Below are positions 1 to 64,000 of a stretch of DNA of 64,000 bases, piece after piece. This DNA comes from Norana najaformis (lineage: Eukaryota > Annelida > Clitellata > Crassiclitellata > Hormogastridae). The DNA is taken from assembly GCA_964023275.1 (NCBI GenBank), contig OZ029914.1, positions 13,064,341 to 13,128,340 on the forward strand, written 5' to 3'. Positions within the stretch are counted from its first letter, which is position 1; every line of letters starts with the position of its first letter. Under the pieces are notes generated by a model. It made no database searches and was not told the origin of the DNA. It saw only the letters and a program-made list of their open reading frames with translations. Position numbers and translations under genes: made by a program.

Positions 1-985
1 TCATGGCAAATTAGAATGAGAGCAGCCGTTACACTATCACGAGGGTTCCGTGTCCAGAAAAGGGTTCAACAAGGCTGTGTGATCTCACCATACCTGTTCA
101 ACATCCTGGCAGAGACGATCATGAGGGAAATGCTGGACCATTATGGTGTAGAATTAAAATAGGAGTTAGAAATCCGCAAATGCTGATGACATTGTTCTGT
201 TGGCAATCTTGGAAGTGGAGCTTCAGGAGATTGCAGATCGTCCTGGCCGGGCAAGCTGCATCCAGGATCTGTTGACTAATGTGGACAAAACCAAGATAAT
301 GGTAACCAATGGTACAACCTGCTGCATTACAGTACAAGGTAATCAACTGGAGCAGGTTGATACATTTCCATATGTTGGCTCAGTTATAGCCAAAGACTCG
401 GAATGCAGTAAAGAGATTCGGTCAAGACTGGAAAAAGGACAAGGCGTAGGGCAACATTAAAGAATGTATGGAAAAGTCACAGCATATTGCTTGCATTGCA
501 ACAAAGATATGACTTCTGAAAACTCTTGCATGGCCAGTGGCACAGTATGGCTGCGAGAGCTGGACCATAAGAAAAGGTGAAGAACCAATAATTAATCAAG
601 GCATTTGAAATTAAGTATATGAGCTAGATTCTAAGAATACCGTGAAATGCCAAGAAGACAAGCGAGTGGGTCCTAGAAACTGCAGGAGGAGAATGGAGTT
701 TGCTCGGAATAATCAAGAAGACGAAGCTGTCACACTTCGAGCATGTGCTATGGAAGACTGGAGACTGCCCAGAGAAAGAGATCATCCAAGGTACAATCCT
801 TGGATCTGGAGCTCGGGGAAGACCCAAGACGATATGGATAGACGTGGGAAACCGAATTATTGTTCGATCAGTTTTTACAAGTGACGAGGGAGAGAAGCAG
901 ATGGCACAAAATTGTCCGTGGTTCAGCCAATTCTCGGCTTGATGACGGCTGAAGACAAGACCTGACAAACCATGGTCCAATAAAT
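1..985 (+). mobile_element. Degraded RTE-like non-LTR retrotransposon fragment (reverse transcriptase 3' half)
   Basis: Plus-strand conceptual translation, broken by stops and frameshifts, reads like the 3' half of an RTE-type endonuclease/reverse-transcriptase protein. A palm-region segment near 60-160 contains VQQGCVISPYLFNILAE. The stretch near 360-460 resembles the 'YVGS-V...CSKEIRSRL' segment. The tail near 640-890 has the familiar EWVLE, FEHVLWKTGDCPEKEIIQGT and RGRPKTIW pieces. The element continues beyond the left edge. It lies just downstream of array gene 1's cc3 remnant, apparently within the intron leading to that gene's propeller exon. It is non-functional. Confidence 0.8.
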
Positions 986-990
986 TCTAA

Positions 991-1584
991 AATTTCTGTA
1001 CATACTGTACTTTCAGAGATTTTGATATGGTGTTCTGTAAGTCTACAGTTGGTATGCCATTGACTGAATCTATGAATAATGCCTAATAGCTGTGAATGCT
1101 GCCCAAAACATCATCAGCTCTTTCGACATCAACTTTAACCATTGACTGGGACTAGGCTTCTCAAAGTTTGACTCGATTTGGTCAAGAACGCAACAATTAT
1201 CGAACATACCGATCAACATTGTTACTTTTACTGTAGCTCACACAGACCTTGTTGCAAACTCATATGGTATGAAAATAATGGTTACATCTGCGTCTTGTCT
1301 TTCTCCTCTCAGCGGAAAACTGCGAGTCGCCGAGAAAGGCCAGGATAAGGAGGGCATTTTATTTCTCAGTTAAGAATAAATGAAAACCCACTAAAGATAC
1401 CTCGTAGAAAACACAAACTGAAAAAATCTAGATTATTTCTCGCATATAATGTATATATATTGACAAAAAAATTTTTTTTTCATTTACAGTATTTATAGAT
1501 TGCAATCAAAAGAAACCAATGAAATTTTAATGCATGTGCATATCTACATAATATTATATTTGGTGGTCTATATTAAATTTTTAT
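991..1584. other. Intronic sequence of array gene 1, no gene seen
   Basis: This stretch matches the sequence just downstream of the cc3 exon in gene 3 (about 27150-27608) and gene 5 (about 63450-63889). The shared motif is a ctctcag-g-gaa-actgcgagtcgccgaga block near 1296-1340. It is therefore probably intron of array gene 1 interrupted on the left by the RTE fragment. I see no coding exon in it. Confidence 0.5.
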
Positions 1585-1692
1585 CTGAAGATTTCTGTTG
1601 CATTTCTTGACCTTGCTTAATGAGCTGTGCCTTCTTCTCTGCCCAAGCTCTTCTCCGTTCCTTCAATCTCAGTTCGAGGCCCAATTTTATTT
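1585..1692 (-). pseudogene. Decayed cc3 coiled-coil exon of array gene 1
   Basis: The minus-strand frame is open for 35 codons and resembles the cc3 exon of genes 3 and 5 (RRAWAEKKAQLIKQ here, RRVWAKEKAQLLKQ in gene 3). Both splice sites are damaged. The acceptor that reads tgcag in gene 3 reads tgcac here. The donor that reads cag|gtaaaa in gene 3 reads cag|ataaaa here. Because the exon is phase 1-1, skipping it leaves the frame from cc2 into the propeller intact, as genes 2 and 4 do naturally. Confidence 0.6.
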
Positions 1693-2320
1693 GTGCAGAG
1701 ATTTTAATGCAGAAGCAATTTTTGTGATAGAAAACATTAAGCTTGGGCTTATCCTAATTAAATACAAAAAATAATGTCAATTGCATGTAGTCGGTTGGTA
1801 AAAATAGATGACAGCTGCTAAGAAGTTATAGACTGTGGTAGATCCAGTTTTCTTAGAAATCGGTACATAGCTAAAATATTAAAAATCAACGTTGAAGAAA
1901 TGATTACAACTGAAATAGGCCCGCACTTTGCAACAAATCTGCTTCAAAAATGCTTAATATACATATAGAACAAAATACTTATGCTTGGTTCAAACTACTG
2001 TTAGCGTTCCGCGTTAATATTATGCCTAATCTTAACAGCAGCCATGATTTTTTGTCGATACAAGAAATAAACGGGGTCACAACAGAGGCAGAAGCAGAGA
2101 GGATATAAAACAAAGAGAAAAACAGAAGGGACACGTAAAAAGTGCTTAAGCACAGACCATATTTCTTTATGGAGCATTGTAGTCAGACACGCATTGATCC
2201 AATTTCAGTAAAACATAGTAAATGCAGTTAATTCATCAACAGTAGTGCTCTGAAAAGTTTGGATATTAATTTTGGTCCTATACAAATATCTTCCACAAAT
2301 TAACAAAAAATGCAACTCAC

Positions 2321-2848
2321 CCTTTGATTTTGACTCATCGGTGCCTTTATTTTGTACAGTTAGCTTTGACTGAAATTCTTCTAGTTTGGCTAGGGACTCA
2401 TTTAACTTTTCTTGGGTTTCTTTCAGCTTTGCTGTAGTCATTTTTAAAACTAGATCATTTTCTTTTAACTTTTCTTCTGTGATTCTGAGTTGTGCTCGTG
2501 TTTCGTTTACTTGTGTTGCCTGTTCTTTAAGTTTTTCTATGATGCTTACTTTTTCGTTAACCTCTTGCTCTTTCGGTTGAAGGCTTTCTACCCTGTTCTC
2601 GCTAGTCTTAAGTTTGTCAGACAGATTTTTGTTCTTATCTTCTGTTAGACTAAGTCTTTTATCTAACCTATGTACTGTTTCTTGTAGCATTTCAAGTTGT
2701 TTCTGGGTTCTAGTTTTCTCTTGTTGAATACCGTCCTTTTTTATGTTACATTCGCTTTCTCGATGAAGAATTTCTTGCATTACTCTTTCACACTTTTTGT
2801 CTTTGGCTTTTGTTTGCATTATGCTTTGCCTTTTAATGTTTTGCGATT
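2321..2848 (-). CDS. Array gene 1, exon cc2 (long coiled coil)
   Basis: Open for 176 codons between acceptor tttttag-type (ag at 2849-2850) and a perfect donor GTGAGT. The translation is rich in E, K, Q and L with heptad spacing and no prolines in the core, for example IEKLKEQATQVNETRAQL. Phase 1-1, six codons shorter than in genes 3 and 4. It probably drives oligomerisation. This copy is the most divergent of the four full cc2 exons. Confidence 0.75.
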
Positions 2849-5800
2849 CTAAAACAAAATGAAGTAATTGTAGGGACCTTGAATAAAGTGTTTTGAGCCC
2901 ACTATACCGCTGCAAGTTAATATTTTTATGGATTGACGGTTATAGTAACTAGAATAGTCACAGTGATAAAAATAGACAAGAAACAAAAAGTATCCAATGA
3001 AAGGAACAACTCATAATTCAGAGCAGGCAGCTCTATATCTGTACCTGATTAGTCGACCCAGTGCTCAATAGGTGGCAGTAACCATTTGAAGTTCAAAGTG
3101 AATGCCGCGTTTGGCGTCTATGAATAAACTCTGCAAAGTCCATGGATGCCTCATCCACGGCAGGGCTTTAGCAACATTGGCCATTTCGGATATTACAGCT
3201 TAGAAGTAGCTGGTTGCTAACACTACGAGATCACAAATATGTTTGTATATAACTTATGAAAGTCTTTTTTAATGTTAGTCCAATATCTTTGTTCAACATG
3301 TGTGCTCGTAAATAGGCCTACTAAACGTTTTCCATAAAACCCGCAAAATAAGAAAACCATTGTTACTAAATCAAACTTATAAAATCATAAATGTGATGAT
3401 AATGGAAAAGATTTACGTGCAAGGCGTTCAACGTGAATCAGCGGAATTGGCGAAAATTCTTGACCATCTAACCATAGAAAGTAGATTTTGCGCCACCATA
3501 GCTCTAGCATACATGAGAATTCGATAACCTAATAGCTTTTTGGTAACCTTCAAGTATTTTCCTGAAGCAAATCTTCCAAATGCTGTCTCTGGATGTCCTC
3601 TGACGCAACTGGACAATTTTTGTTGAGACTTCGGTCTGCAATTCATTCTGAAGCTCCCTGAAGTTTCTCTGGAGTGTTTCGACTGAATGCTTCTAAAAAA
3701 TTTGTTTCCTGATTTTATGCATCTTAAATTTGCCAGTACCTGCAATATTTCACAGTTACATTTCCTCATCTGAATGACATCGAGCAGAAAAGTACTAAAC
3801 CCAATAGTAGTCAACCTGGTATACACTTTCATCGTATTATAATGCCGTTTATTAATATTCCTTTAGATGGATAAATAGTACTGTAATTTAATTTAATTAA
3901 ATAATCGTTTATATACGAACTTCAGTGTTGCCTATGCAACTGCACAGTTGCATAATTAAAATATTTTAATTTGCTCATTTGCTGAGCAGCGCAGACATCA
4001 CTATTCCCAATATTCCCTTATGAGCCCATTGTCCTACATATGAGTTCATACCACATGGGATTGTTGCCATATTCTCGCCATGTCTTCAACCTATGAAGTT
4101 GCTACTGGTTGATCTTAAGGCTTAAATATAATTGACTTCCAGTGTGTACTGCATCTTTATCTCAAGGAGATATGAATCTCATTCTTATTCATACTTGGCC
4201 ACAAATTTCTTCGCTTTGGGGCATAAAGTGAGCTGGTTGTCCCGTTTTTCCAAACCTTCCCAGTCCAGCATTGAAGCTTCGCAGTGGTCGGCTCATTTTT
4301 GTGGAATAAGTCGGCTTCCAATCAGCGACATATGTCCTTTGACCTTTCCTTGCGTATTTTCTGTAAGCTCTTGAAACCACTGTGTTTCTATCAGTTTCAT
4401 GTTGCTAGGTCAAGAGCGCCTATGAAAAGTTTCTCCTTGAGTGGCGCTGTATAAATTTGCGATTACAATTACAGTTACAATTACAATTTGTTCTAAGGTA
4501 AATCCGTAATACTTTGAACGCAGATATCAATCGATAAAGATAGTGGATAGTTCAATATTGCTGTTTAGGCTATTCGAAACCGATAAACAGCATGTATGGG
4601 ATCTCGCGACTACTCACGTGTGTGCTTATCACTGTTTGTTTCTGTGTAGGGTGTTTTTGCTTTTCCATTCGATTTGGATTTGACGTTTGAATCCTCGGTA
4701 TCAGTAAAGATGTAGGCCGGATACTTATTTGCTTGCTGGAAGGCGACGTAGGCGGTTGTTTTTTCGGCTTAGGTTGAGTTTTTGGAGGGATTCTTTTTCC
4801 GGACGAACCAGAAAGTTTAGTTGGAATTGTCCTTTCTACTGTAGTTCTTGTGATATTTTCATTCTCAGTGCCTTAGAATATAATGCGACACACTATTAGC
4901 AATTAGATACATGTAAGAATATTTAGGAATCGGCAACATATGATTTAATCACTAAGTTAAGTTAACTGTTATCAGACAAGCCGATAGAGTCATGGGAAAA
5001 CGCTGTAGTAGTTGATATCTTTGTTCAACTGACTTGGCTTAGCACTAAAGGTTTTCATAGCATTCTGGACAAAGTTGGTTTTTCTTGGTCAAGCTAAACA
5101 TCTAAATGGTCAAGTCATTGTATCTCTTTTTCTGCCAGGTTGCCCTATGTTCATGTCCGCCAATCTGGTACTTTATCCGTTTCTGTCGAGATCTTTGTCG
5201 CTCTAAACTGACCTCCATCTTTCTGTCTCCTGCCTACTTGTGTGCTTGTGTGAATGTTGTCTTTCTAATCTTCTCTTGATTTCTTTATCTCTGTTTATCT
5301 CTCTCTTTCTGTGACGTTCGCTTTTAAATTTTAGTTTGCATCTCGATCCTAATGCGTACTTGGGCACCTGATCTATGCGCTTTGTTGAAATAATAGGGTT
5401 TGCGTTACACAAATCTCCATCACGGTTTATACGATGCAACTGTTGGTTCTCAACTTTCTTACAATATATATATAAATATAGTGTTGCATACGGCGTATAG
5501 CATAGGACTTAGTGATTTGTTAAGTTGTTGTGCGTTATACGCCTTTTGTTCATTTTGAAGATATTTTATATAAGTGATTATGCTGAATAAAGAATCTTAG
5601 GAGATAGAATAACGCAAGAGAATAAGAATAAAAGCAAACTAGGACTTTCTATTTTACAGTGATAACGATGTTTAGAGTAAGGTATTAGAAAGCGATTTTC
5701 ACGAGAACATTTATTGGCTTCTTCACAGAAGCCACAGAGTAAAAACACAATCGCTCTACTTCTTCACATACCAACTTGCTTGTCTGTGAGTCGGCTGAAA

Positions 5801-7717
5801 ATTTCCTCTTGTAAAGTATCTTTCAAGGCATTCAAGAAGGTTTTAAAATCATCAACAGATTTTCTGCTGATAATGCACAAAAATGTCTCATTTCTCATAC
5901 ATCGCTCTTTCTCGGACAAAATTTGACCATATTCTCTACAACTTAGCACTTCCTGTGCAAACAGTTCTGTAAGTAGACCAGAATCAAGATCTAATGATTC
6001 TGTCAGCCAATCAAAATTTTGACGGATAAGACGAGAGTGTTCGGACACGGATTGATCACCTGCAACAAACGTCAACGGCATAGACTTAAAATAGTTAGAA
6101 CCCTGTTCCAATTGGGTTTGGGTTGAAAACGTTTGCCTCATTTTTGTTCTATGGGAAGCTATTTCACAATGGTCTTTGATAGAACAGTGCATAAGCCTAA
6201 GCTTGTATTAATTATTTAAAGGACTTCTTATTATAACTTTGAGCAACTTGTAAAATTCTGCGAGAAGTCTTAAAATTCTGCTGGTGTATATATTATCAAA
6301 AAGGAAAATCGCACTGAAATCCAGGGCCAGTAACAAAGAAAACACTGTTTACCTGGGCACACACTTTCTCCATCACAGGTTAGCATCTGGTACACGTGAT
6401 GTTGTTTTGTTTTCTTTAGTGATTCAAGAAAACACTCGTAGACATCTCGAGTGTTTCTAATGATGATATTCAGTAGCTCTTCACTCGCTTTTATGGGGGT
6501 AGTATAAAACTGTCGAATATATTCATGTTCTTTCGCAGTTAACTTTTCACTTTGAAACATCTGTGTAACTACATCTGGAACACTTAGGTTGCTGAGCAGC
6601 TGATTGTAATGGCGTCGAATGCGGTTTTCGTGGTCCTCTATAAAACAAGACCCGGTTTCTTTTAGAATAATGTGGGAATTTTTCAGATCCAGTTATTTAG
6701 TCGATTGTACAATTCTCTTTGTCTCGCGCGCTCTCTCTCTCTCCGTTGCTTACTTTCCGTCAGCTGCTTATAGATCTAAATAGAGCTTTTTGTTATAATT
6801 TATGTAGTCTGATGCGATATTTGTGTTACATCCAGTAATTTAGTCGAGGAGCCATTTCTAAAGAGGCGTTAAATTTCTACTTTCACTAAAAACGATTACC
6901 ATTCAGTCTTAAATCGCATACAGATTGAAGGCAAATGATATTACGTTTTTCATTTGATTATTAAAAGCAAACGAATGATAGGTTATCTAGTGTGATAGAA
7001 TGTGAAAACGCGACTGAAAGTGTAACAGAATATCATGTCTAATTTCAAAACTCAATATTCAAACTTTCGACATTTGAATTAACACAATGCGCCATTGAGA
7101 ATCAGATGTTACTGGCATGAAGAAAGAAAGAGCACGAGAAAATAAAAAAGCAAATGAAAATAAATAAAGAAGCAGTTAATTTTAGGCTATGCGTTTATGT
7201 ATTACGTCAATTTTTGTTTATGAAATTTAAATATTATTACAAGAATTTTCATTACATTTCTATGGGACTGGAATACGATTACTTTATAAAAATTAACCTA
7301 CTCAAGGTAAGATGAAAAGTGTTTCTTAAACTGATTTGCTTTAAACAAATATTCCAAAATATAATGTGGACAGTTAAGTAATATTTTCCAATATACAATA
7401 GACTTCACATTAACAAGAAATTAGAAAATTCTACGCTTTGAAATGTGTTAAAGTTAGACCTACCTCATGTAGGCCTATATAAGCCTACATATTATTAGAG
7501 GGAAGGAATATGTGCAACATAAGCGGCAACATAAGCGGCTACTATAATATTTGATATTTGGAACTCTCCAAATATTTAATTGAAAATTACTCCATTTTGA
7601 AAAACCTGTCAGTGGCGACTCTTCGTTGCCCGGATCGGATATGATGCGATGAACCGACTCCCAGAGCAGAAATAAATTTTCAAGGGAGGGACTCGGTGTT
7701 GCCGTTTCAGTTTCCAT
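2321..7717 (-). CDS. Array gene 1: CARD-CARD-coiled coil(-NHL) protein, 3' end outside window
   Basis: Minus-strand gene with visible exons 7606-7717, 6353-6637, 5772-6059, 4618-4871, 3548-3692 and 2321-2848, all joined in frame (phases 1,1,1,0,1,1). They encode a short N-terminus, two CARD-type domains, a proline/lysine-rich linker and two coiled-coil exons. By analogy with genes 2-4, an NHL propeller exon should follow, but it lies left of base 1. The gene is the most divergent member: its linker donor and both cc3 splice sites have changed, and its cc1 donor (GTTACC) is weak. Coding exons are all open, and an in-frame replacement donor exists for the linker, so I treat it as possibly functional rather than a clear pseudogene. 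Confidence 0.65.
3548..3692 (-). CDS. Array gene 1, exon cc1 (short coiled coil)
   Basis: Acceptor aattttttag, phase 0, then 48 codons beginning KHSVETLQRNFRELQNELQ. Leu/Phe occupy heptad a/d positions. The exon leaves phase 1, matching cc2. The donor is GTTACC, a poorer consensus than the GTAAGC or GTTAGC in the paralogues. A competing frame in the same DNA is also open but does not fit the flanking phases. Confidence 0.6.
4396..4497 (+). mobile_element. 3' end fragment of an L2/CR1-like LINE
   Basis: The segment matches the 3' tail of the young LINE at 58830-62220 in opposite orientation: an 'agcgcc...gagtggcgctgtataaat' core followed by a (TTACAA)n-type tail near 4462-4494. It is intronic in gene 1, between the cc1 and linker exons. 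Confidence 0.65.
4618..4871 (-). CDS. Array gene 1, linker exon with shifted donor
   Basis: Acceptor attctaag, then 84 codons rich in P, K, S and T (GSSGKRIPPKTQPKPKKQPP). In genes 2-4 this exon ends at GTG|GTAAG and is 242 nt long. Here the GT has become AT (bases 4628-4629). A perfect GTGAGT lies exactly 12 nt further on, in the same phase 0, adding four codons. I use that donor. If the old boundary were used, the exon would be 4630-4871. Confidence 0.55.
4880..5771. other. Intron of array gene 1 between linker and CARD2 exons
   Basis: No coding exon is seen. Genes 2, 3 and 4 carry an old LINE remnant in the corresponding intron. I cannot find a convincing copy of it here, which supports gene 1 belonging to an older branch or having lost it. 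Confidence 0.35.
5772..6059 (-). CDS. Array gene 1, CARD2 exon
   Basis: 288 nt, phase 1-1, acceptor tgttgcag and donor GTATGT. It encodes a second helical death-fold domain of about 95 aa: SVSEHSRLIRQNFDWLTESL, then LFAQEVLSCREYGQI, then FLNALKDTLQEEIFSRLTDK. The basic start, 'ASR...LL..LF...VLS..E...I' spacing and C-terminal 'F..AL...Q..I...L' pattern are typical of CARDs. It is more divergent from textbook CARDs than CARD1. Confidence 0.7.
6353..6637 (-). CDS. Array gene 1, CARD1 exon
   Basis: 285 nt, phase 1-1, acceptor ag at 6638-6639 and donor GTAAAC. The domain runs ENRIRRHYNQLLSNLSVPDV, then MFQSEKLTAKEHEYI, then ASEELLNIIIRNTRDVYECF, then LKKTKQHHVYQML. This is a canonical CARD pattern with a basic first helix and a terminal 'F...L..T.Q.H....L' helix. 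The second half is almost invariant among genes 1, 2 and 4. Confidence 0.85.
7606..7717 (-). CDS. Array gene 1, first coding exon
   Basis: The start ATG follows an acceptor-like aacttcag at once. 37 codons (METETATPSPSLENLFLLWE...) end in phase 1 at donor GTTTTT. Upstream sequence is open in this frame back to an ATG at 7784-7786. Indels against the other genes shift the frame there, so the extension looks non-coding. Function of this segment is unknown. Confidence 0.6.
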
Positions 7718-7812
7718 TCTGAAGTTGAAAAGGTTATTGCAACAATTGCGACATGCTTCCCATTCATATTTTGTCACATCGGTCATTTACTGCAGGCAGT
7801 TCAATTAAATAC

Positions 7813-7934
7813 TTATTATTAATTATTGTTGTTGCTCCTATTATTACTATTATTATTATTGTTATTATTATTATTATTATTATTATCATCATCGTCGTCG
7901 TCGTTGTCGTCGTCGTCGTCATCATCATCATCTT
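7813..7934 (+). repeat. Compound trinucleotide microsatellite (ATT/GTC/ATC)
   Basis: A run of att/tat triplets grades into cgtcgtcgt and catcatcat. A similar ATT-rich run lies immediately upstream of the first coding exon in genes 2, 3 and 4. The Ile/Val-rich reading frame through it is an artefact. Confidence 0.9.
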
Positions 7935-8076
7935 AACTGAGGTACATATGTTCCCTCAGGATTGCAAAAATTAGAGGAGTGTTATTCTCGGAAGGCTAAT
8001 CTTCGCTGATGGCTGTTTCGGCGGGAAGTTGCTGCAAAAAGCGACTAGACTGAAACGCTGGATGGCCATAGATAAG

Positions 8077-8077
<1 letters not shown>

Positions 8078-8160
<83 letters not shown>

Positions 8161-8161
8161 T
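8078..8161 (+). repeat. (ATT)n-(ATC)n microsatellite
   Basis: Uninterrupted att repeats are followed by atc repeats, upstream of array gene 1. Confidence 0.95.
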
Positions 8162-8169
8162 AAACAGAT

Positions 8170-9320
8170 ATCTTCATCGCGCTCATTTATGAATTCAACT
8201 CAAAAGCGCGGGTGGATAACTGCAAAAGATAAGCCATGAACTGCGAAATTAGAAAAGAGAATGGGAAATTTGCACCTGGTACAGAATTTTACACTAAGGC
8301 TATCAACACAATTTCAGAAGTACGTTCAAATTATCTTTGGACACAAATCAATTTAATTGATGCCCTGAGTATTATTACAGTGGTCTCTATAGAAATTCTT
8401 AGATTAGATTTAGATTAGATCTTTACAATGAAATTAATTACATGAGATAGGATAAGCCGATGCGTATCAAACAGTAGGACCTAATGTTATAATGACTGTA
8501 AAAAACAAATCTCACCCGCATAATATTCTTTACTTCTTTATCTTCTCCAGCAAATTAATCCAAAAATGCACAGAGATTTACTAATATTCCTTGGCAATAA
8601 CAATAAGTTTCACCGCATATTTTCCGTGATCGGGTATATCAAACTCTATGCGCGAAGAGGCCTACACACATTACAATACTCAGTGAAGAGATACTTAACC
8701 CTTTTGGATAGTTTGTGCCCAATGAATTCCTGTCAACTGCAAAAGCCAAAAGTACGCATTGTGGATCGGCAATGGTGCGCACACACAATATTGGTCTATC
8801 ACAAAGGCTTGCTATATTTAACTGAATAGTCTAAGAACTCGTTCGTCAACCCTAATAATAATTTATGTTTGATAGCATATCATGTTTATCTGCTTCACGG
8901 TCTGACTAGCAACGTCTACGTCTTCGTGAGCCTCTCAGCTCGTATTGTGTAAAGCTATTTAGTTTACAGACTGTTTTTTGAATGCCCTTGTCGGTCCTGT
9001 ATGTGGAAAGCCCCAAATTTGGAAAGTAACGAGGAAGTAAAATATAACATTATTCCACGTGAACACAAGACTCCTTAAAAACAACAGTTAACTTGTGCTT
9101 TAGGAGTTCTCCATGCAAAAGCATTATGGGCAAGATACCCGTGGCCGGTACGGTAGATAAACGTTGCTTTTCATTCCCCATAGCAATGCTCAAATACACG
9201 TGTGTTATTACTAGTACTCTCATTTACCGATTTTGGCTCGCTCCTCACATATTGATAAGCCCATATATGGGCCTACTTACACCACCGGGCATTATTGAAG
9301 CTTAAGGCGAATACAAAAGA
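8170..9320. repeat. Conserved 5' flank block of array genes (copy at gene 1)
   Basis: Homologous blocks lie upstream of every first exon: here, 19540-20840 (gene 2), 40710-41950 (gene 3) and 53030-54240 (gene 4). Landmarks include cgcg-aattcacctcaaaacgcgg near the gene, 'atgcgcgaagaggcctacac', 'cccaatgaattcctgtcaac' and 'ctgcttcacggtc'. It contains no convincing coding exon. It may hold promoter sequence, but that is inference. Confidence 0.6.
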
Positions 9321-9699
9321 TGATGCGAGATGTTTGCCGTGCATACACTTTTAGTAGAATGGTCTCTCATCTGCATAACTTATCTAGCAAATTATGATCT
9401 CAAATGCTGAACAGCAAACCTTGACTGTGATGTAGAATGAAAGGCGCGGACATAAGGCCGGAGATAGGATGTTGAGCAAAGTGATGATCCAAAACAACGT
9501 TTAATGTTTGAATAAACTCCTTAGGAGAAAAAGCAAGATGATGAGCTCCACAGACTACAGATGGAAGCACACTAGTGACGAGTAACAGATGGAGATGTTG
9601 AAATGAGCGAAACGATCATCGACACCATACACACAATAACAAGGCAAAGACGTTCTCGTCAGAAGTTACTTAGATTGAGTTAGTACTTTATGTTGTAAG

Positions 9700-9905
9700 C
9701 ATATTCCAATATGAGTTTGACAATATTCCACAGGTGGCTCTATATTTTCTACATACGGGCTCAGCACACCCTACATAAGGAATATGACAATATTCCACAT
9801 ATGGGCGTCATATGTCCCCATATGTGTGAATATGTGAGACACAAGGAACGCATATGCGGAATAGTGTCGTATTCTCACCATATGTTCAGCATTTGACGTT
9901 GTTGT
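9700..9905. repeat. Palindrome-rich interspersed repeat (CATATG / GGAATATTGTCATATTCC family)
   Basis: Dense inverted motifs occur: gacaatattccacatatggg, catatgtccccatatg, ggaatatgacaatattcc, then ccatatgttcagcatttgacg. Related copies are at about 4000-4110, 15420-15545, 21245-21385, 34135-34255, 42340-42545, 48430-48550 and 54655-54785. It is probably a MITE-like element; termini were not determined. Confidence 0.55.
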
Positions 9906-11079
9906 TGGGGCATATTTGCGTTAATTGAACCGTACTGCAATGTAGTAGGACAACGTGGTTTTACCTGTCTATTGAATTCTTCCTCCAAAGAAATAAACGT
10001 TCGGCGTGCACTTCTTGTACGGCTTTTGTATTCTACGCAGTTGTGGGCGCCTCTTCGAATTCTTCACCGTTGTGCACCTCAATAGACAATTCTTTGCTGC
10101 TGTTTGTCAAGTTCGTCTGCTTAGCTTTCGTTTGGCCTGTTTCTTCGGACAATAAGGAGAATAGAAAAGAAAGCAAAGTCGCCTGTCGATGCGGTTGAAC
10201 TGAGACGCAGAAACAACCGATAAAATCTGAATTTACTTTTTTAAATCAGCTGTTGCAGTACTAGACAGCGCGACCGTCTAGAAACTAAGAATGCGTGATG
10301 AATTATCAGAGATCGCAGGTCAAGTAACTAGGTAACTGTTGAAATGTATAGATGTCGGCGATAATATTCGAGACGATTGAACAACAGGTGAAACTGAGTA
10401 GCTGGATCGGGAGTTTTAAAAATTTATACCTACTTATTCGTCACTTGATTCAGATCAAGGTTTTTTAGAGCAGTTCGGTAATAGCAGTTGTTCGTTGTCC
10501 TAATTGGGCTGGCTTCGAAACAACAACAATAACAACAACAACAATAAATCTAATTGCATTTGTAATTATTTTGTAATTATAATTATACTTCTAATTATAG
10601 CCATCATCATCATCAGCGTCATCGTCATAATCGCACAACCACACCATCAAACCACAAACTTCACATCCTGGCTCCTACGTTGACGACTGACAATTGAGCT
10701 TCCTAGATACGTAGGATAGAAATTAAAAGTGAAGTTGATTCATTTGATTCTTAGTATGGTTCTACTCAAAACTCCAGCGTAACAACAATTTCAGATATGG
10801 CATTAACATGAAATACGGTTCATTCGCCAGATGGCTAGAACACATTTGTCTAGTCTAGTCTCAATCGCTAGATATCGTTTTCTTTAATAATTGCAATTTT
10901 CCGGTTCTCTCGCGACGAAGGCCATATGGCAACTGTCTTGGAGCTAATTTACAAATTCACTATAATCCTATATAAGGTCGAAAGTTTGCATGAAATTTTA
11001 AATAAATCGCAAGAAATTCCCAATTTATTTTCTGCAGGAGGCGCTTTGTAGAGTTTACTAATACACTATTGAATATGTG

Positions 11080-11133
11080 TTCGCATGTTAGACTTCCAAA
11101 GATATCTTCGCATGTTAGACTTCCAAAGATATC
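11080..11133 (+). repeat. Tandem 27-bp duplication
   Basis: Two perfect adjacent copies of a 27-mer beginning ttcgcatgttagacttcc. The same duplication is present at 43719-43772, so it predates the duplication of the large unit. Confidence 0.95.
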
Positions 11134-11867
11134 ATATTCCACAGCTAAGCTGATAAAACTCTCCTCTCGAAATTAATTAATCCGAAGTTCAGTTGCAATT
11201 ATTCTTATCTTATTGTTTGATGACTTCGGAATTATTGAGAACAACATCACCTATAAACTGCTACAGTTACCACTAACCACGGCGCAAACTTCGAACGACA
11301 TGAGCATCAATAAGCCTTCTATAATCTGCATGTACTGTTACCCGAGAAAATTCAGCTGACTCTTTCTAAATGTCTCCATGGTTAACGTTCTCACAAATTC
11401 CAGGTCGGTATTTGAAGACCATCTCTTATATATTCAATAGAAAAAAGCATGAACGCTAAAACTTCTTCTCTTTACGCAAAATGGTTATTTAGGTTAACCT
11501 CACCTATAAAATTGAAAACTACGAAAATGAAATCAGGCTGAGTATCTTATTTTCAAAAGAAATTTTTCCTGCTGCTGACTTCAATTGGAAAGTCAACGAA
11601 AGGTCATTCAGCGCATCGTTACCAGATTATTAATGGTGCAGGTCGTTAAAAAGGGATATGAGAGCCATCCGTAAAGCAAGATATGGAATGATTTTCTGTC
11701 GAAGTTTATAGATATTCTAGAAGATAAAATCTGAAAGCAAATCTCATTCTTTTGAAGAAAAATGATTTTTGTATAATTATTTTAAAATCTGAAATCAAAA
11801 TTAGTCTCAATAATACAAGAGTCGAAAATCAAATCCGTCCACCTCTGCATATGTTCTTTTTAAATTA

Positions 11868-12742
11868 TCAAAACGCAAAAAGGAAAATTTGTCCAGCAAA
11901 TTCAGATTGGTTGTCAACCACAAACAGTCGATTGTTTGCTTGATCAAGAAGAATCCTCTCTGGGTCTCGGAATCTGTGTTTTTCTTCTTTTGAGAGAAAT
12001 TCTCTTTTAAATTTCAAATCTGAATCCAATAACAAAACTCGACTGTTCCCTCGATCAACGACCATCACGAATCCATTTCCATCGATGGCCAAATAGACTG
12101 GACGGTTCATTTGTCCGATGGTTGATCCACATTTTCCACCAAATGACCTTTCAAGTTTTCCATTTGCATCCACTACACACACACTATGTAGACTTCTACC
12201 TTTTACTCCAAGACTGACCACAAAATGACCACTGGTCAGTTTCATAGCATGCCATAAATCAAGAATACCTTCGTCTGATGGTAGTTTTATTTCACGTAGT
12301 AATTGTCCATTTGGAGAATATTCATTTAATTTACTTTTATTATTAACAATTAAAATGATATTCGATTCATCTGTAACAGATAGACTGCGTCCCCAATCTT
12401 CTCCTGTTGACCATTTATTTATTAATTTTCCATTTGAATCAACTCTCAAGATTTCACTCCACTGACCATATAATCCTTTGAAATCGAAGACGTAGAGACA
12501 GTTGTTTCTGTTGCAGGATCCTACGTCCATTGGATCAATTAATTCCTTTAAATTCCATTGACGACCGAAACTCAATTTCATCGAATCGTAAACTTCAACT
12601 TCTGAACTCTCTTCACTCACAACAAACAATTCTTTGTCTAAGATCGTCAATCCACGGATCGATTTATTGTTTTCTTCAGCGGATTTTGTTCTGATCGTCT
12701 TAACTAAAACTGGATCCGATTTATATTTGTCTTGGGATTGAC
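11868..12742 (-). CDS. Array gene 2, NHL propeller terminal exon
   Basis: Acceptor tactttaag, phase 1 entry, 291 codons to the stop. NHL-type units are clearest in the C-terminal half: LAIDGNGFVMVVDRGNSRVL, then RILLDQANNRLFVVDNQ. The N-terminal half has looser blades (ELFVVSEESSEVEVYDS and LYVFD...ILRVDSNGKL). The propeller family is related to TRIM2/3/TRIM71-type NHL domains. The exon is very similar to that of gene 4. Confidence 0.85.
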
Positions 12743-15700
12743 CTTAAAGTAGAAATATATTCGTTGAATGATTTTAATATATTCATTGACTTTCTTATAT
12801 TTATGATATTGCTCTGAAATAATTTATCTCTAGATTTTACTAAAAGTCTTGGATATGATGAGGAACAAACACAGACGGATGCAAAAAGAGGAACTGACGT
12901 AGTCAAAGTAATAGTGACACGAACAGGCACTACAAGCCAAATAAACGAACATAATGAGAAAGACAGAAGCAGCCACAGAGCGGGTATTCTTATGTTCAAG
13001 TTCAAGTACTTCTAGGACTTTTTGGTGACAATAGACGACAGTTATTAAGAAGTTTTAGACTGGGGTAGATCCTGTTTTCTTAAAAATCGATGCATAGCTA
13101 AAATATTAAAAATCATCGTAGCAGAAATTATTTAAACTGCAATCAACCCGCATTTTATTAAATATTCATGCTGAATTTAAATTACTTTATAGCTTCCACA
13201 ATAATATTAGGTCTATTGTTTGCAACGGACATGAATTTTGGTCGATATAAAAAACGGATGCATAGGAGAAACAGAACCTGAGAAAACATGAAACAAAGAG
13301 AAAAAAGGCGGACAGGCAGACACAGTGGAAGCACAGCAAACATTTCTTCATAGATCATTGTAATCGGATACCCAATAATTCAAGGTTAGTGTAGTGCGGA
13401 CTAAACATATTTTATTAATCTCACAGTCATGTTCTGAAAAGTTGGGATATTTAGTCATATACAAAAACTTTCACCGATATAACAAAGAAATACAACTCAC
13501 CTTTCGAACTTAAATCATCTATGCCTCTATCTGTCACTTTTAGCCCTGCCTTTGATTCTTTTAGTTTGGCTTCGGTTGCGTTTAACTTTTCTTGCGTTTC
13601 TTTCAGCTTTGCTGTAGTAATTTTTAAAACTGTGTCGTTTTCTTTTAACTTTTCTTCTGAATATCTGAGTTGTTTTTGCGTTTCTTTCAGGTTTTTTGCC
13701 TGTTCTTTAAGTTTTTCTATGATGCTTACTTTTTCATTAACTTCTTGTTCTTTCTGCTGATTCAGCACCTTAAGGCTCTCAACTTTGGCTTCACTATTCC
13801 TAAGCTTCTCAGACAGAGTTCTGTTCTCATTTTCTTTTACATTAGGCCTTTTCTCCAACTCGTGTACTGTTTCTTGTGATTCTATTTGTTGATTTGGGGT
13901 TCTAGTTGTCTCTTGTTTAATGTTATCCTTGATTCTTTTAGAATCGCTGTCTTGATGAAGAATTTCTTGCATCTGTCTCTCATGTTTTTCGCCTACGAAT
14001 TTGGTTTGCACCATATTTTGCCTTTTGAAATTTTGCGATTCTAAAAAAATTAAAATATAGTGACATGAAATAAAGAGTTGTGAACCCACTATACCGCTGT
14101 AAGTTAAGACAACATATAAAGTTTTAGTATAGATTGGTGGTTCCAGCAGGTCTTCCTAGAATGGCCATAATGGAAAAAATCAACAAGAAAGAAAAATATC
14201 CGTTGATAGTAACACCTCACAATTGGCAGAAGGAGGCAGTCAGCTCTATACCTGTACCCGGTTAGTCGTGTGAGTTACTCAGAGACTTAGAAAGTGGCGT
14301 TGCTGGCGTTTGATGGGAAACGGTAACATTTTAAAGTTAAAAGCGAGCGGTGTGTTCGGCGTCCAGGAATAAACGCTGCAACATCCATGGATGCATTATA
14401 TATCCACGGCAGGGTTTAGGTCACAGTGGCTATTTCGGTGGATATAACAGCTTAGAATTGGTTGATTGCTAACACTACAAACACACAAACATTCGGACAA
14501 TGTTGGACAATGTTAGTCCGACCTACATTTTAGCTCAACATGTGTGATCGTAAATGCGATACGTTTTCCTGAAAACCATCAAAATAAAGTGAAAAATTTC
14601 AAATTTGAAATCAAACTCATAAAATCGTTAAGCCTTAAATGTACTGATATTCAAGAGATTTGCGTGCTAAATATGAATCAGCAGAAATGTTGCAAATTCT
14701 TGGCCATTTAACTGCAGAAAATATGCATATAGAAACTGCGTCACCTTAGCTGCATCTGTTGTCACCAGCAGACTACAGGTATAAATCTCTATACACTTGT
14801 AACTTGAAGGAGTATATAGATAGTAGTAGTTCCTCGGTTTAACGGCAGCTTATGGCATCAAAGGCCGTTGCCGTCGCCCTCCTCCTTCATCCAGGCTTGG
14901 GACTGGCACTACCCTAAGCAAGGCAGTGGCGAAGTTAATATATATATATATATCCCTTTCGCTTACCTTGAAGTATTTTCCTGAAGCAAATATTCCAAAG
15001 GTTGTTTGTTGATGCTCTCTGATGCATCTGGACAATTTTTGTTGAGACTTCTGTCTGCAACTCATTCTGAAGTTCCTTGAAATTTCTTTCGAGTTTTTTG
15101 ACTGAACACTTCAAAAAAATTTTGCTTCCTTATTTAAATCGATATATTTTGTGCAGTAGTAAATGTGATGATTTGCATGATTTCACAATTACAGTACCTC
15201 AACTTGATGACTCTGTACTGAAAGGCGCGGAAGCCACCAATACCCGACCTGGATTACACTTTCAATGTCGTGTGATGCCGCTTATTATTATTCTTTTAGA
15301 TGGATATAATGTAATTTAAATTCTTATCGTGTTGGTAGGCCCCCTATACAAATTTCAGTTTCGTCTATAGTAATGCAACTGCTCATTTGCACAATTATAA
15401 TATTTTCATTTGCGCATAGGCCTATGTTGGGCCGTGCAGCTGACAATATTTCCCATATTCCCTTATTACCTCGCATGTCCTGCACATGTAGCACGTATGG
15501 GATTATTGTCATATTCTTACCATATCTTCAACTTATGACGTTCCTACTGAGTGGTTAAGTATGCAAAGAACGTAGCTAATATGTGTTCTTAATGCTTATA
15601 TGAAATTTCTTGTAGACTGTGTTCTGTTTTATCTCAAGGAGCCATGCATCTCGGATTTCTTGCAAAGTGAACTGTTTGTCCCGCAGGCCCAAACCTCAAC

Positions 15701-18700
15701 ACAGTCCCCCATTGAAGCTCCGCTGTGGCAGGCTCATTTTGTGGATTAAGTTACTTTGATCGCGGATATCAATCCACAAAAATTCTTGTATAATTCAGTA
15801 TTGCAGCTTAGGCGATATAAAAACGATAAAGGGTAAGCATGAAAACACGCGTCTAACTCAAGTGCATGCTTACCGCTGTTTCCTTTTGTGTAGAGTTTCG
15901 TTGTTTTTCCATTCGATTTGGTGTAGGTGTGTGAGGCATCGGTGGCAGTAAAGATTTACACCGGGAAAGAATTTCTGTGTCGCCGGACGACGTAAGCGGT
16001 CGTTTTCTGGGCTTAGGCAGAGTTTTTGGAGGGATTCTTTCCCCCGACGAATCGGAAATTCTAGTTGACATTGGCCTCACTACTGTAGCGTTTTTGAAAT
16101 TTTCATTTGCAGCGCCTTCGAATATAACGCGAAACATTATTATCAATTTAAATGAATGTGTCAATATGGCTGAAGTGTCTACTTATCAATTAATCACAAA
16201 GTACTGTATACGGATCTAGTGCATAACCGTACTTCCTATTTACTTTCGAGCTGACACCGGTACCAAATTATTGTGGTCTGTGAGAGATGCAATCATCACA
16301 GAGCACAATCTTCCCTTATGGTTGGATGCCAATTGTAGTCTGACAAACCGATAGAACAAATGAATGCACAGGATGACAAGGTTTTGTGTATAACTCTGAT
16401 CTTCCTCAACTCATAACAACCCAATTCAAACCTGCAGATGTAACTGACATGGTGGGCTACTGTCAGTCCTCCATCGAGAAGGATACGAGGACCCTTAACC
16501 AAGCCTCTAGGTCACTGAATTCCATCGCTATATGATCGACCTTGGCTCGTGACTGTATCATGGAAATCCACATATACTGAATCCGGATTCAGCAGTAGAC
16601 AATTGGATGACATCCATGACTGAATTTCATTGACGACAGCAACCAATGAAGACACATGTGGCGGAGTGTCACCCGGAAGGCATGACGGAAGCAACTGCAA
16701 GTTATCGGCATTCTGACGCCGTGAGCCACAATTGCCCAGACCGAATATTCAGGACTCATTTCCACCACCTTCATTCGGGCCTCCGAGAAGAAACTGGGCC
16801 AAATAAACAGTTGACCAGTTATAAAAAGTAAGTCGAAAATCGATTCATGAGCATCGATGCGGTAATCAACCGGGTGAAACGCAACGCTCATATGCAGGAG
16901 AACCAATATTGTGACACAACCCGGTTCAATGGATTTAAGGCAAACCGAAAACACCTCGGTAGAAAGGCCTTTTCGGAAACATGATTCATCTCTTCGTATT
17001 AGGCAACTGCATACTAAATATTGTAATATTTGCCTAGCCACGACTCTTTCAATTAGGCCTACTTTTAAAAAATAGGTCGAATTGCATATCAGTCAGTAGC
17101 TAGACAGATGTTCAGGCTCGAGTCGTGGCTTCTTTAAAGCGGGCTCTATAATAGAACTGCTCATTTTGCCGAGACAACAAGGTTTAGTACAAGATTTCAG
17201 AAAACTCTATTCATGAGAAAATTTATTGGCTTTTTTTTACGTACCATCGTGCTTGTCAGTAAGTCTCTTGACAATTTCTTCTTGCAAAGTATCGTTCAAG
17301 GCAAGAATGAACTTATTGAAATCAACAGCAGATTTTCGGCTTATAATGGACAAAAGTGTCTCAATCCTTACAAATCGATTCTTTTCAGACACAATTTGTT
17401 CAAATTCTCGACAGCTTAGCACTTCTTTCGCAAAAAGAGTTGTAAGAAGACCAGAATCGAGATCTAATGATTCTGTCAGCCAATCATAGTTTTGACGCAA
17501 AAGACGAGAGTGTTCGGACAGGGATTGTTCACCTGCAACAAACATCAGTGGCACAAATTTAAACTAGTTGCATCCCTGTTCCAATTGTGTTGGAAATGTC
17601 CCAATTTGTTCTATTGTAAGCCATTTTACAATGGCTTACAGTGGAACAACGTAATACTCCAAATATGGGTTAACTATTTGTTAGTAGAGTTCTTGTTCTG
17701 ACATTAGGGTGTCTCGGCTTCGATACTTTTGCTCAGCGCTGACTATGACAAACTCGTTCTTGTCATGAAGTTCGTTCTCTCTTTTATTCACATCAATTCT
17801 GATCGTTTATTATCGTAGAAACCGAACCTGACGACTACTGAACTTCAGCAATGTTCTCTGCAATGTTCTCTCTACTCTTGGTCTGACAGTTTGTATTGCT
17901 CAGATACCACAAGAAGTGTCTCCCCATCAATACCCTGCTAGCCAAATCCTTTTCTGTTGCACGTGGCGACAACAGACTACTGGTATAATTCCCTCTACAC
18001 GTGCCATTTTAAACAATATATATATACATTTAACAGCTGAACCCTTTAGTCTAACTGTGACTTTGGTTGTTCCTAGAAAACGTTGGTTGTCGGGGCACGA
18101 CGCTTTTCATTTGCTGAGTTCATACTTTGGAACTCACTTTCTATGTATGTTCGATAGACGACTTTCTTATAATAGGCCTTCCAAATCCAAAAAGCTCATA
18201 TGTTTCAGATCATATTATTTACAGAAATGTCGTCTATAATGACATAATCTTTATTTTTGAAGAATGCTCTTAGTTTCAACAAAATTCAACAACATGCACA
18301 CTCGCAAAGTTTGAACTCTATGTTCGTTATACATAAAAGGAAAACGGAATTGAAATCCAGAGTTAGTAGCAAAGGAAAACACTGTTTACCTGTGCACACA
18401 CTTTCTTCATCACAAGTTAGCATCTGGTATACGTGATGTTGTTTTGTTTTCTTTAGTGATTCAAGAAAACACTCGTAGACATCTCGAGTGTTTCTAATGA
18501 TGATATTCAGTAGCTCTTCACTCGCTCTTATTGGGGTTGAAAGAAACTGTCGAATATGTTCCTGTTTTTTCGGAGTTAACTTTCCACTTTGAAACATCTG
18601 TGTAACTACATCTGGAACACTTAGGTTGCTGAGCAGTTGATTGTAGTGGCGTCGAATTCGGTTTCCGTGGTCCTCTAAAAAATCACGGGTTCCTTATAAA

Positions 18701-19383
18701 ACAGTGTCGACAAGTTTCAGATCTAGTCGATTGTACGACTCAAACGCATACATAATAAAGACATAGAAAATTAATTTCTTCGTTTGATTACTATATGAGC
18801 AAACGAATGATAAGTTCAGCTAGTGGTGCGAAAACGTGACTTGAAGTTGAACATATAACGGTTAATATTAGGCTAAGTCTTTACATATGATATATTACAT
18901 ACAGTTTTGAAAAGAGATTTTAAACATTTTATATCAGAATTTTATGTAGCTTTCTAGACCACTAGAACACGATTATTTGGTATCATTTAACATACTTAAA
19001 GTAAGGTGAAACTAATTCTTGAACTGATTTGCTTTAAATGAATGATTAAGATTCAACAGCCTTGATATTCCTATGAAATTAGAAAATAGTACGTCTTTTA
19101 AATGACTGCGTTGGAAGTTAGGCCTTTTTGATATAGCCAAGTCTATGTATTGTAAGATGGGAGGAATATGTGTAACATAACTGACCACTGCTTTATTTAA
19201 GGCAATAATATAACTTATTCATCATTTGGAACCAATAATATTTCTGTGAAAGTTACTCCGTTTTAAAATACCTGTAAATTTTGATTCTTCAGCATCCGGA
19301 TCAGATATGATGCGTTGAACCGAATCCCAGAGTAGAACTAATTTTTTACGGGAGGGATTTGTCGTTGCCTTCTCAATATCCAT
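11868..19383 (-). CDS. Array gene 2: CARD-CARD-coiled coil-NHL protein (about 827 aa)
   Basis: Complete model on the minus strand with exons 19272-19383, 18390-18674, 17245-17532, 15874-16115, 14967-15108, 13501-14040 and 11868-12742. Their total of 2484 nt closes the frame at the stop at 11868. Approximate protein layout: N-terminal segment 1-37, CARD1 38-132, CARD2 133-228, Pro/basic linker 229-309, cc1 and cc2 coiled coil 310-536, NHL propeller 537-827. No signal peptide or membrane segment is seen, so a cytosolic protein is likely. CARDs assemble homotypically into signalling filaments; NHL propellers bind protein or RNA ligands. Sensor or adaptor function in innate immunity is inferred. 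The closest relative in the window is gene 4. There is no cc3 exon. Confidence 0.75.
13501..14040 (-). CDS. Array gene 2, exon cc2 (long coiled coil)
   Basis: 540 nt, phase 1-1, acceptor attttttttag and donor GTGAGT. Strong E/K/Q/L heptad composition, including EVNEKVSIIEKLKEQAKNL and LKETQEKLNATEAKLKESK. It joins directly to the propeller exon by phase (G|GT). Confidence 0.8.
14757..14955. mobile_element. Gene 2-specific intronic insertion with TA tail (candidate SINE-like element)
   Basis: Compared with the same intron in genes 3 and 4, gene 2 carries extra sequence here. It includes a GC-richer core (ggcagcttatggcatcaaag ... ctggcactaccctaagcaag) and ends in a (TA)n run. Part of it (agactacaggtataa) resembles sequence near 17955 and 51445. 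The identity is unknown. Confidence 0.35.
14967..15108 (-). CDS. Array gene 2, exon cc1 (short coiled coil), acceptor moved by 3 nt
   Basis: Coiled-coil frame VKKLERNFKELQNELQTEV, donor GTAAGC. The paralogues splice at ttttttag|AAG or ttttttag|AAA. In gene 2 the tag has become ttg, and the next usable AG lies 3 nt downstream (gaag|TGT). The exon therefore loses one codon but keeps phase 0 entry and phase 1 exit. Confidence 0.6.
15420..15545. repeat. Palindrome-rich interspersed repeat copy
   Basis: Contains gctgacaatatttcccatat, then acgtatgggattattgtcat and ccatatcttcaacttatgac. It is related to the family described at 9700-9905 and lies at the same place in genes 1, 3 and 4 (between cc1 and linker exons). 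Confidence 0.5.
15874..16115 (-). CDS. Array gene 2, linker exon (Pro/basic)
   Basis: 242 nt, acceptor tattcgaag, donor GTAAGC, phase 1 in and phase 0 out. The translation is low in hydrophobics and rich in P/K/R/S/T (SSGERIPPKTLPKPRKRPL), suggesting a disordered hinge between the CARDs and the coil. It is the same length in genes 3 and 4. Confidence 0.7.
16290..17040 (-). mobile_element. Degraded L2/CR1-like LINE remnant (reverse transcriptase) in gene 2 intron
   Basis: Minus-strand fragments resemble the RT/thumb region of L2-type LINEs: VSSLVAVVNEIQSWMSSNCL followed by LLNPDS, then HHVSYICRFELGCYELRKIR. They are broken by stops and frameshifts. Collinear remnants occur in gene 3 (35000-35620) and gene 4 (49320-49920), so the insertion predates their divergence. 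Confidence 0.65.
17245..17532 (-). CDS. Array gene 2, CARD2 exon
   Basis: 288 nt, phase 1-1, acceptor cag at the boundary after tttgttg and donor GTACGT. Death-fold sequence SVSEHSRLLRQNYDWLTESL, LFAKEVLSCREFEQIVSEKN, FILALNDTLQEEIVKRLTDK. Nearly identical to gene 4. Confidence 0.75.
18390..18674 (-). CDS. Array gene 2, CARD1 exon
   Basis: 285 nt, phase 1-1, acceptor tttttttag and donor GTAAAC. CARD core MFQSGKLTPKKQEHIRQFLS, then ASEELLNIIIRNTRDVYECF and LKKTKQHHVYQML. The loop after helix 2/3 differs from genes 1 and 4 while the C-terminal half is unchanged. Confidence 0.85.
19272..19383 (-). CDS. Array gene 2, first coding exon
   Basis: ATG preceded by cgctttcaga, 37 codons (MDIEKATTNPSRKKLVLLWD, then DSVQRIISDPDAEE), donor GTATTT, phase 1. 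An upstream in-frame ATG at 19480-19482 would add 33 residues. The extension is preserved with gene 4 but is frame-shifted against genes 1 and 3, so I prefer the internal start. Confidence 0.6.
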
Positions 19384-19486
19384 TCTGAAAGCGAAAAAAG
19401 TTTTGGTAACAATAACAGCAAGCTTCTCATTATATTTGATACATCGGTCACGCAGTTCAACTAAATGCGCATTAATAGTCATTATT

Positions 19487-19536
19487 ATTTTTGTTGTTGT
19501 TTATTGATGGTGTTGTTGTTATTATTATTATTATTA
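19487..19536 (+). repeat. ATT/GTT-rich microsatellite upstream of array gene 2
   Basis: ttttgttgttg and attattattattatt runs directly upstream of the first exon. This is the positional equivalent of the runs at genes 1, 3 and 4. Confidence 0.8.
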
Positions 19537-19539
19537 ATC

Positions 19540-20840
19540 AGATATTTATATCGCGTTAATTTAGTAATTCACCTCAAAACGCGGGTAGCTGCATAAGATA
19601 AGCCTCCAATTGCGAAATGAGATAAGAAAATGTTGCCAAAGTTGCCAAGACTCCAGAATTAAATTGTAAGGGCCATCAACACAGCTTCAGAAGAACGCTC
19701 AGATTAGCTCTGGAAAGAAATCTTCACGATGAATTTAATAACATCAGGTCATAGCGAGTAGAAGGACCTTCTCCTCACTGTGACATCAGGTAAAATAAAC
19801 CGATGCGTTTTAAATAATATGGTATAATTTTATAATTGCTACTTTGTCAAACCAAATCTCACCCGTGTATATATTTATATATATTTTCTTTTCTTTTGCA
19901 GCAAATGAAACTAAAAATATTCTGTAACAATCACAGTAAGTTTGGCCGCATTTTACCGTAATCGGGTATCTCAATCTATATGCGCGAAGAGGCCTACACA
20001 CATTATGATACTGTCTAAAGAGATACGTTACACTTTTGGATAGTTCATGCCCAATGAATTCCTGTCAACTGCCAAAGCCAAAGGCACGCGTTGTGAATCG
20101 GTAAGGGTAGGCCTATGCAAACACAATATTCGTCGATCATAAAGTCTTGCTATATTGCATTAAATAGTCTGAGATCACCTTAGGTAAATGAATATTAATT
20201 TATGATTGCTACCATATTTTATGTAAATCTGCTTCACGGTCAGATTGGCAACAGTGTTGGTCTATGCGCTGGTGAGCCTCAGCCCATATTGTATTAAGTT
20301 AATTTGTTTACAGGCTATTATTTGAATAGCTTTGTCGCCCTCACCTATTTATGAAAAGACCCAAATTCAGAAAATACAAGAAAGTAAATGTTAACACTAT
20401 TCCAATAACATAATTGTTATAAAAAAATAATAAACACAAATAACAAAAATAATAACACTATTCCATTTGCTTTCTTCAAAACCACGTTTAACACCTGCTG
20501 TAGTAATTCTTCATACGTAACCGTTATGCGCAAGACAGGCGGGTCTTTACAGTAAAGAAACGTCACAACTCAGTCTCCCACAGCATTATTCAAATGCATA
20601 TGCGCCATTTATGCATATGCGCCTCTGATTTATCGGGTTGGGCTCGCTCCCCACGCATTGGCAAGCTCATATATTAATGTAAATATACATGATTGTGTAC
20701 AACGACCGTATGGCCTCGAACCTGCTCGTTTTTTAACGAATTTATCGGGTAAGATCCTTCACCGCCGCTGACCGTTTGAATGGGCGCTATATAGGCCCAT
20801 TTACAACACTGGGACATTACTGAAGCTTAATACGAACACA
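19540..20840. repeat. Conserved 5' flank block of array genes (copy at gene 2)
   Basis: Shares landmarks with the blocks at genes 1, 3 and 4 and is closest to gene 4's at 53030-54240. No coding exon is seen. Confidence 0.65.
19543..19550 (-). promoter_or_regulatory. Candidate TATA box of array gene 2
   Basis: Reads TATAAATA on the minus strand, about 160 nt upstream of the chosen ATG, next to the conserved cgcg...aacgcg block. Gene 3 has TATAAATC and gene 4 CATAAATA at the same place; gene 1 lacks it. Position relative to a real transcription start is unknown. Confidence 0.25.
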
Positions 20841-23800
20841 CAAGACTACTGAATATGTTTCCCTTAAAAGAATGGTCTCCTTAGCTAGCAAATTATTATC
20901 TAAAATGCTGAACAGCAAATCTTGACTCTAACGGTGAATGACAAACGCGGACAGTAGATCGGAGATAATCTGATGATCAAAAGGATACCCGAAAAAACCA
21001 ACGTGCAAAGTTTGAATAAATGCTGCAAGAGCAAAAGCAAGATGACGCGCTCCACAGACGAGAGATAAAGGGAGTATCTAGGAATTGTCGATAGTCTTTT
21101 GTGAGTTTTTTCCATAGAGTTCGTGCAACGTAGTATAACCAGCTGTTGAAGAATCTATGATGAAGCTAAAGAGTTCATGATGGTGTAAAAAATTTATGAT
21201 GTGAAAGAATTTAAGACGGTGTTAAAGAACACATAGACTCCGTGCGTTCAACATATGGAATATGACAATATTCCACACATAGGCTTCGTATGTCCGACAC
21301 ATGGGTCCATAATATGTAAGACATATTGAATGCATATGATGAATAATGTCGTATCGTCAATATTTCTTCAACATTTGACGTTGCTGTTGGTGCATGTGTA
21401 ACCTGAAGCTCACTGTAATGAATTAAGTTTATGTATTTGGTGCATTTTAGATTTTGACCTTAATAATCTTGTTGCGGGCCTAAGCCTTCGTACATGATTT
21501 TGTTGTACCTGCCAAATTATTTTAGTAACATAAATCAATGCATAACTACATACAAAGACCAATGACATACATAACTAACATATTTACTTGGAACAGCACT
21601 TTGGCATGTCCTATAAAATCATAAAATATATCGCACTGACAAAAATTGTACTAGAATGAAATTTTTGATGCACAATGAAGCTTTTCCTAGCAATTTCGCC
21701 AAACGGCGAAACTGTAATCCAAAAAAAGAAGTTATTTATTTATTTAAAGCAGGAGTTGCAAACTAAAACTCTTGATACAACGAACAATACAAATCATATT
21801 AAGATTTTGCATGCAGTAATTTAATTACTTACCAAATTAAGAAGCTTTTTCTTTAAGGTGTAATGGGAAATCTCTCACCCACACTACCTTACTTCGGTAT
21901 TTGTGGATTTTTCCAGGAGTTCGCAAAATGGATGAATCTTCTTGCTCAGTTTTCATATTTCTTGCCATTAGTTAAACTCCAACAAAGCTCCGAACTTCTG
22001 ATCACTGAGCGACTGTATTCACTCAGCCTTGCTCAATTATGCATTGTAGACATATCCACTGTCAGGACCAAGAGGAGGGCAGGACCCACTTACTCACGTA
22101 ATTGACTATATTTGGGGCAGAATGACAGTCTGAAGGAGAATCGAAATTATGGCTGTAGGAAAAGACTGTTGAAAAGACACAACGAGAGAAGTAACTTGTG
22201 AAATTTTACTAATGACTTTTTCTGAGCTTTGACTAAGCGACTAGCTCGCGACATCCAGGATGGCCACAAAAGGTAATTCTAGTTTGAGTGTATTTACTGT
22301 TGCCAACAATTAAAAGATTACGCGTAGTGTTGATATTCCTGTTAAACCAGCTACAAATGTTTGTATGCGGGCCACGAATGACTGCACTTTATGAATATGT
22401 AATTTTTCTCGGTACCTTGCTAATAGAATCTGGATGTAAAGGATAAGAAGTAATCTCTCGTTTTATATGTTTGTTTAAGCCTAGCATTCAGAATGTTTAG
22501 TCATGGCTTGAAGGACCCCAGTCTATATAGGAATATTGTCATATAGGCTCCATATGTCCTACATGTGACGCTGGGTTGGAATATTTGGAAAAACTAGGAC
22601 AATAATATCAATCCAACTGAAAATATCTTTGTCTGTGGGTTACATGGCTTGACGACATAAGTACAATGTCATTTTCTAAAGGGAGAAACAGAAAAATTAA
22701 CAGTTGCCGAATTTTAGGCATTGTAAGCATATTCATGGTAAACCAGGTAAGCATATTCAATAAGTAAACTTTGCCCAAATGATACTGAAAATCCCGTGAC
22801 AGAGTCCAGCTATAATTACAAAAATTTCAGAGCTTCAACAGTTAAGAATGAACGACTTTGATCATTTGATGGATGCAATAAGTGAAATTAATGTTATTTA
22901 ACGTGAGACAGAAAGGAAAAATCACTGGCCCACCGTTCAGTAAAAGGTTTTGGTCAAAGGCATAAAATGCACTTATCACATATATTTCAGCCAGTTTCAT
23001 AAGGAAAAATACAAGCCATAATGTTTACACTTTTTCTTCAAATGAAGTGCAACTACCAATAACACAAAAGTGGGAATCTCTTGACATTTGAAAATTAAGA
23101 CTTGTCCTTATAATTATTGTATATTGTGGAAATTTACACGCAGTCATAGGAGGCAGTCATATTATGTAATCGTAGTTTGTAGTTATATTAAGCAGGACGC
23201 CGACTTTTCCTTTCTTACTTCTTTATCCAAGAGTCAAATGTATGTTGCATTTCATTATGTTTTTCTTAGAAGGAATAAATACGTGAATAAATGAATTAAC
23301 AAATTAACAAAAAAAACTGATAAAACCATAATATCGTATGAAATTCATTTATGATTCAACATAGCATAAGTAAGCCACAGTACGGTGGACTCAACACAGC
23401 ACTTTGAGTTTAGTGCAAATTGTTCAGCTTCAGAGTCATTCAACACCAAATGGATCTGGCAGACGACTCAAAGTCCGCAAAATGCCAACAGCAACAAATA
23501 ACCAAAAGCATCCACAGACCTCATATGGTCTAAACTGAAATGAGGTAGTACCTCAGAAGAACTAAGTTTTCGTAAAACAAATTTATATCGATGGAACTGT
23601 TTTACTTTGCAGATACACACCTCTACATGTACGTTACCATAATCCAAACATTCAATTACGTGACATAGCCGTATGCTAATAATATTATGTTACATTCCAT
23701 TCAATACATAGTAATCGTAAAATGTCATTAAGAAACGTGAAAACCTGCAGAAAATGAAAAAAAGATTTTCTCTGAGGTGATCATTGTATCAATTACAATT

Positions 23801-24856
23801 ACAATTACAAATTGCAATTACGAATTACAATTATCTGACCAGTCATAGATTCAACATTTAACTCATAAAATGGCAAAATTAAAAATCCTGAATCCAATTG
23901 TCCTCTGTCAACACCTTAACCCGTGCACTGCAAATTTGCAAGCTATAGGCGTGAAACCTAAAAAGTTTGGATCAAAAGCCATAAATCCATAACAGCATAT
24001 AAACTCTCGCAACGTGAACCCCGAAGTGAAAGTTATGTTAAACTAGAGGACTAACCGTATGTTATACCAGAGTCAACCAAGCGTGGAACTTTGCAGTAAC
24101 AAAATCTATGCACTGAACCATAGGATAATTTGAAGATTTACAAAGTCACATGCTAGACAGCCAAGTTTTCTTGGACCCACAGTTGGCCTACAGAGCACCA
24201 ATGGTTGCAACTGGTGGCCAGCTAAGGGCCCAATTTGGGCAGAAGAAACATAGCTTTCAGGGATGCAGTGGATAAGCGAAGAAGAAGCCAACCAACAACT
24301 AAACACCAAAAAGGTAAAGCTGAGACATGAACCATAACATTCACAATGTAGCATAATTTGCAGAAATTCACAACACATTGAACAGTTTATGTATTATGTG
24401 AATAGTGAACATTGCATGTGCTGATATCTACACAGCACTTCTCTAAATGCTTTAGAAATGCAGAGTACCAAACAAGAGAAATCCTGAAAGACAGGCAAAC
24501 CAAATCCCAAAACAAGTAACCACAACTAATGTAAGAAAGTAAAGTAGAAACGTCTCAAGGAATTAAATCCAGGTTCAGTTGAAGGTTGCATTAAAAGGGC
24601 ACAGACAAAAAATTTCACGCATAGAGAAATCAAAGTCCAACCCATATGCTTTAAACAAAACGCCACTTTTACTTTTCGACCCCACACAACAAAAATTTCA
24701 TATAATAATTCTCACATATAGTTTTATCTATATGTTGACATTTCTCATTTTCTATATTAGTCCTATGAAGTGTGCAGTGCAGTTCTGCAAAGTCTTGTTT
24801 TTCTGGTTTGACCGAAATAGCGCTATCCATCCATGTCTACATATGTTTTGCTGAAA
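20841..24856. repeat. 3' flank of array gene 3, paralogous to 54240-57774
   Basis: Intergenic sequence collinear with the region downstream of gene 5. It contains one palindromic repeat copy (about 21245-21385) and a short hairpin, ttcgccaaacggcgaa, near 21705. A (ATTACA)n-like run lies near 23790-23830. No supported gene. Confidence 0.75.
21812..22304. other. About 490-bp segment present here, absent from the paralogous copy
   Basis: Flanks at 'catattaagatt' and 'agattacg-gtagtg' are adjacent at about 55190-55215 in the second copy, whereas roughly 490 bp intervene here. An 80-codon plus-strand ORF inside (21863-22105) has no recognisable features. It is either an insertion here or a deletion there. 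Confidence 0.6.
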
Positions 24857-25734
24857 TTATCTAAACCCAAAGATAAAAATTCGTCCAGCAAATTCCCGCT
24901 GGTTGTCACCCACAAACAGTCGATTGTTGGCTTGATCCAGAAGAATCCTCTCTGGATATCGGAATCCGTGTTTTTCTTCTTTTGAGAGAATTTCCCTTTC
25001 AAATTTCAAATCTGAATCCAATAACAAAACTCGACTGTTCCCTCGATCAGCGACCATCACGAATCCATTTCCATCGATGGCCAAATAGACTGGACAATTC
25101 ATTTGTCCGATGGCTGATGCACATTTTCCACCAAATGACCTTTCAAGTTTTCCATCTGCATCCACTACACACACTCTATGTAGACTTCTACCTTTTACGC
25201 CAACACTAACTACAAAATGACCATTGGTCAGTTTTATAGCATGCCATATATCAAGAATACCTTCGTCTGATGTTAGATTTATAACACGGATCAAATGTCC
25301 TTGTGGTGAATATTCATTTAATTTACTTTTATTATTAACAGTTAAAATGATATTCGATTCATCTGTAACAGATAGACTGCGTCCCCAATCTTCTCCTGTT
25401 GACCATTTATTTATTAATTTTCCATTTGAATCAACTCTCAAGATTTCACTCCACTGACCATATAATCCTTTGAAATCGAAGATATAGAGACATTTATTTA
25501 TGTTGCAGGATCCTACGTCCATTGGATCAATTAGTTCCTTTAAATTCCATCGACGACCGAAACTCAATTTCATCGAATCGTAAACTTCAACTTCTGAACT
25601 CTCTTCACTCACAACAAACAATTCTTTGTCTAAGATCGTCAATCCACGGATCGATTTATTGTTTTCTTCTGCGGATTTTGTTCTGATCGTCTTATCTAAA
25701 ACTGGATCCGATTTATATTTGTCTTGGGATTGAC
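24857..25734 (-). CDS. Array gene 3, NHL propeller terminal exon
   Basis: 292 codons including stop, acceptor tactttaag, phase 1 entry. NHL signatures LAIDGNGFVMVADRGNSRVL and RILLDQANNRLFVGDNQ. The C-terminal half is almost identical to gene 5; much of the N-terminal half is instead like genes 2 and 4. Confidence 0.85.
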
Positions 25735-28700
25735 CTTAAAGTAGAAATATATTCGTTGAATGGTTTTAATATATTCATCCATTTTCTTATATTTATGATA
25801 TTGTTCTGAAATAATTTATCTCTAAATTCTTCCGAAAGTCTTGATGATGATGAGAAAGTATAAATTATATTAATTACAAAGTCATGTTTTATGAGAAAAA
25901 ACGACTTAAATACTAAGATATTAAGCATGGAAAAGACCTGTTAGTCTTCAAAGTTTAAACCTATATCTTACAAATAAGATTAAATTGTTACATAGCAATT
26001 TTTCTCCCAATTGTTGCAATTGCATCGTACACCATCGTCACTTCTCATTCTATGAATGAAGAAAGATACCGTGATCTTTCGAAATAACGCTTGCTGAAAG
26101 TAGACTCTTCCATCAAACTAAATTTTTACAGTTTCTACTTTCAGAGATTTTGTTCTGTTCTCTTGCAACTTTTTTATTTGAATTGCCATGGACTTAATCC
26201 ATAATTAATAAGCATGTGCCTCCTAAACCACCAATTCCCTTGTTACTGAACTCCGCTAATCTGTTTTAATCTGGTGACTTGTATAGCGCCGTTACCATAA
26301 TGCCTCAGTCATCAATCGATGGTCGTTTTAAGTAAAATCGCAGTCACAATTTCGTCATACTGTAGACTGACCTAAACATTATACTATGCGTATTAGTTGG
26401 TCAAAAGCAGATGTTTGGAAACAAATATAATACAGGCCTATAAACAACAAATGACCAATTGGATTAACCGTCAGCGGTTAGTCTTTTGTAACCTTGTGTC
26501 TGTTCTTTTAGAAGAGCTTTCTCTTTTCGCTTTAGCTCTAAGTCCTGTTCGAGATTCAAACGTTTTTCTCTGCTACCTTTAAAGACAAAATGCATAAAGA
26601 TTTCATTTTATTGAAATTACTTTCAGTTGAAATTAGCCTACTAAATGAATTCATTATGGCATATTATTGATTAAAGCAAAATAAACAGCATTTTACGTTG
26701 TTGAATTTTTGTCCTTTACTTCTGATAACAGGTTGACAGACAGACAGACACACAAGACAGTTTAAAGACATTTTGAAAACAAACATAAAGACACACCTAT
26801 ATCGATCGTCTAGCTGCATTTGAAAAGTCAACTAAAAACTATGCAACGCCGTGGGTTCTTGAAATGCGTTTCCATGTTCACATAAACAACTATCGGCTCT
26901 GAACAGCATCCACTTCTATTACATTAAACCTCGCGAACCACATGAAATGGTCTCGAGGATCCCAGGGGTGCCAGGACCAAACTTTGAGAACAGCTGGTAT
27001 AGACAATGTCGTCATGGACTGCCAATGCCGCTATCTTCGTTGAATAATGCACCTCGTAGTATGACTGATGCTTTGACAGTAGACTGTGAGCTCTACTGTG
27101 CTCTGACCGTAGAGGATCAACCAACCACTCCAGGAGTTTTAAAATGAAAGTCGCAATTTAGATTAGCTGGCAACATCCAAGTAGAGGCCCGCATTTTTAG
27201 TATTGGATGTACAATGAACACTTTCAAATTATGTTTAAAATGCCTTTTTAGCAAAATTTTTGATTTTTTTCTATAATTCCGGCACGTTGTGATAATAAGT
27301 TGTGCAAATAACAGTTGCATCTTTGACAATGATACGCCTTGTCTTACTGCTCTCAGTGGAACACTACGAGTCACCGAGAGACGCCAAGACAAGGAAGAAA
27401 TTTTATTTCTTGGTAAAGAACAACTGAAGCGTCAATGAAGATGTATAGTAGATAAACAAAAAAAAAAGAAAAAAAGAAAATTCTTCACATGAAATATATA
27501 ATGATAAAAGATAATTTATAACAGTGCCTACTTTTGAAACTGCAATCAATTGAAACCTATATCAGTGCTTGTGTATTACATTATACTGGGTTCGTATTAA
27601 ATTTTTACCTGAAGATTCCTGTTGCAGTTCTTGAATTTGCTTCAAGAGCTGTGCCTTTTCTTTCGCCCAAACTCTTCTCTCTTCCTCCAATGTTAGTTTG
27701 AGGTTCAATGGTGTCAATTTGATGTCTGCAAAGAACAAGATGCAAACGCAGTTACTATAGGGGAAAACATTAAGCCTGAACTTACCTTAATTAAATGCAA
27801 AAAAGTCAATTGTATGTAGTCTCTTGGTGACAATAGACGACAGCTGCTGAGAAGTTGTAGACTGTGGTAGGTCCTGTTTTCTTAGAAATCATTGCATAGT
27901 TAAAATATTAAAAATCATTGTAGCTGAAATTACTAAACCTGCAATCGACCCACATACTGAGTTTAAATTACTTTATAGATTTCCACAATAATATCAAGCC
28001 TATTATTTGCAGTAGCCATGGCTTTTGGTCGGTAGAAAAAAATAAACCAAGACACAGCAACTACAAAAACAGAGAGAACATGAAAAACATACAGAAACAT
28101 ACAGATAGACACAGTGTAAGCACAGACCACACTTCCTCGTGGTTCATTATAATCAGACACCTAATAACCAATCTCAGTAGGCCTAATGCAGACTAAACAA
28201 AGTTGATTCATCTGGAAGTAGTGCTCTGAAAAGTTGTGATATTTAGTCATGTAAAAAACCTTCATTGACATAACAAAGAAACTCAACTCACCTTTCGAAC
28301 TTAACTCATCGTTGCCTTTATCTGTAACTTTTAGCCTTGCCTGTGATTCTTTTAATTTGGCTTCGGTTTCATTTAACTTTTCTTGCGTTTCTTTCAGCTG
28401 TGCTGTAGTCATTTTTAAAACTGTGTCGCTTTCTTTTAGCTTCTCTTCTGAATATTGTTAATCATGAAAATATGTTTTATGAGAAAAAACGACATAAATG
28501 TAAAGCAAGGAAAAATCTATATGAAATCTTCATTTGAATTGCCTTGATTGAATGAACTTATATATTCATCGATTTTCTTATATTTATCATATTGCTGTGA
28601 AGTAATTTATCTCCAAATTCTTCCGAAAGTGTTGATGATGATGAGAAACAAACACAGATGGATGCAAAAAGAGGAACTGACGTAGTCAAACTAATCGTGA

Positions 28701-31700
28701 CACGAACAGACACTACGAGCCAAACAAATGGACATAATGAGGGACAGAAACAGGCGCACAGCGGATATTTTAAAGTGGAAGTTCAAGGACTTCTAGCTTT
28801 AAGTTACATTTCAAAATGCCTTGCCAAATATCATACGTAGGCCGGTTATTAGTAATCATAGGTGGAAATCGTGCAAAGTTACTTGAAGAAAATAAATTAA
28901 GTTAATCAGGGAAATTAAGGTATGCCTGTTAGTCTTCATATGCCTTGGTTCACGAAATGCGCTTCAAGGTTCACAAACAACTATGAGCTCAGAACAGCAC
29001 CCACTTCTATAGTGAATTAATGGACATTAAAAGCAGAATTCGTAAAGTTTTTGAAAATATTTTTACTATATACATATAACATTATGTTAACAATTTCACA
29101 ACTGTTTGTTTATAGAAACTTTTGAAACAGTGGTTAAAATAAAAACCTGAATCCGTTTAACGGGGACACAATAATATTATACATTTCTCTTTTTCTGAGA
29201 TTCTGATTGAACTGTCCAGTTGATTGGACTTGCATATAATAATTTTTTTTTAGTTTCATTATATGTAAGGCTTCTACGCTGTTTGTTTCAGTTTGTTCAC
29301 GCATAGAAAAGTGCCCATTTATATTTCGATTGCCAACATACCTTAACAATGTTTATAGGCGACCCTAATCAAGCGGGACTCAGGTCCGTTTTGGGTATGT
29401 CATTTGTGTCCTGGCAAATTGTACATTACCTGCGAAACCTGATATGTTGCATTTGGGATCAATAAAAGTGTTGATTGATTGATTATAATTCAAGTCATCT
29501 GCATAGGCATCGTCTATAAATAATACCGTTTTGGAATAATTTTAAAACAGCAATTTGATTCCGGTTAATTATCAGTCATTTGAAAGTTTAAACAGACGGA
29601 CAAAGCAGACACAGTGGAAGTACAGCAAACATTTATTCACGGATCATTTTAATTGGACCGAATAATTCACTGGCCAACACATAATTTGTTGCCTCAAATG
29701 TTAGAACTGTTTCTGGGTATATTTGACCTGCTGATTCCAGAAAAGGCACCAGTTTTCTCCCAGCAGGTCTAGTTTTCGAGATATAGAACATTATGCCATA
29801 TACCAGTCCTTGCCTCTGCTCGCCCATGAAACATAAGGCTATAGCTATAATTATGTAGTGCTCAATTTATTATGTGATACACTAAATAAACATAATAATA
29901 CAAATACTTAAAAGAAAATGGTAGTACCTGAAACTGTACTTATATGATACCAAACAGAACAAGTTTGTTATAAAAATTTCAAGTCATTCGACACCGAAGA
30001 AGCTCCTTTTGTACGATTTCCGAGTGTGGCATCTGCCGGAACAATCGCGCATAATATTCCAGCAATAGTCTGCCATCATGTGTGCATCCCATCTTCCTTG
30101 ATATCGATTTTCCATTGTTTTGATGTCTTGGTGAAATCTTTCACCTTGCTCTTCGCTGAAGTCACCAAGATGCTCTGGAAAGCGATCTAAGTGACTGTGG
30201 AGATAATGGACTTTAATGCTCATGTTGCAGCCAAGCTTGTTGAAATGAAGAAGCATATCCTCTACTAGTTGTGCATAATTGTCTGCCTTCTTGTTGCCAA
30301 GAAAATTTTTAGTTACAAGAACAAAGGAAGACCAGGCACAAGATTCGATTTCATTCATTGACGGTATGAAAAGTGGGTCATTCATAAGTTGCCTGATCTG
30401 TGGACCATCGAAGATTCCAGCCTTCAATTTTTCCATTGTAATTCCTGGTAACTTGTGTACTATGTATTCGAAGCATGAACCTTCTTTATTCAAAGCCCTG
30501 ACAAATTATTTCATCAGGCCTAGCTTTATATGTAGTGGTGGCAGTATGATCCTATCTCGTGCCACCAAAGATTCCTTGATTACATTTTGAGCTCCAACCA
30601 CCATGTCTTTCCTCGAAGGCTAATCTCTTCTTGTCCAATGTTCATGCTTGGCTCTACTGTCCCAAAGACACAAAAAGCAGGGATACTTTGTGTAGCCACT
30701 TTGTTGACCATGGAGGAAATTTACCATCTTCAAGTCTACACAAATTACCCATTGATGTTCTTTGTATTTTATCTTTTCCAGTACTAAAGAAATTGGCATT
30801 GTACTCTTCTTTCATCCTGGTGGAGTGACCGATTGGAATAGAACCAAATTTGTTGCCGTTATTTAAAAGCACACATTTCAGACTACGTTTTGAACTGTCG
30901 ATAAAAAGACGCCACTCATCTGGGCTGTAATCCGACAGACAAATTTTCTTCAATAAGTTGCTGATGTCATTACAGAATACTAGGTTGTTGTCTTCGGTAA
31001 AGAATGGCAGCAAATCCTTTTCTCTGTTTCTATAAATTGTAATTTTCGTTCCAGGCTGAAGTGCATTCTTTTCCTTTAGTCTGGACGCAAGCAATTCAGA
31101 GGACTCTTTGGAAAGATTTAAGTCCCTGATCAGATCACTCAACTCTTTTTGGTCAAAACGTTCACTGTGTGAAGTTGATTGGAAATCACTGTCACTGCCC
31201 CCACTTTCTTCACTTTCGTCATCTTGTCCGATATTGGACATGCAAGTGTCATCGTCTGAGAGCTGAGGTAGTTCGCGAAAAGGTGGAACTGGTACAATAT
31301 CCGAATGCGGAACAGGTCTCCTGGCTGAAGGTATATCAGGGTAAGACAACTTGTGACGATTATTTCGATTGATGCCTATGATATTAACCATACAAAAGTA
31401 ACAGTCGTCGAAGTGGTTTATCTGTTCCCTCCAAACCATCGGTACACCAAATTTCAGGCAGCTTCTCTTTCCAATTGTCCAGTGGCGCAATTGTTCAATA
31501 CAAGTTTTGCATACTGTATGAGGAGCCCATTGCTTATCTTGATCTCCAAGTTTGACACCAAAATAACCTACATATGCTCTTTTTACAAACTCAGAAATCG
31601 GTTTCCTGTTTGCTTTTAGTGTGTATTCCCCACAAATGTAGCAGAATATGTCTGGATGGTTAATGCAGCTCCGTCTGGAAGTAGCCATAACCTTAAGGAT

Positions 31701-34700
31701 GTTCGCATCTGAGGAATTAAGTGACTAACCTAAAAAATAGTAAGAACATGTAGTTATTTAATGTTCACATTCACAGATTGTTCTTGCGACCAACTCTTAA
31801 TATGCCCTAAGACGACTGCGGCTGCTCTAGCTTTCAGGAGGCGGTTTATATAGGCTATAAATGCTGACTTCAGCATAATCTATTTACATAGTTCGAAACC
31901 ATGAAACGCTGTATAAGCACAAATAAATTCTAAATGAGGCCATGAATTTAGTGCTGAGTAAGCTGTAGGCTACGGAATAGTTATTTCGTTGAATCAGCAA
32001 TATCTCAGCACGCGGCAAGATATGCTGATTTTACATTATAAGGATGTAGGCATTATATGAATCAGCAAGAATTATAATTAGCCATAAATAAAGCATATTA
32101 TGACATTTTAGTTTTGTCAAAGACATCGTTTAAAGAGTGGACTGGGTTTTCTTTACAAAATCGACGATATCTGAGAAACTAGACCTGATGCACTCAATCC
32201 AATGACATTTTCTGAATCAGCGCCCAAAATTACCCCAAGAACAGGTCTAAAACCGAAGGCAACAAGAAAAATTTTTTTTTCTGTTGGCCAGTGTAATTGA
32301 ATTTCAGTAATGCAGAATAAACGCAGTTGATTCATCTGACAGTATTGCTCTGAGAATTTGGGATATTTAGTCATGTACAAAAATCTTCCATGAAATCACA
32401 AAGAAATGCAACTCACCTTTTGATCTTAGCTCATCGGTGCCTTCCTCTGTCACTTTTAGGCTTGCCTTGAGTTCTTTCAGATTAGCTTCGGTTTCGTTTA
32501 ACTTCTCTTGTGTTTCTTTTAGCTTTGCGGTAGTTGTTTTTAAAACAGGGTCGCCTTCTTTTAACTTCTCTTCTGAGTATCTTAGTTGCGCTTGGGTTTC
32601 TTTGAGGTTTACTTGTGTTGCCTGTCCTTTAAATTTTTCAATGATACTTTCTTTTTCAATAACCTCGTGCTCTTTCTGCTGAATCAGCAAATGAAGTCTC
32701 TCAACTTTGGTTTCACTAATCTTAAGCTTCTGAGACAGAGTTTCGTTCTCATTTTTTGTTACATTAAGTCTTTTCTCCAACTCGTGTACTGTTTCTTGTG
32801 ATTCTGTTTGCTGTTTCTTGGTTCTAGTTTTCTCTCGTTCAATGTCGTCCTTGAATCTTTTACATTCGCTTTCCAGATGAAGGATTTCTTGCATCAGTCT
32901 CTCACGTTTTTCGCCACCGAATTTGGTTTGCATCATACTTCGCCTTTTGAAATTTTCTGATTCTAAAGCAAAATTAATTAACTGTAGTGATTAGGATGAA
33001 GTGTTGTGCGCCCACTATGCCGCTGTAAGTTAAGACAACATGAAAAGTTTTAGTATAGATTGGCGATTCCAGTAGGTCTTCCTAGAATAGCCATAATAAT
33101 GGAAAAATCAATAAGAAAGAAAAATATCCATTGAGAGTATCACCTCACAATTGGCAGCAGGAGGCAGTCAGCTCTATACCTGTACCTGGTTAGTCGTGTG
33201 AGTTACTCAGACAAGTAGAAAGTGGCGTCGCTGGCGTTTGATGGGGAACGGTAACATTTTAAAGTTAAAAGTGAACGGTGTGTTCGGCGTCCAGGAAAAA
33301 ACGCTGCAACGTCCATGGATGCATTATGCATCCACCGCAGGGTTTTAGTCACAGTGGATATTTTGATATAACAGCTTAGACGTGGTTGAAAGCTAATATG
33401 CAAACACTTACACATTTGGAAAATGTTGGACAATGTCAGTCCTACCTATATCTTTGCGATACGTTTTCCTGAAAACCCTCAAAATAAAGTAAAACATTTC
33501 AAATTTGGAATGAAACTCATAAAATCGTTAAGCCTTAAATGTACTGATATTCATGAGATTTGCGTGCTAAACGTGAATCAGCAGAAAATGTTGCAAATTC
33601 TTGGCCATTTAACTGCAGAAAATAGGCCTACAAACTGCGTCACCTTAGCTCTATCATTCATGGGTAAACTTAATATCCTTTACGCTAACCTTGAAGTACT
33701 AACCTTGAAGTAGTGTCCTGAAGCACATATTCGAAATATTGTGTGATGATGCCTTCTGATGACTCTGGACAAATTTTTTTGAGACTTCTGTCTGCAACTC
33801 ATTTTGAAGTTTCTTGAAGTTCTTCTCGAATGTTTCGACTGAATCCTTTTTCTAAAAAATTTTGCTTCCTGATTAAATTCGATATATCTTATGCAAAAGT
33901 AAATGCGATGATTTGCATGATTTCACAGTTGCTGTACCTCAACTTGATGAAACCGTACAGAAAGGTGCGGATGCTACCAGTTGCCGACCTGGCTTACACT
34001 TTCAATGTCACGTGATGCCGCTTATTATTATTCTAATTTAAATTCTTATCGTTTTGGTATACCATTTTGAGTTTCGTCTATAGTAATGCAACTGGCTATT
34101 TGCGTAATTAAAACATTTTCATTTGTCTCCGTATTGGGCAATGCAGCTGACAATATTTCCCCTACTCACTTATTTACTCGTATGTCCTACATATGGATCA
34201 TGTATGGGATTATTGTCATATTTTCACCAATCTTCAACGTATGAAGTTGCTACTGGGTGGTTACGTATGCGAAAAACGCAGTGAATTTGCGCTTTTAATG
34301 CTTCTATGAAATTGTCTTGCAGTTCTGTCTTTTCTCAAGGAGCCATGGATCTCAGTCTTGTTCATCCCTGATTTCTTTGTTTTGCTACGCAAAGTGAACT
34401 GTTTGTCCCGCCGGCCCAAACCTCCACAGTCCCTCATAGAAGCTCCACTGTGGTCGGCTCAATTTGTGGAAAAAGTTACTTTGATTGCGGGAACCAATCC
34501 ACAAAAATTCTTTGATATTGCAGCTTAATCGATAGAAAACCGATAACAGCATGTACGAGAACTCGCGTCTAACTCAATTGTATTCTTACCACTGTTTCCT
34601 TCGGTGTAGAGTTTTGTTGCTTGTCAATTTGATTTTGTTTGGACGTCAGAATCCTCGGTATCTGTAAAGTTGTAGACCGGATACTTATTTGTTTGCTGAA

Positions 34701-37700
34701 AGGCGGCGTAAGCGGTGGTTTTCTCGGCTTAGGTGGCATTTTTGGAGGGATTCTTTCTCCCGACGAACCAGCAAATCTAGTTGAAATTGTCTTTTGTACT
34801 GTAGTGCTTGTAAAATTTTCTTTCGGAGTGCCTTAGAATATAACGCGAAACGTTATTAGCAATTTAGATAAATGTAGTAATGGGTATGACTTTGGCTACT
34901 TATGAATTAATCACAAAGTTCTGAATACGGATCTAGTGCAAAACTGTACTTCCTATTTACTTCCGAGCTGACACCGGTACCAAACTATTGTTCTCTGTGA
35001 CGGATGCCATCATCACAGAGCACAATCTAACGTTATGGTTGGATGCCAATTGTAGTCTGACAAACCGATAGAACAAATGAATGCACAAGAAGACAAGGCT
35101 TTATGTATAACTCTGATCTTCCTCAACTCATAATAACCCAATTCAAACCTGCAGATGTAACTGACATGGTGGGCTACTGTCAGTCCTCCATAGAGAGGGA
35201 TACGAGGACCCTTAACCAAGCCTCTAGGTCACTGAAATCCATCACTGTTTGATCGACCTTGGCTCGTGACTGTGTCATGAAATCCATATATATATATTGA
35301 ATCTGGACTCTGCAGTAAACAGTTGGTAGACATCCATGACTGAATTTCATTGACGACAGCATCCAATGAAGACATATATGGAGGAGCATCACCCGAAGGC
35401 ATGAAGGAGACAACTTCAAGTTATCAACATTCTGATGCCGTGAGCCATAATTGTCCAAACTCAATGTCAGGCTCATCTCCACCATCTTCATTCGGGCCTC
35501 CGAGAAGAAACTGGGCCAAATAAACGGTTGACCAATTATACTGTATGAAGTCGAAAATCGATTCAGGAGCATCGATGCGGTAATCAACTGTGTGAAAAAT
35601 TGCACTTACAGGAGATCCAATATCCTTTTTGTCTGTTCAAGTCGGGAGCGCCACTGTTTCCTAAGAGACGCTTTATAAATGTTCGTTTACAATAACAATT
35701 ACAATATCGTGACACAAACCGATTCAGTTAAGGAAATGTGATTAAAGCCAAACTGAAAACACATCGGTAGAAAGGCCTTTTCGGATTCCCGATTCATCTC
35801 TTCGTGTTAGGCAACTGCAAACTAAATATTGGAATATTTGCCTAGCCACGACTTTTTCAGTTAGGCCTACTTTTAACAGGTAAGTCGAATTGCATATAAG
35901 TCGGTAGCTGAAAAGATGTTCACGCTCGAGTCCTGACTTCTTTAAAGCGAACTTTATAATAGCTTTTTCTGGACAGCTGAAAGTCCTCCTCTTTCAAAGT
36001 CGTATAGTAGAGCCAGACGAAGAATGGCAGCAGATTCTACAGGAACTCGTGAAGAAGAAATTTTAGAATCAAGTCTAGTGAGCCGTATTTCTGTGGCATG
36101 AGAGGAGGGTGTTCTCAGGTAGATTTCAATCATCTTTTCAATACGGTCACGTCAAGTAAGTAAGTATATTCTTTATTAACCAATAGCTAATCGCACATCG
36201 GTTTACAAGTATTTAAGAACACAAGAAAACTTAATATGCATGCAGCATCCTAATAATAAAACATTTACGCTTTAAATTATCAGCAGGAGGAATAATACGA
36301 TAATACGATCAAAGCGATCTAAACGACACTGTCCTACAGTAGAAAGAAGCAGTTAAATATACAGTGTGACTCGGTATATGAGCTACTTTCTTCATGAGGT
36401 GACGAAGATAGTATAATGTTGAAGAAAGCCATTGTCTTATATATGCTATTCTAAAGACAGACATGAGGCTGGTTGTTGTAGATTAGGTGAAGTTTAATAT
36501 TGAGGTCAAGTTATGTGAGTGATTATGCTGAATAAAGAAATGGTACGAAAGAAAACCATACAAGCAGGCTAACAAGTATAAACTAGAAGTGCGTATTTGC
36601 CGAGACAACAACTTTTAGTACAAGATTTCAGAAAGCTATTTTCATTAGAAAATTTATTGGATTAGCCACATACCAAATTGCTTATCAGTGAGTTTCTCGA
36701 AAATATGATGTTGCGAAGTATCTTTCAAGCAATTCAAGAACTTTTTGAAATCATCAGCAGATTTTCGGCTTATAATGGACAAAAGTCTCTCATTCCTCAC
36801 AATTCGTCCCTTTTCAGACACAATTTGATCTCGTTCTCGGTCGCTTAGAACTTCGTTTCCAAGAAGAGTTGTAAGAAGACCAGAATCTGGATCTAACGAT
36901 TCTGTCAGCCAAACATACTTTTGACGCAAAACACGAGAGTGTTCGGACACGGATTGTTCATCTGCAACAAACGTCAATGGCACAGACTTAAAATAGTTGC
37001 AACCCTGCTCCAATTGGGTTGTAAATGCCCATTTTTTTCTATTGGAAGCAATTTTACAATGGCTTACAATGGAAGAATGCTTTGGTCCAAACATGGGTTA
37101 ACTATTTATTAGAGTTCTTATCCTGACATTAAAGTGTCGAGGGTTCGATACGATTACTCAGTACTGACTTCAGAAACGTGTGTGTATGTGTGGGTGTTTG
37201 CGTGTATATAACGGCTGGACCCGTTAATCTAACTGTGTGTCTTTGTTTGTTCGTAGAAAACGTTGGTTGTCTGCGCACGAGGCTTTTCATTTTCTGAGCC
37301 CAGACCGTGGAACTCATTTTCTATGTATGCTCCGTAGACGAATTTCTGTAGGTGTTCCATATCCAGCAAAATTCTCAAGTGTTCCAGATGACATTTATCG
37401 ACTAAGGCGAATTACCTTTTCCTACAGTTTGCTTCGCTATATTTTAATATATAGGTGACGCTTCCCCTACTTAGGCTTGTTATGGTTTTCGTGAATGATT
37501 ATATTGTATTCCCGAATTTTATAGCGTCACTTCAAGATAAACTCATCAGAGGCGCTCTTACCGTGAGATAAATTTTTTCAAGTGCCTACAGAAAAGAGGC
37601 CGAAAAATCCCCAGAAGCTCACGTTGCAGGTTCTTAGACAGAAAGATCATAGCAAAGCTTCTTTGCTGAAATTTCAAAGTTCAGGCCGGCGGGAAAGTGG

Positions 37701-40433
37701 TAGATTTCTTCGCAGAGGAGTGAATAAATCTGAGGCCTGGGAAAGATAAGACCGAGAAGAATATCTCCTTCAGATAAGATGGATCACATCCTTCAAGAAA
37801 ATAACGCGTAGGGATTAGGACCTTAATCTTAATGCGTTTTGCATCGATAACCAGTGCGGTTCCTTCCAAATGAAAATAGATAAATGCGCAAGCCTGGGTA
37901 TAGCGCCTATCAGCAGAGCCGTAGCATTCAAAACAGATAGCACTGATCAAAGAGGGAAAGTGTTGGATCGGCAAAAATGGCATTGCCAAAGTTAATCCTG
38001 GAGCACATGAATGCATGTATAAGGGGGTAAGGGTCACGGCGGCTTGTTTTTAAGCGAACCTCGAACAGAGCGAACCTGGCGGAGGCGGAAGAAGCGCGCT
38101 CCACATATAGTTCCTTCACACCCTCTGAGAAGGTCAGTTCTTGATCCAACGTTGCGTCCAGGTCACGCATAGTCGATGAGAAAGAGATGCAGTGGAAGTG
38201 ATGCTGCAGGCAAGGCAAATAGATTTTACAAAATCTGCCTACTGTACAGCTACGAAGCCAGATGAGCTTAGCCGGGATTCAGCCGGAGGTGATGGACGAC
38301 ATCCAGGCTCCAATCAACTGCCCTGTCTTATGCTTTTCTTCAAGGGGAATGCTTCTACCGCTGTGCCGAGGGCATATACCTGAGTGCCGTCAGCAACTCA
38401 GCATACTGATGAGTTCAATCCCCCAAGGTTTGAATCAACATTGTAAAGTACTTAGAGTAGGGGCTTTAAAATAGAACCCCGTTGAAGATCAAGTGAGAAT
38501 AATGGAAGGGACGAACCGCGTTGAACCAAAAACCACAGCCTAATTACACCTAGACATGAATTAATGCAACCATAACAGAACACCACCCACGACGCCGAGC
38601 GATTTTTTAAGAAGTTCCAAAAGAGGTGCCGTTTCTGTTGGATGTCATATAACACTCTCTCCTTAACTCTGAAGAATAAACTTTAAAAATTAAAGACTAT
38701 TCTTGTCTTATATTAGTTTTCCGCTCTTGAGGGCAACGGTATATGCTAAAGTCCAGTTTAACATTTATATTGACACCAAACTCTAAGATTAACTGCTATT
38801 TATAATTACATTACTATTATTGAATGGGTAATGTTTTTAACCCTCTGCTAAGTTTATTTCATTATTAACCCATTTGGAAGATTATTGTTTATAATGATAG
38901 TTTTCAGTACGTGAAGATTGCTCTTGGTTTCAAATAAGGTTTACATAGTATTTCAACAACTTGCATACTCGCAAAGTTGGAGGTAGTTGCTTATTTTTCA
39001 TAAATGGAAGACGGAATTGAAATCCAGTTTTAGTAACAAAGAAAAACATTGCTTACCTGGGCACATACTTTCTTGTCTTATTTTAGTTTGCCTCTCTTGA
39101 AAGCTATGTTTTATGCTGAACTTCAAGTTAATCTACTTTATATGAACACTTCGAACTCTGAGTTCAACTACTTTTTATGATTACAGAGTGCGGAAATGTT
39201 ATTAATTAGTCAGATGTATTTAATCTTTTGTTATGATTCTTTCGTTATTAACTCAATTACAGATTATGGTTTACACACTGACATGCTTTTTAGTAGCCTA
39301 CGTTAATAATGCTCTCAGTTTCAAATAAGACTTATGTGGAAATTCAACAAACTTTATAGAGCCATGTGTTTATTTGGCATGAAAGAAAAACCGTGCTGAA
39401 ATTAAGTGTTAGTAACAAGGAAAACACTGTTTACCTGAGCACATACTTTCTTCATCACGAGTTAGCATCTGGTACACGTGATGTTGTTTTGTTTTCTTTA
39501 GAGATTCAAGAAAACACTCGTAGACATCTCGAGTGTTTCTACTGATGATTTTCAGTAGCTCTTCACTAGCTATTATTGGGGTAGCATCAAACTGTTGAAG
39601 ACGTTCGTGTTCTTTACCAGTTAACTTTCCACTTTGAAACATCTGTGCAGCTACCTCTGGAGCACTTAGGTTGCTGAGCAGCTTATCGTAGTGGAGTCGG
39701 ATGCGGTTTTGGTGGTCCTCTATAAAAATACTCGGATTCTTATGAAACAATGTCGGAAATTTTCAGATCTAGTTATTTAGTCGATTGTACACTTCAACCG
39801 CACACAGAATAAAGGCACAGAAAATTAATTTCTTCGTTTAGTTATAAAAGCAAACAAAAGACAAGTTCACCTAGAGTGATAGGATGCGAAAACGTGACTA
39901 AAATGAACATATAACGGTTAATATTAGGCTGTCTTTAGGTATTATGTAGTACATACAGTTTTGTACAGAAATTTTGAACATTTTATATCACAATTTTATG
40001 TACCTTTCTAGACCGCTAGAACACAATTATTTGATATGATTTAGCCAACTTAAGGTAAGGTAAAACTATTTCTTAAGCTGATTTGCTTTAAATGAATGAT
40101 CAAAATGCATTAGGCTTGATATGACCACTAAATTAGAAAATAGTACGTAATTTAAATGTGTTGGAATTTAGGCCTATTTGATATAGCTGAGCCAAAGTAT
40201 TTTTAGAGGGGAGGATTATGTGTAACATAAGGGGCCACTGTTTTATTTAAGGCAATAATATAACTTATTCATCATTTGGAACCCGGAATATTTAAGTGAA
40301 AGATACTCCGTTTTGAAATACCTGTAAATAGTGATTCTTCGGCATCCGGATCAGATATGACGCGTTGAACCGAATCCCAGAGCAGAACTAATTTTTCACG
40401 GGAAGGATTCGTCGTTGCCTTCTCAATATCCAT
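24857..40433 (-). CDS. Array gene 3: CARD-CARD-coiled coil-NHL protein with extra cc3 exon (about 871 aa)
   Basis: Exons 40322-40433, 39435-39719, 36674-36961, 34590-34831, 33704-33851, 32417-32962, 27609-27725 and 24857-25734 total 2616 nt and stay in frame to the stop at 24857. The layout is as in gene 2, with an additional 39-codon coiled-coil exon before the propeller. The gene is long because its introns hold a 2.6 kb DNA transposon, a truncated second cc2 exon, a LINE remnant at 37523-38425 and a tandem duplication near CARD1. The 5' part (through cc2 and the start of the next intron) resembles gene 4. The 3' part (cc2 fragment, cc3, propeller 3' half) resembles gene 5. It therefore looks like a product of unequal recombination. 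Whether it is transcribed as one gene is unproven. Confidence 0.65.
25916..27730. repeat. Segment duplicated at 62222-64000
   Basis: Near-identical by eye to the right end of the window, including the tgacagacagacagac run and the cc3 exon. In gene 5 the match is interrupted at its start by the young LINE. Apart from cc3 no coding exon is seen. Confidence 0.85.
27609..27725 (-). CDS. Array gene 3, exon cc3 (39-codon coiled coil)
   Basis: Acceptor gttctttgcag, donor GTAAAA, 117 nt, phase 1-1. Encodes LTLEEERRVWAKEKAQLLKQ followed by IQELQQESS, a short helical E/K/Q/L segment that would extend the coil by roughly five heptads. Present in genes 3 and 5, decayed in gene 1, absent from genes 2 and 4. 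Confidence 0.7.
28292..28455 (-). pseudogene. Truncated second cc2 exon inside array gene 3
   Basis: The last 54 codons or so of a cc2 exon (SEEKLKESDTVLKMTTAQLK and onward to the SSKG end) with an intact GTGAGT donor. At 28455 the homology stops abruptly and sequence like the gene 4 cc2-to-NHL intron begins. With no acceptor it should be skipped. It is closest to gene 2's cc2. Confidence 0.75.
28456..29667. other. Intron of gene 3, rearranged copy of the gene 4 cc2-NHL intron
   Basis: Collinear pieces match 45400-46580 of gene 4, for example the ttgattgattgattataatt region and the segment acagacggacaa-gcagacac just before the transposon. No coding exon is seen. Confidence 0.6.
29668..29679 (+). 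repeat. Left terminal inverted repeat of the DNA transposon
   Basis: CACTGGCCAACA, exact inverted partner at 32282-32293. Imperfect pairing continues inward for well over 50 bp by eye. Confidence 0.85.
29984..31688 (-). pseudogene. Transposon-borne orphan protein gene, Cys-rich, frameshifted
   Basis: ATG at 31686-31688. The first 330 or so codons start with a Cys/His region: CYIC, later VCKTCIEQLRHW, then CYFCMVNI, a likely zinc-binding fold. An acidic Ser-rich stretch and the FGSIPIGHSTRMKEEYN block follow. Near 30690-30715 the frame shifts. It resumes as KYPCFLCLWDSRAKHEHW, then LPPLHIKLGLMK, and ends with EEQGERFHQDIKTMENRYQG and MMADYCW. Two in-frame stops lie in the second part (about 30621 and 30509). 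I recognise this as a protein family common in invertebrate genomes as 'uncharacterized' entries. Its position between inverted repeats suggests it is the element's transposase. The catalytic residues were not identified. Confidence 0.7.
32282..32293 (-). repeat. Right terminal inverted repeat of the DNA transposon
   Basis: Complement of CACTGGCCAACA, followed directly by the TAATT duplication at 32294-32298. Confidence 0.85.
32417..32962 (-). CDS. Array gene 3, exon cc2 (long coiled coil)
   Basis: 546 nt, phase 1-1, acceptor gctttag, donor GTGAGT. 182 codons of strong coiled coil (EREKTRTKKQQTESQETVHE; LKETQEKLNETEANLKELKA). Very close to gene 4's cc2. Confidence 0.8.
33704..33851 (-). CDS. 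Array gene 3, exon cc1 with duplicated donor
   Basis: Acceptor aattttttag, then KKDSVETFEKNFKKLQNELQ and on to phase 1 at CAAG|GTTAGT. One codon longer than in gene 1. The donor neighbourhood is duplicated: a second CTTCAAG|GTTAGC lies 14 nt downstream. Only the upstream donor keeps the frame into cc2. Confidence 0.6.
34135..34255. repeat. Palindrome-rich interspersed repeat copy
   Basis: Contains gctgacaatatttcccctac, atgtcctacatatgg and gtatgggattattgtcatat. Same intronic position as in genes 1, 2 and 4. Confidence 0.5.
34590..34831 (-). CDS. Array gene 3, linker exon
   Basis: 242 nt, acceptor attctaag, donor GTAAGA, phase 1 to 0. SSGERIPPKMPPKPRKPPLT core, otherwise more divergent than the copies in genes 2 and 4 and closer to gene 1 in its second half (FSKQISIRSTTL here, SSKQISIRPTSL in gene 1). 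Confidence 0.65.
35000..35620 (-). mobile_element. Degraded LINE remnant in gene 3 intron
   Basis: Orthologous to the remnant at 16290-17040: the HHVSYICRFELGYYELRKIR segment and upstream RT debris are shared. Non-functional. Confidence 0.6.
35625..35708 (+). mobile_element. LINE 3' end fragment, gene 3 only
   Basis: gtcgggagcgcc...cgctttataaatg followed by a ttacaataacaattacaat tail. Same 3' end as the LINE at 58830-62220, opposite orientation. Absent at the corresponding place in genes 2 and 4. Confidence 0.6.
36150..36320. other. Gene 3-specific intronic insertion, unclassified
   Basis: Relative to gene 4 (around 50380) extra sequence starting gtaagtaagtatattcttta and including ccaatagctaatcgcacatc is present. 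Possibly the end of a retroelement; no ORF or inverted repeats were seen. Confidence 0.35.
36674..36961 (-). CDS. Array gene 3, CARD2 exon
   Basis: 288 nt, phase 1-1, acceptor tttgttgcag, donor GTATGT. SVSEHSRVLRQKYVWLTESL, LLGNEVLSDRERDQIVSEKG, FLNCLKDTSQHHIFEKLTDK. The most divergent CARD2 of the array. The first codon is GAT (Asp) rather than the GGT (Gly) of the others. Confidence 0.7.
37523..38425 (-). mobile_element. Degraded LINE fragment, same family as 58830-62220
   Basis: The stretch from tatagcgtcacttcaag... to agtgccgtcagcaactcagc aligns by eye with 58850-59775 of the young LINE. Broken minus-strand peptides resemble its RT C-terminal region (MRDLDATLDQELTFSEGVKE; RINFGNAIFADP). 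It lies in the gene 3 intron between CARD2 and CARD1. Confidence 0.65.
38690..39380. repeat. Divergent tandem duplication of about 370 bp beside CARD1 of gene 3
   Basis: 38700-38985 and 39075-39350 resemble each other (tcttgtcttat-ttagttt ... tctcttga; later ttatttcattattaaccca versus ttctttcgttattaactca). At 39053-39076 the first copy includes a remnant of the CARD1 3' end with its donor (ttacctgggcacatactttc). Confidence 0.5.
39435..39719 (-). CDS. Array gene 3, CARD1 exon
   Basis: 285 nt, phase 1-1, donor GTAAAC. NRIRLHYDKLLSNLSAPEVA, MFQSGKLTGKEHERLQQFDA, ASEELLKIISRNTRDVYECF, LKKTKQHHVYQML. Clear CARD; more substituted in the first half than genes 1, 2 and 4. Confidence 0.85.
40322..40433 (-). 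CDS. Array gene 3, first coding exon
   Basis: 112 nt, ATG after cgctttcaga, donor GTATTT, phase 1. MDIEKATTNPSREKLVLLWD then SVQRVISDPDAEE. An upstream ATG at 40494-40496 is in frame but not conserved in reading frame with the paralogues. Confidence 0.6.
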
Positions 40434-40519
40434 TCTGAAAGCGAAAGAGGTTATTGCAACAATTTCAACATGCTTCTCATGAATATTTTGAAACATCGGT
40501 CATTTACAGCAGGCTGTTC

Positions 40520-40712
40520 AATCAAAGGCTTATTGATATAATTACTATTTGGTGTTGTTATTGTTGTTATTATTTTTATTATTATTTTAAAGCGAATTAT
40601 TATCATTATTACAATTACTATTCCTTTTATTATTATAATCATTATGAAAGTAATGTTGTCATGACAAAATTATTATTGTAATTATTATTATTATTATCAT
40701 TATTAATCAGAG
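40520..40712 (+). repeat. ATT-rich microsatellite region upstream of array gene 3
   Basis: Imperfect att/ttg triplet runs, the positional equivalent of those at genes 1, 2 and 4. Confidence 0.8.
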
Positions 40713-41950
40713 ATTTATATCGCGTTGATTTTGTTATTCACCTCAAAAACGCGGGAAGCTGCAAAAGGTAAGCCTTCAACTGCGAACTAAGAAAAGAAAA
40801 TATTGCCAAAATTGCAAAGACTCCAGAATTCCATAGTAAGGCAATCAACACAACTTCAGAAGTACGATCAGATTAGCTCTGGACCGAAATCTTCACAAGG
40901 AATTTAATAACATCTGGAATGATCAACCCATGCGTTTTAAACAATATGGTCTAATTTTATAACTAATTTTATAACTACACGTTCAAAGAAAATCTCACCC
41001 GTGCATAAATATATATTCTTTTCTTTTTGGAGCAAATGAAATTAAAAACGCGTAAAAATATTCCTTGACAATCACAGTAAGTTTCACCGCATTTTTCTGT
41101 GATCAGGTACCCGAAGCCATACGCTCGAAGAAACCTACACACATTACGATACCCGGTAAAGAGATACGTTACACTTTTAGATAGTTCGTGCCCAATGAAT
41201 TCCTGTCAACAGACTGCTAAAGCCAAAGCACGACTGGTGAATCGGTAAGGGTAGGCCTATACAAACACAGTGTTAGTCGATTATAAAGGCTTGCAATATT
41301 TCATCGAATAGTCTAAGATCGCCTTAGGCAAACGAATAAAAATTTATGATTGCTAAAATTTTTATGTAAATCTGCTTCACGGTCAGATTAGCAACAACCT
41401 TGTTGTAGTTCTTCTTGAGGCTCACCCCATATTGTAGAGTCATTTAGTTTACAGGCTATTAGGCCTACTTTGAATGCCTTTGTTGCCTTCTATATGTGGA
41501 AAGCCCCAAATTCGGAAATGAAAGAGGAAGTGGGGCCTAAATGTTAACGCTATTCCATGTGAACAAATGACTTCTTCAATACCACAGTTAATTTCTTTTT
41601 TAGTAGCTCACCATACACAACAATTATGCGCAAGACATCTGTGGACGGTACAGTAAAGAAAGCCGTAGCTCAGTCCCCCACAGCATTGCTCAAATGCATA
41701 GGACCTATACGTCATTGCTGGTCGTCTGATTTACCGGGTTGGGATTGCTCCCCACGCACTGGCTGGCCAATAGACCTATATAAAAATGCAAATGTAAATG
41801 TACATGTTTGCATATAGCGACCGTGTGGCCTCGATCCTGCTCATCTTTCAATGAGTTTATCGGGTGAGATCCTTCACCATCGCTGCCAGTTTCAGTGGGT
41901 GCACACAGGCCTATTTACGCCACTGGGACATTATTGAAGCTTACATTAAT
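40710..41950. repeat. Conserved 5' flank block of array genes (copy at gene 3)
   Basis: Contains the cgcg-aaaaacgcggg block, 'cccaatgaattcctgtcaac' and 'ctgcttcacggtcagatta'. No coding exon is seen. Confidence 0.6.
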
Positions 41951-44506
41951 ACGAACACATAAGACTACTCAATACGTTTCTCGTGTGTATACTTTTAAAA
42001 GAATGATCTCTTTAATAAACTAATTATGATCTCAAATGCTGAACAGCAAATCTTGACTGTGATATAGAATGAAAGGCGCGGACATAAGGCCGGAGATAGG
42101 ATGTTGACCAAAATGATGATCCAAAACAACGTTTAATGTTTGAATAAACTCCTTAAGAGAAAAAGCCAGATGATGAGCTCCACAGACTACAGATGGAAGC
42201 ACACTAGTGACGAGTAAGATATGAAGATGTTGAAATGAGCGAAACGATCATCGACACCATACACACAATAACAAGGCAAAGACGTTCTCTTCAGAAGCTA
42301 CTTAGATTGAGTTAGTACTTTATGTTGTAAGCATATTCCGAAATGAATTTGACAATATTCCACAGGTGGCTCCATATGTTCTACATACGGGTTCAGCACA
42401 CCCTACATAAGGAATATGACAATATTCCACATATGGGCGTCATATGTCCCCATATGTGTGAATATGTGAGACACAAGGAACGCATATGCGGAATAGTGTC
42501 GTATTCTCACCATATCTTCAGCATTTGACGTTGTTGTTGGGGCATATTTGCGTTAATTGAACCGTACTGCAATGTAGTAGGACAACGTGGTTTTACCTGT
42601 CTATTGAATTCTTCCTCCAATGAAATAAACGTTCGGCGTGCACTTCTTGTACGGCTTTTGTATTCCACGCAGTTGTGGGCGCCTCTTCGATTTCTTCACC
42701 GTTGTGCACCTCAATAGACAATTCTTTGCTGCTGTTTGTCAAGTTCGTCTGCTTAGCTTGTTTGGCCTGTTTCTTCTGACAATACAGAGAATAGAAAAGA
42801 AAGCAGAGTCGCCTGTCGATGCGGTTGAACTGAGACGCAGAAACACAACCGATAAAATCTGAATTTACTCTTTTAAAATCAGCTGCTGCAGTACTAGACA
42901 GGGCGACCGTCTAGAAACTAAGAGTGCGTGACGAATTATCAGAGGTCGCAGGTCAAGTAATTAGGTAACTGTTGAAATGTATAGATGTCGGCGATAATAT
43001 TCGAGACGATTGAACAACAGGTAAAACTGAGTAGCTGGATCGGGAGTTTTAAAAATTTATACCTACTTATTCGTCACTTGATTCAGATCAAGGTTTTTTA
43101 GAGCAGTTCGGTAATAGCAGTTGTTCGTTGTCCTAATTGGGCTGGCTTCGAAACAACAACAATAACAACAACAACAATAAATCTAATTGCATTTGTAATT
43201 ATTTTGTAATTGTAATTATACTTCAAATTATAGCCATCATCATCATCATCATCAGCGTCATCGTCATAATCGCACAACCACACCATCAAACCACAAACTT
43301 CACATCCTGGCTCCTACGTTGACGACTGACAATTGAGCTTCCTAGATACGTAGGATAGAAATTAAAAGTTAAGTTGATTCATTTGATTCTTAGTATGGTT
43401 CTACTCAAAACTCCAGCGTAACAACAATTTCAGATATGGCATTAACATGAAATACGGTTCATTCGCCAGATGGCTAGTACACATTTGTCTAGTCTAGTCT
43501 CATTCGCTAGATATCGTTTTCTTTAATGATTGCAATTTTCCGGTTCTCTCGCGACGAAGGCCATACGGCAACTGTCTTGGAACTAAGCTACAAATTCACT
43601 ATAATCCTATATAAGGTCAAAGGTTTGCATGAAATTTTAAATAAATCGCAAGAAATTCCCAATTTATTTTCTGCAGGAGGCGCTTTGTAGAGTTTACTAA
43701 TGCACTGTTGAATATGTGTTCGCATGTTAGACTTCCAAAGATATCTTCGCATGTTAGACTTCCAAAGATATCATATTCCACAGCTAAGCTGATAAAACTC
43801 TCATCCCGAAATTAGTTAATCCGAAGTTCAGTTGCAATTATTCTTATCTTATTGTTTGATGACTTCGGAATAATTGAGAACAACATCACCTATAAACTGC
43901 TACAGTTACCACTAACCACCGCGCAAACTTTGAACGACATGCACATCAATAAGCCTTCTATAATCAGCATGTACTGTTACCCAAGAAAATTCAGCTGACT
44001 CTTTCCAAATGTCTCCATGGTTAACGTTCTCACAAATTCCAGGTCGGTATTTGAAGACCATCTCTTATATATTCAATAGAAAAAAGTATGAACGCTAAAA
44101 CATCTTCTTTTTATGCAAAATGGTTATTTAGGTTAACCTCATCTATAAAATTGAAAACTACGAAAATGAAATCAGGCTGAATATCTTATTTTCAAAAGAA
44201 ATTTTTCCTGCTGCTGACTTCAATTGGAAAGTCAACGAAAGGTCATTCAGCGCATCGTTACCAGATTATTAATGGTGCAGGTCGTTAAAAAGGGATATGA
44301 GAGCCATCCGTAAAGCAAGATATGGAATGATTTTCTGTCGAAGTTTATAGATATTCTAGAAGATAAAATCTGAAAGCAAATCCCATTCTTTTGAAGAAAA
44401 ATGATTTTTGTATAATTATTTTAAAATCTGAAATTAAAATTAGTCTCAATAATACAAGAGTCGAAAATCAAATCCGTCCACCTCTACATATGTTCTTTTT
44501 AAATTA
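41951..44506. repeat. 3' flank of array gene 4, near-identical to 9400-11867
   Basis: Includes the palindromic repeat (42340-42545), the caacaacaataac run (43153-43180) and the tandem 27-mer (43719-43772) in the same order as the first copy. No gene is seen. Confidence 0.8.
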
Positions 44507-45381
44507 TCAAAACGCATAAAGGAAAATTTGTCCAGCAAATTCAGATTGGTTGTCAACCACAAACAGTCGATTGTTGGCTTGATCAAGAAGAATCCTCTCT
44601 GGGTCTCGGAGTCTGTGTTTTTCTTCTTTTGGGAGAATTTCTCTTTTAAATTTCAAATCTGAATCCAATAACAAAACTCGACTGTTCCCCCGATCAACGA
44701 CCATCACGAATCCATTTCCATCGATGGCCAAATAGACTGGACGGTTCATTTGTCCGATGGTTGATCCACATTTTCCACCAAATGACCTTTCAAGTTTTCC
44801 ATTTCCATCCATTAGACACACTCTATGTAGACTTCTACCTTTTACGCCAAGACTGACCACAAAATGACCACTGGTCAGTTTTATAGCATGCCATAAATCA
44901 AAAATACCTTCGTCTGATGGTAGTTTTATTTCACGGATTAATTGTCCATTTGGCGAATATTCATTTAATTTACTTTTGCTATTAACAATTAAAATGATAT
45001 TCGATTCATCTGTAACAGATAGACTGCGTCCCCAATCTTCTCCTGTTGACCATTTATTTATTAATTTTCCATTTGAATCAACTCTCAAGATTTCACTCCA
45101 CTGACCATATAATCCTTTGAAATCGAAGACGTAGAGACAGTTGTTTTTGTTGCAGGATCCTATGTCCATTGGATCAATTAATTCCTTTAAATTCCATCGA
45201 CGACCGAAACTCAATTTCATCGAATCGTAAACTTCAACTTCTGAACTCTCTTCACTCACAACAAACAATTCTTTGTCTAAGATCGTCAATCCACGGATCG
45301 ATTTATTGTTTTCTTCAGCGGATTTTGTTCTGATCGTCTTATCTAAAACTGGATCCGATTTATATTTGTCTTGGGATTGAC
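44507..45381 (-). CDS. Array gene 4, NHL propeller terminal exon
   Basis: Acceptor tactttaag, phase 1 entry, 291 codons with stop. LAIDGNGFVMVVDRGNSRVL and RILLDQANNRLFVVDNQ mark two NHL units. Preceding blades include RVCLMDGNGKLERSFGGKCG. No canonical AATAAA was seen close downstream. Confidence 0.85.
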
Positions 45382-48300
45382 CTTAAAGTAGAAATATATT
45401 CGTTGAATGATTTTAATATATTCATTGACTTTCTTATATTTATGATATTGCTCTGAAATAATTTATCTCTAGATTTTTCTAAAAGTCTTGGATATGATGA
45501 GAAACAAACACAGACGGATGCAAAAAGAGGGCAGACGTAGTCAAACTAATCGTGACACAAACAGACACTACGAGCCAAACAAATGGACATAATTAGAGAT
45601 ACAGAAGCAGACGCACAGCGGATATTTTAAAGTGGAAGTTCAAGGACTTCTAGCTTTAAGTTACATTGCAAAATGCCTTGCCAAAATACTATACGTAGAC
45701 CTGCTACTGGTATATTGAGGTGGAAATCGTGCAAATTTACTTTAACAAAAAAATACGTTAATCATAAAAATATGTTTTATGAGAAAAAATGACTTAAATG
45801 CTAAGAAAGGAAAAGTTAATCTTCATATGCATCGACTGGGTGCACGAAATGCGCTTCCAGGTTTAGGCCTACAAACAACTCTGGGCTCTGAACAGCACCC
45901 ACTTATATTAAGGCTACATTAATGGACATCAAAAGCGGAATTCTAAAACTTTTTTTAAAAACATTTTACTATAAATATATAAATATAATTAAAATTATTT
46001 TCACAATTTCACAACTGGTTGTTTGTAGAAACTTTTGAAGCAGTGAGTAAAATTAAAATATTGAATCCGTTTAATTGGCATACAATAATATTCTACATTA
46101 TTCATTTTCTGAGATTCTGATTGAACTGTCCAGTTGATTGGACTTGTATATAATTATTATTTTAGTTTCATTATATGTACGGCTTGTACACTGTTTATTT
46201 CAGTTTGTTCACGCATAGAAAAGTGCCCATTTATATTTCGATTGTCATCGCACCATAACAACGGACGACCCTAATCAATCGGGGCTCACGTCCTTTCTGG
46301 ATTTACCTTTTGTATCCCCACAAATTCTATTTTACCTGCGAAACCTGATTTGTTGCATTTAGGATCTACAAAAGAGTTGATTGATTGATTGATTGATTAT
46401 AATTCACGTCATCTGCATAGGCATCGCCTACAAAAATAATACTGCTTTGGAATAATTTTAAAACTATGTCTTTGATTCTGGTTGTCAGTCATTTGAAATT
46501 TAAACAGACGGACAAGGCAGACACAGTGGAAGCACAGCAAACATTTCTTCACGGACCATTTTAATTGGACCGAATAATTTAATTTCAGTAATGCAGAATT
46601 AACGCAGTTGATTCATCCTACGGTAGTGCTCTGAGGTGTTGGGATATTTAGTCATGTACAAAAATCTTCCACGAAATAACAAATAAATGCAACTCACCTT
46701 TTGATCTTAGCTCATCGGTGCCTTCATCTGTCACATTTAGGCTTGCCTTGAGTTCTTTCAGGTTAGCTTCGGTTTCGTTTAACTTCTCTTGTGTTTCCTT
46801 TAGCTTTGTTCTAGTTGTTTTTAAAACTGGTTCGTTTTGTTTTAACTTTTCTTCTGAGTATCTTAGTTGCGTTTGGGTTTCTTTGAGGTTTACTTGTGTT
46901 GCCTGTTCTTTAAATTTTTCAATGATGCTTTCTTTTTCACTAACCTCGTGCTCTTTCTGCTGATTCAGCACCTTAAGGCTCTCAACTTTGGTTCCACTAT
47001 TCTTACGCTTTTCAGACGGAGTTTCGTTCTCATTTTTTGTTACATTAAGTCTTTTCTCCAACTCGTGTACTGTTTCTTGTGATTCTGTTTGCTGTTTCTT
47101 GCTTCTAGTTTTCTCTCGTTCAATGTCGTCCTTGAATCTTTTACATTCACTTTCCAGATGAAGAATTTCTTGCATCAGTCTCTCACGTTTTTCGCCTACG
47201 AATTTGGTTTGCATCATACTTCGCCTGTTGAAATTTTCTGATTCTGAAGCAAAATTAAATAATTGTAGTGATTTAGAATGAAGTGTTGTGCGCCCACAGT
47301 ACCGCTCTAAGTTAAGACAACATGAAAAGTTTTAGTATTGATTGGTGGTTCCAGTAGGTCTTCCTAGAATGGCCATAATGGAAAAAATCAACAAGAAAGA
47401 AAAATATCCGTTGGTAGTAACACCTCCCAATTTTACAGCAGGAGGCAGTCAGCTCTATATCTGTACCCGGTTAGTCGTGTGAGTTACTCAGACAAGTAGA
47501 AAGTGGCGTCGCTGGCGTTTGATGGGAAACGGTAACATTTTAAAGTTAAAAGTGAATGGTGTGTTCGGTGTCCAGGAATAAACGCTGCAACGTCCATGGA
47601 TACATTATACATCCACGGCAGGGTTTTAGTCACAGTGGCTATTTTGGTGGATATAACAGCTTAGACGTGGTTGCTCGCTAATACTAGAAACACTTACACA
47701 TTTGGAAAATGTTGGACAATGTCAGTCCTACCTACATCTTTGCTCAACATGTTTGCTTGTAAATGCGATACGTTTTCTTGAAACCCTCAAAATAAAGTAA
47801 AACATTTCAAATTTGAAATCAAACTCATAAAATCGTTAAGCCTTAATTAAATGTACTGATATTCATGAGATTTGCGTGCTAAACGTGAATCAGCAGAAAA
47901 TGTTACAAATTCTTGGTCATTTAACTGCGAAAAATAGGCCTACAAACAGCGCCACCTTAGCTCTATCATGCATGGATAAACTTAATATCCTTTTCGCTAA
48001 CCTTGAAGTAGTGTCCTGAAGCACATATTCCAAATGTTGTGTGATGATGCCTTCTGATGCATCTGGACAAATTTTTTTGAGACTTCTGTCTGCAGCTCAT
48101 TCTGAAGTTCCTCGAATTTTCTTTCGAGGAATTTCCCATATTTCTTCTAAAAATTTTTATTTCATGATTAAAATCGATATATTTATGCAGAAGTAAATGC
48201 GAGGACTTGCTCGATTTCACAGTTGCAAAATCTCAACTTTATGACACCGTGGAAGCTACCAGTTGCCGACCTGGCTTACAATTTCAATGTCATATGATGC

Positions 48301-51300
48301 CACTTATTATTATTCTTTTAGACGGATATAATGTAATTTAAATTCTTATCGTTTTGATATACAAATTTCAGTTTCGTCTAGAGTAATGCAACTACCTATT
48401 TGCATAATTATAATATTTTTATTTGTCCATGTTTGGGCAGTGCAGCTGACAATATTTCCCATATTTCCTTATTAACTCGCATATCCTACATATGGAGCAC
48501 TTATGGGATTATTGTCATATACTCGCCATATCTTCAACATATGAAGTTGATACTGGATGCTTATGTATGCAAAAAACTTATTGAATTTATGTTCTTAATG
48601 CATGCATGAAATTCTCTTGCAGGCTGTGCTCTGTCTTACCTCAAGGAGCCATGCATCTCAGTCTTGTCCTTCCTAGGGCTCAGATTTCTTCGTTTTACTG
48701 GGCAAAGTGAACTCATTGTCCCGCCGGCCCAAACCTCAACACAGTCACGCATTGAAATTCCACTGTGGTCGGTTCATTTTGTGGAATAAGTTACTTTGAT
48801 CACGAATATCAATCCAAAAAATTCTTGGATAATTCCATTTTGCAGCTTAGGCAATAGAAAAACGATAAAGAGTAAGCATGAAAACACGTGTCTAAATCAA
48901 ATGTATGCTTACCACTGTTTCCTTCGGTGAAGAGTTTCGTTGTTTTTCCATTCGATTTGGTGTAGGCTTGTGAAGCATCGGTGGCAGTAAAGATTTACAC
49001 CGGCAAAGAATTTGTGTGTCGCCGGGCGACGTAAGCGGTCTTTTTCTCGGCTTAGGTAGAGTTTTTGGAGGGATTCTTTCCCCCGACGAACCAGAAATTC
49101 TAGTTGACATAGGCCTCACTGCTGTAGTGTTTGTGAAATTTTCATTAGCAGCGCCTTCGAATATAACATCATTAGCAATTTAAATGAATGTGTCAATATG
49201 TATGAATTGGCTACTTATGAATTAATCACAAAGTACTGTATACGTATCTAGTGCATAACCGTACTTGCTATTTACTTCCGAGCTGACGCCTGTACCAAAC
49301 TATTGTTCTCTGTGACGGATGCCATCATCACAGAGCACAATCTTCCGTTATGGTTGGATGCCAATTGTAGTCTGACAAACCGATAGAACATATGAATGCA
49401 GAAGATGACAAGGTTTTATGTATAACTCTGATCTTCCTCAACTCATAACAACCCAATTCAAACCTGCAGATGTAACTGACATGGTGGGCTATTGTGAGTC
49501 TTCCATAGAGAAGGATACGAGGACTCCTAACCAAGCCCTCAGGTCACTGAATTCCATCATTGTTTGATCGACCTTGGCTCGTGACTGTGTCATGAAATCC
49601 ATATATATATTGAATCTGGACTCTGCAGTAAACAGTTGGTAGACATCCATGACTGAATTTTATTGACGACAGCAACCAATGAAGACACATGTGGAGGAGT
49701 GTCACCCGGAAGGCATGACCGAGACAACTTCATGTTATCGGCACACTGGTGCTTTGAGCCACAATTGTCCAAACCGAATGTCAGGACTCATCTCCACCAT
49801 CTTCATTCGGGACTCCGAGAAGAAACTGGGCCAAATAAAGGGCTGACCAGTTACACAATATGAAGTCGAAAGTCGCTGCAGGAGCATCGATGCGGTAATC
49901 GACTGTTTGAAACACAGCGCTCACATGCAGGAGACAACCCCACACAACCTGATTCTATGGTTTTAACGAACTGTGATTAAAGCCAAACCGAAAACACCTC
50001 GGTAGAAAGACCTTTTGGGAAACCTGATTCATCTCTTCGTGTTAGGGAACTGCATATTAAATATTGTAATAGTTGACTAGCCACGACTCTTTCAATTAGG
50101 CCTACTTTTAACAGGTAGGTCAAGCTGCATATCAGTCGGTAGCTAAAAAGATGTTCAGGCTCGAGTCGTGGCTTCTTTAAAGCCAGCTTTATACTAGCTT
50201 TTTCTGGACAGTTGAAAGACCCCCTCTTTCAAAATCGTGTAGTAGAGCCAGACGAAAAATGGTAGCGGTTTGTACAGGAACTCGTGAAGAAGAAATTTTA
50301 GAATCAAGTCTAGTGAGCCGTTTTTCTGTAGCATGAGAGGAGAGTGGTTCTCAGACAAATTTCATTCGCCTCATTACGGTCAATTCAAAGCGATCTAAAC
50401 AACGCTGTGTCCTAGAGTAGAGAGGATGGGTTGATCATAAAGTCCGACTCGGCATATCGGCTACTTTCTTCATGAGGTAACGAAAGTGATATAACGTAGA
50501 AGAAAGCAGTTCTCTTAGATATGCATTTCTAAAGACAAATACGAGGCTGGTTGTTGCGGAATAGAATATATGATTTTAATATTGAGGGTATGTTATATGA
50601 GATATTATGATGAATAAAGAAAATTATATGAGCAGACTAATAAGTATAAACTAGAACTGTTAATTTTGCCGATACAACAATGTTTAGTATAAGATTTCAG
50701 GAAGCTCTTTTCAGGGTGAAATTTATTGGCTTATTTACATACCAACTTGCTTGTACGTGAGTCTCTTGACAATTTCCTGTTGCAAAGTATGGTTCAAGGC
50801 AATAATGAACTTGTTGAAATTGTCAACAGATTTTCGGCTGATAATAGACAAAAGTGTCTCAGTCTTCACAAATCGATTCTTCTCAGACACAATTTGTTCA
50901 AATTCTCGGCAGCTTAGCACTTCCTTTGCAAAAAGAGTTGTAAGAAGTCCAGAATCGAGATCTAATGATTCTGTCAGCCATTCATAGTTTTGACGCAAAA
51001 GACGAGAGTGTTCGGACACGGATTGTTCACCTGCAACAAACGTCAACGACGCTAACTTAGAATGGTTGCAACCCTGTTCCAATTGTGTTGGAAATGCCCC
51101 AATTTACAGTGGCTTGCAATAGAACAACGCACTACTCCAAATATGGGTTAACTATTTAATTGTAGAGTTCTTTTTCTGACATTAGGGTGTCTCAGCTTCG
51201 ATACTTTTGCTCAGTGCTGACTATAGCAAACACGTTTTTTTGACAAAGTTCGTTCTCTCTTTTATTTACATCAACTCCGACAGTTTATTATTTTAGAAAC

Positions 51301-52877
51301 CGAACCAGACGACTGCTGAACTTCAGCAATGTTCTCGCTCTACTCTGGGTCTGACAGTTTATATTGTTCAGATACTACAAGAAGTGTCTCCCCGCCAATA
51401 ACTTGCTAGCCAAATCCTTTTCTGTTGCACATGGCGCCAACAAACTACAGGTAGGCCTATAATTCCGTTTACACGTGCCACTTGAAACAATATATATATG
51501 CAGTAATATACATGTAACAACGGAACCATTTAGCCTAACTGTGACTTTGATTGTTCCTAGAAAAAGTTGGTTGTCGGGGCACGAGGCTTTTCATTTGCTG
51601 AGTTGGAACTTTGGAACTCATTTTATACGTATGTTCTATAGACGACTTTCTTTAGGCCTTCTATATCCAACAAAAACTCATATGTTCCAGATCACATCAT
51701 TTACAGAATTATGGACTATGCTGACATAGTTTTTATTTGTGAAGAATGCTCTCCGTTTCATTAAGGCTTAAATGTAAATTTAACAACTTGCACAGTCGTA
51801 AAGTTTGGACTTGATGTTCATTATACATAAATGGAAAACGGAATTGAAATCCAGAGTTAGTAACAAAGGAATATTCTGTTTACCTGTGCACACATTTTCT
51901 CCATCACAAGTTAGCATCTGATACACATGATGTTGTTTTGTTTTCTTTAGTGATTCTAGAAAACACTCGTATACATCTCGAGTGTTTCTAATGATGATAT
52001 TCAGTAGCTCTTCACTCGCTTTTATGGGGGTAGTATAAAACTGTCGAATATATTCATGTTCTTTCGCAGTTAACTTTTCACTTTGAAACATCTGTGTAAC
52101 TACATCTGGAACACTTAGGTTGCTAAGCAGCTGATTGTAGTGGCGTCGAATGCGGTTTTCGTGGTCCTCTATAAAAATCATTGGTTTCCTATAAAACATT
52201 GTGTCGAAAACTTTCAGATCCAGTTATTTACTCGATTGTACGATTCAGTCGCATACAGAATAAGGACATAGAAAATCAATTTCTTCGTTTGATTACTAAG
52301 AGCAAACGAATGATAAGTTCGCCTAGTAATGCGAAAACTTGACTAAAATGAACATATAACGGTTAATATTATGCTGTCTTTATGTATTATGTAGTACATG
52401 CAGTTTTGTACAGAAATTTTAAGCATTTTATATCAGAATTTTATGTACATTTCTAGACCACTAGAACACAATTATTTGATATGATTTAACCTACTTAAGG
52501 TAAGGTAAAACTATTTCTTAAGCTGATTTGCTTTAAATGAATATTCAAAATGCGTTAAGCTTGATATTACCATTAAATTAGAAAATAGTATGTCATTTAA
52601 ATGTGTTTGAATTTAGGCCTTTTTGATATAGCTAAGCCAATATATTGTTATAGGGGAGGAATATGTGTAACATAAGGGGCCACTGTTTTATTTAAGGCAA
52701 TAATATAACTTATTCATCATTTGGAACCGACAATATTTCACGGAAAGTTGCTCGTTTTGAAATACCTGTAAATAGTGGTTCTTCGGCATCCGGATCAGAT
52801 ATGACGCGGTGAACAGAATCCCAGAGCAGAACTAATTTTTCACGGGAAGGATTCGTCGTTGCCTTCTCAATATCCAT
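44507..52877 (-). CDS. Array gene 4: CARD-CARD-coiled coil-NHL protein (about 830 aa)
   Basis: The cleanest member. Exons 52766-52877, 51884-52168, 50743-51030, 48913-49154, 48002-48146, 46698-47243 and 44507-45381 total 2493 nt with every junction GT-AG and in phase. Layout: 1-37 N-terminal segment, 38-132 CARD1, 133-228 CARD2, 229-309 Pro/Lys/Arg-rich linker, 310-357 cc1, 358-539 cc2, 540-830 NHL propeller. No RING or B-box, no transmembrane segment, no nucleotide-binding domain. Tandem CARDs upstream of an oligomerising coil recall RIG-I-like or CARD9/11-type signalling; the coil-plus-NHL tail recalls TRIM2/3/71. The role as a ligand-gated CARD nucleator is inferred. Its nearest paralogue is gene 2. 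Confidence 0.8.
46575..46579. other. Empty target site (TAATT) matching the gene 3 transposon insertion
   Basis: The sequence around this TAATT is collinear with both flanks of the 29668-32293 element in gene 3, without an insert. Confidence 0.8.
46698..47243 (-). CDS. Array gene 4, exon cc2 (long coiled coil)
   Basis: 546 nt, phase 1-1, acceptor ttttgcttcag, donor GTGAGT. 182 helical codons (EREKTRSKKQQTESQETVHE; LKETQEKLNETEANLKELKA). Joins the propeller as G|GT. Confidence 0.8.
48002..48146 (-). CDS. Array gene 4, exon cc1 (short coiled coil)
   Basis: Acceptor aaatttttag at phase 0, then KKYGKFLERKFEELQNELQT with heptad Leu/Phe, donor GTTAGC at phase 1. The phases agree with the linker before and cc2 after it, which is why this frame was chosen over the longer overlapping ORF at 47966-48220. 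Confidence 0.65.
48430..48550. repeat. Palindrome-rich interspersed repeat copy
   Basis: gctgacaatatttcccatat, atcctacatatgg, atgggattattgtcatatac, ccatatcttcaacatatgaa. Same intronic position as in genes 1, 2 and 3. Confidence 0.5.
48913..49154 (-). CDS. Array gene 4, linker exon
   Basis: 242 nt, acceptor tattcgaag, donor GTAAGC, phase 1 to 0. SSGERIPPKTLPKPRKRPLT core, disordered-looking and basic. Nearly the same as gene 2. Confidence 0.7.
49320..49920 (-). mobile_element. Degraded LINE remnant in gene 4 intron
   Basis: Orthologous to the remnants in genes 2 and 3 (VSSLVAVVNKIQSWMSTNCL; HHVSYICRFELGCYELRKIR). Confidence 0.65.
50743..51030 (-). CDS. Array gene 4, CARD2 exon
   Basis: 288 nt, phase 1-1, acceptor tttgttgcag, donor GTATGT. 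SVSEHSRLLRQNYEWLTESL, LFAKEVLSCREFEQIVSEKN, FIIALNHTLQQEIVKRLTYK. Confidence 0.75.
51884..52168 (-). CDS. Array gene 4, CARD1 exon
   Basis: 285 nt, phase 1-1, acceptor tttttatag, donor GTAAAC. ENRIRRHYNQLLSNLSVPDV, MFQSEKLTAKEHEYIRQFYT, ASEELLNIIIRNTRDVYECF, LKKTKQHHVYQML. Almost the same as gene 1, although the genes as a whole are not closest relatives. Confidence 0.85.
52766..52877 (-). CDS. Array gene 4, first coding exon
   Basis: 112 nt, ATG after cgctttcaga, donor GTATTT, phase 1. MDIEKATTNPSREKLVLLWD then SVHRVISDPDAEE. An upstream in-frame ATG exists at 52974-52976. Confidence 0.6.
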
Positions 52878-53029
52878 TCTGAAAGCGAAACAGTTTTTTT
52901 TAGCAATAACAGCAAGCTTCTGGCTATATTTGATACATCGCTCACGCAGTTCAATTAAATGCGCATTAATAGTCATTATTATTTTTGTTGTTGTTATGGA
53001 TGGTGATGTTGCTGTTATTATTATTAATC

Positions 53030-54240
53030 AGATATTTATGTCGCTTTAATTTAGTAATTCACCTCAAAACGCAGGTAGCTGTATAAGATAAGCATTTCAT
53101 TGAGAAATGAAATAAGAAAATGTCGCCAAAGTTGCAAAGACTCCAGATTTAAATTGTAAGGGCAATCAACACTAAGATTAGCTCTGGAAAGAAATCTTCA
53201 CGATGAATTTAATAACAACAGGTCATAGTGAGTAGAAGGACCTTCTCCTCACCATGATATCAAGTAAAAAACCATGCTTTTTAAATAACATGGTATTATT
53301 TTATAATAACTACTTGGTCAAAACAAATCTCACCCGTGTATATATATATTCTTTTCTTTTGCAGCAAATGAAACTATAATTGCGTGCTAATTTACAAATA
53401 TTCTGCGACAATCACAGTAAGTTTGGCCGCATTTCACCGTGATCGGGTATCTCAATCTATATGCGCGAAGAGGCCTACACATTATGATATTGCCTAAAGA
53501 GATACGTTACCCTTTTGGATAGTTCATGCCCAATGAATTCCTGTCAACTGCCAAAGCCAAAAGCACGCGTTGTGAATCGGCAAGGGTATATAGGCCTACG
53601 CAACACAGTGTTCGTCGATTATAAAGGCTTGCAATATTTCATTGAATAGTCTAAGATCGCCTTAGGTAAACGAATAATAATTTGTGATTGCTGCCATGTT
53701 ATGCAAATCTGCTTCACGGTCAGATTAGCAACAGTGTTGGTCGATGCGTTGGTGAGCCTCAGCCCATGTTGTATTAAGTACTATTATTTTGAATAGCTTT
53801 GTCGCCCCCTTATATACAAAAAATCCAAATTCAGAAAAAAAACGAGGAGGTAAATGTTAACACTATTCCATGTGAACAAATGCTTCTTCAAAACCATGTT
53901 TAACACCTGCTTTAGTAATTCTTCATACATAATCAATATGCGCAAGACACGCGGGTCGTTGCAAGAAAGAAACGTCACAGCTCTGGCTCCCACAGCATTA
54001 TTCAAATGCATATGCGCCATTACTGGTCCTCTGATTTATCGGGTTGGGCTCGCTCCCCACGCATTGGCAAGCTCATATATTAATGTAAATATACATGATT
54101 GTGTACAACGACCGTATGGCCTCGAACCTGCTCGTTTTTTAACGAATTTATCGGGTGAGAGCCTTCACCGCCGCTGACCGTTTGAATGGGCGCTATATAG
54201 GCCCTTTTACAGCACTGGGACATTACTGAAGCTTAACACG
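53030..54240. repeat. Conserved 5' flank block of array genes (copy at gene 4)
   Basis: Closest to the block at 19540-20840. Same landmarks, no coding exon seen. Confidence 0.65.
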
Positions 54241-57200
54241 AACACACAAGACTACTCAATATGTTTCCCTTAAAAGAATGGTCTCCTTAGCTAGCAAATT
54301 ATTATCTCAAATGCTGAACAGCAAATATGGACTCTAACAGTGAATGACAAACGCGGACACTAGGCCGGAGATAATCTGATGACCAAAAGGATAACAGAAA
54401 AATCCAACGTGCAAAGTTTGAATACATGCTGTAAGAGCAAAAGCAAGATGACGCGCTCCACAGACGAGAGATAAAGGGAGTATCTAGGAATTGTCGATAG
54501 TGTTTTGTGAGTTTTTTCCACAGAGTTCGTGCAACGTAGTATAACCAGCTGTTGAAGAATTTATGATGAAGCTAAAGAGTCCATGATGGAGTAAATATTT
54601 ATGATGTTAAAGAATTTAAGATGGTGTTAAAGAACACATAGACTCCGTGCGTCCTGGAATATGTCAATATTCCACACATAGGCTTCGTATGTCCGACACA
54701 TGGGTCCATAATATGTATGACATATGGCAAGCATATGCTGAATAATGTCGTATCCTCAACATTTCTTCAACATTTGACGTTGCTGTTGGTGCATGTGTAA
54801 CCTGAAGCGCACTGTAATGGATTAAGTTTATGTATTTGATGCATTTTAGATTTTGACCTTAATAATCTTGTTGCAGGCCTAAACCTTCGTACATGATTTT
54901 GTTGTACCTGCCAAATTATTTTAGTAACATAATTCAATGCATAACTACATAAAAAGACCAATGACATACATAACTAACATATTTACTTGGAACAGCACTT
55001 TGGCATGTCCTATAAAATCATAAAATATATCGCACTGACAAAAATTATACATGAATGAAATTCATGATACACATTTAAGCTTTTCCTGGCAATTTCGCCA
55101 AACGGCGAAATTGTAATCCAAGAAAAAGAAGTTGTTTATTAAAGCAGGAGTTGCAAACTAAAACACTTGATACAACGAATAATGCAAATCATATTAAGAT
55201 TAGCGATTAGAAGATTACGTGTAGTGTTAATATTCCTTGTTGACATTCCTGTTTTAACCAGCTACAATTGTTTGCATGCGGGCCACGAATGACTGCACTT
55301 TGTGAATATGTAATTTTCCTCGGTACCTTGCTAATAGAATCTGAATGTAAAGGATGAGAAGTAATCTCTCGTTTCATGTGTTTGTTTAAGCCTAGCATTC
55401 AGAAGTTTAGTCATGGCTTGAAGGACCCCAGTTGGGACCATATGGACGACATCTAGTCTATATAGGAATATTGTCATATAGGCTTCATATATCCTACATG
55501 TGACGCTGCTGTTGGAATATTTGGAATAACAAGGACAATAATATCAATCCAACTGAAAATATCTTTGTCTGTGGGTTACATGGCTTGACGACATAAGTAC
55601 AATGTCATTTTCTAAAGGGAGAAACAGAAAAATTAACAGTTGCCGAATTTTAGGCATTGTAATGGTAAACATATTCAATATGTAAACATTGCCCAAATGA
55701 TACTGAAAATCCCGCAACAAAGTCGAGTTATAACTACCAAAATTTCAGAGCTTCAACAGTTGGGAATGAACGACTTTGATCATTTGATGGATGCAATAAG
55801 TGAAATTAGTGTAATGTGACGTGAGACATACAGGAAAAATGACTAGCCCAACGTTCAGTAAACTTAGTTTTGATCAAGCCTAAAAGGCATAAAAGCACTT
55901 ATTCCATATATTTCAGCCAGTTTCATAAGGAAAAATATAAGCCATAATGTTTACAATTTTTCTTTAAGTGAAACGCTACTACCATTAACACAAAAGTGGG
56001 AATTTTATAACATTTGAAAACTTAGACTTCTCTTTATGATTATTGCATATTGTGGAAATTTACACATGTCGTAGGTAGCAGTCATATAACGTAATCGTAG
56101 GTTGTAGACATATTAAGCAGGACGCCGGCTTTTCCTTTCTTACTTCTTCATCCAAGAGTCAAATGTATATTGCATTTCATTATGTTTTTCTTAGAAGGAA
56201 TAAATACGTGAATAAATGAATTAACAAATTAACAAAAAACTGATAAAACCATAATATTGTATGAAATTCATTTATGATTCAACATAGTATAAGTAAGCCA
56301 CAGTACGGTGGACTCAACACAGCACTTTGAGTTTAGTTCACATTGTTCACCTTCAGAGTCATTCAACACCAAATGGATCTGGCAGACGACTCAAAGTCCG
56401 CAAAATGCCAACAACAACAAATAACCAAAAGCATCCACAGACCTCATATGGTCTAAACTGAAATACGGTAGTACCCCAGAAGAACTAAGTTTTCGTAAAA
56501 CAAATTTATATCAATGGAACTGTTTTACTTTGCAGATACACACCTCTACATGTACGCTACCATAATCCAAACATTCAATTAGGCTACAAGACATAGCTGT
56601 ATGCTAATAATATTATTTTACATTCCATTCAATACATAGTAATCGTAAAATGTCATTAAGAAACGTGAAAACCGGCAGAAAATGAAAAAAGATTTTCTCT
56701 GAGGTGATCATTGTATCAATTACAATTACAAGTTGCAATTACGAACATCAATTATCTGACAAGTCATAGATTCAACATTTAACTCATGAAATGACAAAAT
56801 TAAACATCCTGAATCCAACTGTCCTCTGTCAACACCATAACCCGTGCACTGCAAATCAACAAGCTATAGGCGTGAAACCTAAAAAGTTTGGATCAAAAAC
56901 TGTAAATCTATAACAGCATATAAACCCTCACAAAGTGAACTCAGAATTGATAGTTATATTAAACTAGAGGATTAACCGTATGTTATACCAGAGTCAACCA
57001 AGCGTGGAACTTTGCAGTTACAAAATCAATGCACTGAACCATAGGATAATTTGAACAAATACAAAGTCACATGCTAGACAGACAAGTTTTCTTGGACCCA
57101 CAGTTGGCCTACAGAGCACCATTGGTTGCAACTGGGGGCCAGCTAAGGGCTCAATTTGGGCAGAAGAAACAGAGCTTTCAGGGAGGCAGTGGATAAGCGA

Positions 57201-57774
57201 AGAAGAAGCCAACCAACAACTAAACACCAAAAGGTAAAGCTCAGACATGAACCATAACATTCACAGTGCAGCACACTTTGCAGAAACCCACAGCACATTG
57301 AACAGTTTATGTATTATGTGAATAGTGAACATTGTATGTGCAGATATCTACACGGCACTTCTCTAAATGCTTTAGAAATGCAGAGTACCAAACAAGAGAA
57401 ATCCTGAAATACAGGCAAACCAAATCCCAAAACAAGTAACCACAACTAATGTAAGAAAGTAAAGTAGAAACGTCTCAAGGAATTAAATCCAGGTTCCGTT
57501 GAAGGTTGCATTAAAAGGGCACAGACAAAAAATTTCACGCAAAGAGAAATCAAAGTCCAACCTAGATGCTTTAAATAAAACGCCACTTTTAGTTTTCAAC
57601 CGCACACAACAAATATTTCATTTAATAATTCTCACATAAAGTTTTATTCATATGTTGACATTTCACATTTTCTGTATTAGTCCTATGAAGTGTGCAGTGC
57701 AGTTCTGTAGTCTTGTTTTTCTGGTTTGACCGAAATAGCGCTATCCATCCATGTCTACATATGTTTTGCTGAAA
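54241..57774. repeat. 3' flank of array gene 5, paralogous to 20840-24856
   Basis: Collinear with the first copy, minus the 490-bp segment. It contains the palindromic repeat (54655-54785) and the hairpin ttcgccaaacggcgaa near 55097. No supported gene. Confidence 0.75.
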
Positions 57775-58652
57775 TTATCTAAACCCAAAGATAAAAATTC
57801 GTCCAGCATACTCCGGTTGGTTGTCACCCACAAACAGTCGATTGTTGGCTTGGTCCAGAAGAATCCTCTCTGGATATCGGAATCCGTGTTTTTCTTCTTT
57901 TGAGAGAATTTCCCTTTCAAATTTCAAATCTGAATCCAATAACAAAACTCGACTGTTCCCTCGATCAGCGACCATCACGAATCCATTTCCATCGATGGCC
58001 AAATAGACTGGACAATTCATTTGTCCGATGGCTGATGCACATTTTCCACCAAATGACCTTTCAAGTTTTCCATCTGCATCCACTACACACACTCTATGTA
58101 GACTTCTACCTTTTACGCCAACACTAACTACAAAATGACCATTGGTCAGTTTAATAGCATGCCATATATCAAGAATACCTTTGTCTGATGTTAGATTTAT
58201 AACACGGATCAAATGTCCTTGTGGTGAATATTCATTTAATTTACTTTTATTATTAACAGTTAAAATGACATTCGAGTCATCTGTTACAGACAGACCGCTT
58301 CCGCAATCATCTCCTGTTGACCATTTCTTTATTAATTTTCCAATTGAATCAACTCTCAAGATTTCATTCGACTGACTATATTGTACCTTGAAATCGAAGA
58401 TGTAGAGACATTTGTTTATGTTGCAGGATCCTACGTCCATTGGATCAATTAATTCCTTTACATTCCATTGACGACTGAAACTCAATTTCATCGAATCGTA
58501 AATTTCAATTTCTGAACTCTCTTCACTCACAACAAACAATTCTTTGTCTAAGATCGTCAAACCACGGATCGATTTATTGTTTTCTTCAGCGGATTTTGTT
58601 CTGATTGTCTTATCTAAAACTGGATCCGATTTATATTTGTCTTGGGATTCAA
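57775..58652 (-). CDS. Array gene 5, NHL propeller terminal exon
   Basis: 292 codons with stop. The acceptor is ttttag|TTGAATCC, which differs from ttaag|GTCAATCC in genes 2-4 but has the same phase. The C-terminal half is nearly identical to gene 3. The first 100 or so residues carry many replacements (FKVQYSQSNEILRVDSIGKL versus FKGLYGQWSEILRVDSNGKL). Confidence 0.85.
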
Positions 58653-61600
58653 CTAAAAGTAGAAATATATTCGTTGAATGGTTTTAATATATTCATACAT
58701 TTTCTTATATTTATGATATTGTTCTGAAATAATTTATCTCTAAATTCTTCCGAAAGTCTTGATGATGATGAGAAAATATAAATTATATTAATCACAAAAT
58801 CATATTATATGAGAAAAAACGACTTAAATTGTAATTGTAATTGTAATCTGACATTTATAAAGCGCCAATTCAAGAATAGACTCATCAGAAGCGCTCCCGA
58901 CCCGAACCAGTGAGACCACTATCAAATAATACAGACTTCAGGCGCTTGCGAAACTGCGGAAGAGACAAACTGAGGAATACTAGCCGGAGCTCTCGGGAAA
59001 GGCGATTCCAGCTATTGGGTCCAACATAGGCAAAGCCTCTAGACTGCGCTGTAGCAGTGCGCATACGAGGGACAGTCAGGAGTCCAAGGGAGGCCGACCG
59101 GAGAGTGCTAAGGCCTGGAACCAAGGAGACCGAAATGCAGAGGTCCCTAAGATATGATGGAGCAGAGCCAACGAGACAATTACGCATAAGCGTTAGGATC
59201 TCGAACTGGATATGCTGCTGAATGGGAAGCCAGTGTAGAGTGTCCCGTATAAAGAAAGTTATATGGCCATACCTGGGGACGCCTCCAATAAGACGGGCAG
59301 AAGCATTGAGAACAGATTGAAGCTTGGACATATTGGCAAGTGAGAGCCCAGCAAAGATAGCGTTACCAAAGTCAACCCTGGTGCAGATAAGGGCATGAAT
59401 TAGAGTAGTAACGGCATGAAAGGAGAGGGAGCGGCGGATGGTACGAAGCTGGCGAAGGTGGTAAAAGCATGAGCGGGAGACACTGTTAACATGATCGGTC
59501 AATAAGAGTTCCCGATCCAGAACAACCCCAAGATCACGGACTTTGGAACAGAATAGAATGTCCGGAAACTTCTGGCGTAAGGATGATGAATCAACCTTTG
59601 CCAGCTGAGCACGACCACCAAGCCAGATGAACTGGGTCTAAGCAGAGTTCAGTCGGAGGCGATTAGAGGACATCCAGAGACCAAGGGCAGATGTTGCGTC
59701 AAGAATACTCTCAACCAGAGAGGAAGCCGCTTCCGCTGGGCGATGAACGAAGGCCTGAGTGTCGTCTGCATACTGATGGACAGCAACACCCATGGGAAGG
59801 AGAACCCGTGCCAGGTCGGCAGTGTACTGAATGTAGAGGAGAGGGGCCAGAACAGAACCCTGAGGAAGGCCAAAAGGTATAAGGGACCAGGCGGAACGTG
59901 TAGGCCCAAAGATAACAGATTGAGAGCGGTCTGAGAGGAATGACTGAAACCAAAGAAGGGCCGTATCAGTAATGCCGAAAGATTTTTCTAGACGCTCCAA
60001 AAGGATAGAGTGATCCACAGTGTCAAAAGCAGCATTAACATCATAGAGGGCAAGAAGAGTAACATGCCCACGGTCAAAAGCTCCAAAGACGTCAGCCAGG
60101 AGACGTGTAATAAGTGACTCAGTAGAGTGGAACTTCCTAAATCCGGATTGAAGAGGAGGCATGAGGGAGTTAGAGTGAAGGTAGTCGACCAGTTGGACGG
60201 ACACACATCTTTCAAGAAGCTTAGAGAGGAAGTAAAGGTTAGAGATAGGTCGGTAGTTAGAGATATCATTGGGGTCAAGTCCCTGGCGCTTGAGAGAGGG
60301 AAAGACTACAGCACGTTTGTGAGAAGCCGGGAGTGAACCCTGACCCAGGGAGGTATTACATAGCAAGTGGAAGAACGGAATTAAGTCATCTATAAAATCC
60401 TTGATTAAAAATGGTGGTAATAAGTCCAGTTCACAGGACTTAGCAGGTGACTCCAGCAGGAGCCGACGAAGGACGTCCAAAGGCAGAGGCTTCCAGCATG
60501 AAAGCCTAGATGACGTAGGAGGAAAGGAAGGAGGAGGAGAACCATCAGTGGATTGGCGGATCGAGTCGATCTTCCCGCGCATGTAGTCGAGGTAGTCGTT
60601 CGCTGTGAACGGAGGCTGGGCCGGAGAGTTAGAAGCGGTAGAACGGCCGAGGACACCGGAGAGCGAAGACCAGAGCCGACGCGGATTGCTCCTCTCCCGC
60701 TCAATCAATGACTCCCAGTATGCCATTTCTTTGGCTCGAAACTCCCGGTGCATTAAGCGAAGATGGTGGATCCAGTCGAGATGATCGGCAGGATCACGTG
60801 TTCGTCGATACCTTCGCTCGTGCCGCCTGACATCACGACGTAAAGTACGGCAGGATCGGTCAAACCAAGGTGCTGACTGTCTCCGACGGGCCCGCTGCGG
60901 ACAAAGCGGAAGGAGGTGATCGATGAGGAGGCGAACTGAAGAGTCAAAGAGAGCAAAGAGCTCTTCAGACGAGCGACCAGCGAGGGAGGAGAGGTCTCCG
61001 CAGAGAGGACTATTGTTCAGACCAGCGCGGAATGCCTCACGGTCCAAGTTGTTCCAACCACGTACAAGCCGAAGCGCGTATGTTGGCTGGGTACATAGAA
61101 AAGAAACCTTGTATAGAAGAAGTCCATGATCTGAGAGAGCTGGAGGTTCTACTATAACCTCTGAGATGTTACAGTCATCACGGGTGATAATGACATCAAG
61201 CCAGCCTCCCAGCACATGAGTAGATTCAGCGACATGCTGAATGAAGCCAAATTGGAAAAGCAGATTGTTGAAGCGGACAGACTCTGGAAGATCTGGGTTC
61301 TCGAGGTGAATGTTCAGGTCCCCGGTTATGATTAGCTGGCAGTTGAAGGTGGCGAAGACTTCCAGAAGCGAGGAGAACTCGGTGTAGAAGGTCGACGTAA
61401 CAGGAGAGGAGCCTGGCCGGTAGAAGGCAAGAACGGTGACTGGACCACGAGTCATGGCGCAGGAGAGGCATAATGCTTCGAACGTGGAAACAGGGAGAGG
61501 AAGAGGGATCTTTTTGACCCGAAAATGTTCTCGATGGTAGACTACAATGCCACCATGATTTTGCGCAAGAGGATGCGAATCACGTGAGGGATCAACCGGG

Positions 61601-64000
61601 CGAGGAGCGTCGAGGAATAGGTAGCCCGGAGGAGCAGCGCGTCGAACCGGAGCATCAGAGGAAGAGGAGTGTCAAGACTCCGTGACGACGAGTATATCCA
61701 GATTATGCTGAGAGATAGAGTTAGCGATCTCCATAAACTTATTCCCAGTGACCGAGCGTTCAGTGTCCCAAGTCTAAGTCCATCACTGCCACCCAGGTCT
61801 GAGGGCAGCCGAGAGGTAGGCGACGGAGCAGAATCCAGAGGTATAGGCTGAGATTGGCAGGAGGGAGACGATAATCCAGGCCGTGAAGATGCCGGTCGCC
61901 ATAGATGAAGCTTGAATAGAGTCTTACGTAAGGAACGTCGAATGGTGAGAGCCGGTTGATTGTAGGTACGTAGCTCAGCGGAAGTGTACACACGAGTCGG
62001 AGGAGTGGGGGAAGGAGCGGCCGAAGACGACAACATCGTCAACTTAATTCAAACAAAATTAAGATAACTTACGCTCTTTAACCCAAGAACAAACAAGCCG
62101 TAGTAATCCACAAGTTAGATAGCGTAGGTATAATCCAACAGAAAACGCAAAAAAATCCGATGAAAATTCAAACACAAACGGGTCGGCAACAACACGCCTA
62201 AGCGCAAACATGACGTCCGATACTAAGATATTAAGCATGTCTTCAAAGTTTAAACCTATATCTTACAAATAAGATTAAATTGTTATATAGCAATTTTTCT
62301 CCCAATTGTTGCAATTGCATCGTACACCATCGTCACTTCTCATTCTATGAATGAAGAAAGATACCGTGATCTTTCGAAATAACGCTTGCTGAAAGTAGAC
62401 TCTTCCATCAAACTAAATTTTTACAGTTTCTACTTTCAGAGATTTTGTTCTGTTCTCTTGCAATTTTTTTAATTTGAATTGCCATGGACTGAATCCATAA
62501 TTAATATGCATGTGCCTCCTAAACCACCAATTCCCTTGTTACTGAACTCCGCTAATCTGTTTTAATCTGGTGACTTGTTACCATAATGCCTCAGTCATCA
62601 ATCGATGGTCGTTTCAAGTGAAATCGCAGTCAAAATTTCGTCATACTGTAGACTGACCTAAACATTATACTATGCGTATTAGTTGGACAAAAGCAGATGT
62701 TTGGAAACAAATATAATACAGGCCTATAAACAACAAATGACCAATTGGATTAACCGTTAGCGGTTAGTCTTTTGTATTCTTGTGTCTGTTCTTTTAGAAG
62801 AGCTTTCTCTTTTCTCTTTAGCTCTAAGTCCTGTTCGAGATTCAAACGTTTTTCTCTGCTACCTTTAAAGACAAAATGCATAAAGATTTCACTTTATTGA
62901 AATTACTTTCAGTTGAAATTAGCCTACTAAATGAATTCATTATGGCATATTATTGATTAAAGCAAAATAAACAGCATTTTACGTTGTTGAATTTTTGTCC
63001 TTTACTTCTGATAACAGGTTGACAGACAGACAGACAGACACACAAGACAGTTTAAAGACATTTTGAAAACAAACATAAAGACACACCTATATCGATCGTC
63101 TAGCTGCATTTGAAAAGTCAACTAAAAACTATGCAACGCTCTTGAAATGCGTTTCCATGTTCACATAAACAACTATCGGCTCTGAACAGCATTAACTTCT
63201 ATTATATTAAACCTTGCGAACCACATGAAATGGTCTCGAGAATCCCAGGGGTGCCAGGACCAAACTTTGAGAACAGCTGGTATAGACAATGTCGTCATGG
63301 ACTGCCAATGCCGCTATCTTCGTTGAATAATGCACCTGGTAGTATGACTGATGCTTGGACAATAGACATGAGCTCTACAGTGCTCTGACCGTAGAGGATC
63401 AACCAACCACTCCAGGAGTTTTAAAATGAAAGTCGCAATTTAGATTAGCTGGCAACATCCAAGTAGAGGCCCGGATTTTTAGTATTGGATGTACAAGGAA
63501 CACTTTCAAATTATGTTTAAAATGCCTTTTTAGCAAAATTTTTGAATTTTTTCTATAATTCCGGCACGTTGTGATAATAAGTTGTGCAAATAACAGTTGA
63601 TCTTTGACAATGATACGCCTTGTCTTACTGCTCTCAGTGGAACACTACGAGTCACCAAGAGACGCCAAGACAAGGACGAAATTTTATTTCTTGGTGAAGA
63701 ACAACTGAAGCGTCAATGAAGATGTATCATAGATAAACAAAAATTGAGAAAAAAAGATAATTCTTCCACATGAAATATATAATGATAAAAGATAATTTAT
63801 AACAGTGCCTACTTTTGAAACTGCAATCAAATGAAACCTATATCAGTGCTTGTGTATTACATTATACTGGGTTCGTATTAAATTTTTACCTAAAGATTCC
63901 TGTTGCAGTTCTTGAATTTGCTTCAAGAGCTGTGCCTTTTCTTTCGCCCAAACTCTTCTCTCTTCCTCCAATGTTAGTTTGAGGTTCAATGGTGTCAATT
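57775..64000 (-). CDS. Array gene 5: 3' portion of a CARD-CARD-coiled coil-NHL gene, 5' part outside window
   Basis: Visible coding pieces are the propeller exon 57775-58652 and the 3' part of a cc3 exon from 63890 to the window edge. Between them lies a nearly intact LINE (58830-62220). The remaining exons (N-terminal, CARDs, linker, cc1, cc2) should lie to the right of the window. The paralogue is the 3' half of gene 3. Both visible exons have intact splice sites and open frames, so the gene is probably functional despite the LINE in its intron. Confidence 0.6.
58830..62220 (-). mobile_element. Nearly intact L2/CR1-like LINE (about 3.4 kb)
   Basis: The 3' end is a TTACAA-type repeat tail (58830-58850 on the plus strand) and the 5' end lies near 62220. 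The paralogous empty site is at 25910/25911 in gene 3, which fixes both ends. At most 2 bp of target duplication is possible, consistent with the CR1/L2 group. It carries an apurinic-type endonuclease and a reverse transcriptase in one reading direction. The GC content is clearly higher than in the surroundings. Confidence 0.85.
58885..62042 (-). pseudogene. LINE ORF: endonuclease and reverse transcriptase, two stops and one frameshift
   Basis: Order on the minus strand: a Ser/Pro-rich N-terminus; endonuclease start LRLGTLNARSLG; a 1-nt frameshift near 61725; a TGA where Trp of the 'TESW' motif is expected (about 61672). After that the frame is open from about 61670 to 59641, with endonuclease motifs IITGDLNIH and LSDHGLLLYKV. 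RT follows, with SNYRPISNLYFLSKLLER, FGLPQGSVLAPLL and catalytic YADD at 59761-59772. An in-frame TAG at 59638-59640 precedes a further 205-codon C-terminal part ending at 58885. Few lesions imply a recent insertion. As read, it cannot make the full protein. Confidence 0.8.
62222..64000. repeat. Right-hand copy of segment 25916-27730 (intron of gene 5)
   Basis: Collinear and near-identical by eye to gene 3's intron between cc3 and the propeller. No coding exon is seen before cc3 at 63890. Confidence 0.85.
63890..64000 (-). CDS. Array gene 5, exon cc3 (cut by window edge)
   Basis: Donor GTAAAA at 63884-63889. Open frame RRVWAKEKAQLLKQIQELQQ as in gene 3, ending ESL. The acceptor should lie a few bases beyond the edge. 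Confidence 0.65.

Follow-up and report, generated by a model that had tools for sequence, protein, structure and literature searches.

The window analysed here, a 64,000-nucleotide stretch of the Norana najaformis genome (C2:13064341-13128340), holds a minus-strand tandem array of three complete genes (g2, g3, and g4) and parts of two more (g1 and g5). Contig C2 is chromosome-sized, and the searched genome comprises 608 Mb in 17 contigs. Gene models were built by tblastn on the window with 40 kb of flank at either end, followed by inspection of splice sites. A complete gene consists of seven coding exons in the order start, CARD A, CARD B, Pro/basic hinge, short helix, coiled coil, and NHL propeller. 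The start exon ends in phase 1, CARD A and CARD B are both phase 1-1, the hinge is 1-0, the helix 0-1, the coiled coil 1-1, and the NHL exon runs from phase 1 to the stop codon. An earlier sequence-only reading of this DNA had described five genes with one exon order, which is true when the flanking DNA is included, but in the window alone three are complete and g1 and g5 are partial. Its order of CARDs, hinge, coiled coil, and NHL was right, although it had missed the start exon, and the coiled coil of about 230 residues that it proposed is present but split over two exons (48 + 182 residues). The three full in-phase reading frames were recovered as g2, g3, and g4, with lengths of 827-832 aa instead of 827-871 aa. 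Duplication of clustered copies in tandem, also proposed earlier, agrees with their arrangement in one minus-strand array.

All features of the window lie on the minus strand. Gene g4 (52877-44507, 830 aa) begins with a start exon at 52766..52877 that carries the ATG and 37 full codons, followed by CARD A at 51884..52168 (Pfam CARD 7e-10, CARD_2 6e-9), CARD B at 50743..51030 (Pfam CARD 2e-6), the hinge at 48913..49154 (12 P and 15 K/R in 81 residues), the short helix at 48002..48146, the coiled coil at 46698..47243, and the NHL exon with its stop at 44507..45381. In g3 (40433-24857, 832 aa), the exons are the start at 40322..40433, CARD A at 39435..39719, CARD B at 36674..36961 (Pfam CARD 4e-10), the hinge at 34590..34831, the helix at 33704..33851, the coiled coil at 32417..32962, and NHL with stop at 24857..25734. 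Gene g2 (19383-11868, 827 aa) has its start exon at 19272..19383, CARD A at 18390..18674 (Pfam CARD 1e-8), CARD B at 17245..17532, the hinge at 15874..16115, the helix at 14967..15108, the coiled coil at 13501..14040, and NHL with stop at 11868..12742. All seven exons of g1 are kept, and six of them are in the window: the start at 7606..7717, CARD A at 6353..6637 (Pfam CARD 7e-10), CARD B at 5772..6059 (Pfam CARD 2e-6), the hinge at 4630..4871, the helix at 3548..3692, and the coiled coil at 2321..2848, while the NHL exon lies to the left (C2:13062857-13063669). The aligned hinge donor of g1 reads AT instead of GT, so the end of this exon is uncertain and g1 may be damaged. Only the NHL exon of g5, with its stop, falls in the window (57775..58652), and its other six exons are to the right, giving a joined gene of 832 aa. 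In g1, g2, g3, and g5, start exons were placed by the gene models, coiled-coil and NHL exons as well as CARD A of g3 and CARD B of g2 by tblastn and gene model, and hinge and helix exons by alignment and gene model, the g1 hinge by alignment.

Further copies lie to the left of the window. One of them, gm1, was modelled as far as the coiled coil, and its NHL exon is likely the one at locus L036, farther left than the modelled flank. The other, g0, has a frameshift in NHL, and its start exon was not found; the start exon is present in six of the seven copies, and the helix exon was aligned in all seven. In g2, g3, g4, and g5, splice phases match throughout, and the joined frame stays open from the start-exon ATG until its first stop, which is in NHL. 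This agrees with the earlier proposal that CARD and NHL exons belong to one gene, and the reading frame and splice phases suggest that they would be joined in single transcripts.

The assignment of the N-terminal exons to CARD, proposed in the sequence-only reading, was borne out by Pfam: of the eight CARD exons in the window, six were scanned, and each matched above cut-off. A profile built from the full set of eight found CARD8 (2e-5), cIAP1, APAF1, MDA5, CARD9, and caspase-9 (0.026) in PDB; a single CARD A sequence gave no CARD match there. The NHL call was likewise confirmed by PDB matches, since phmmer with the g4 exon retrieved the NHL domains of Thin, TRIM71, TRIM3, and TRIM2 at 7e-21 to 1e-13. 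Pfam NHL was scanned in two exons, being below cut-off in g4 (0.005) and above it in g5 (3e-6). The helix and coiled-coil exons of g4 contain 39% E/K/Q. A 3.5-residue period in these two exons exceeded shuffled sequences in gm1, g0, and g2 (2, 0, and 0 of 2000 shuffles as high) but not in g3, g4, and g5 (1482, 890, and 1071 of 2000), in which the peaks are at 3.54-3.56 residues (3.54 in g4). We read these off-3.5 peaks as heptad phase slip, short of proof; by composition and period, the coiled coil is clear in three of the six copies tested, g1 being outside the test. The g4 hinge exon had no Pfam match. Among the Pfam-scanned exons of the CARD genes, no match to a RING finger, B-box, helicase, NACHT, or leucine-rich repeat was found, and a helicase is absent from the complete models of 827-832 aa. 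In a genome search for B-boxes, none of the best 150 of 627 candidates was at C2:12.95-13.15 Mb.

The CARD genes are under purifying selection, with median dN/dS values of 0.38 for the start exon, 0.50 for CARD A, 0.40 for CARD B, 0.56 for the helix, 0.48 for the coiled coil, and 0.65 for NHL; the hinge, at 0.96, is the exception among the seven classes. These are NG86 values from 15 or 21 non-independent pairs, with g0 NHL included only up to its frameshift and the end of the g1 hinge uncertain. The dS of one gene pair varies between exons, being 0.034 for NHL vs 0.328 for the coiled coil in g2-g4 and 0.107 vs 0.095 in g3-g4, which points to conversion or recombination among copies exon by exon.

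Searches of the genome placed the window in a far larger set. With the g4 NHL exon as query, at least 135 matches at 134 places were obtained (the best 134 of 860 candidates), all on C2 between 3.99 and 18.26 Mb. Two more NHL queries gave the best 138 of 830 and the best 141 of 858 candidates, and the three together identified at least 150 distinct NHL exons spread over 14 Mb of C2. In the array at 12.95-13.15 Mb, at least 9 CARD A, 9 CARD B, and 8 NHL exons were found, all on the minus strand, and the array at 6.85-7.7 Mb contains at least 35 CARD A and 35 CARD B exons (34 of each on the plus strand) and 27 NHL exons, all on the plus strand. The order CARD A, CARD B, NHL is thus repeated on a single strand in both arrays, which are separated by more than 5 Mb. 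Nevertheless, 95 of the 135 listed NHL matches had no CARD match within 20 kb upstream, so other heads were sought upstream of them. The coiled-coil exon of the CARD genes was not found within 1.5 kb of the NHL exons at loci L021-L036. Placement of the NHL acceptor was attempted at 17 loci and succeeded at 16; it was in phase 1 at all of these, which include genes with CARD, TRIM, kinase, Ig-like, and unassigned heads.

At locus L067, the NHL exon at 13.2437 Mb is preceded, at a distance of about 4-5 kb, by a RING-B-box-coiled-coil exon. Locus L066 (8.04 Mb) contains protein kinase exons (Pfam 2e-24), whose nearest PDB matches are MAP3K9, MLK4, and TAK1, followed by coiled-coil-like frames and then NHL. 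At locus L065 (12.05 Mb), two exons were read by eye as Ig-like, and the one scanned had no Pfam match. Genome searches with each head showed that RING/B-box, kinase, and Ig-like exons recur upstream of NHL on the same strand. The CARD-CARD-coiled coil-NHL combination is consequently not the self-contained family that had been proposed: the same NHL exon set also follows TRIM-type, kinase, and, tentatively, Ig-like exons on C2, and for this reason CARD is regarded as one of several heads.

Physical pairing of heads with NHL exons was assessed by counting, and all pairing and head totals are lower bounds. Downstream on the same strand, an NHL exon was present within 16 kb for at least 32 of 40 CARD A exons; with a limit of 12 kb, the counts were at least 27 of 40 for TRIM-type, 24 of 42 for kinase, and 16 of 56 for Ig-like exons. 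An opposite-strand NHL exon lay within the same distances in 1, 0, 1, and 0 cases, respectively. In 2000 random common shifts of 20-400 kb, the mean counts for CARD, TRIM, kinase, and Ig-like were 13.7, 3.7, 6.8, and 6.9, the maxima were 29, 13, 18, and 15, and no shift reached the observed counts. Same-strand NHL exons also occurred upstream of 26 of 40 CARD, 16 of 40 TRIM, 5 of 42 kinase, and 1 of 56 Ig-like exons, as expected because the arrays are tandem. For the 150 listed NHL exons, the nearest head within 16 kb was CARD in 31, TRIM in 27, kinase in 23, and Ig-like in 18, with none assigned in 51; one NHL exon had more than one head type in reach.

The CARD A count used 40 of the 44 matches in the two arrays, four partial ones having been dropped, and 38 of the 82 CARD A matches on C2, which lie outside the two arrays, were not counted as heads. 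At 8.5-9.9 Mb, 9 of 21 uncounted CARD A matches had a listed NHL exon within 30 kb. The kinase count covers 42 of the 65 matches on C2, leaving out the other 23 and all those off C2; none of the 23 kinase exons on C2 outside 3.9-9.8 Mb was paired with NHL. TRIM-type matches below 54% were left out of the main count, and none of the 30 on C2 at 34-44% was paired with NHL. Ig-like matches below 64% or off C2 were also left out, and the second half of one split NHL match was dropped. Three of the Ig-like matches left out, at 62%, lie about 1 kb upstream of an NHL exon. The Ig-like exon may be a dispersed element, because its pairing was weaker when fewer NHL exons were listed (the observed count was reached in 5 and 14 of 2000 shifts), it has no Pfam match, many of its matches contain stops, and close matches also occur on three other contigs. 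Both the identity of the Ig-like head and its pairing are hence tentative.

On a tree of NHL exons, CARD accounted for 3 changes and TRIM for 4, and the kinase-headed exons formed one group at 84/70. The heads were clustered on this tree (4 changes vs a shuffled mean of 7.0), and a single clade of CARD-headed NHL exons was not rejected (AU p = 0.09). Since heads cluster and the CARD clade has this p value, the tree is at most suggestive of repeated head swapping.

Variation among the NHL exons was analysed in 22 sequences: four from the window, that of g1, 16 from other loci, and that of L065, g0 being excluded for its frameshift. Boundaries of the six blades were set from the NHL sequence pattern ahead of any variability calculation for these 22 exons, although an alignment of the four window copies had already been seen. 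By convention, the bc and da loops of a propeller form its top surface. Mean column entropy was 1.58 in bc loops and 1.28 in da loops (1.41 together); the ab and cd loops had 0.59 and 0.58 (0.58 together), the four strands a to d 0.50-0.64, and the N-terminal segment 0.93. The difference between top and bottom was reached by none of 5000 permutations. Positions with the highest variability fall at comparable sites from blade to blade, directly after strand b and in the da loops. Counted from the first full codon of the NHL exon as residue 1, the variable positions are 43-44, 69, 71, 87, 90, 114-118, 133-134, 157-161, 179-183, 213, 230-231, 259-261, and 278-282. The variation is concentrated in loops that, from the sequence pattern, are assigned to one propeller face. 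Tree-based counts gave a dN/dS of 0.98 for the variable-face loops vs 0.48-0.50 for strands and other loops; among post hoc subsets, da-loop ends had 1.27 and bc-loop starts 0.79. No single NHL site was under significant positive selection after correction (best uncorrected p 0.03 and 0.04). As the value for the face does not exceed 1 and no site was significant after correction, relaxed constraint on the variable face is possible. NHL domains of fly and fish bind RNA on the top surface (PMC9070667), and human TRIM-NHL proteins have a putative binding cavity on the same surface, whose opening also differs among human TRIM2, TRIM3, and TRIM71 (PMC9634614). With variation concentrated on one face of the propeller, a recognition role gains support.

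Several known systems share parts of this architecture. Like TRIM-NHL proteins (TRIM2, TRIM3, TRIM71/LIN-41, Brat, Mei-P26, Thin), which are among the PDB matches, the CARD genes have a coiled coil followed by an NHL propeller, and TRIM-type exons pair with the same NHL set on C2. Unlike them, the CARD genes have two CARDs where no RING or B-box was found in the exons scanned, and are tandem multi-copy genes with variable top loops. RIG-I-like receptors (RIG-I, MDA5) carry N-terminal tandem CARDs ahead of a recognition part. The CARD genes are similar in their tandem N-terminal CARDs, in the CARD_2 match of exon A, and in the retrieval of MDA5 by the CARD profile, but they lack a helicase, have a coiled coil, and would use the NHL propeller as the recognition part. 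In CARD9/CARMA proteins, a CARD is followed by a coiled coil, and CARD9 is among the profile matches; here, two CARDs, a hinge, and a helix precede the coiled coil in place of one CARD directly before it, an NHL domain follows at the C-terminus, and there are many tandem copies. NLRs and amphioxus innate receptors resemble the present set as expanded families in which one recognition module is combined with alternative N-terminal signalling domains, but the would-be recognition part here is an NHL propeller, and neither NACHT nor leucine-rich repeats matched in the scanned exons. Shuffled connector domains are described for amphioxus innate immune genes in PMC2575513, in whose text the term 'nhl' is absent. 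TRIM classes are treated in PMC3503706, and NHL and CARD occur in separate gene groups in corals (PMC11639872). The earlier statement that CARD plus NHL is not a named family is in line with the literature searched, in which none was named, preprints and most subscription papers being outside its scope.

Our results make it probable that the window is one branch of a large sensor family, in which a diversified recognition propeller is combined with interchangeable signalling heads. By analogy with the families named above, we infer each step beyond the identification of the domains. The NHL propeller would bind a ligand via its variable face, and the coiled coil would multimerise the protein. 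In the CARD branch, paired CARDs brought together would nucleate a CARD assembly, which would recruit a CARD adaptor, a caspase, or an NF-kB-type pathway. That the proteins serve immunity in the cytosol and signal through CARD filaments, as the sequence-only reading had it, is inferred in the same way. In sister branches, the head would be a RING/B-box ubiquitin ligase, an MLK/TAK1-like kinase, or, tentatively, an Ig-like region. Gene number would grow by tandem duplication, and heads would fit tails because all NHL exons examined begin in phase 1.

Three other explanations were weighed against this. The CARD-side exons and the NHL exon might be separate neighbouring genes that were duplicated together, the joined frames being an artefact of manual splicing. 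The joined models are drawn from DNA sequence, and the intron that separates the coiled-coil exon from NHL is as long as 6.7 kb in g3 and 7.4 kb in g5, as separate genes would allow; however, the frame from ATG to NHL stop with matching phases in four genes, the order and strand kept in two distant arrays, the phase-1 acceptor at every locus placed, and a pairing that none of the 2000 shifts reached make this highly improbable. Alternatively, TRIM-NHL-like regulators, such as regulators of RNA, might have expanded in this lineage with a replaced N-terminus and without recognising foreign ligands; the loop variation would then be relaxed constraint after duplication. This reading fits the sharing of one NHL set with TRIM-type heads, the dN/dS of about 1 on the variable face, and the RNA binding of fly and fish NHL domains (PMC9070667). 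We nevertheless consider it unlikely, as strands and other loops of the same exons are at 0.48-0.50, both CARD exons are constrained (0.40-0.50), and CARDs and kinases are signalling domains and not decayed RING fingers.

The same RNA binding by relatives' NHL domains (PMC9070667) would also suit a family of sensors directed through the propeller at self RNA or a host protein, with a CARD branch that tunes cell death or NF-kB signalling instead of detecting microbes. This is improbable, because so many copies and so diverse a binding face would fit external ligands better. Returning to the sensor family with interchangeable heads, its fullest form would be a combinatorial system on one chromosome, in which a hypervariable NHL cassette of at least 150 and possibly several hundred copies is joined in phase 1 to at least three heads (tandem CARD, RING/B-box ligase, and MLK/TAK1-like kinase), perhaps with an Ig-like fourth, so that one class of recognition surface could feed filament assembly, ubiquitination, or phosphorylation. 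We put this forward tentatively, at slightly less than even chances.

In the germline receptor repertoires known so far, the diversified parts are leucine-rich repeats, Ig domains, or lectin folds, and the NHL fold is known chiefly from RNA regulators and ubiquitin ligases. If the proposed reading is true, the diversified part would be the NHL propeller, one propeller set would feed several signalling chemistries, and tandem CARDs would have been reused with a new detector. The locus would then offer a testable case of how new sensors may arise when a variable tail is attached to signalling heads that already exist.

The introns between the coiled-coil and NHL exons of g3 and g5, two of the minus-strand tandem genes, share a remnant. 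A fragment of the coiled-coil exon (68% over 68 aa) lies within this intron of g3 at window 28254-28457, and such a fragment also occurs at the corresponding place in g5, in L012, to the right of the window. These like-placed fragments therefore indicate that the block was duplicated. The same g3 intron holds two long minus-strand frames (window 29984-31724), one of which gave a sub-threshold match to zf-AD (E 0.005), and these frames are perhaps transposon-related. The g5 intron contains non-LTR retroelement frames coding for an endonuclease and a reverse transcriptase (window 58885-62048).

Genome searches also located relatives of the head exons elsewhere. The first 13 Mb of contig C8 contains many B-box exons whose open frames measure about 390 aa, a second large TRIM-type set; among the matches listed from three NHL query searches, none of the NHL exons of the C2 set was on C8. 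C2:0.19-2.2 Mb carries additional kinase exons that are relatives of those linked to NHL (37-65%); among the matches listed, none of these has an NHL exon within 12 kb downstream.

At least 13 CARD A exons were found at C2:13.15-14 Mb, mostly at 13.28-13.41 Mb. CARD B lies within 6 kb of 12 of the 13 listed, and none of the 13 has NHL within 30 kb among the matches listed. These pairs perhaps belong to CARD-CARD genes ending in a different C-terminus. Additionally, C2:8.86-9.66 Mb has, among the matches listed, eight exons that closely resemble CARD A (77-83%). CARD B matches there are weaker, and a coiled-coil exon (46-56%) follows the CARD A-like exons after 6-9 kb, suggesting a possible single-CARD branch.
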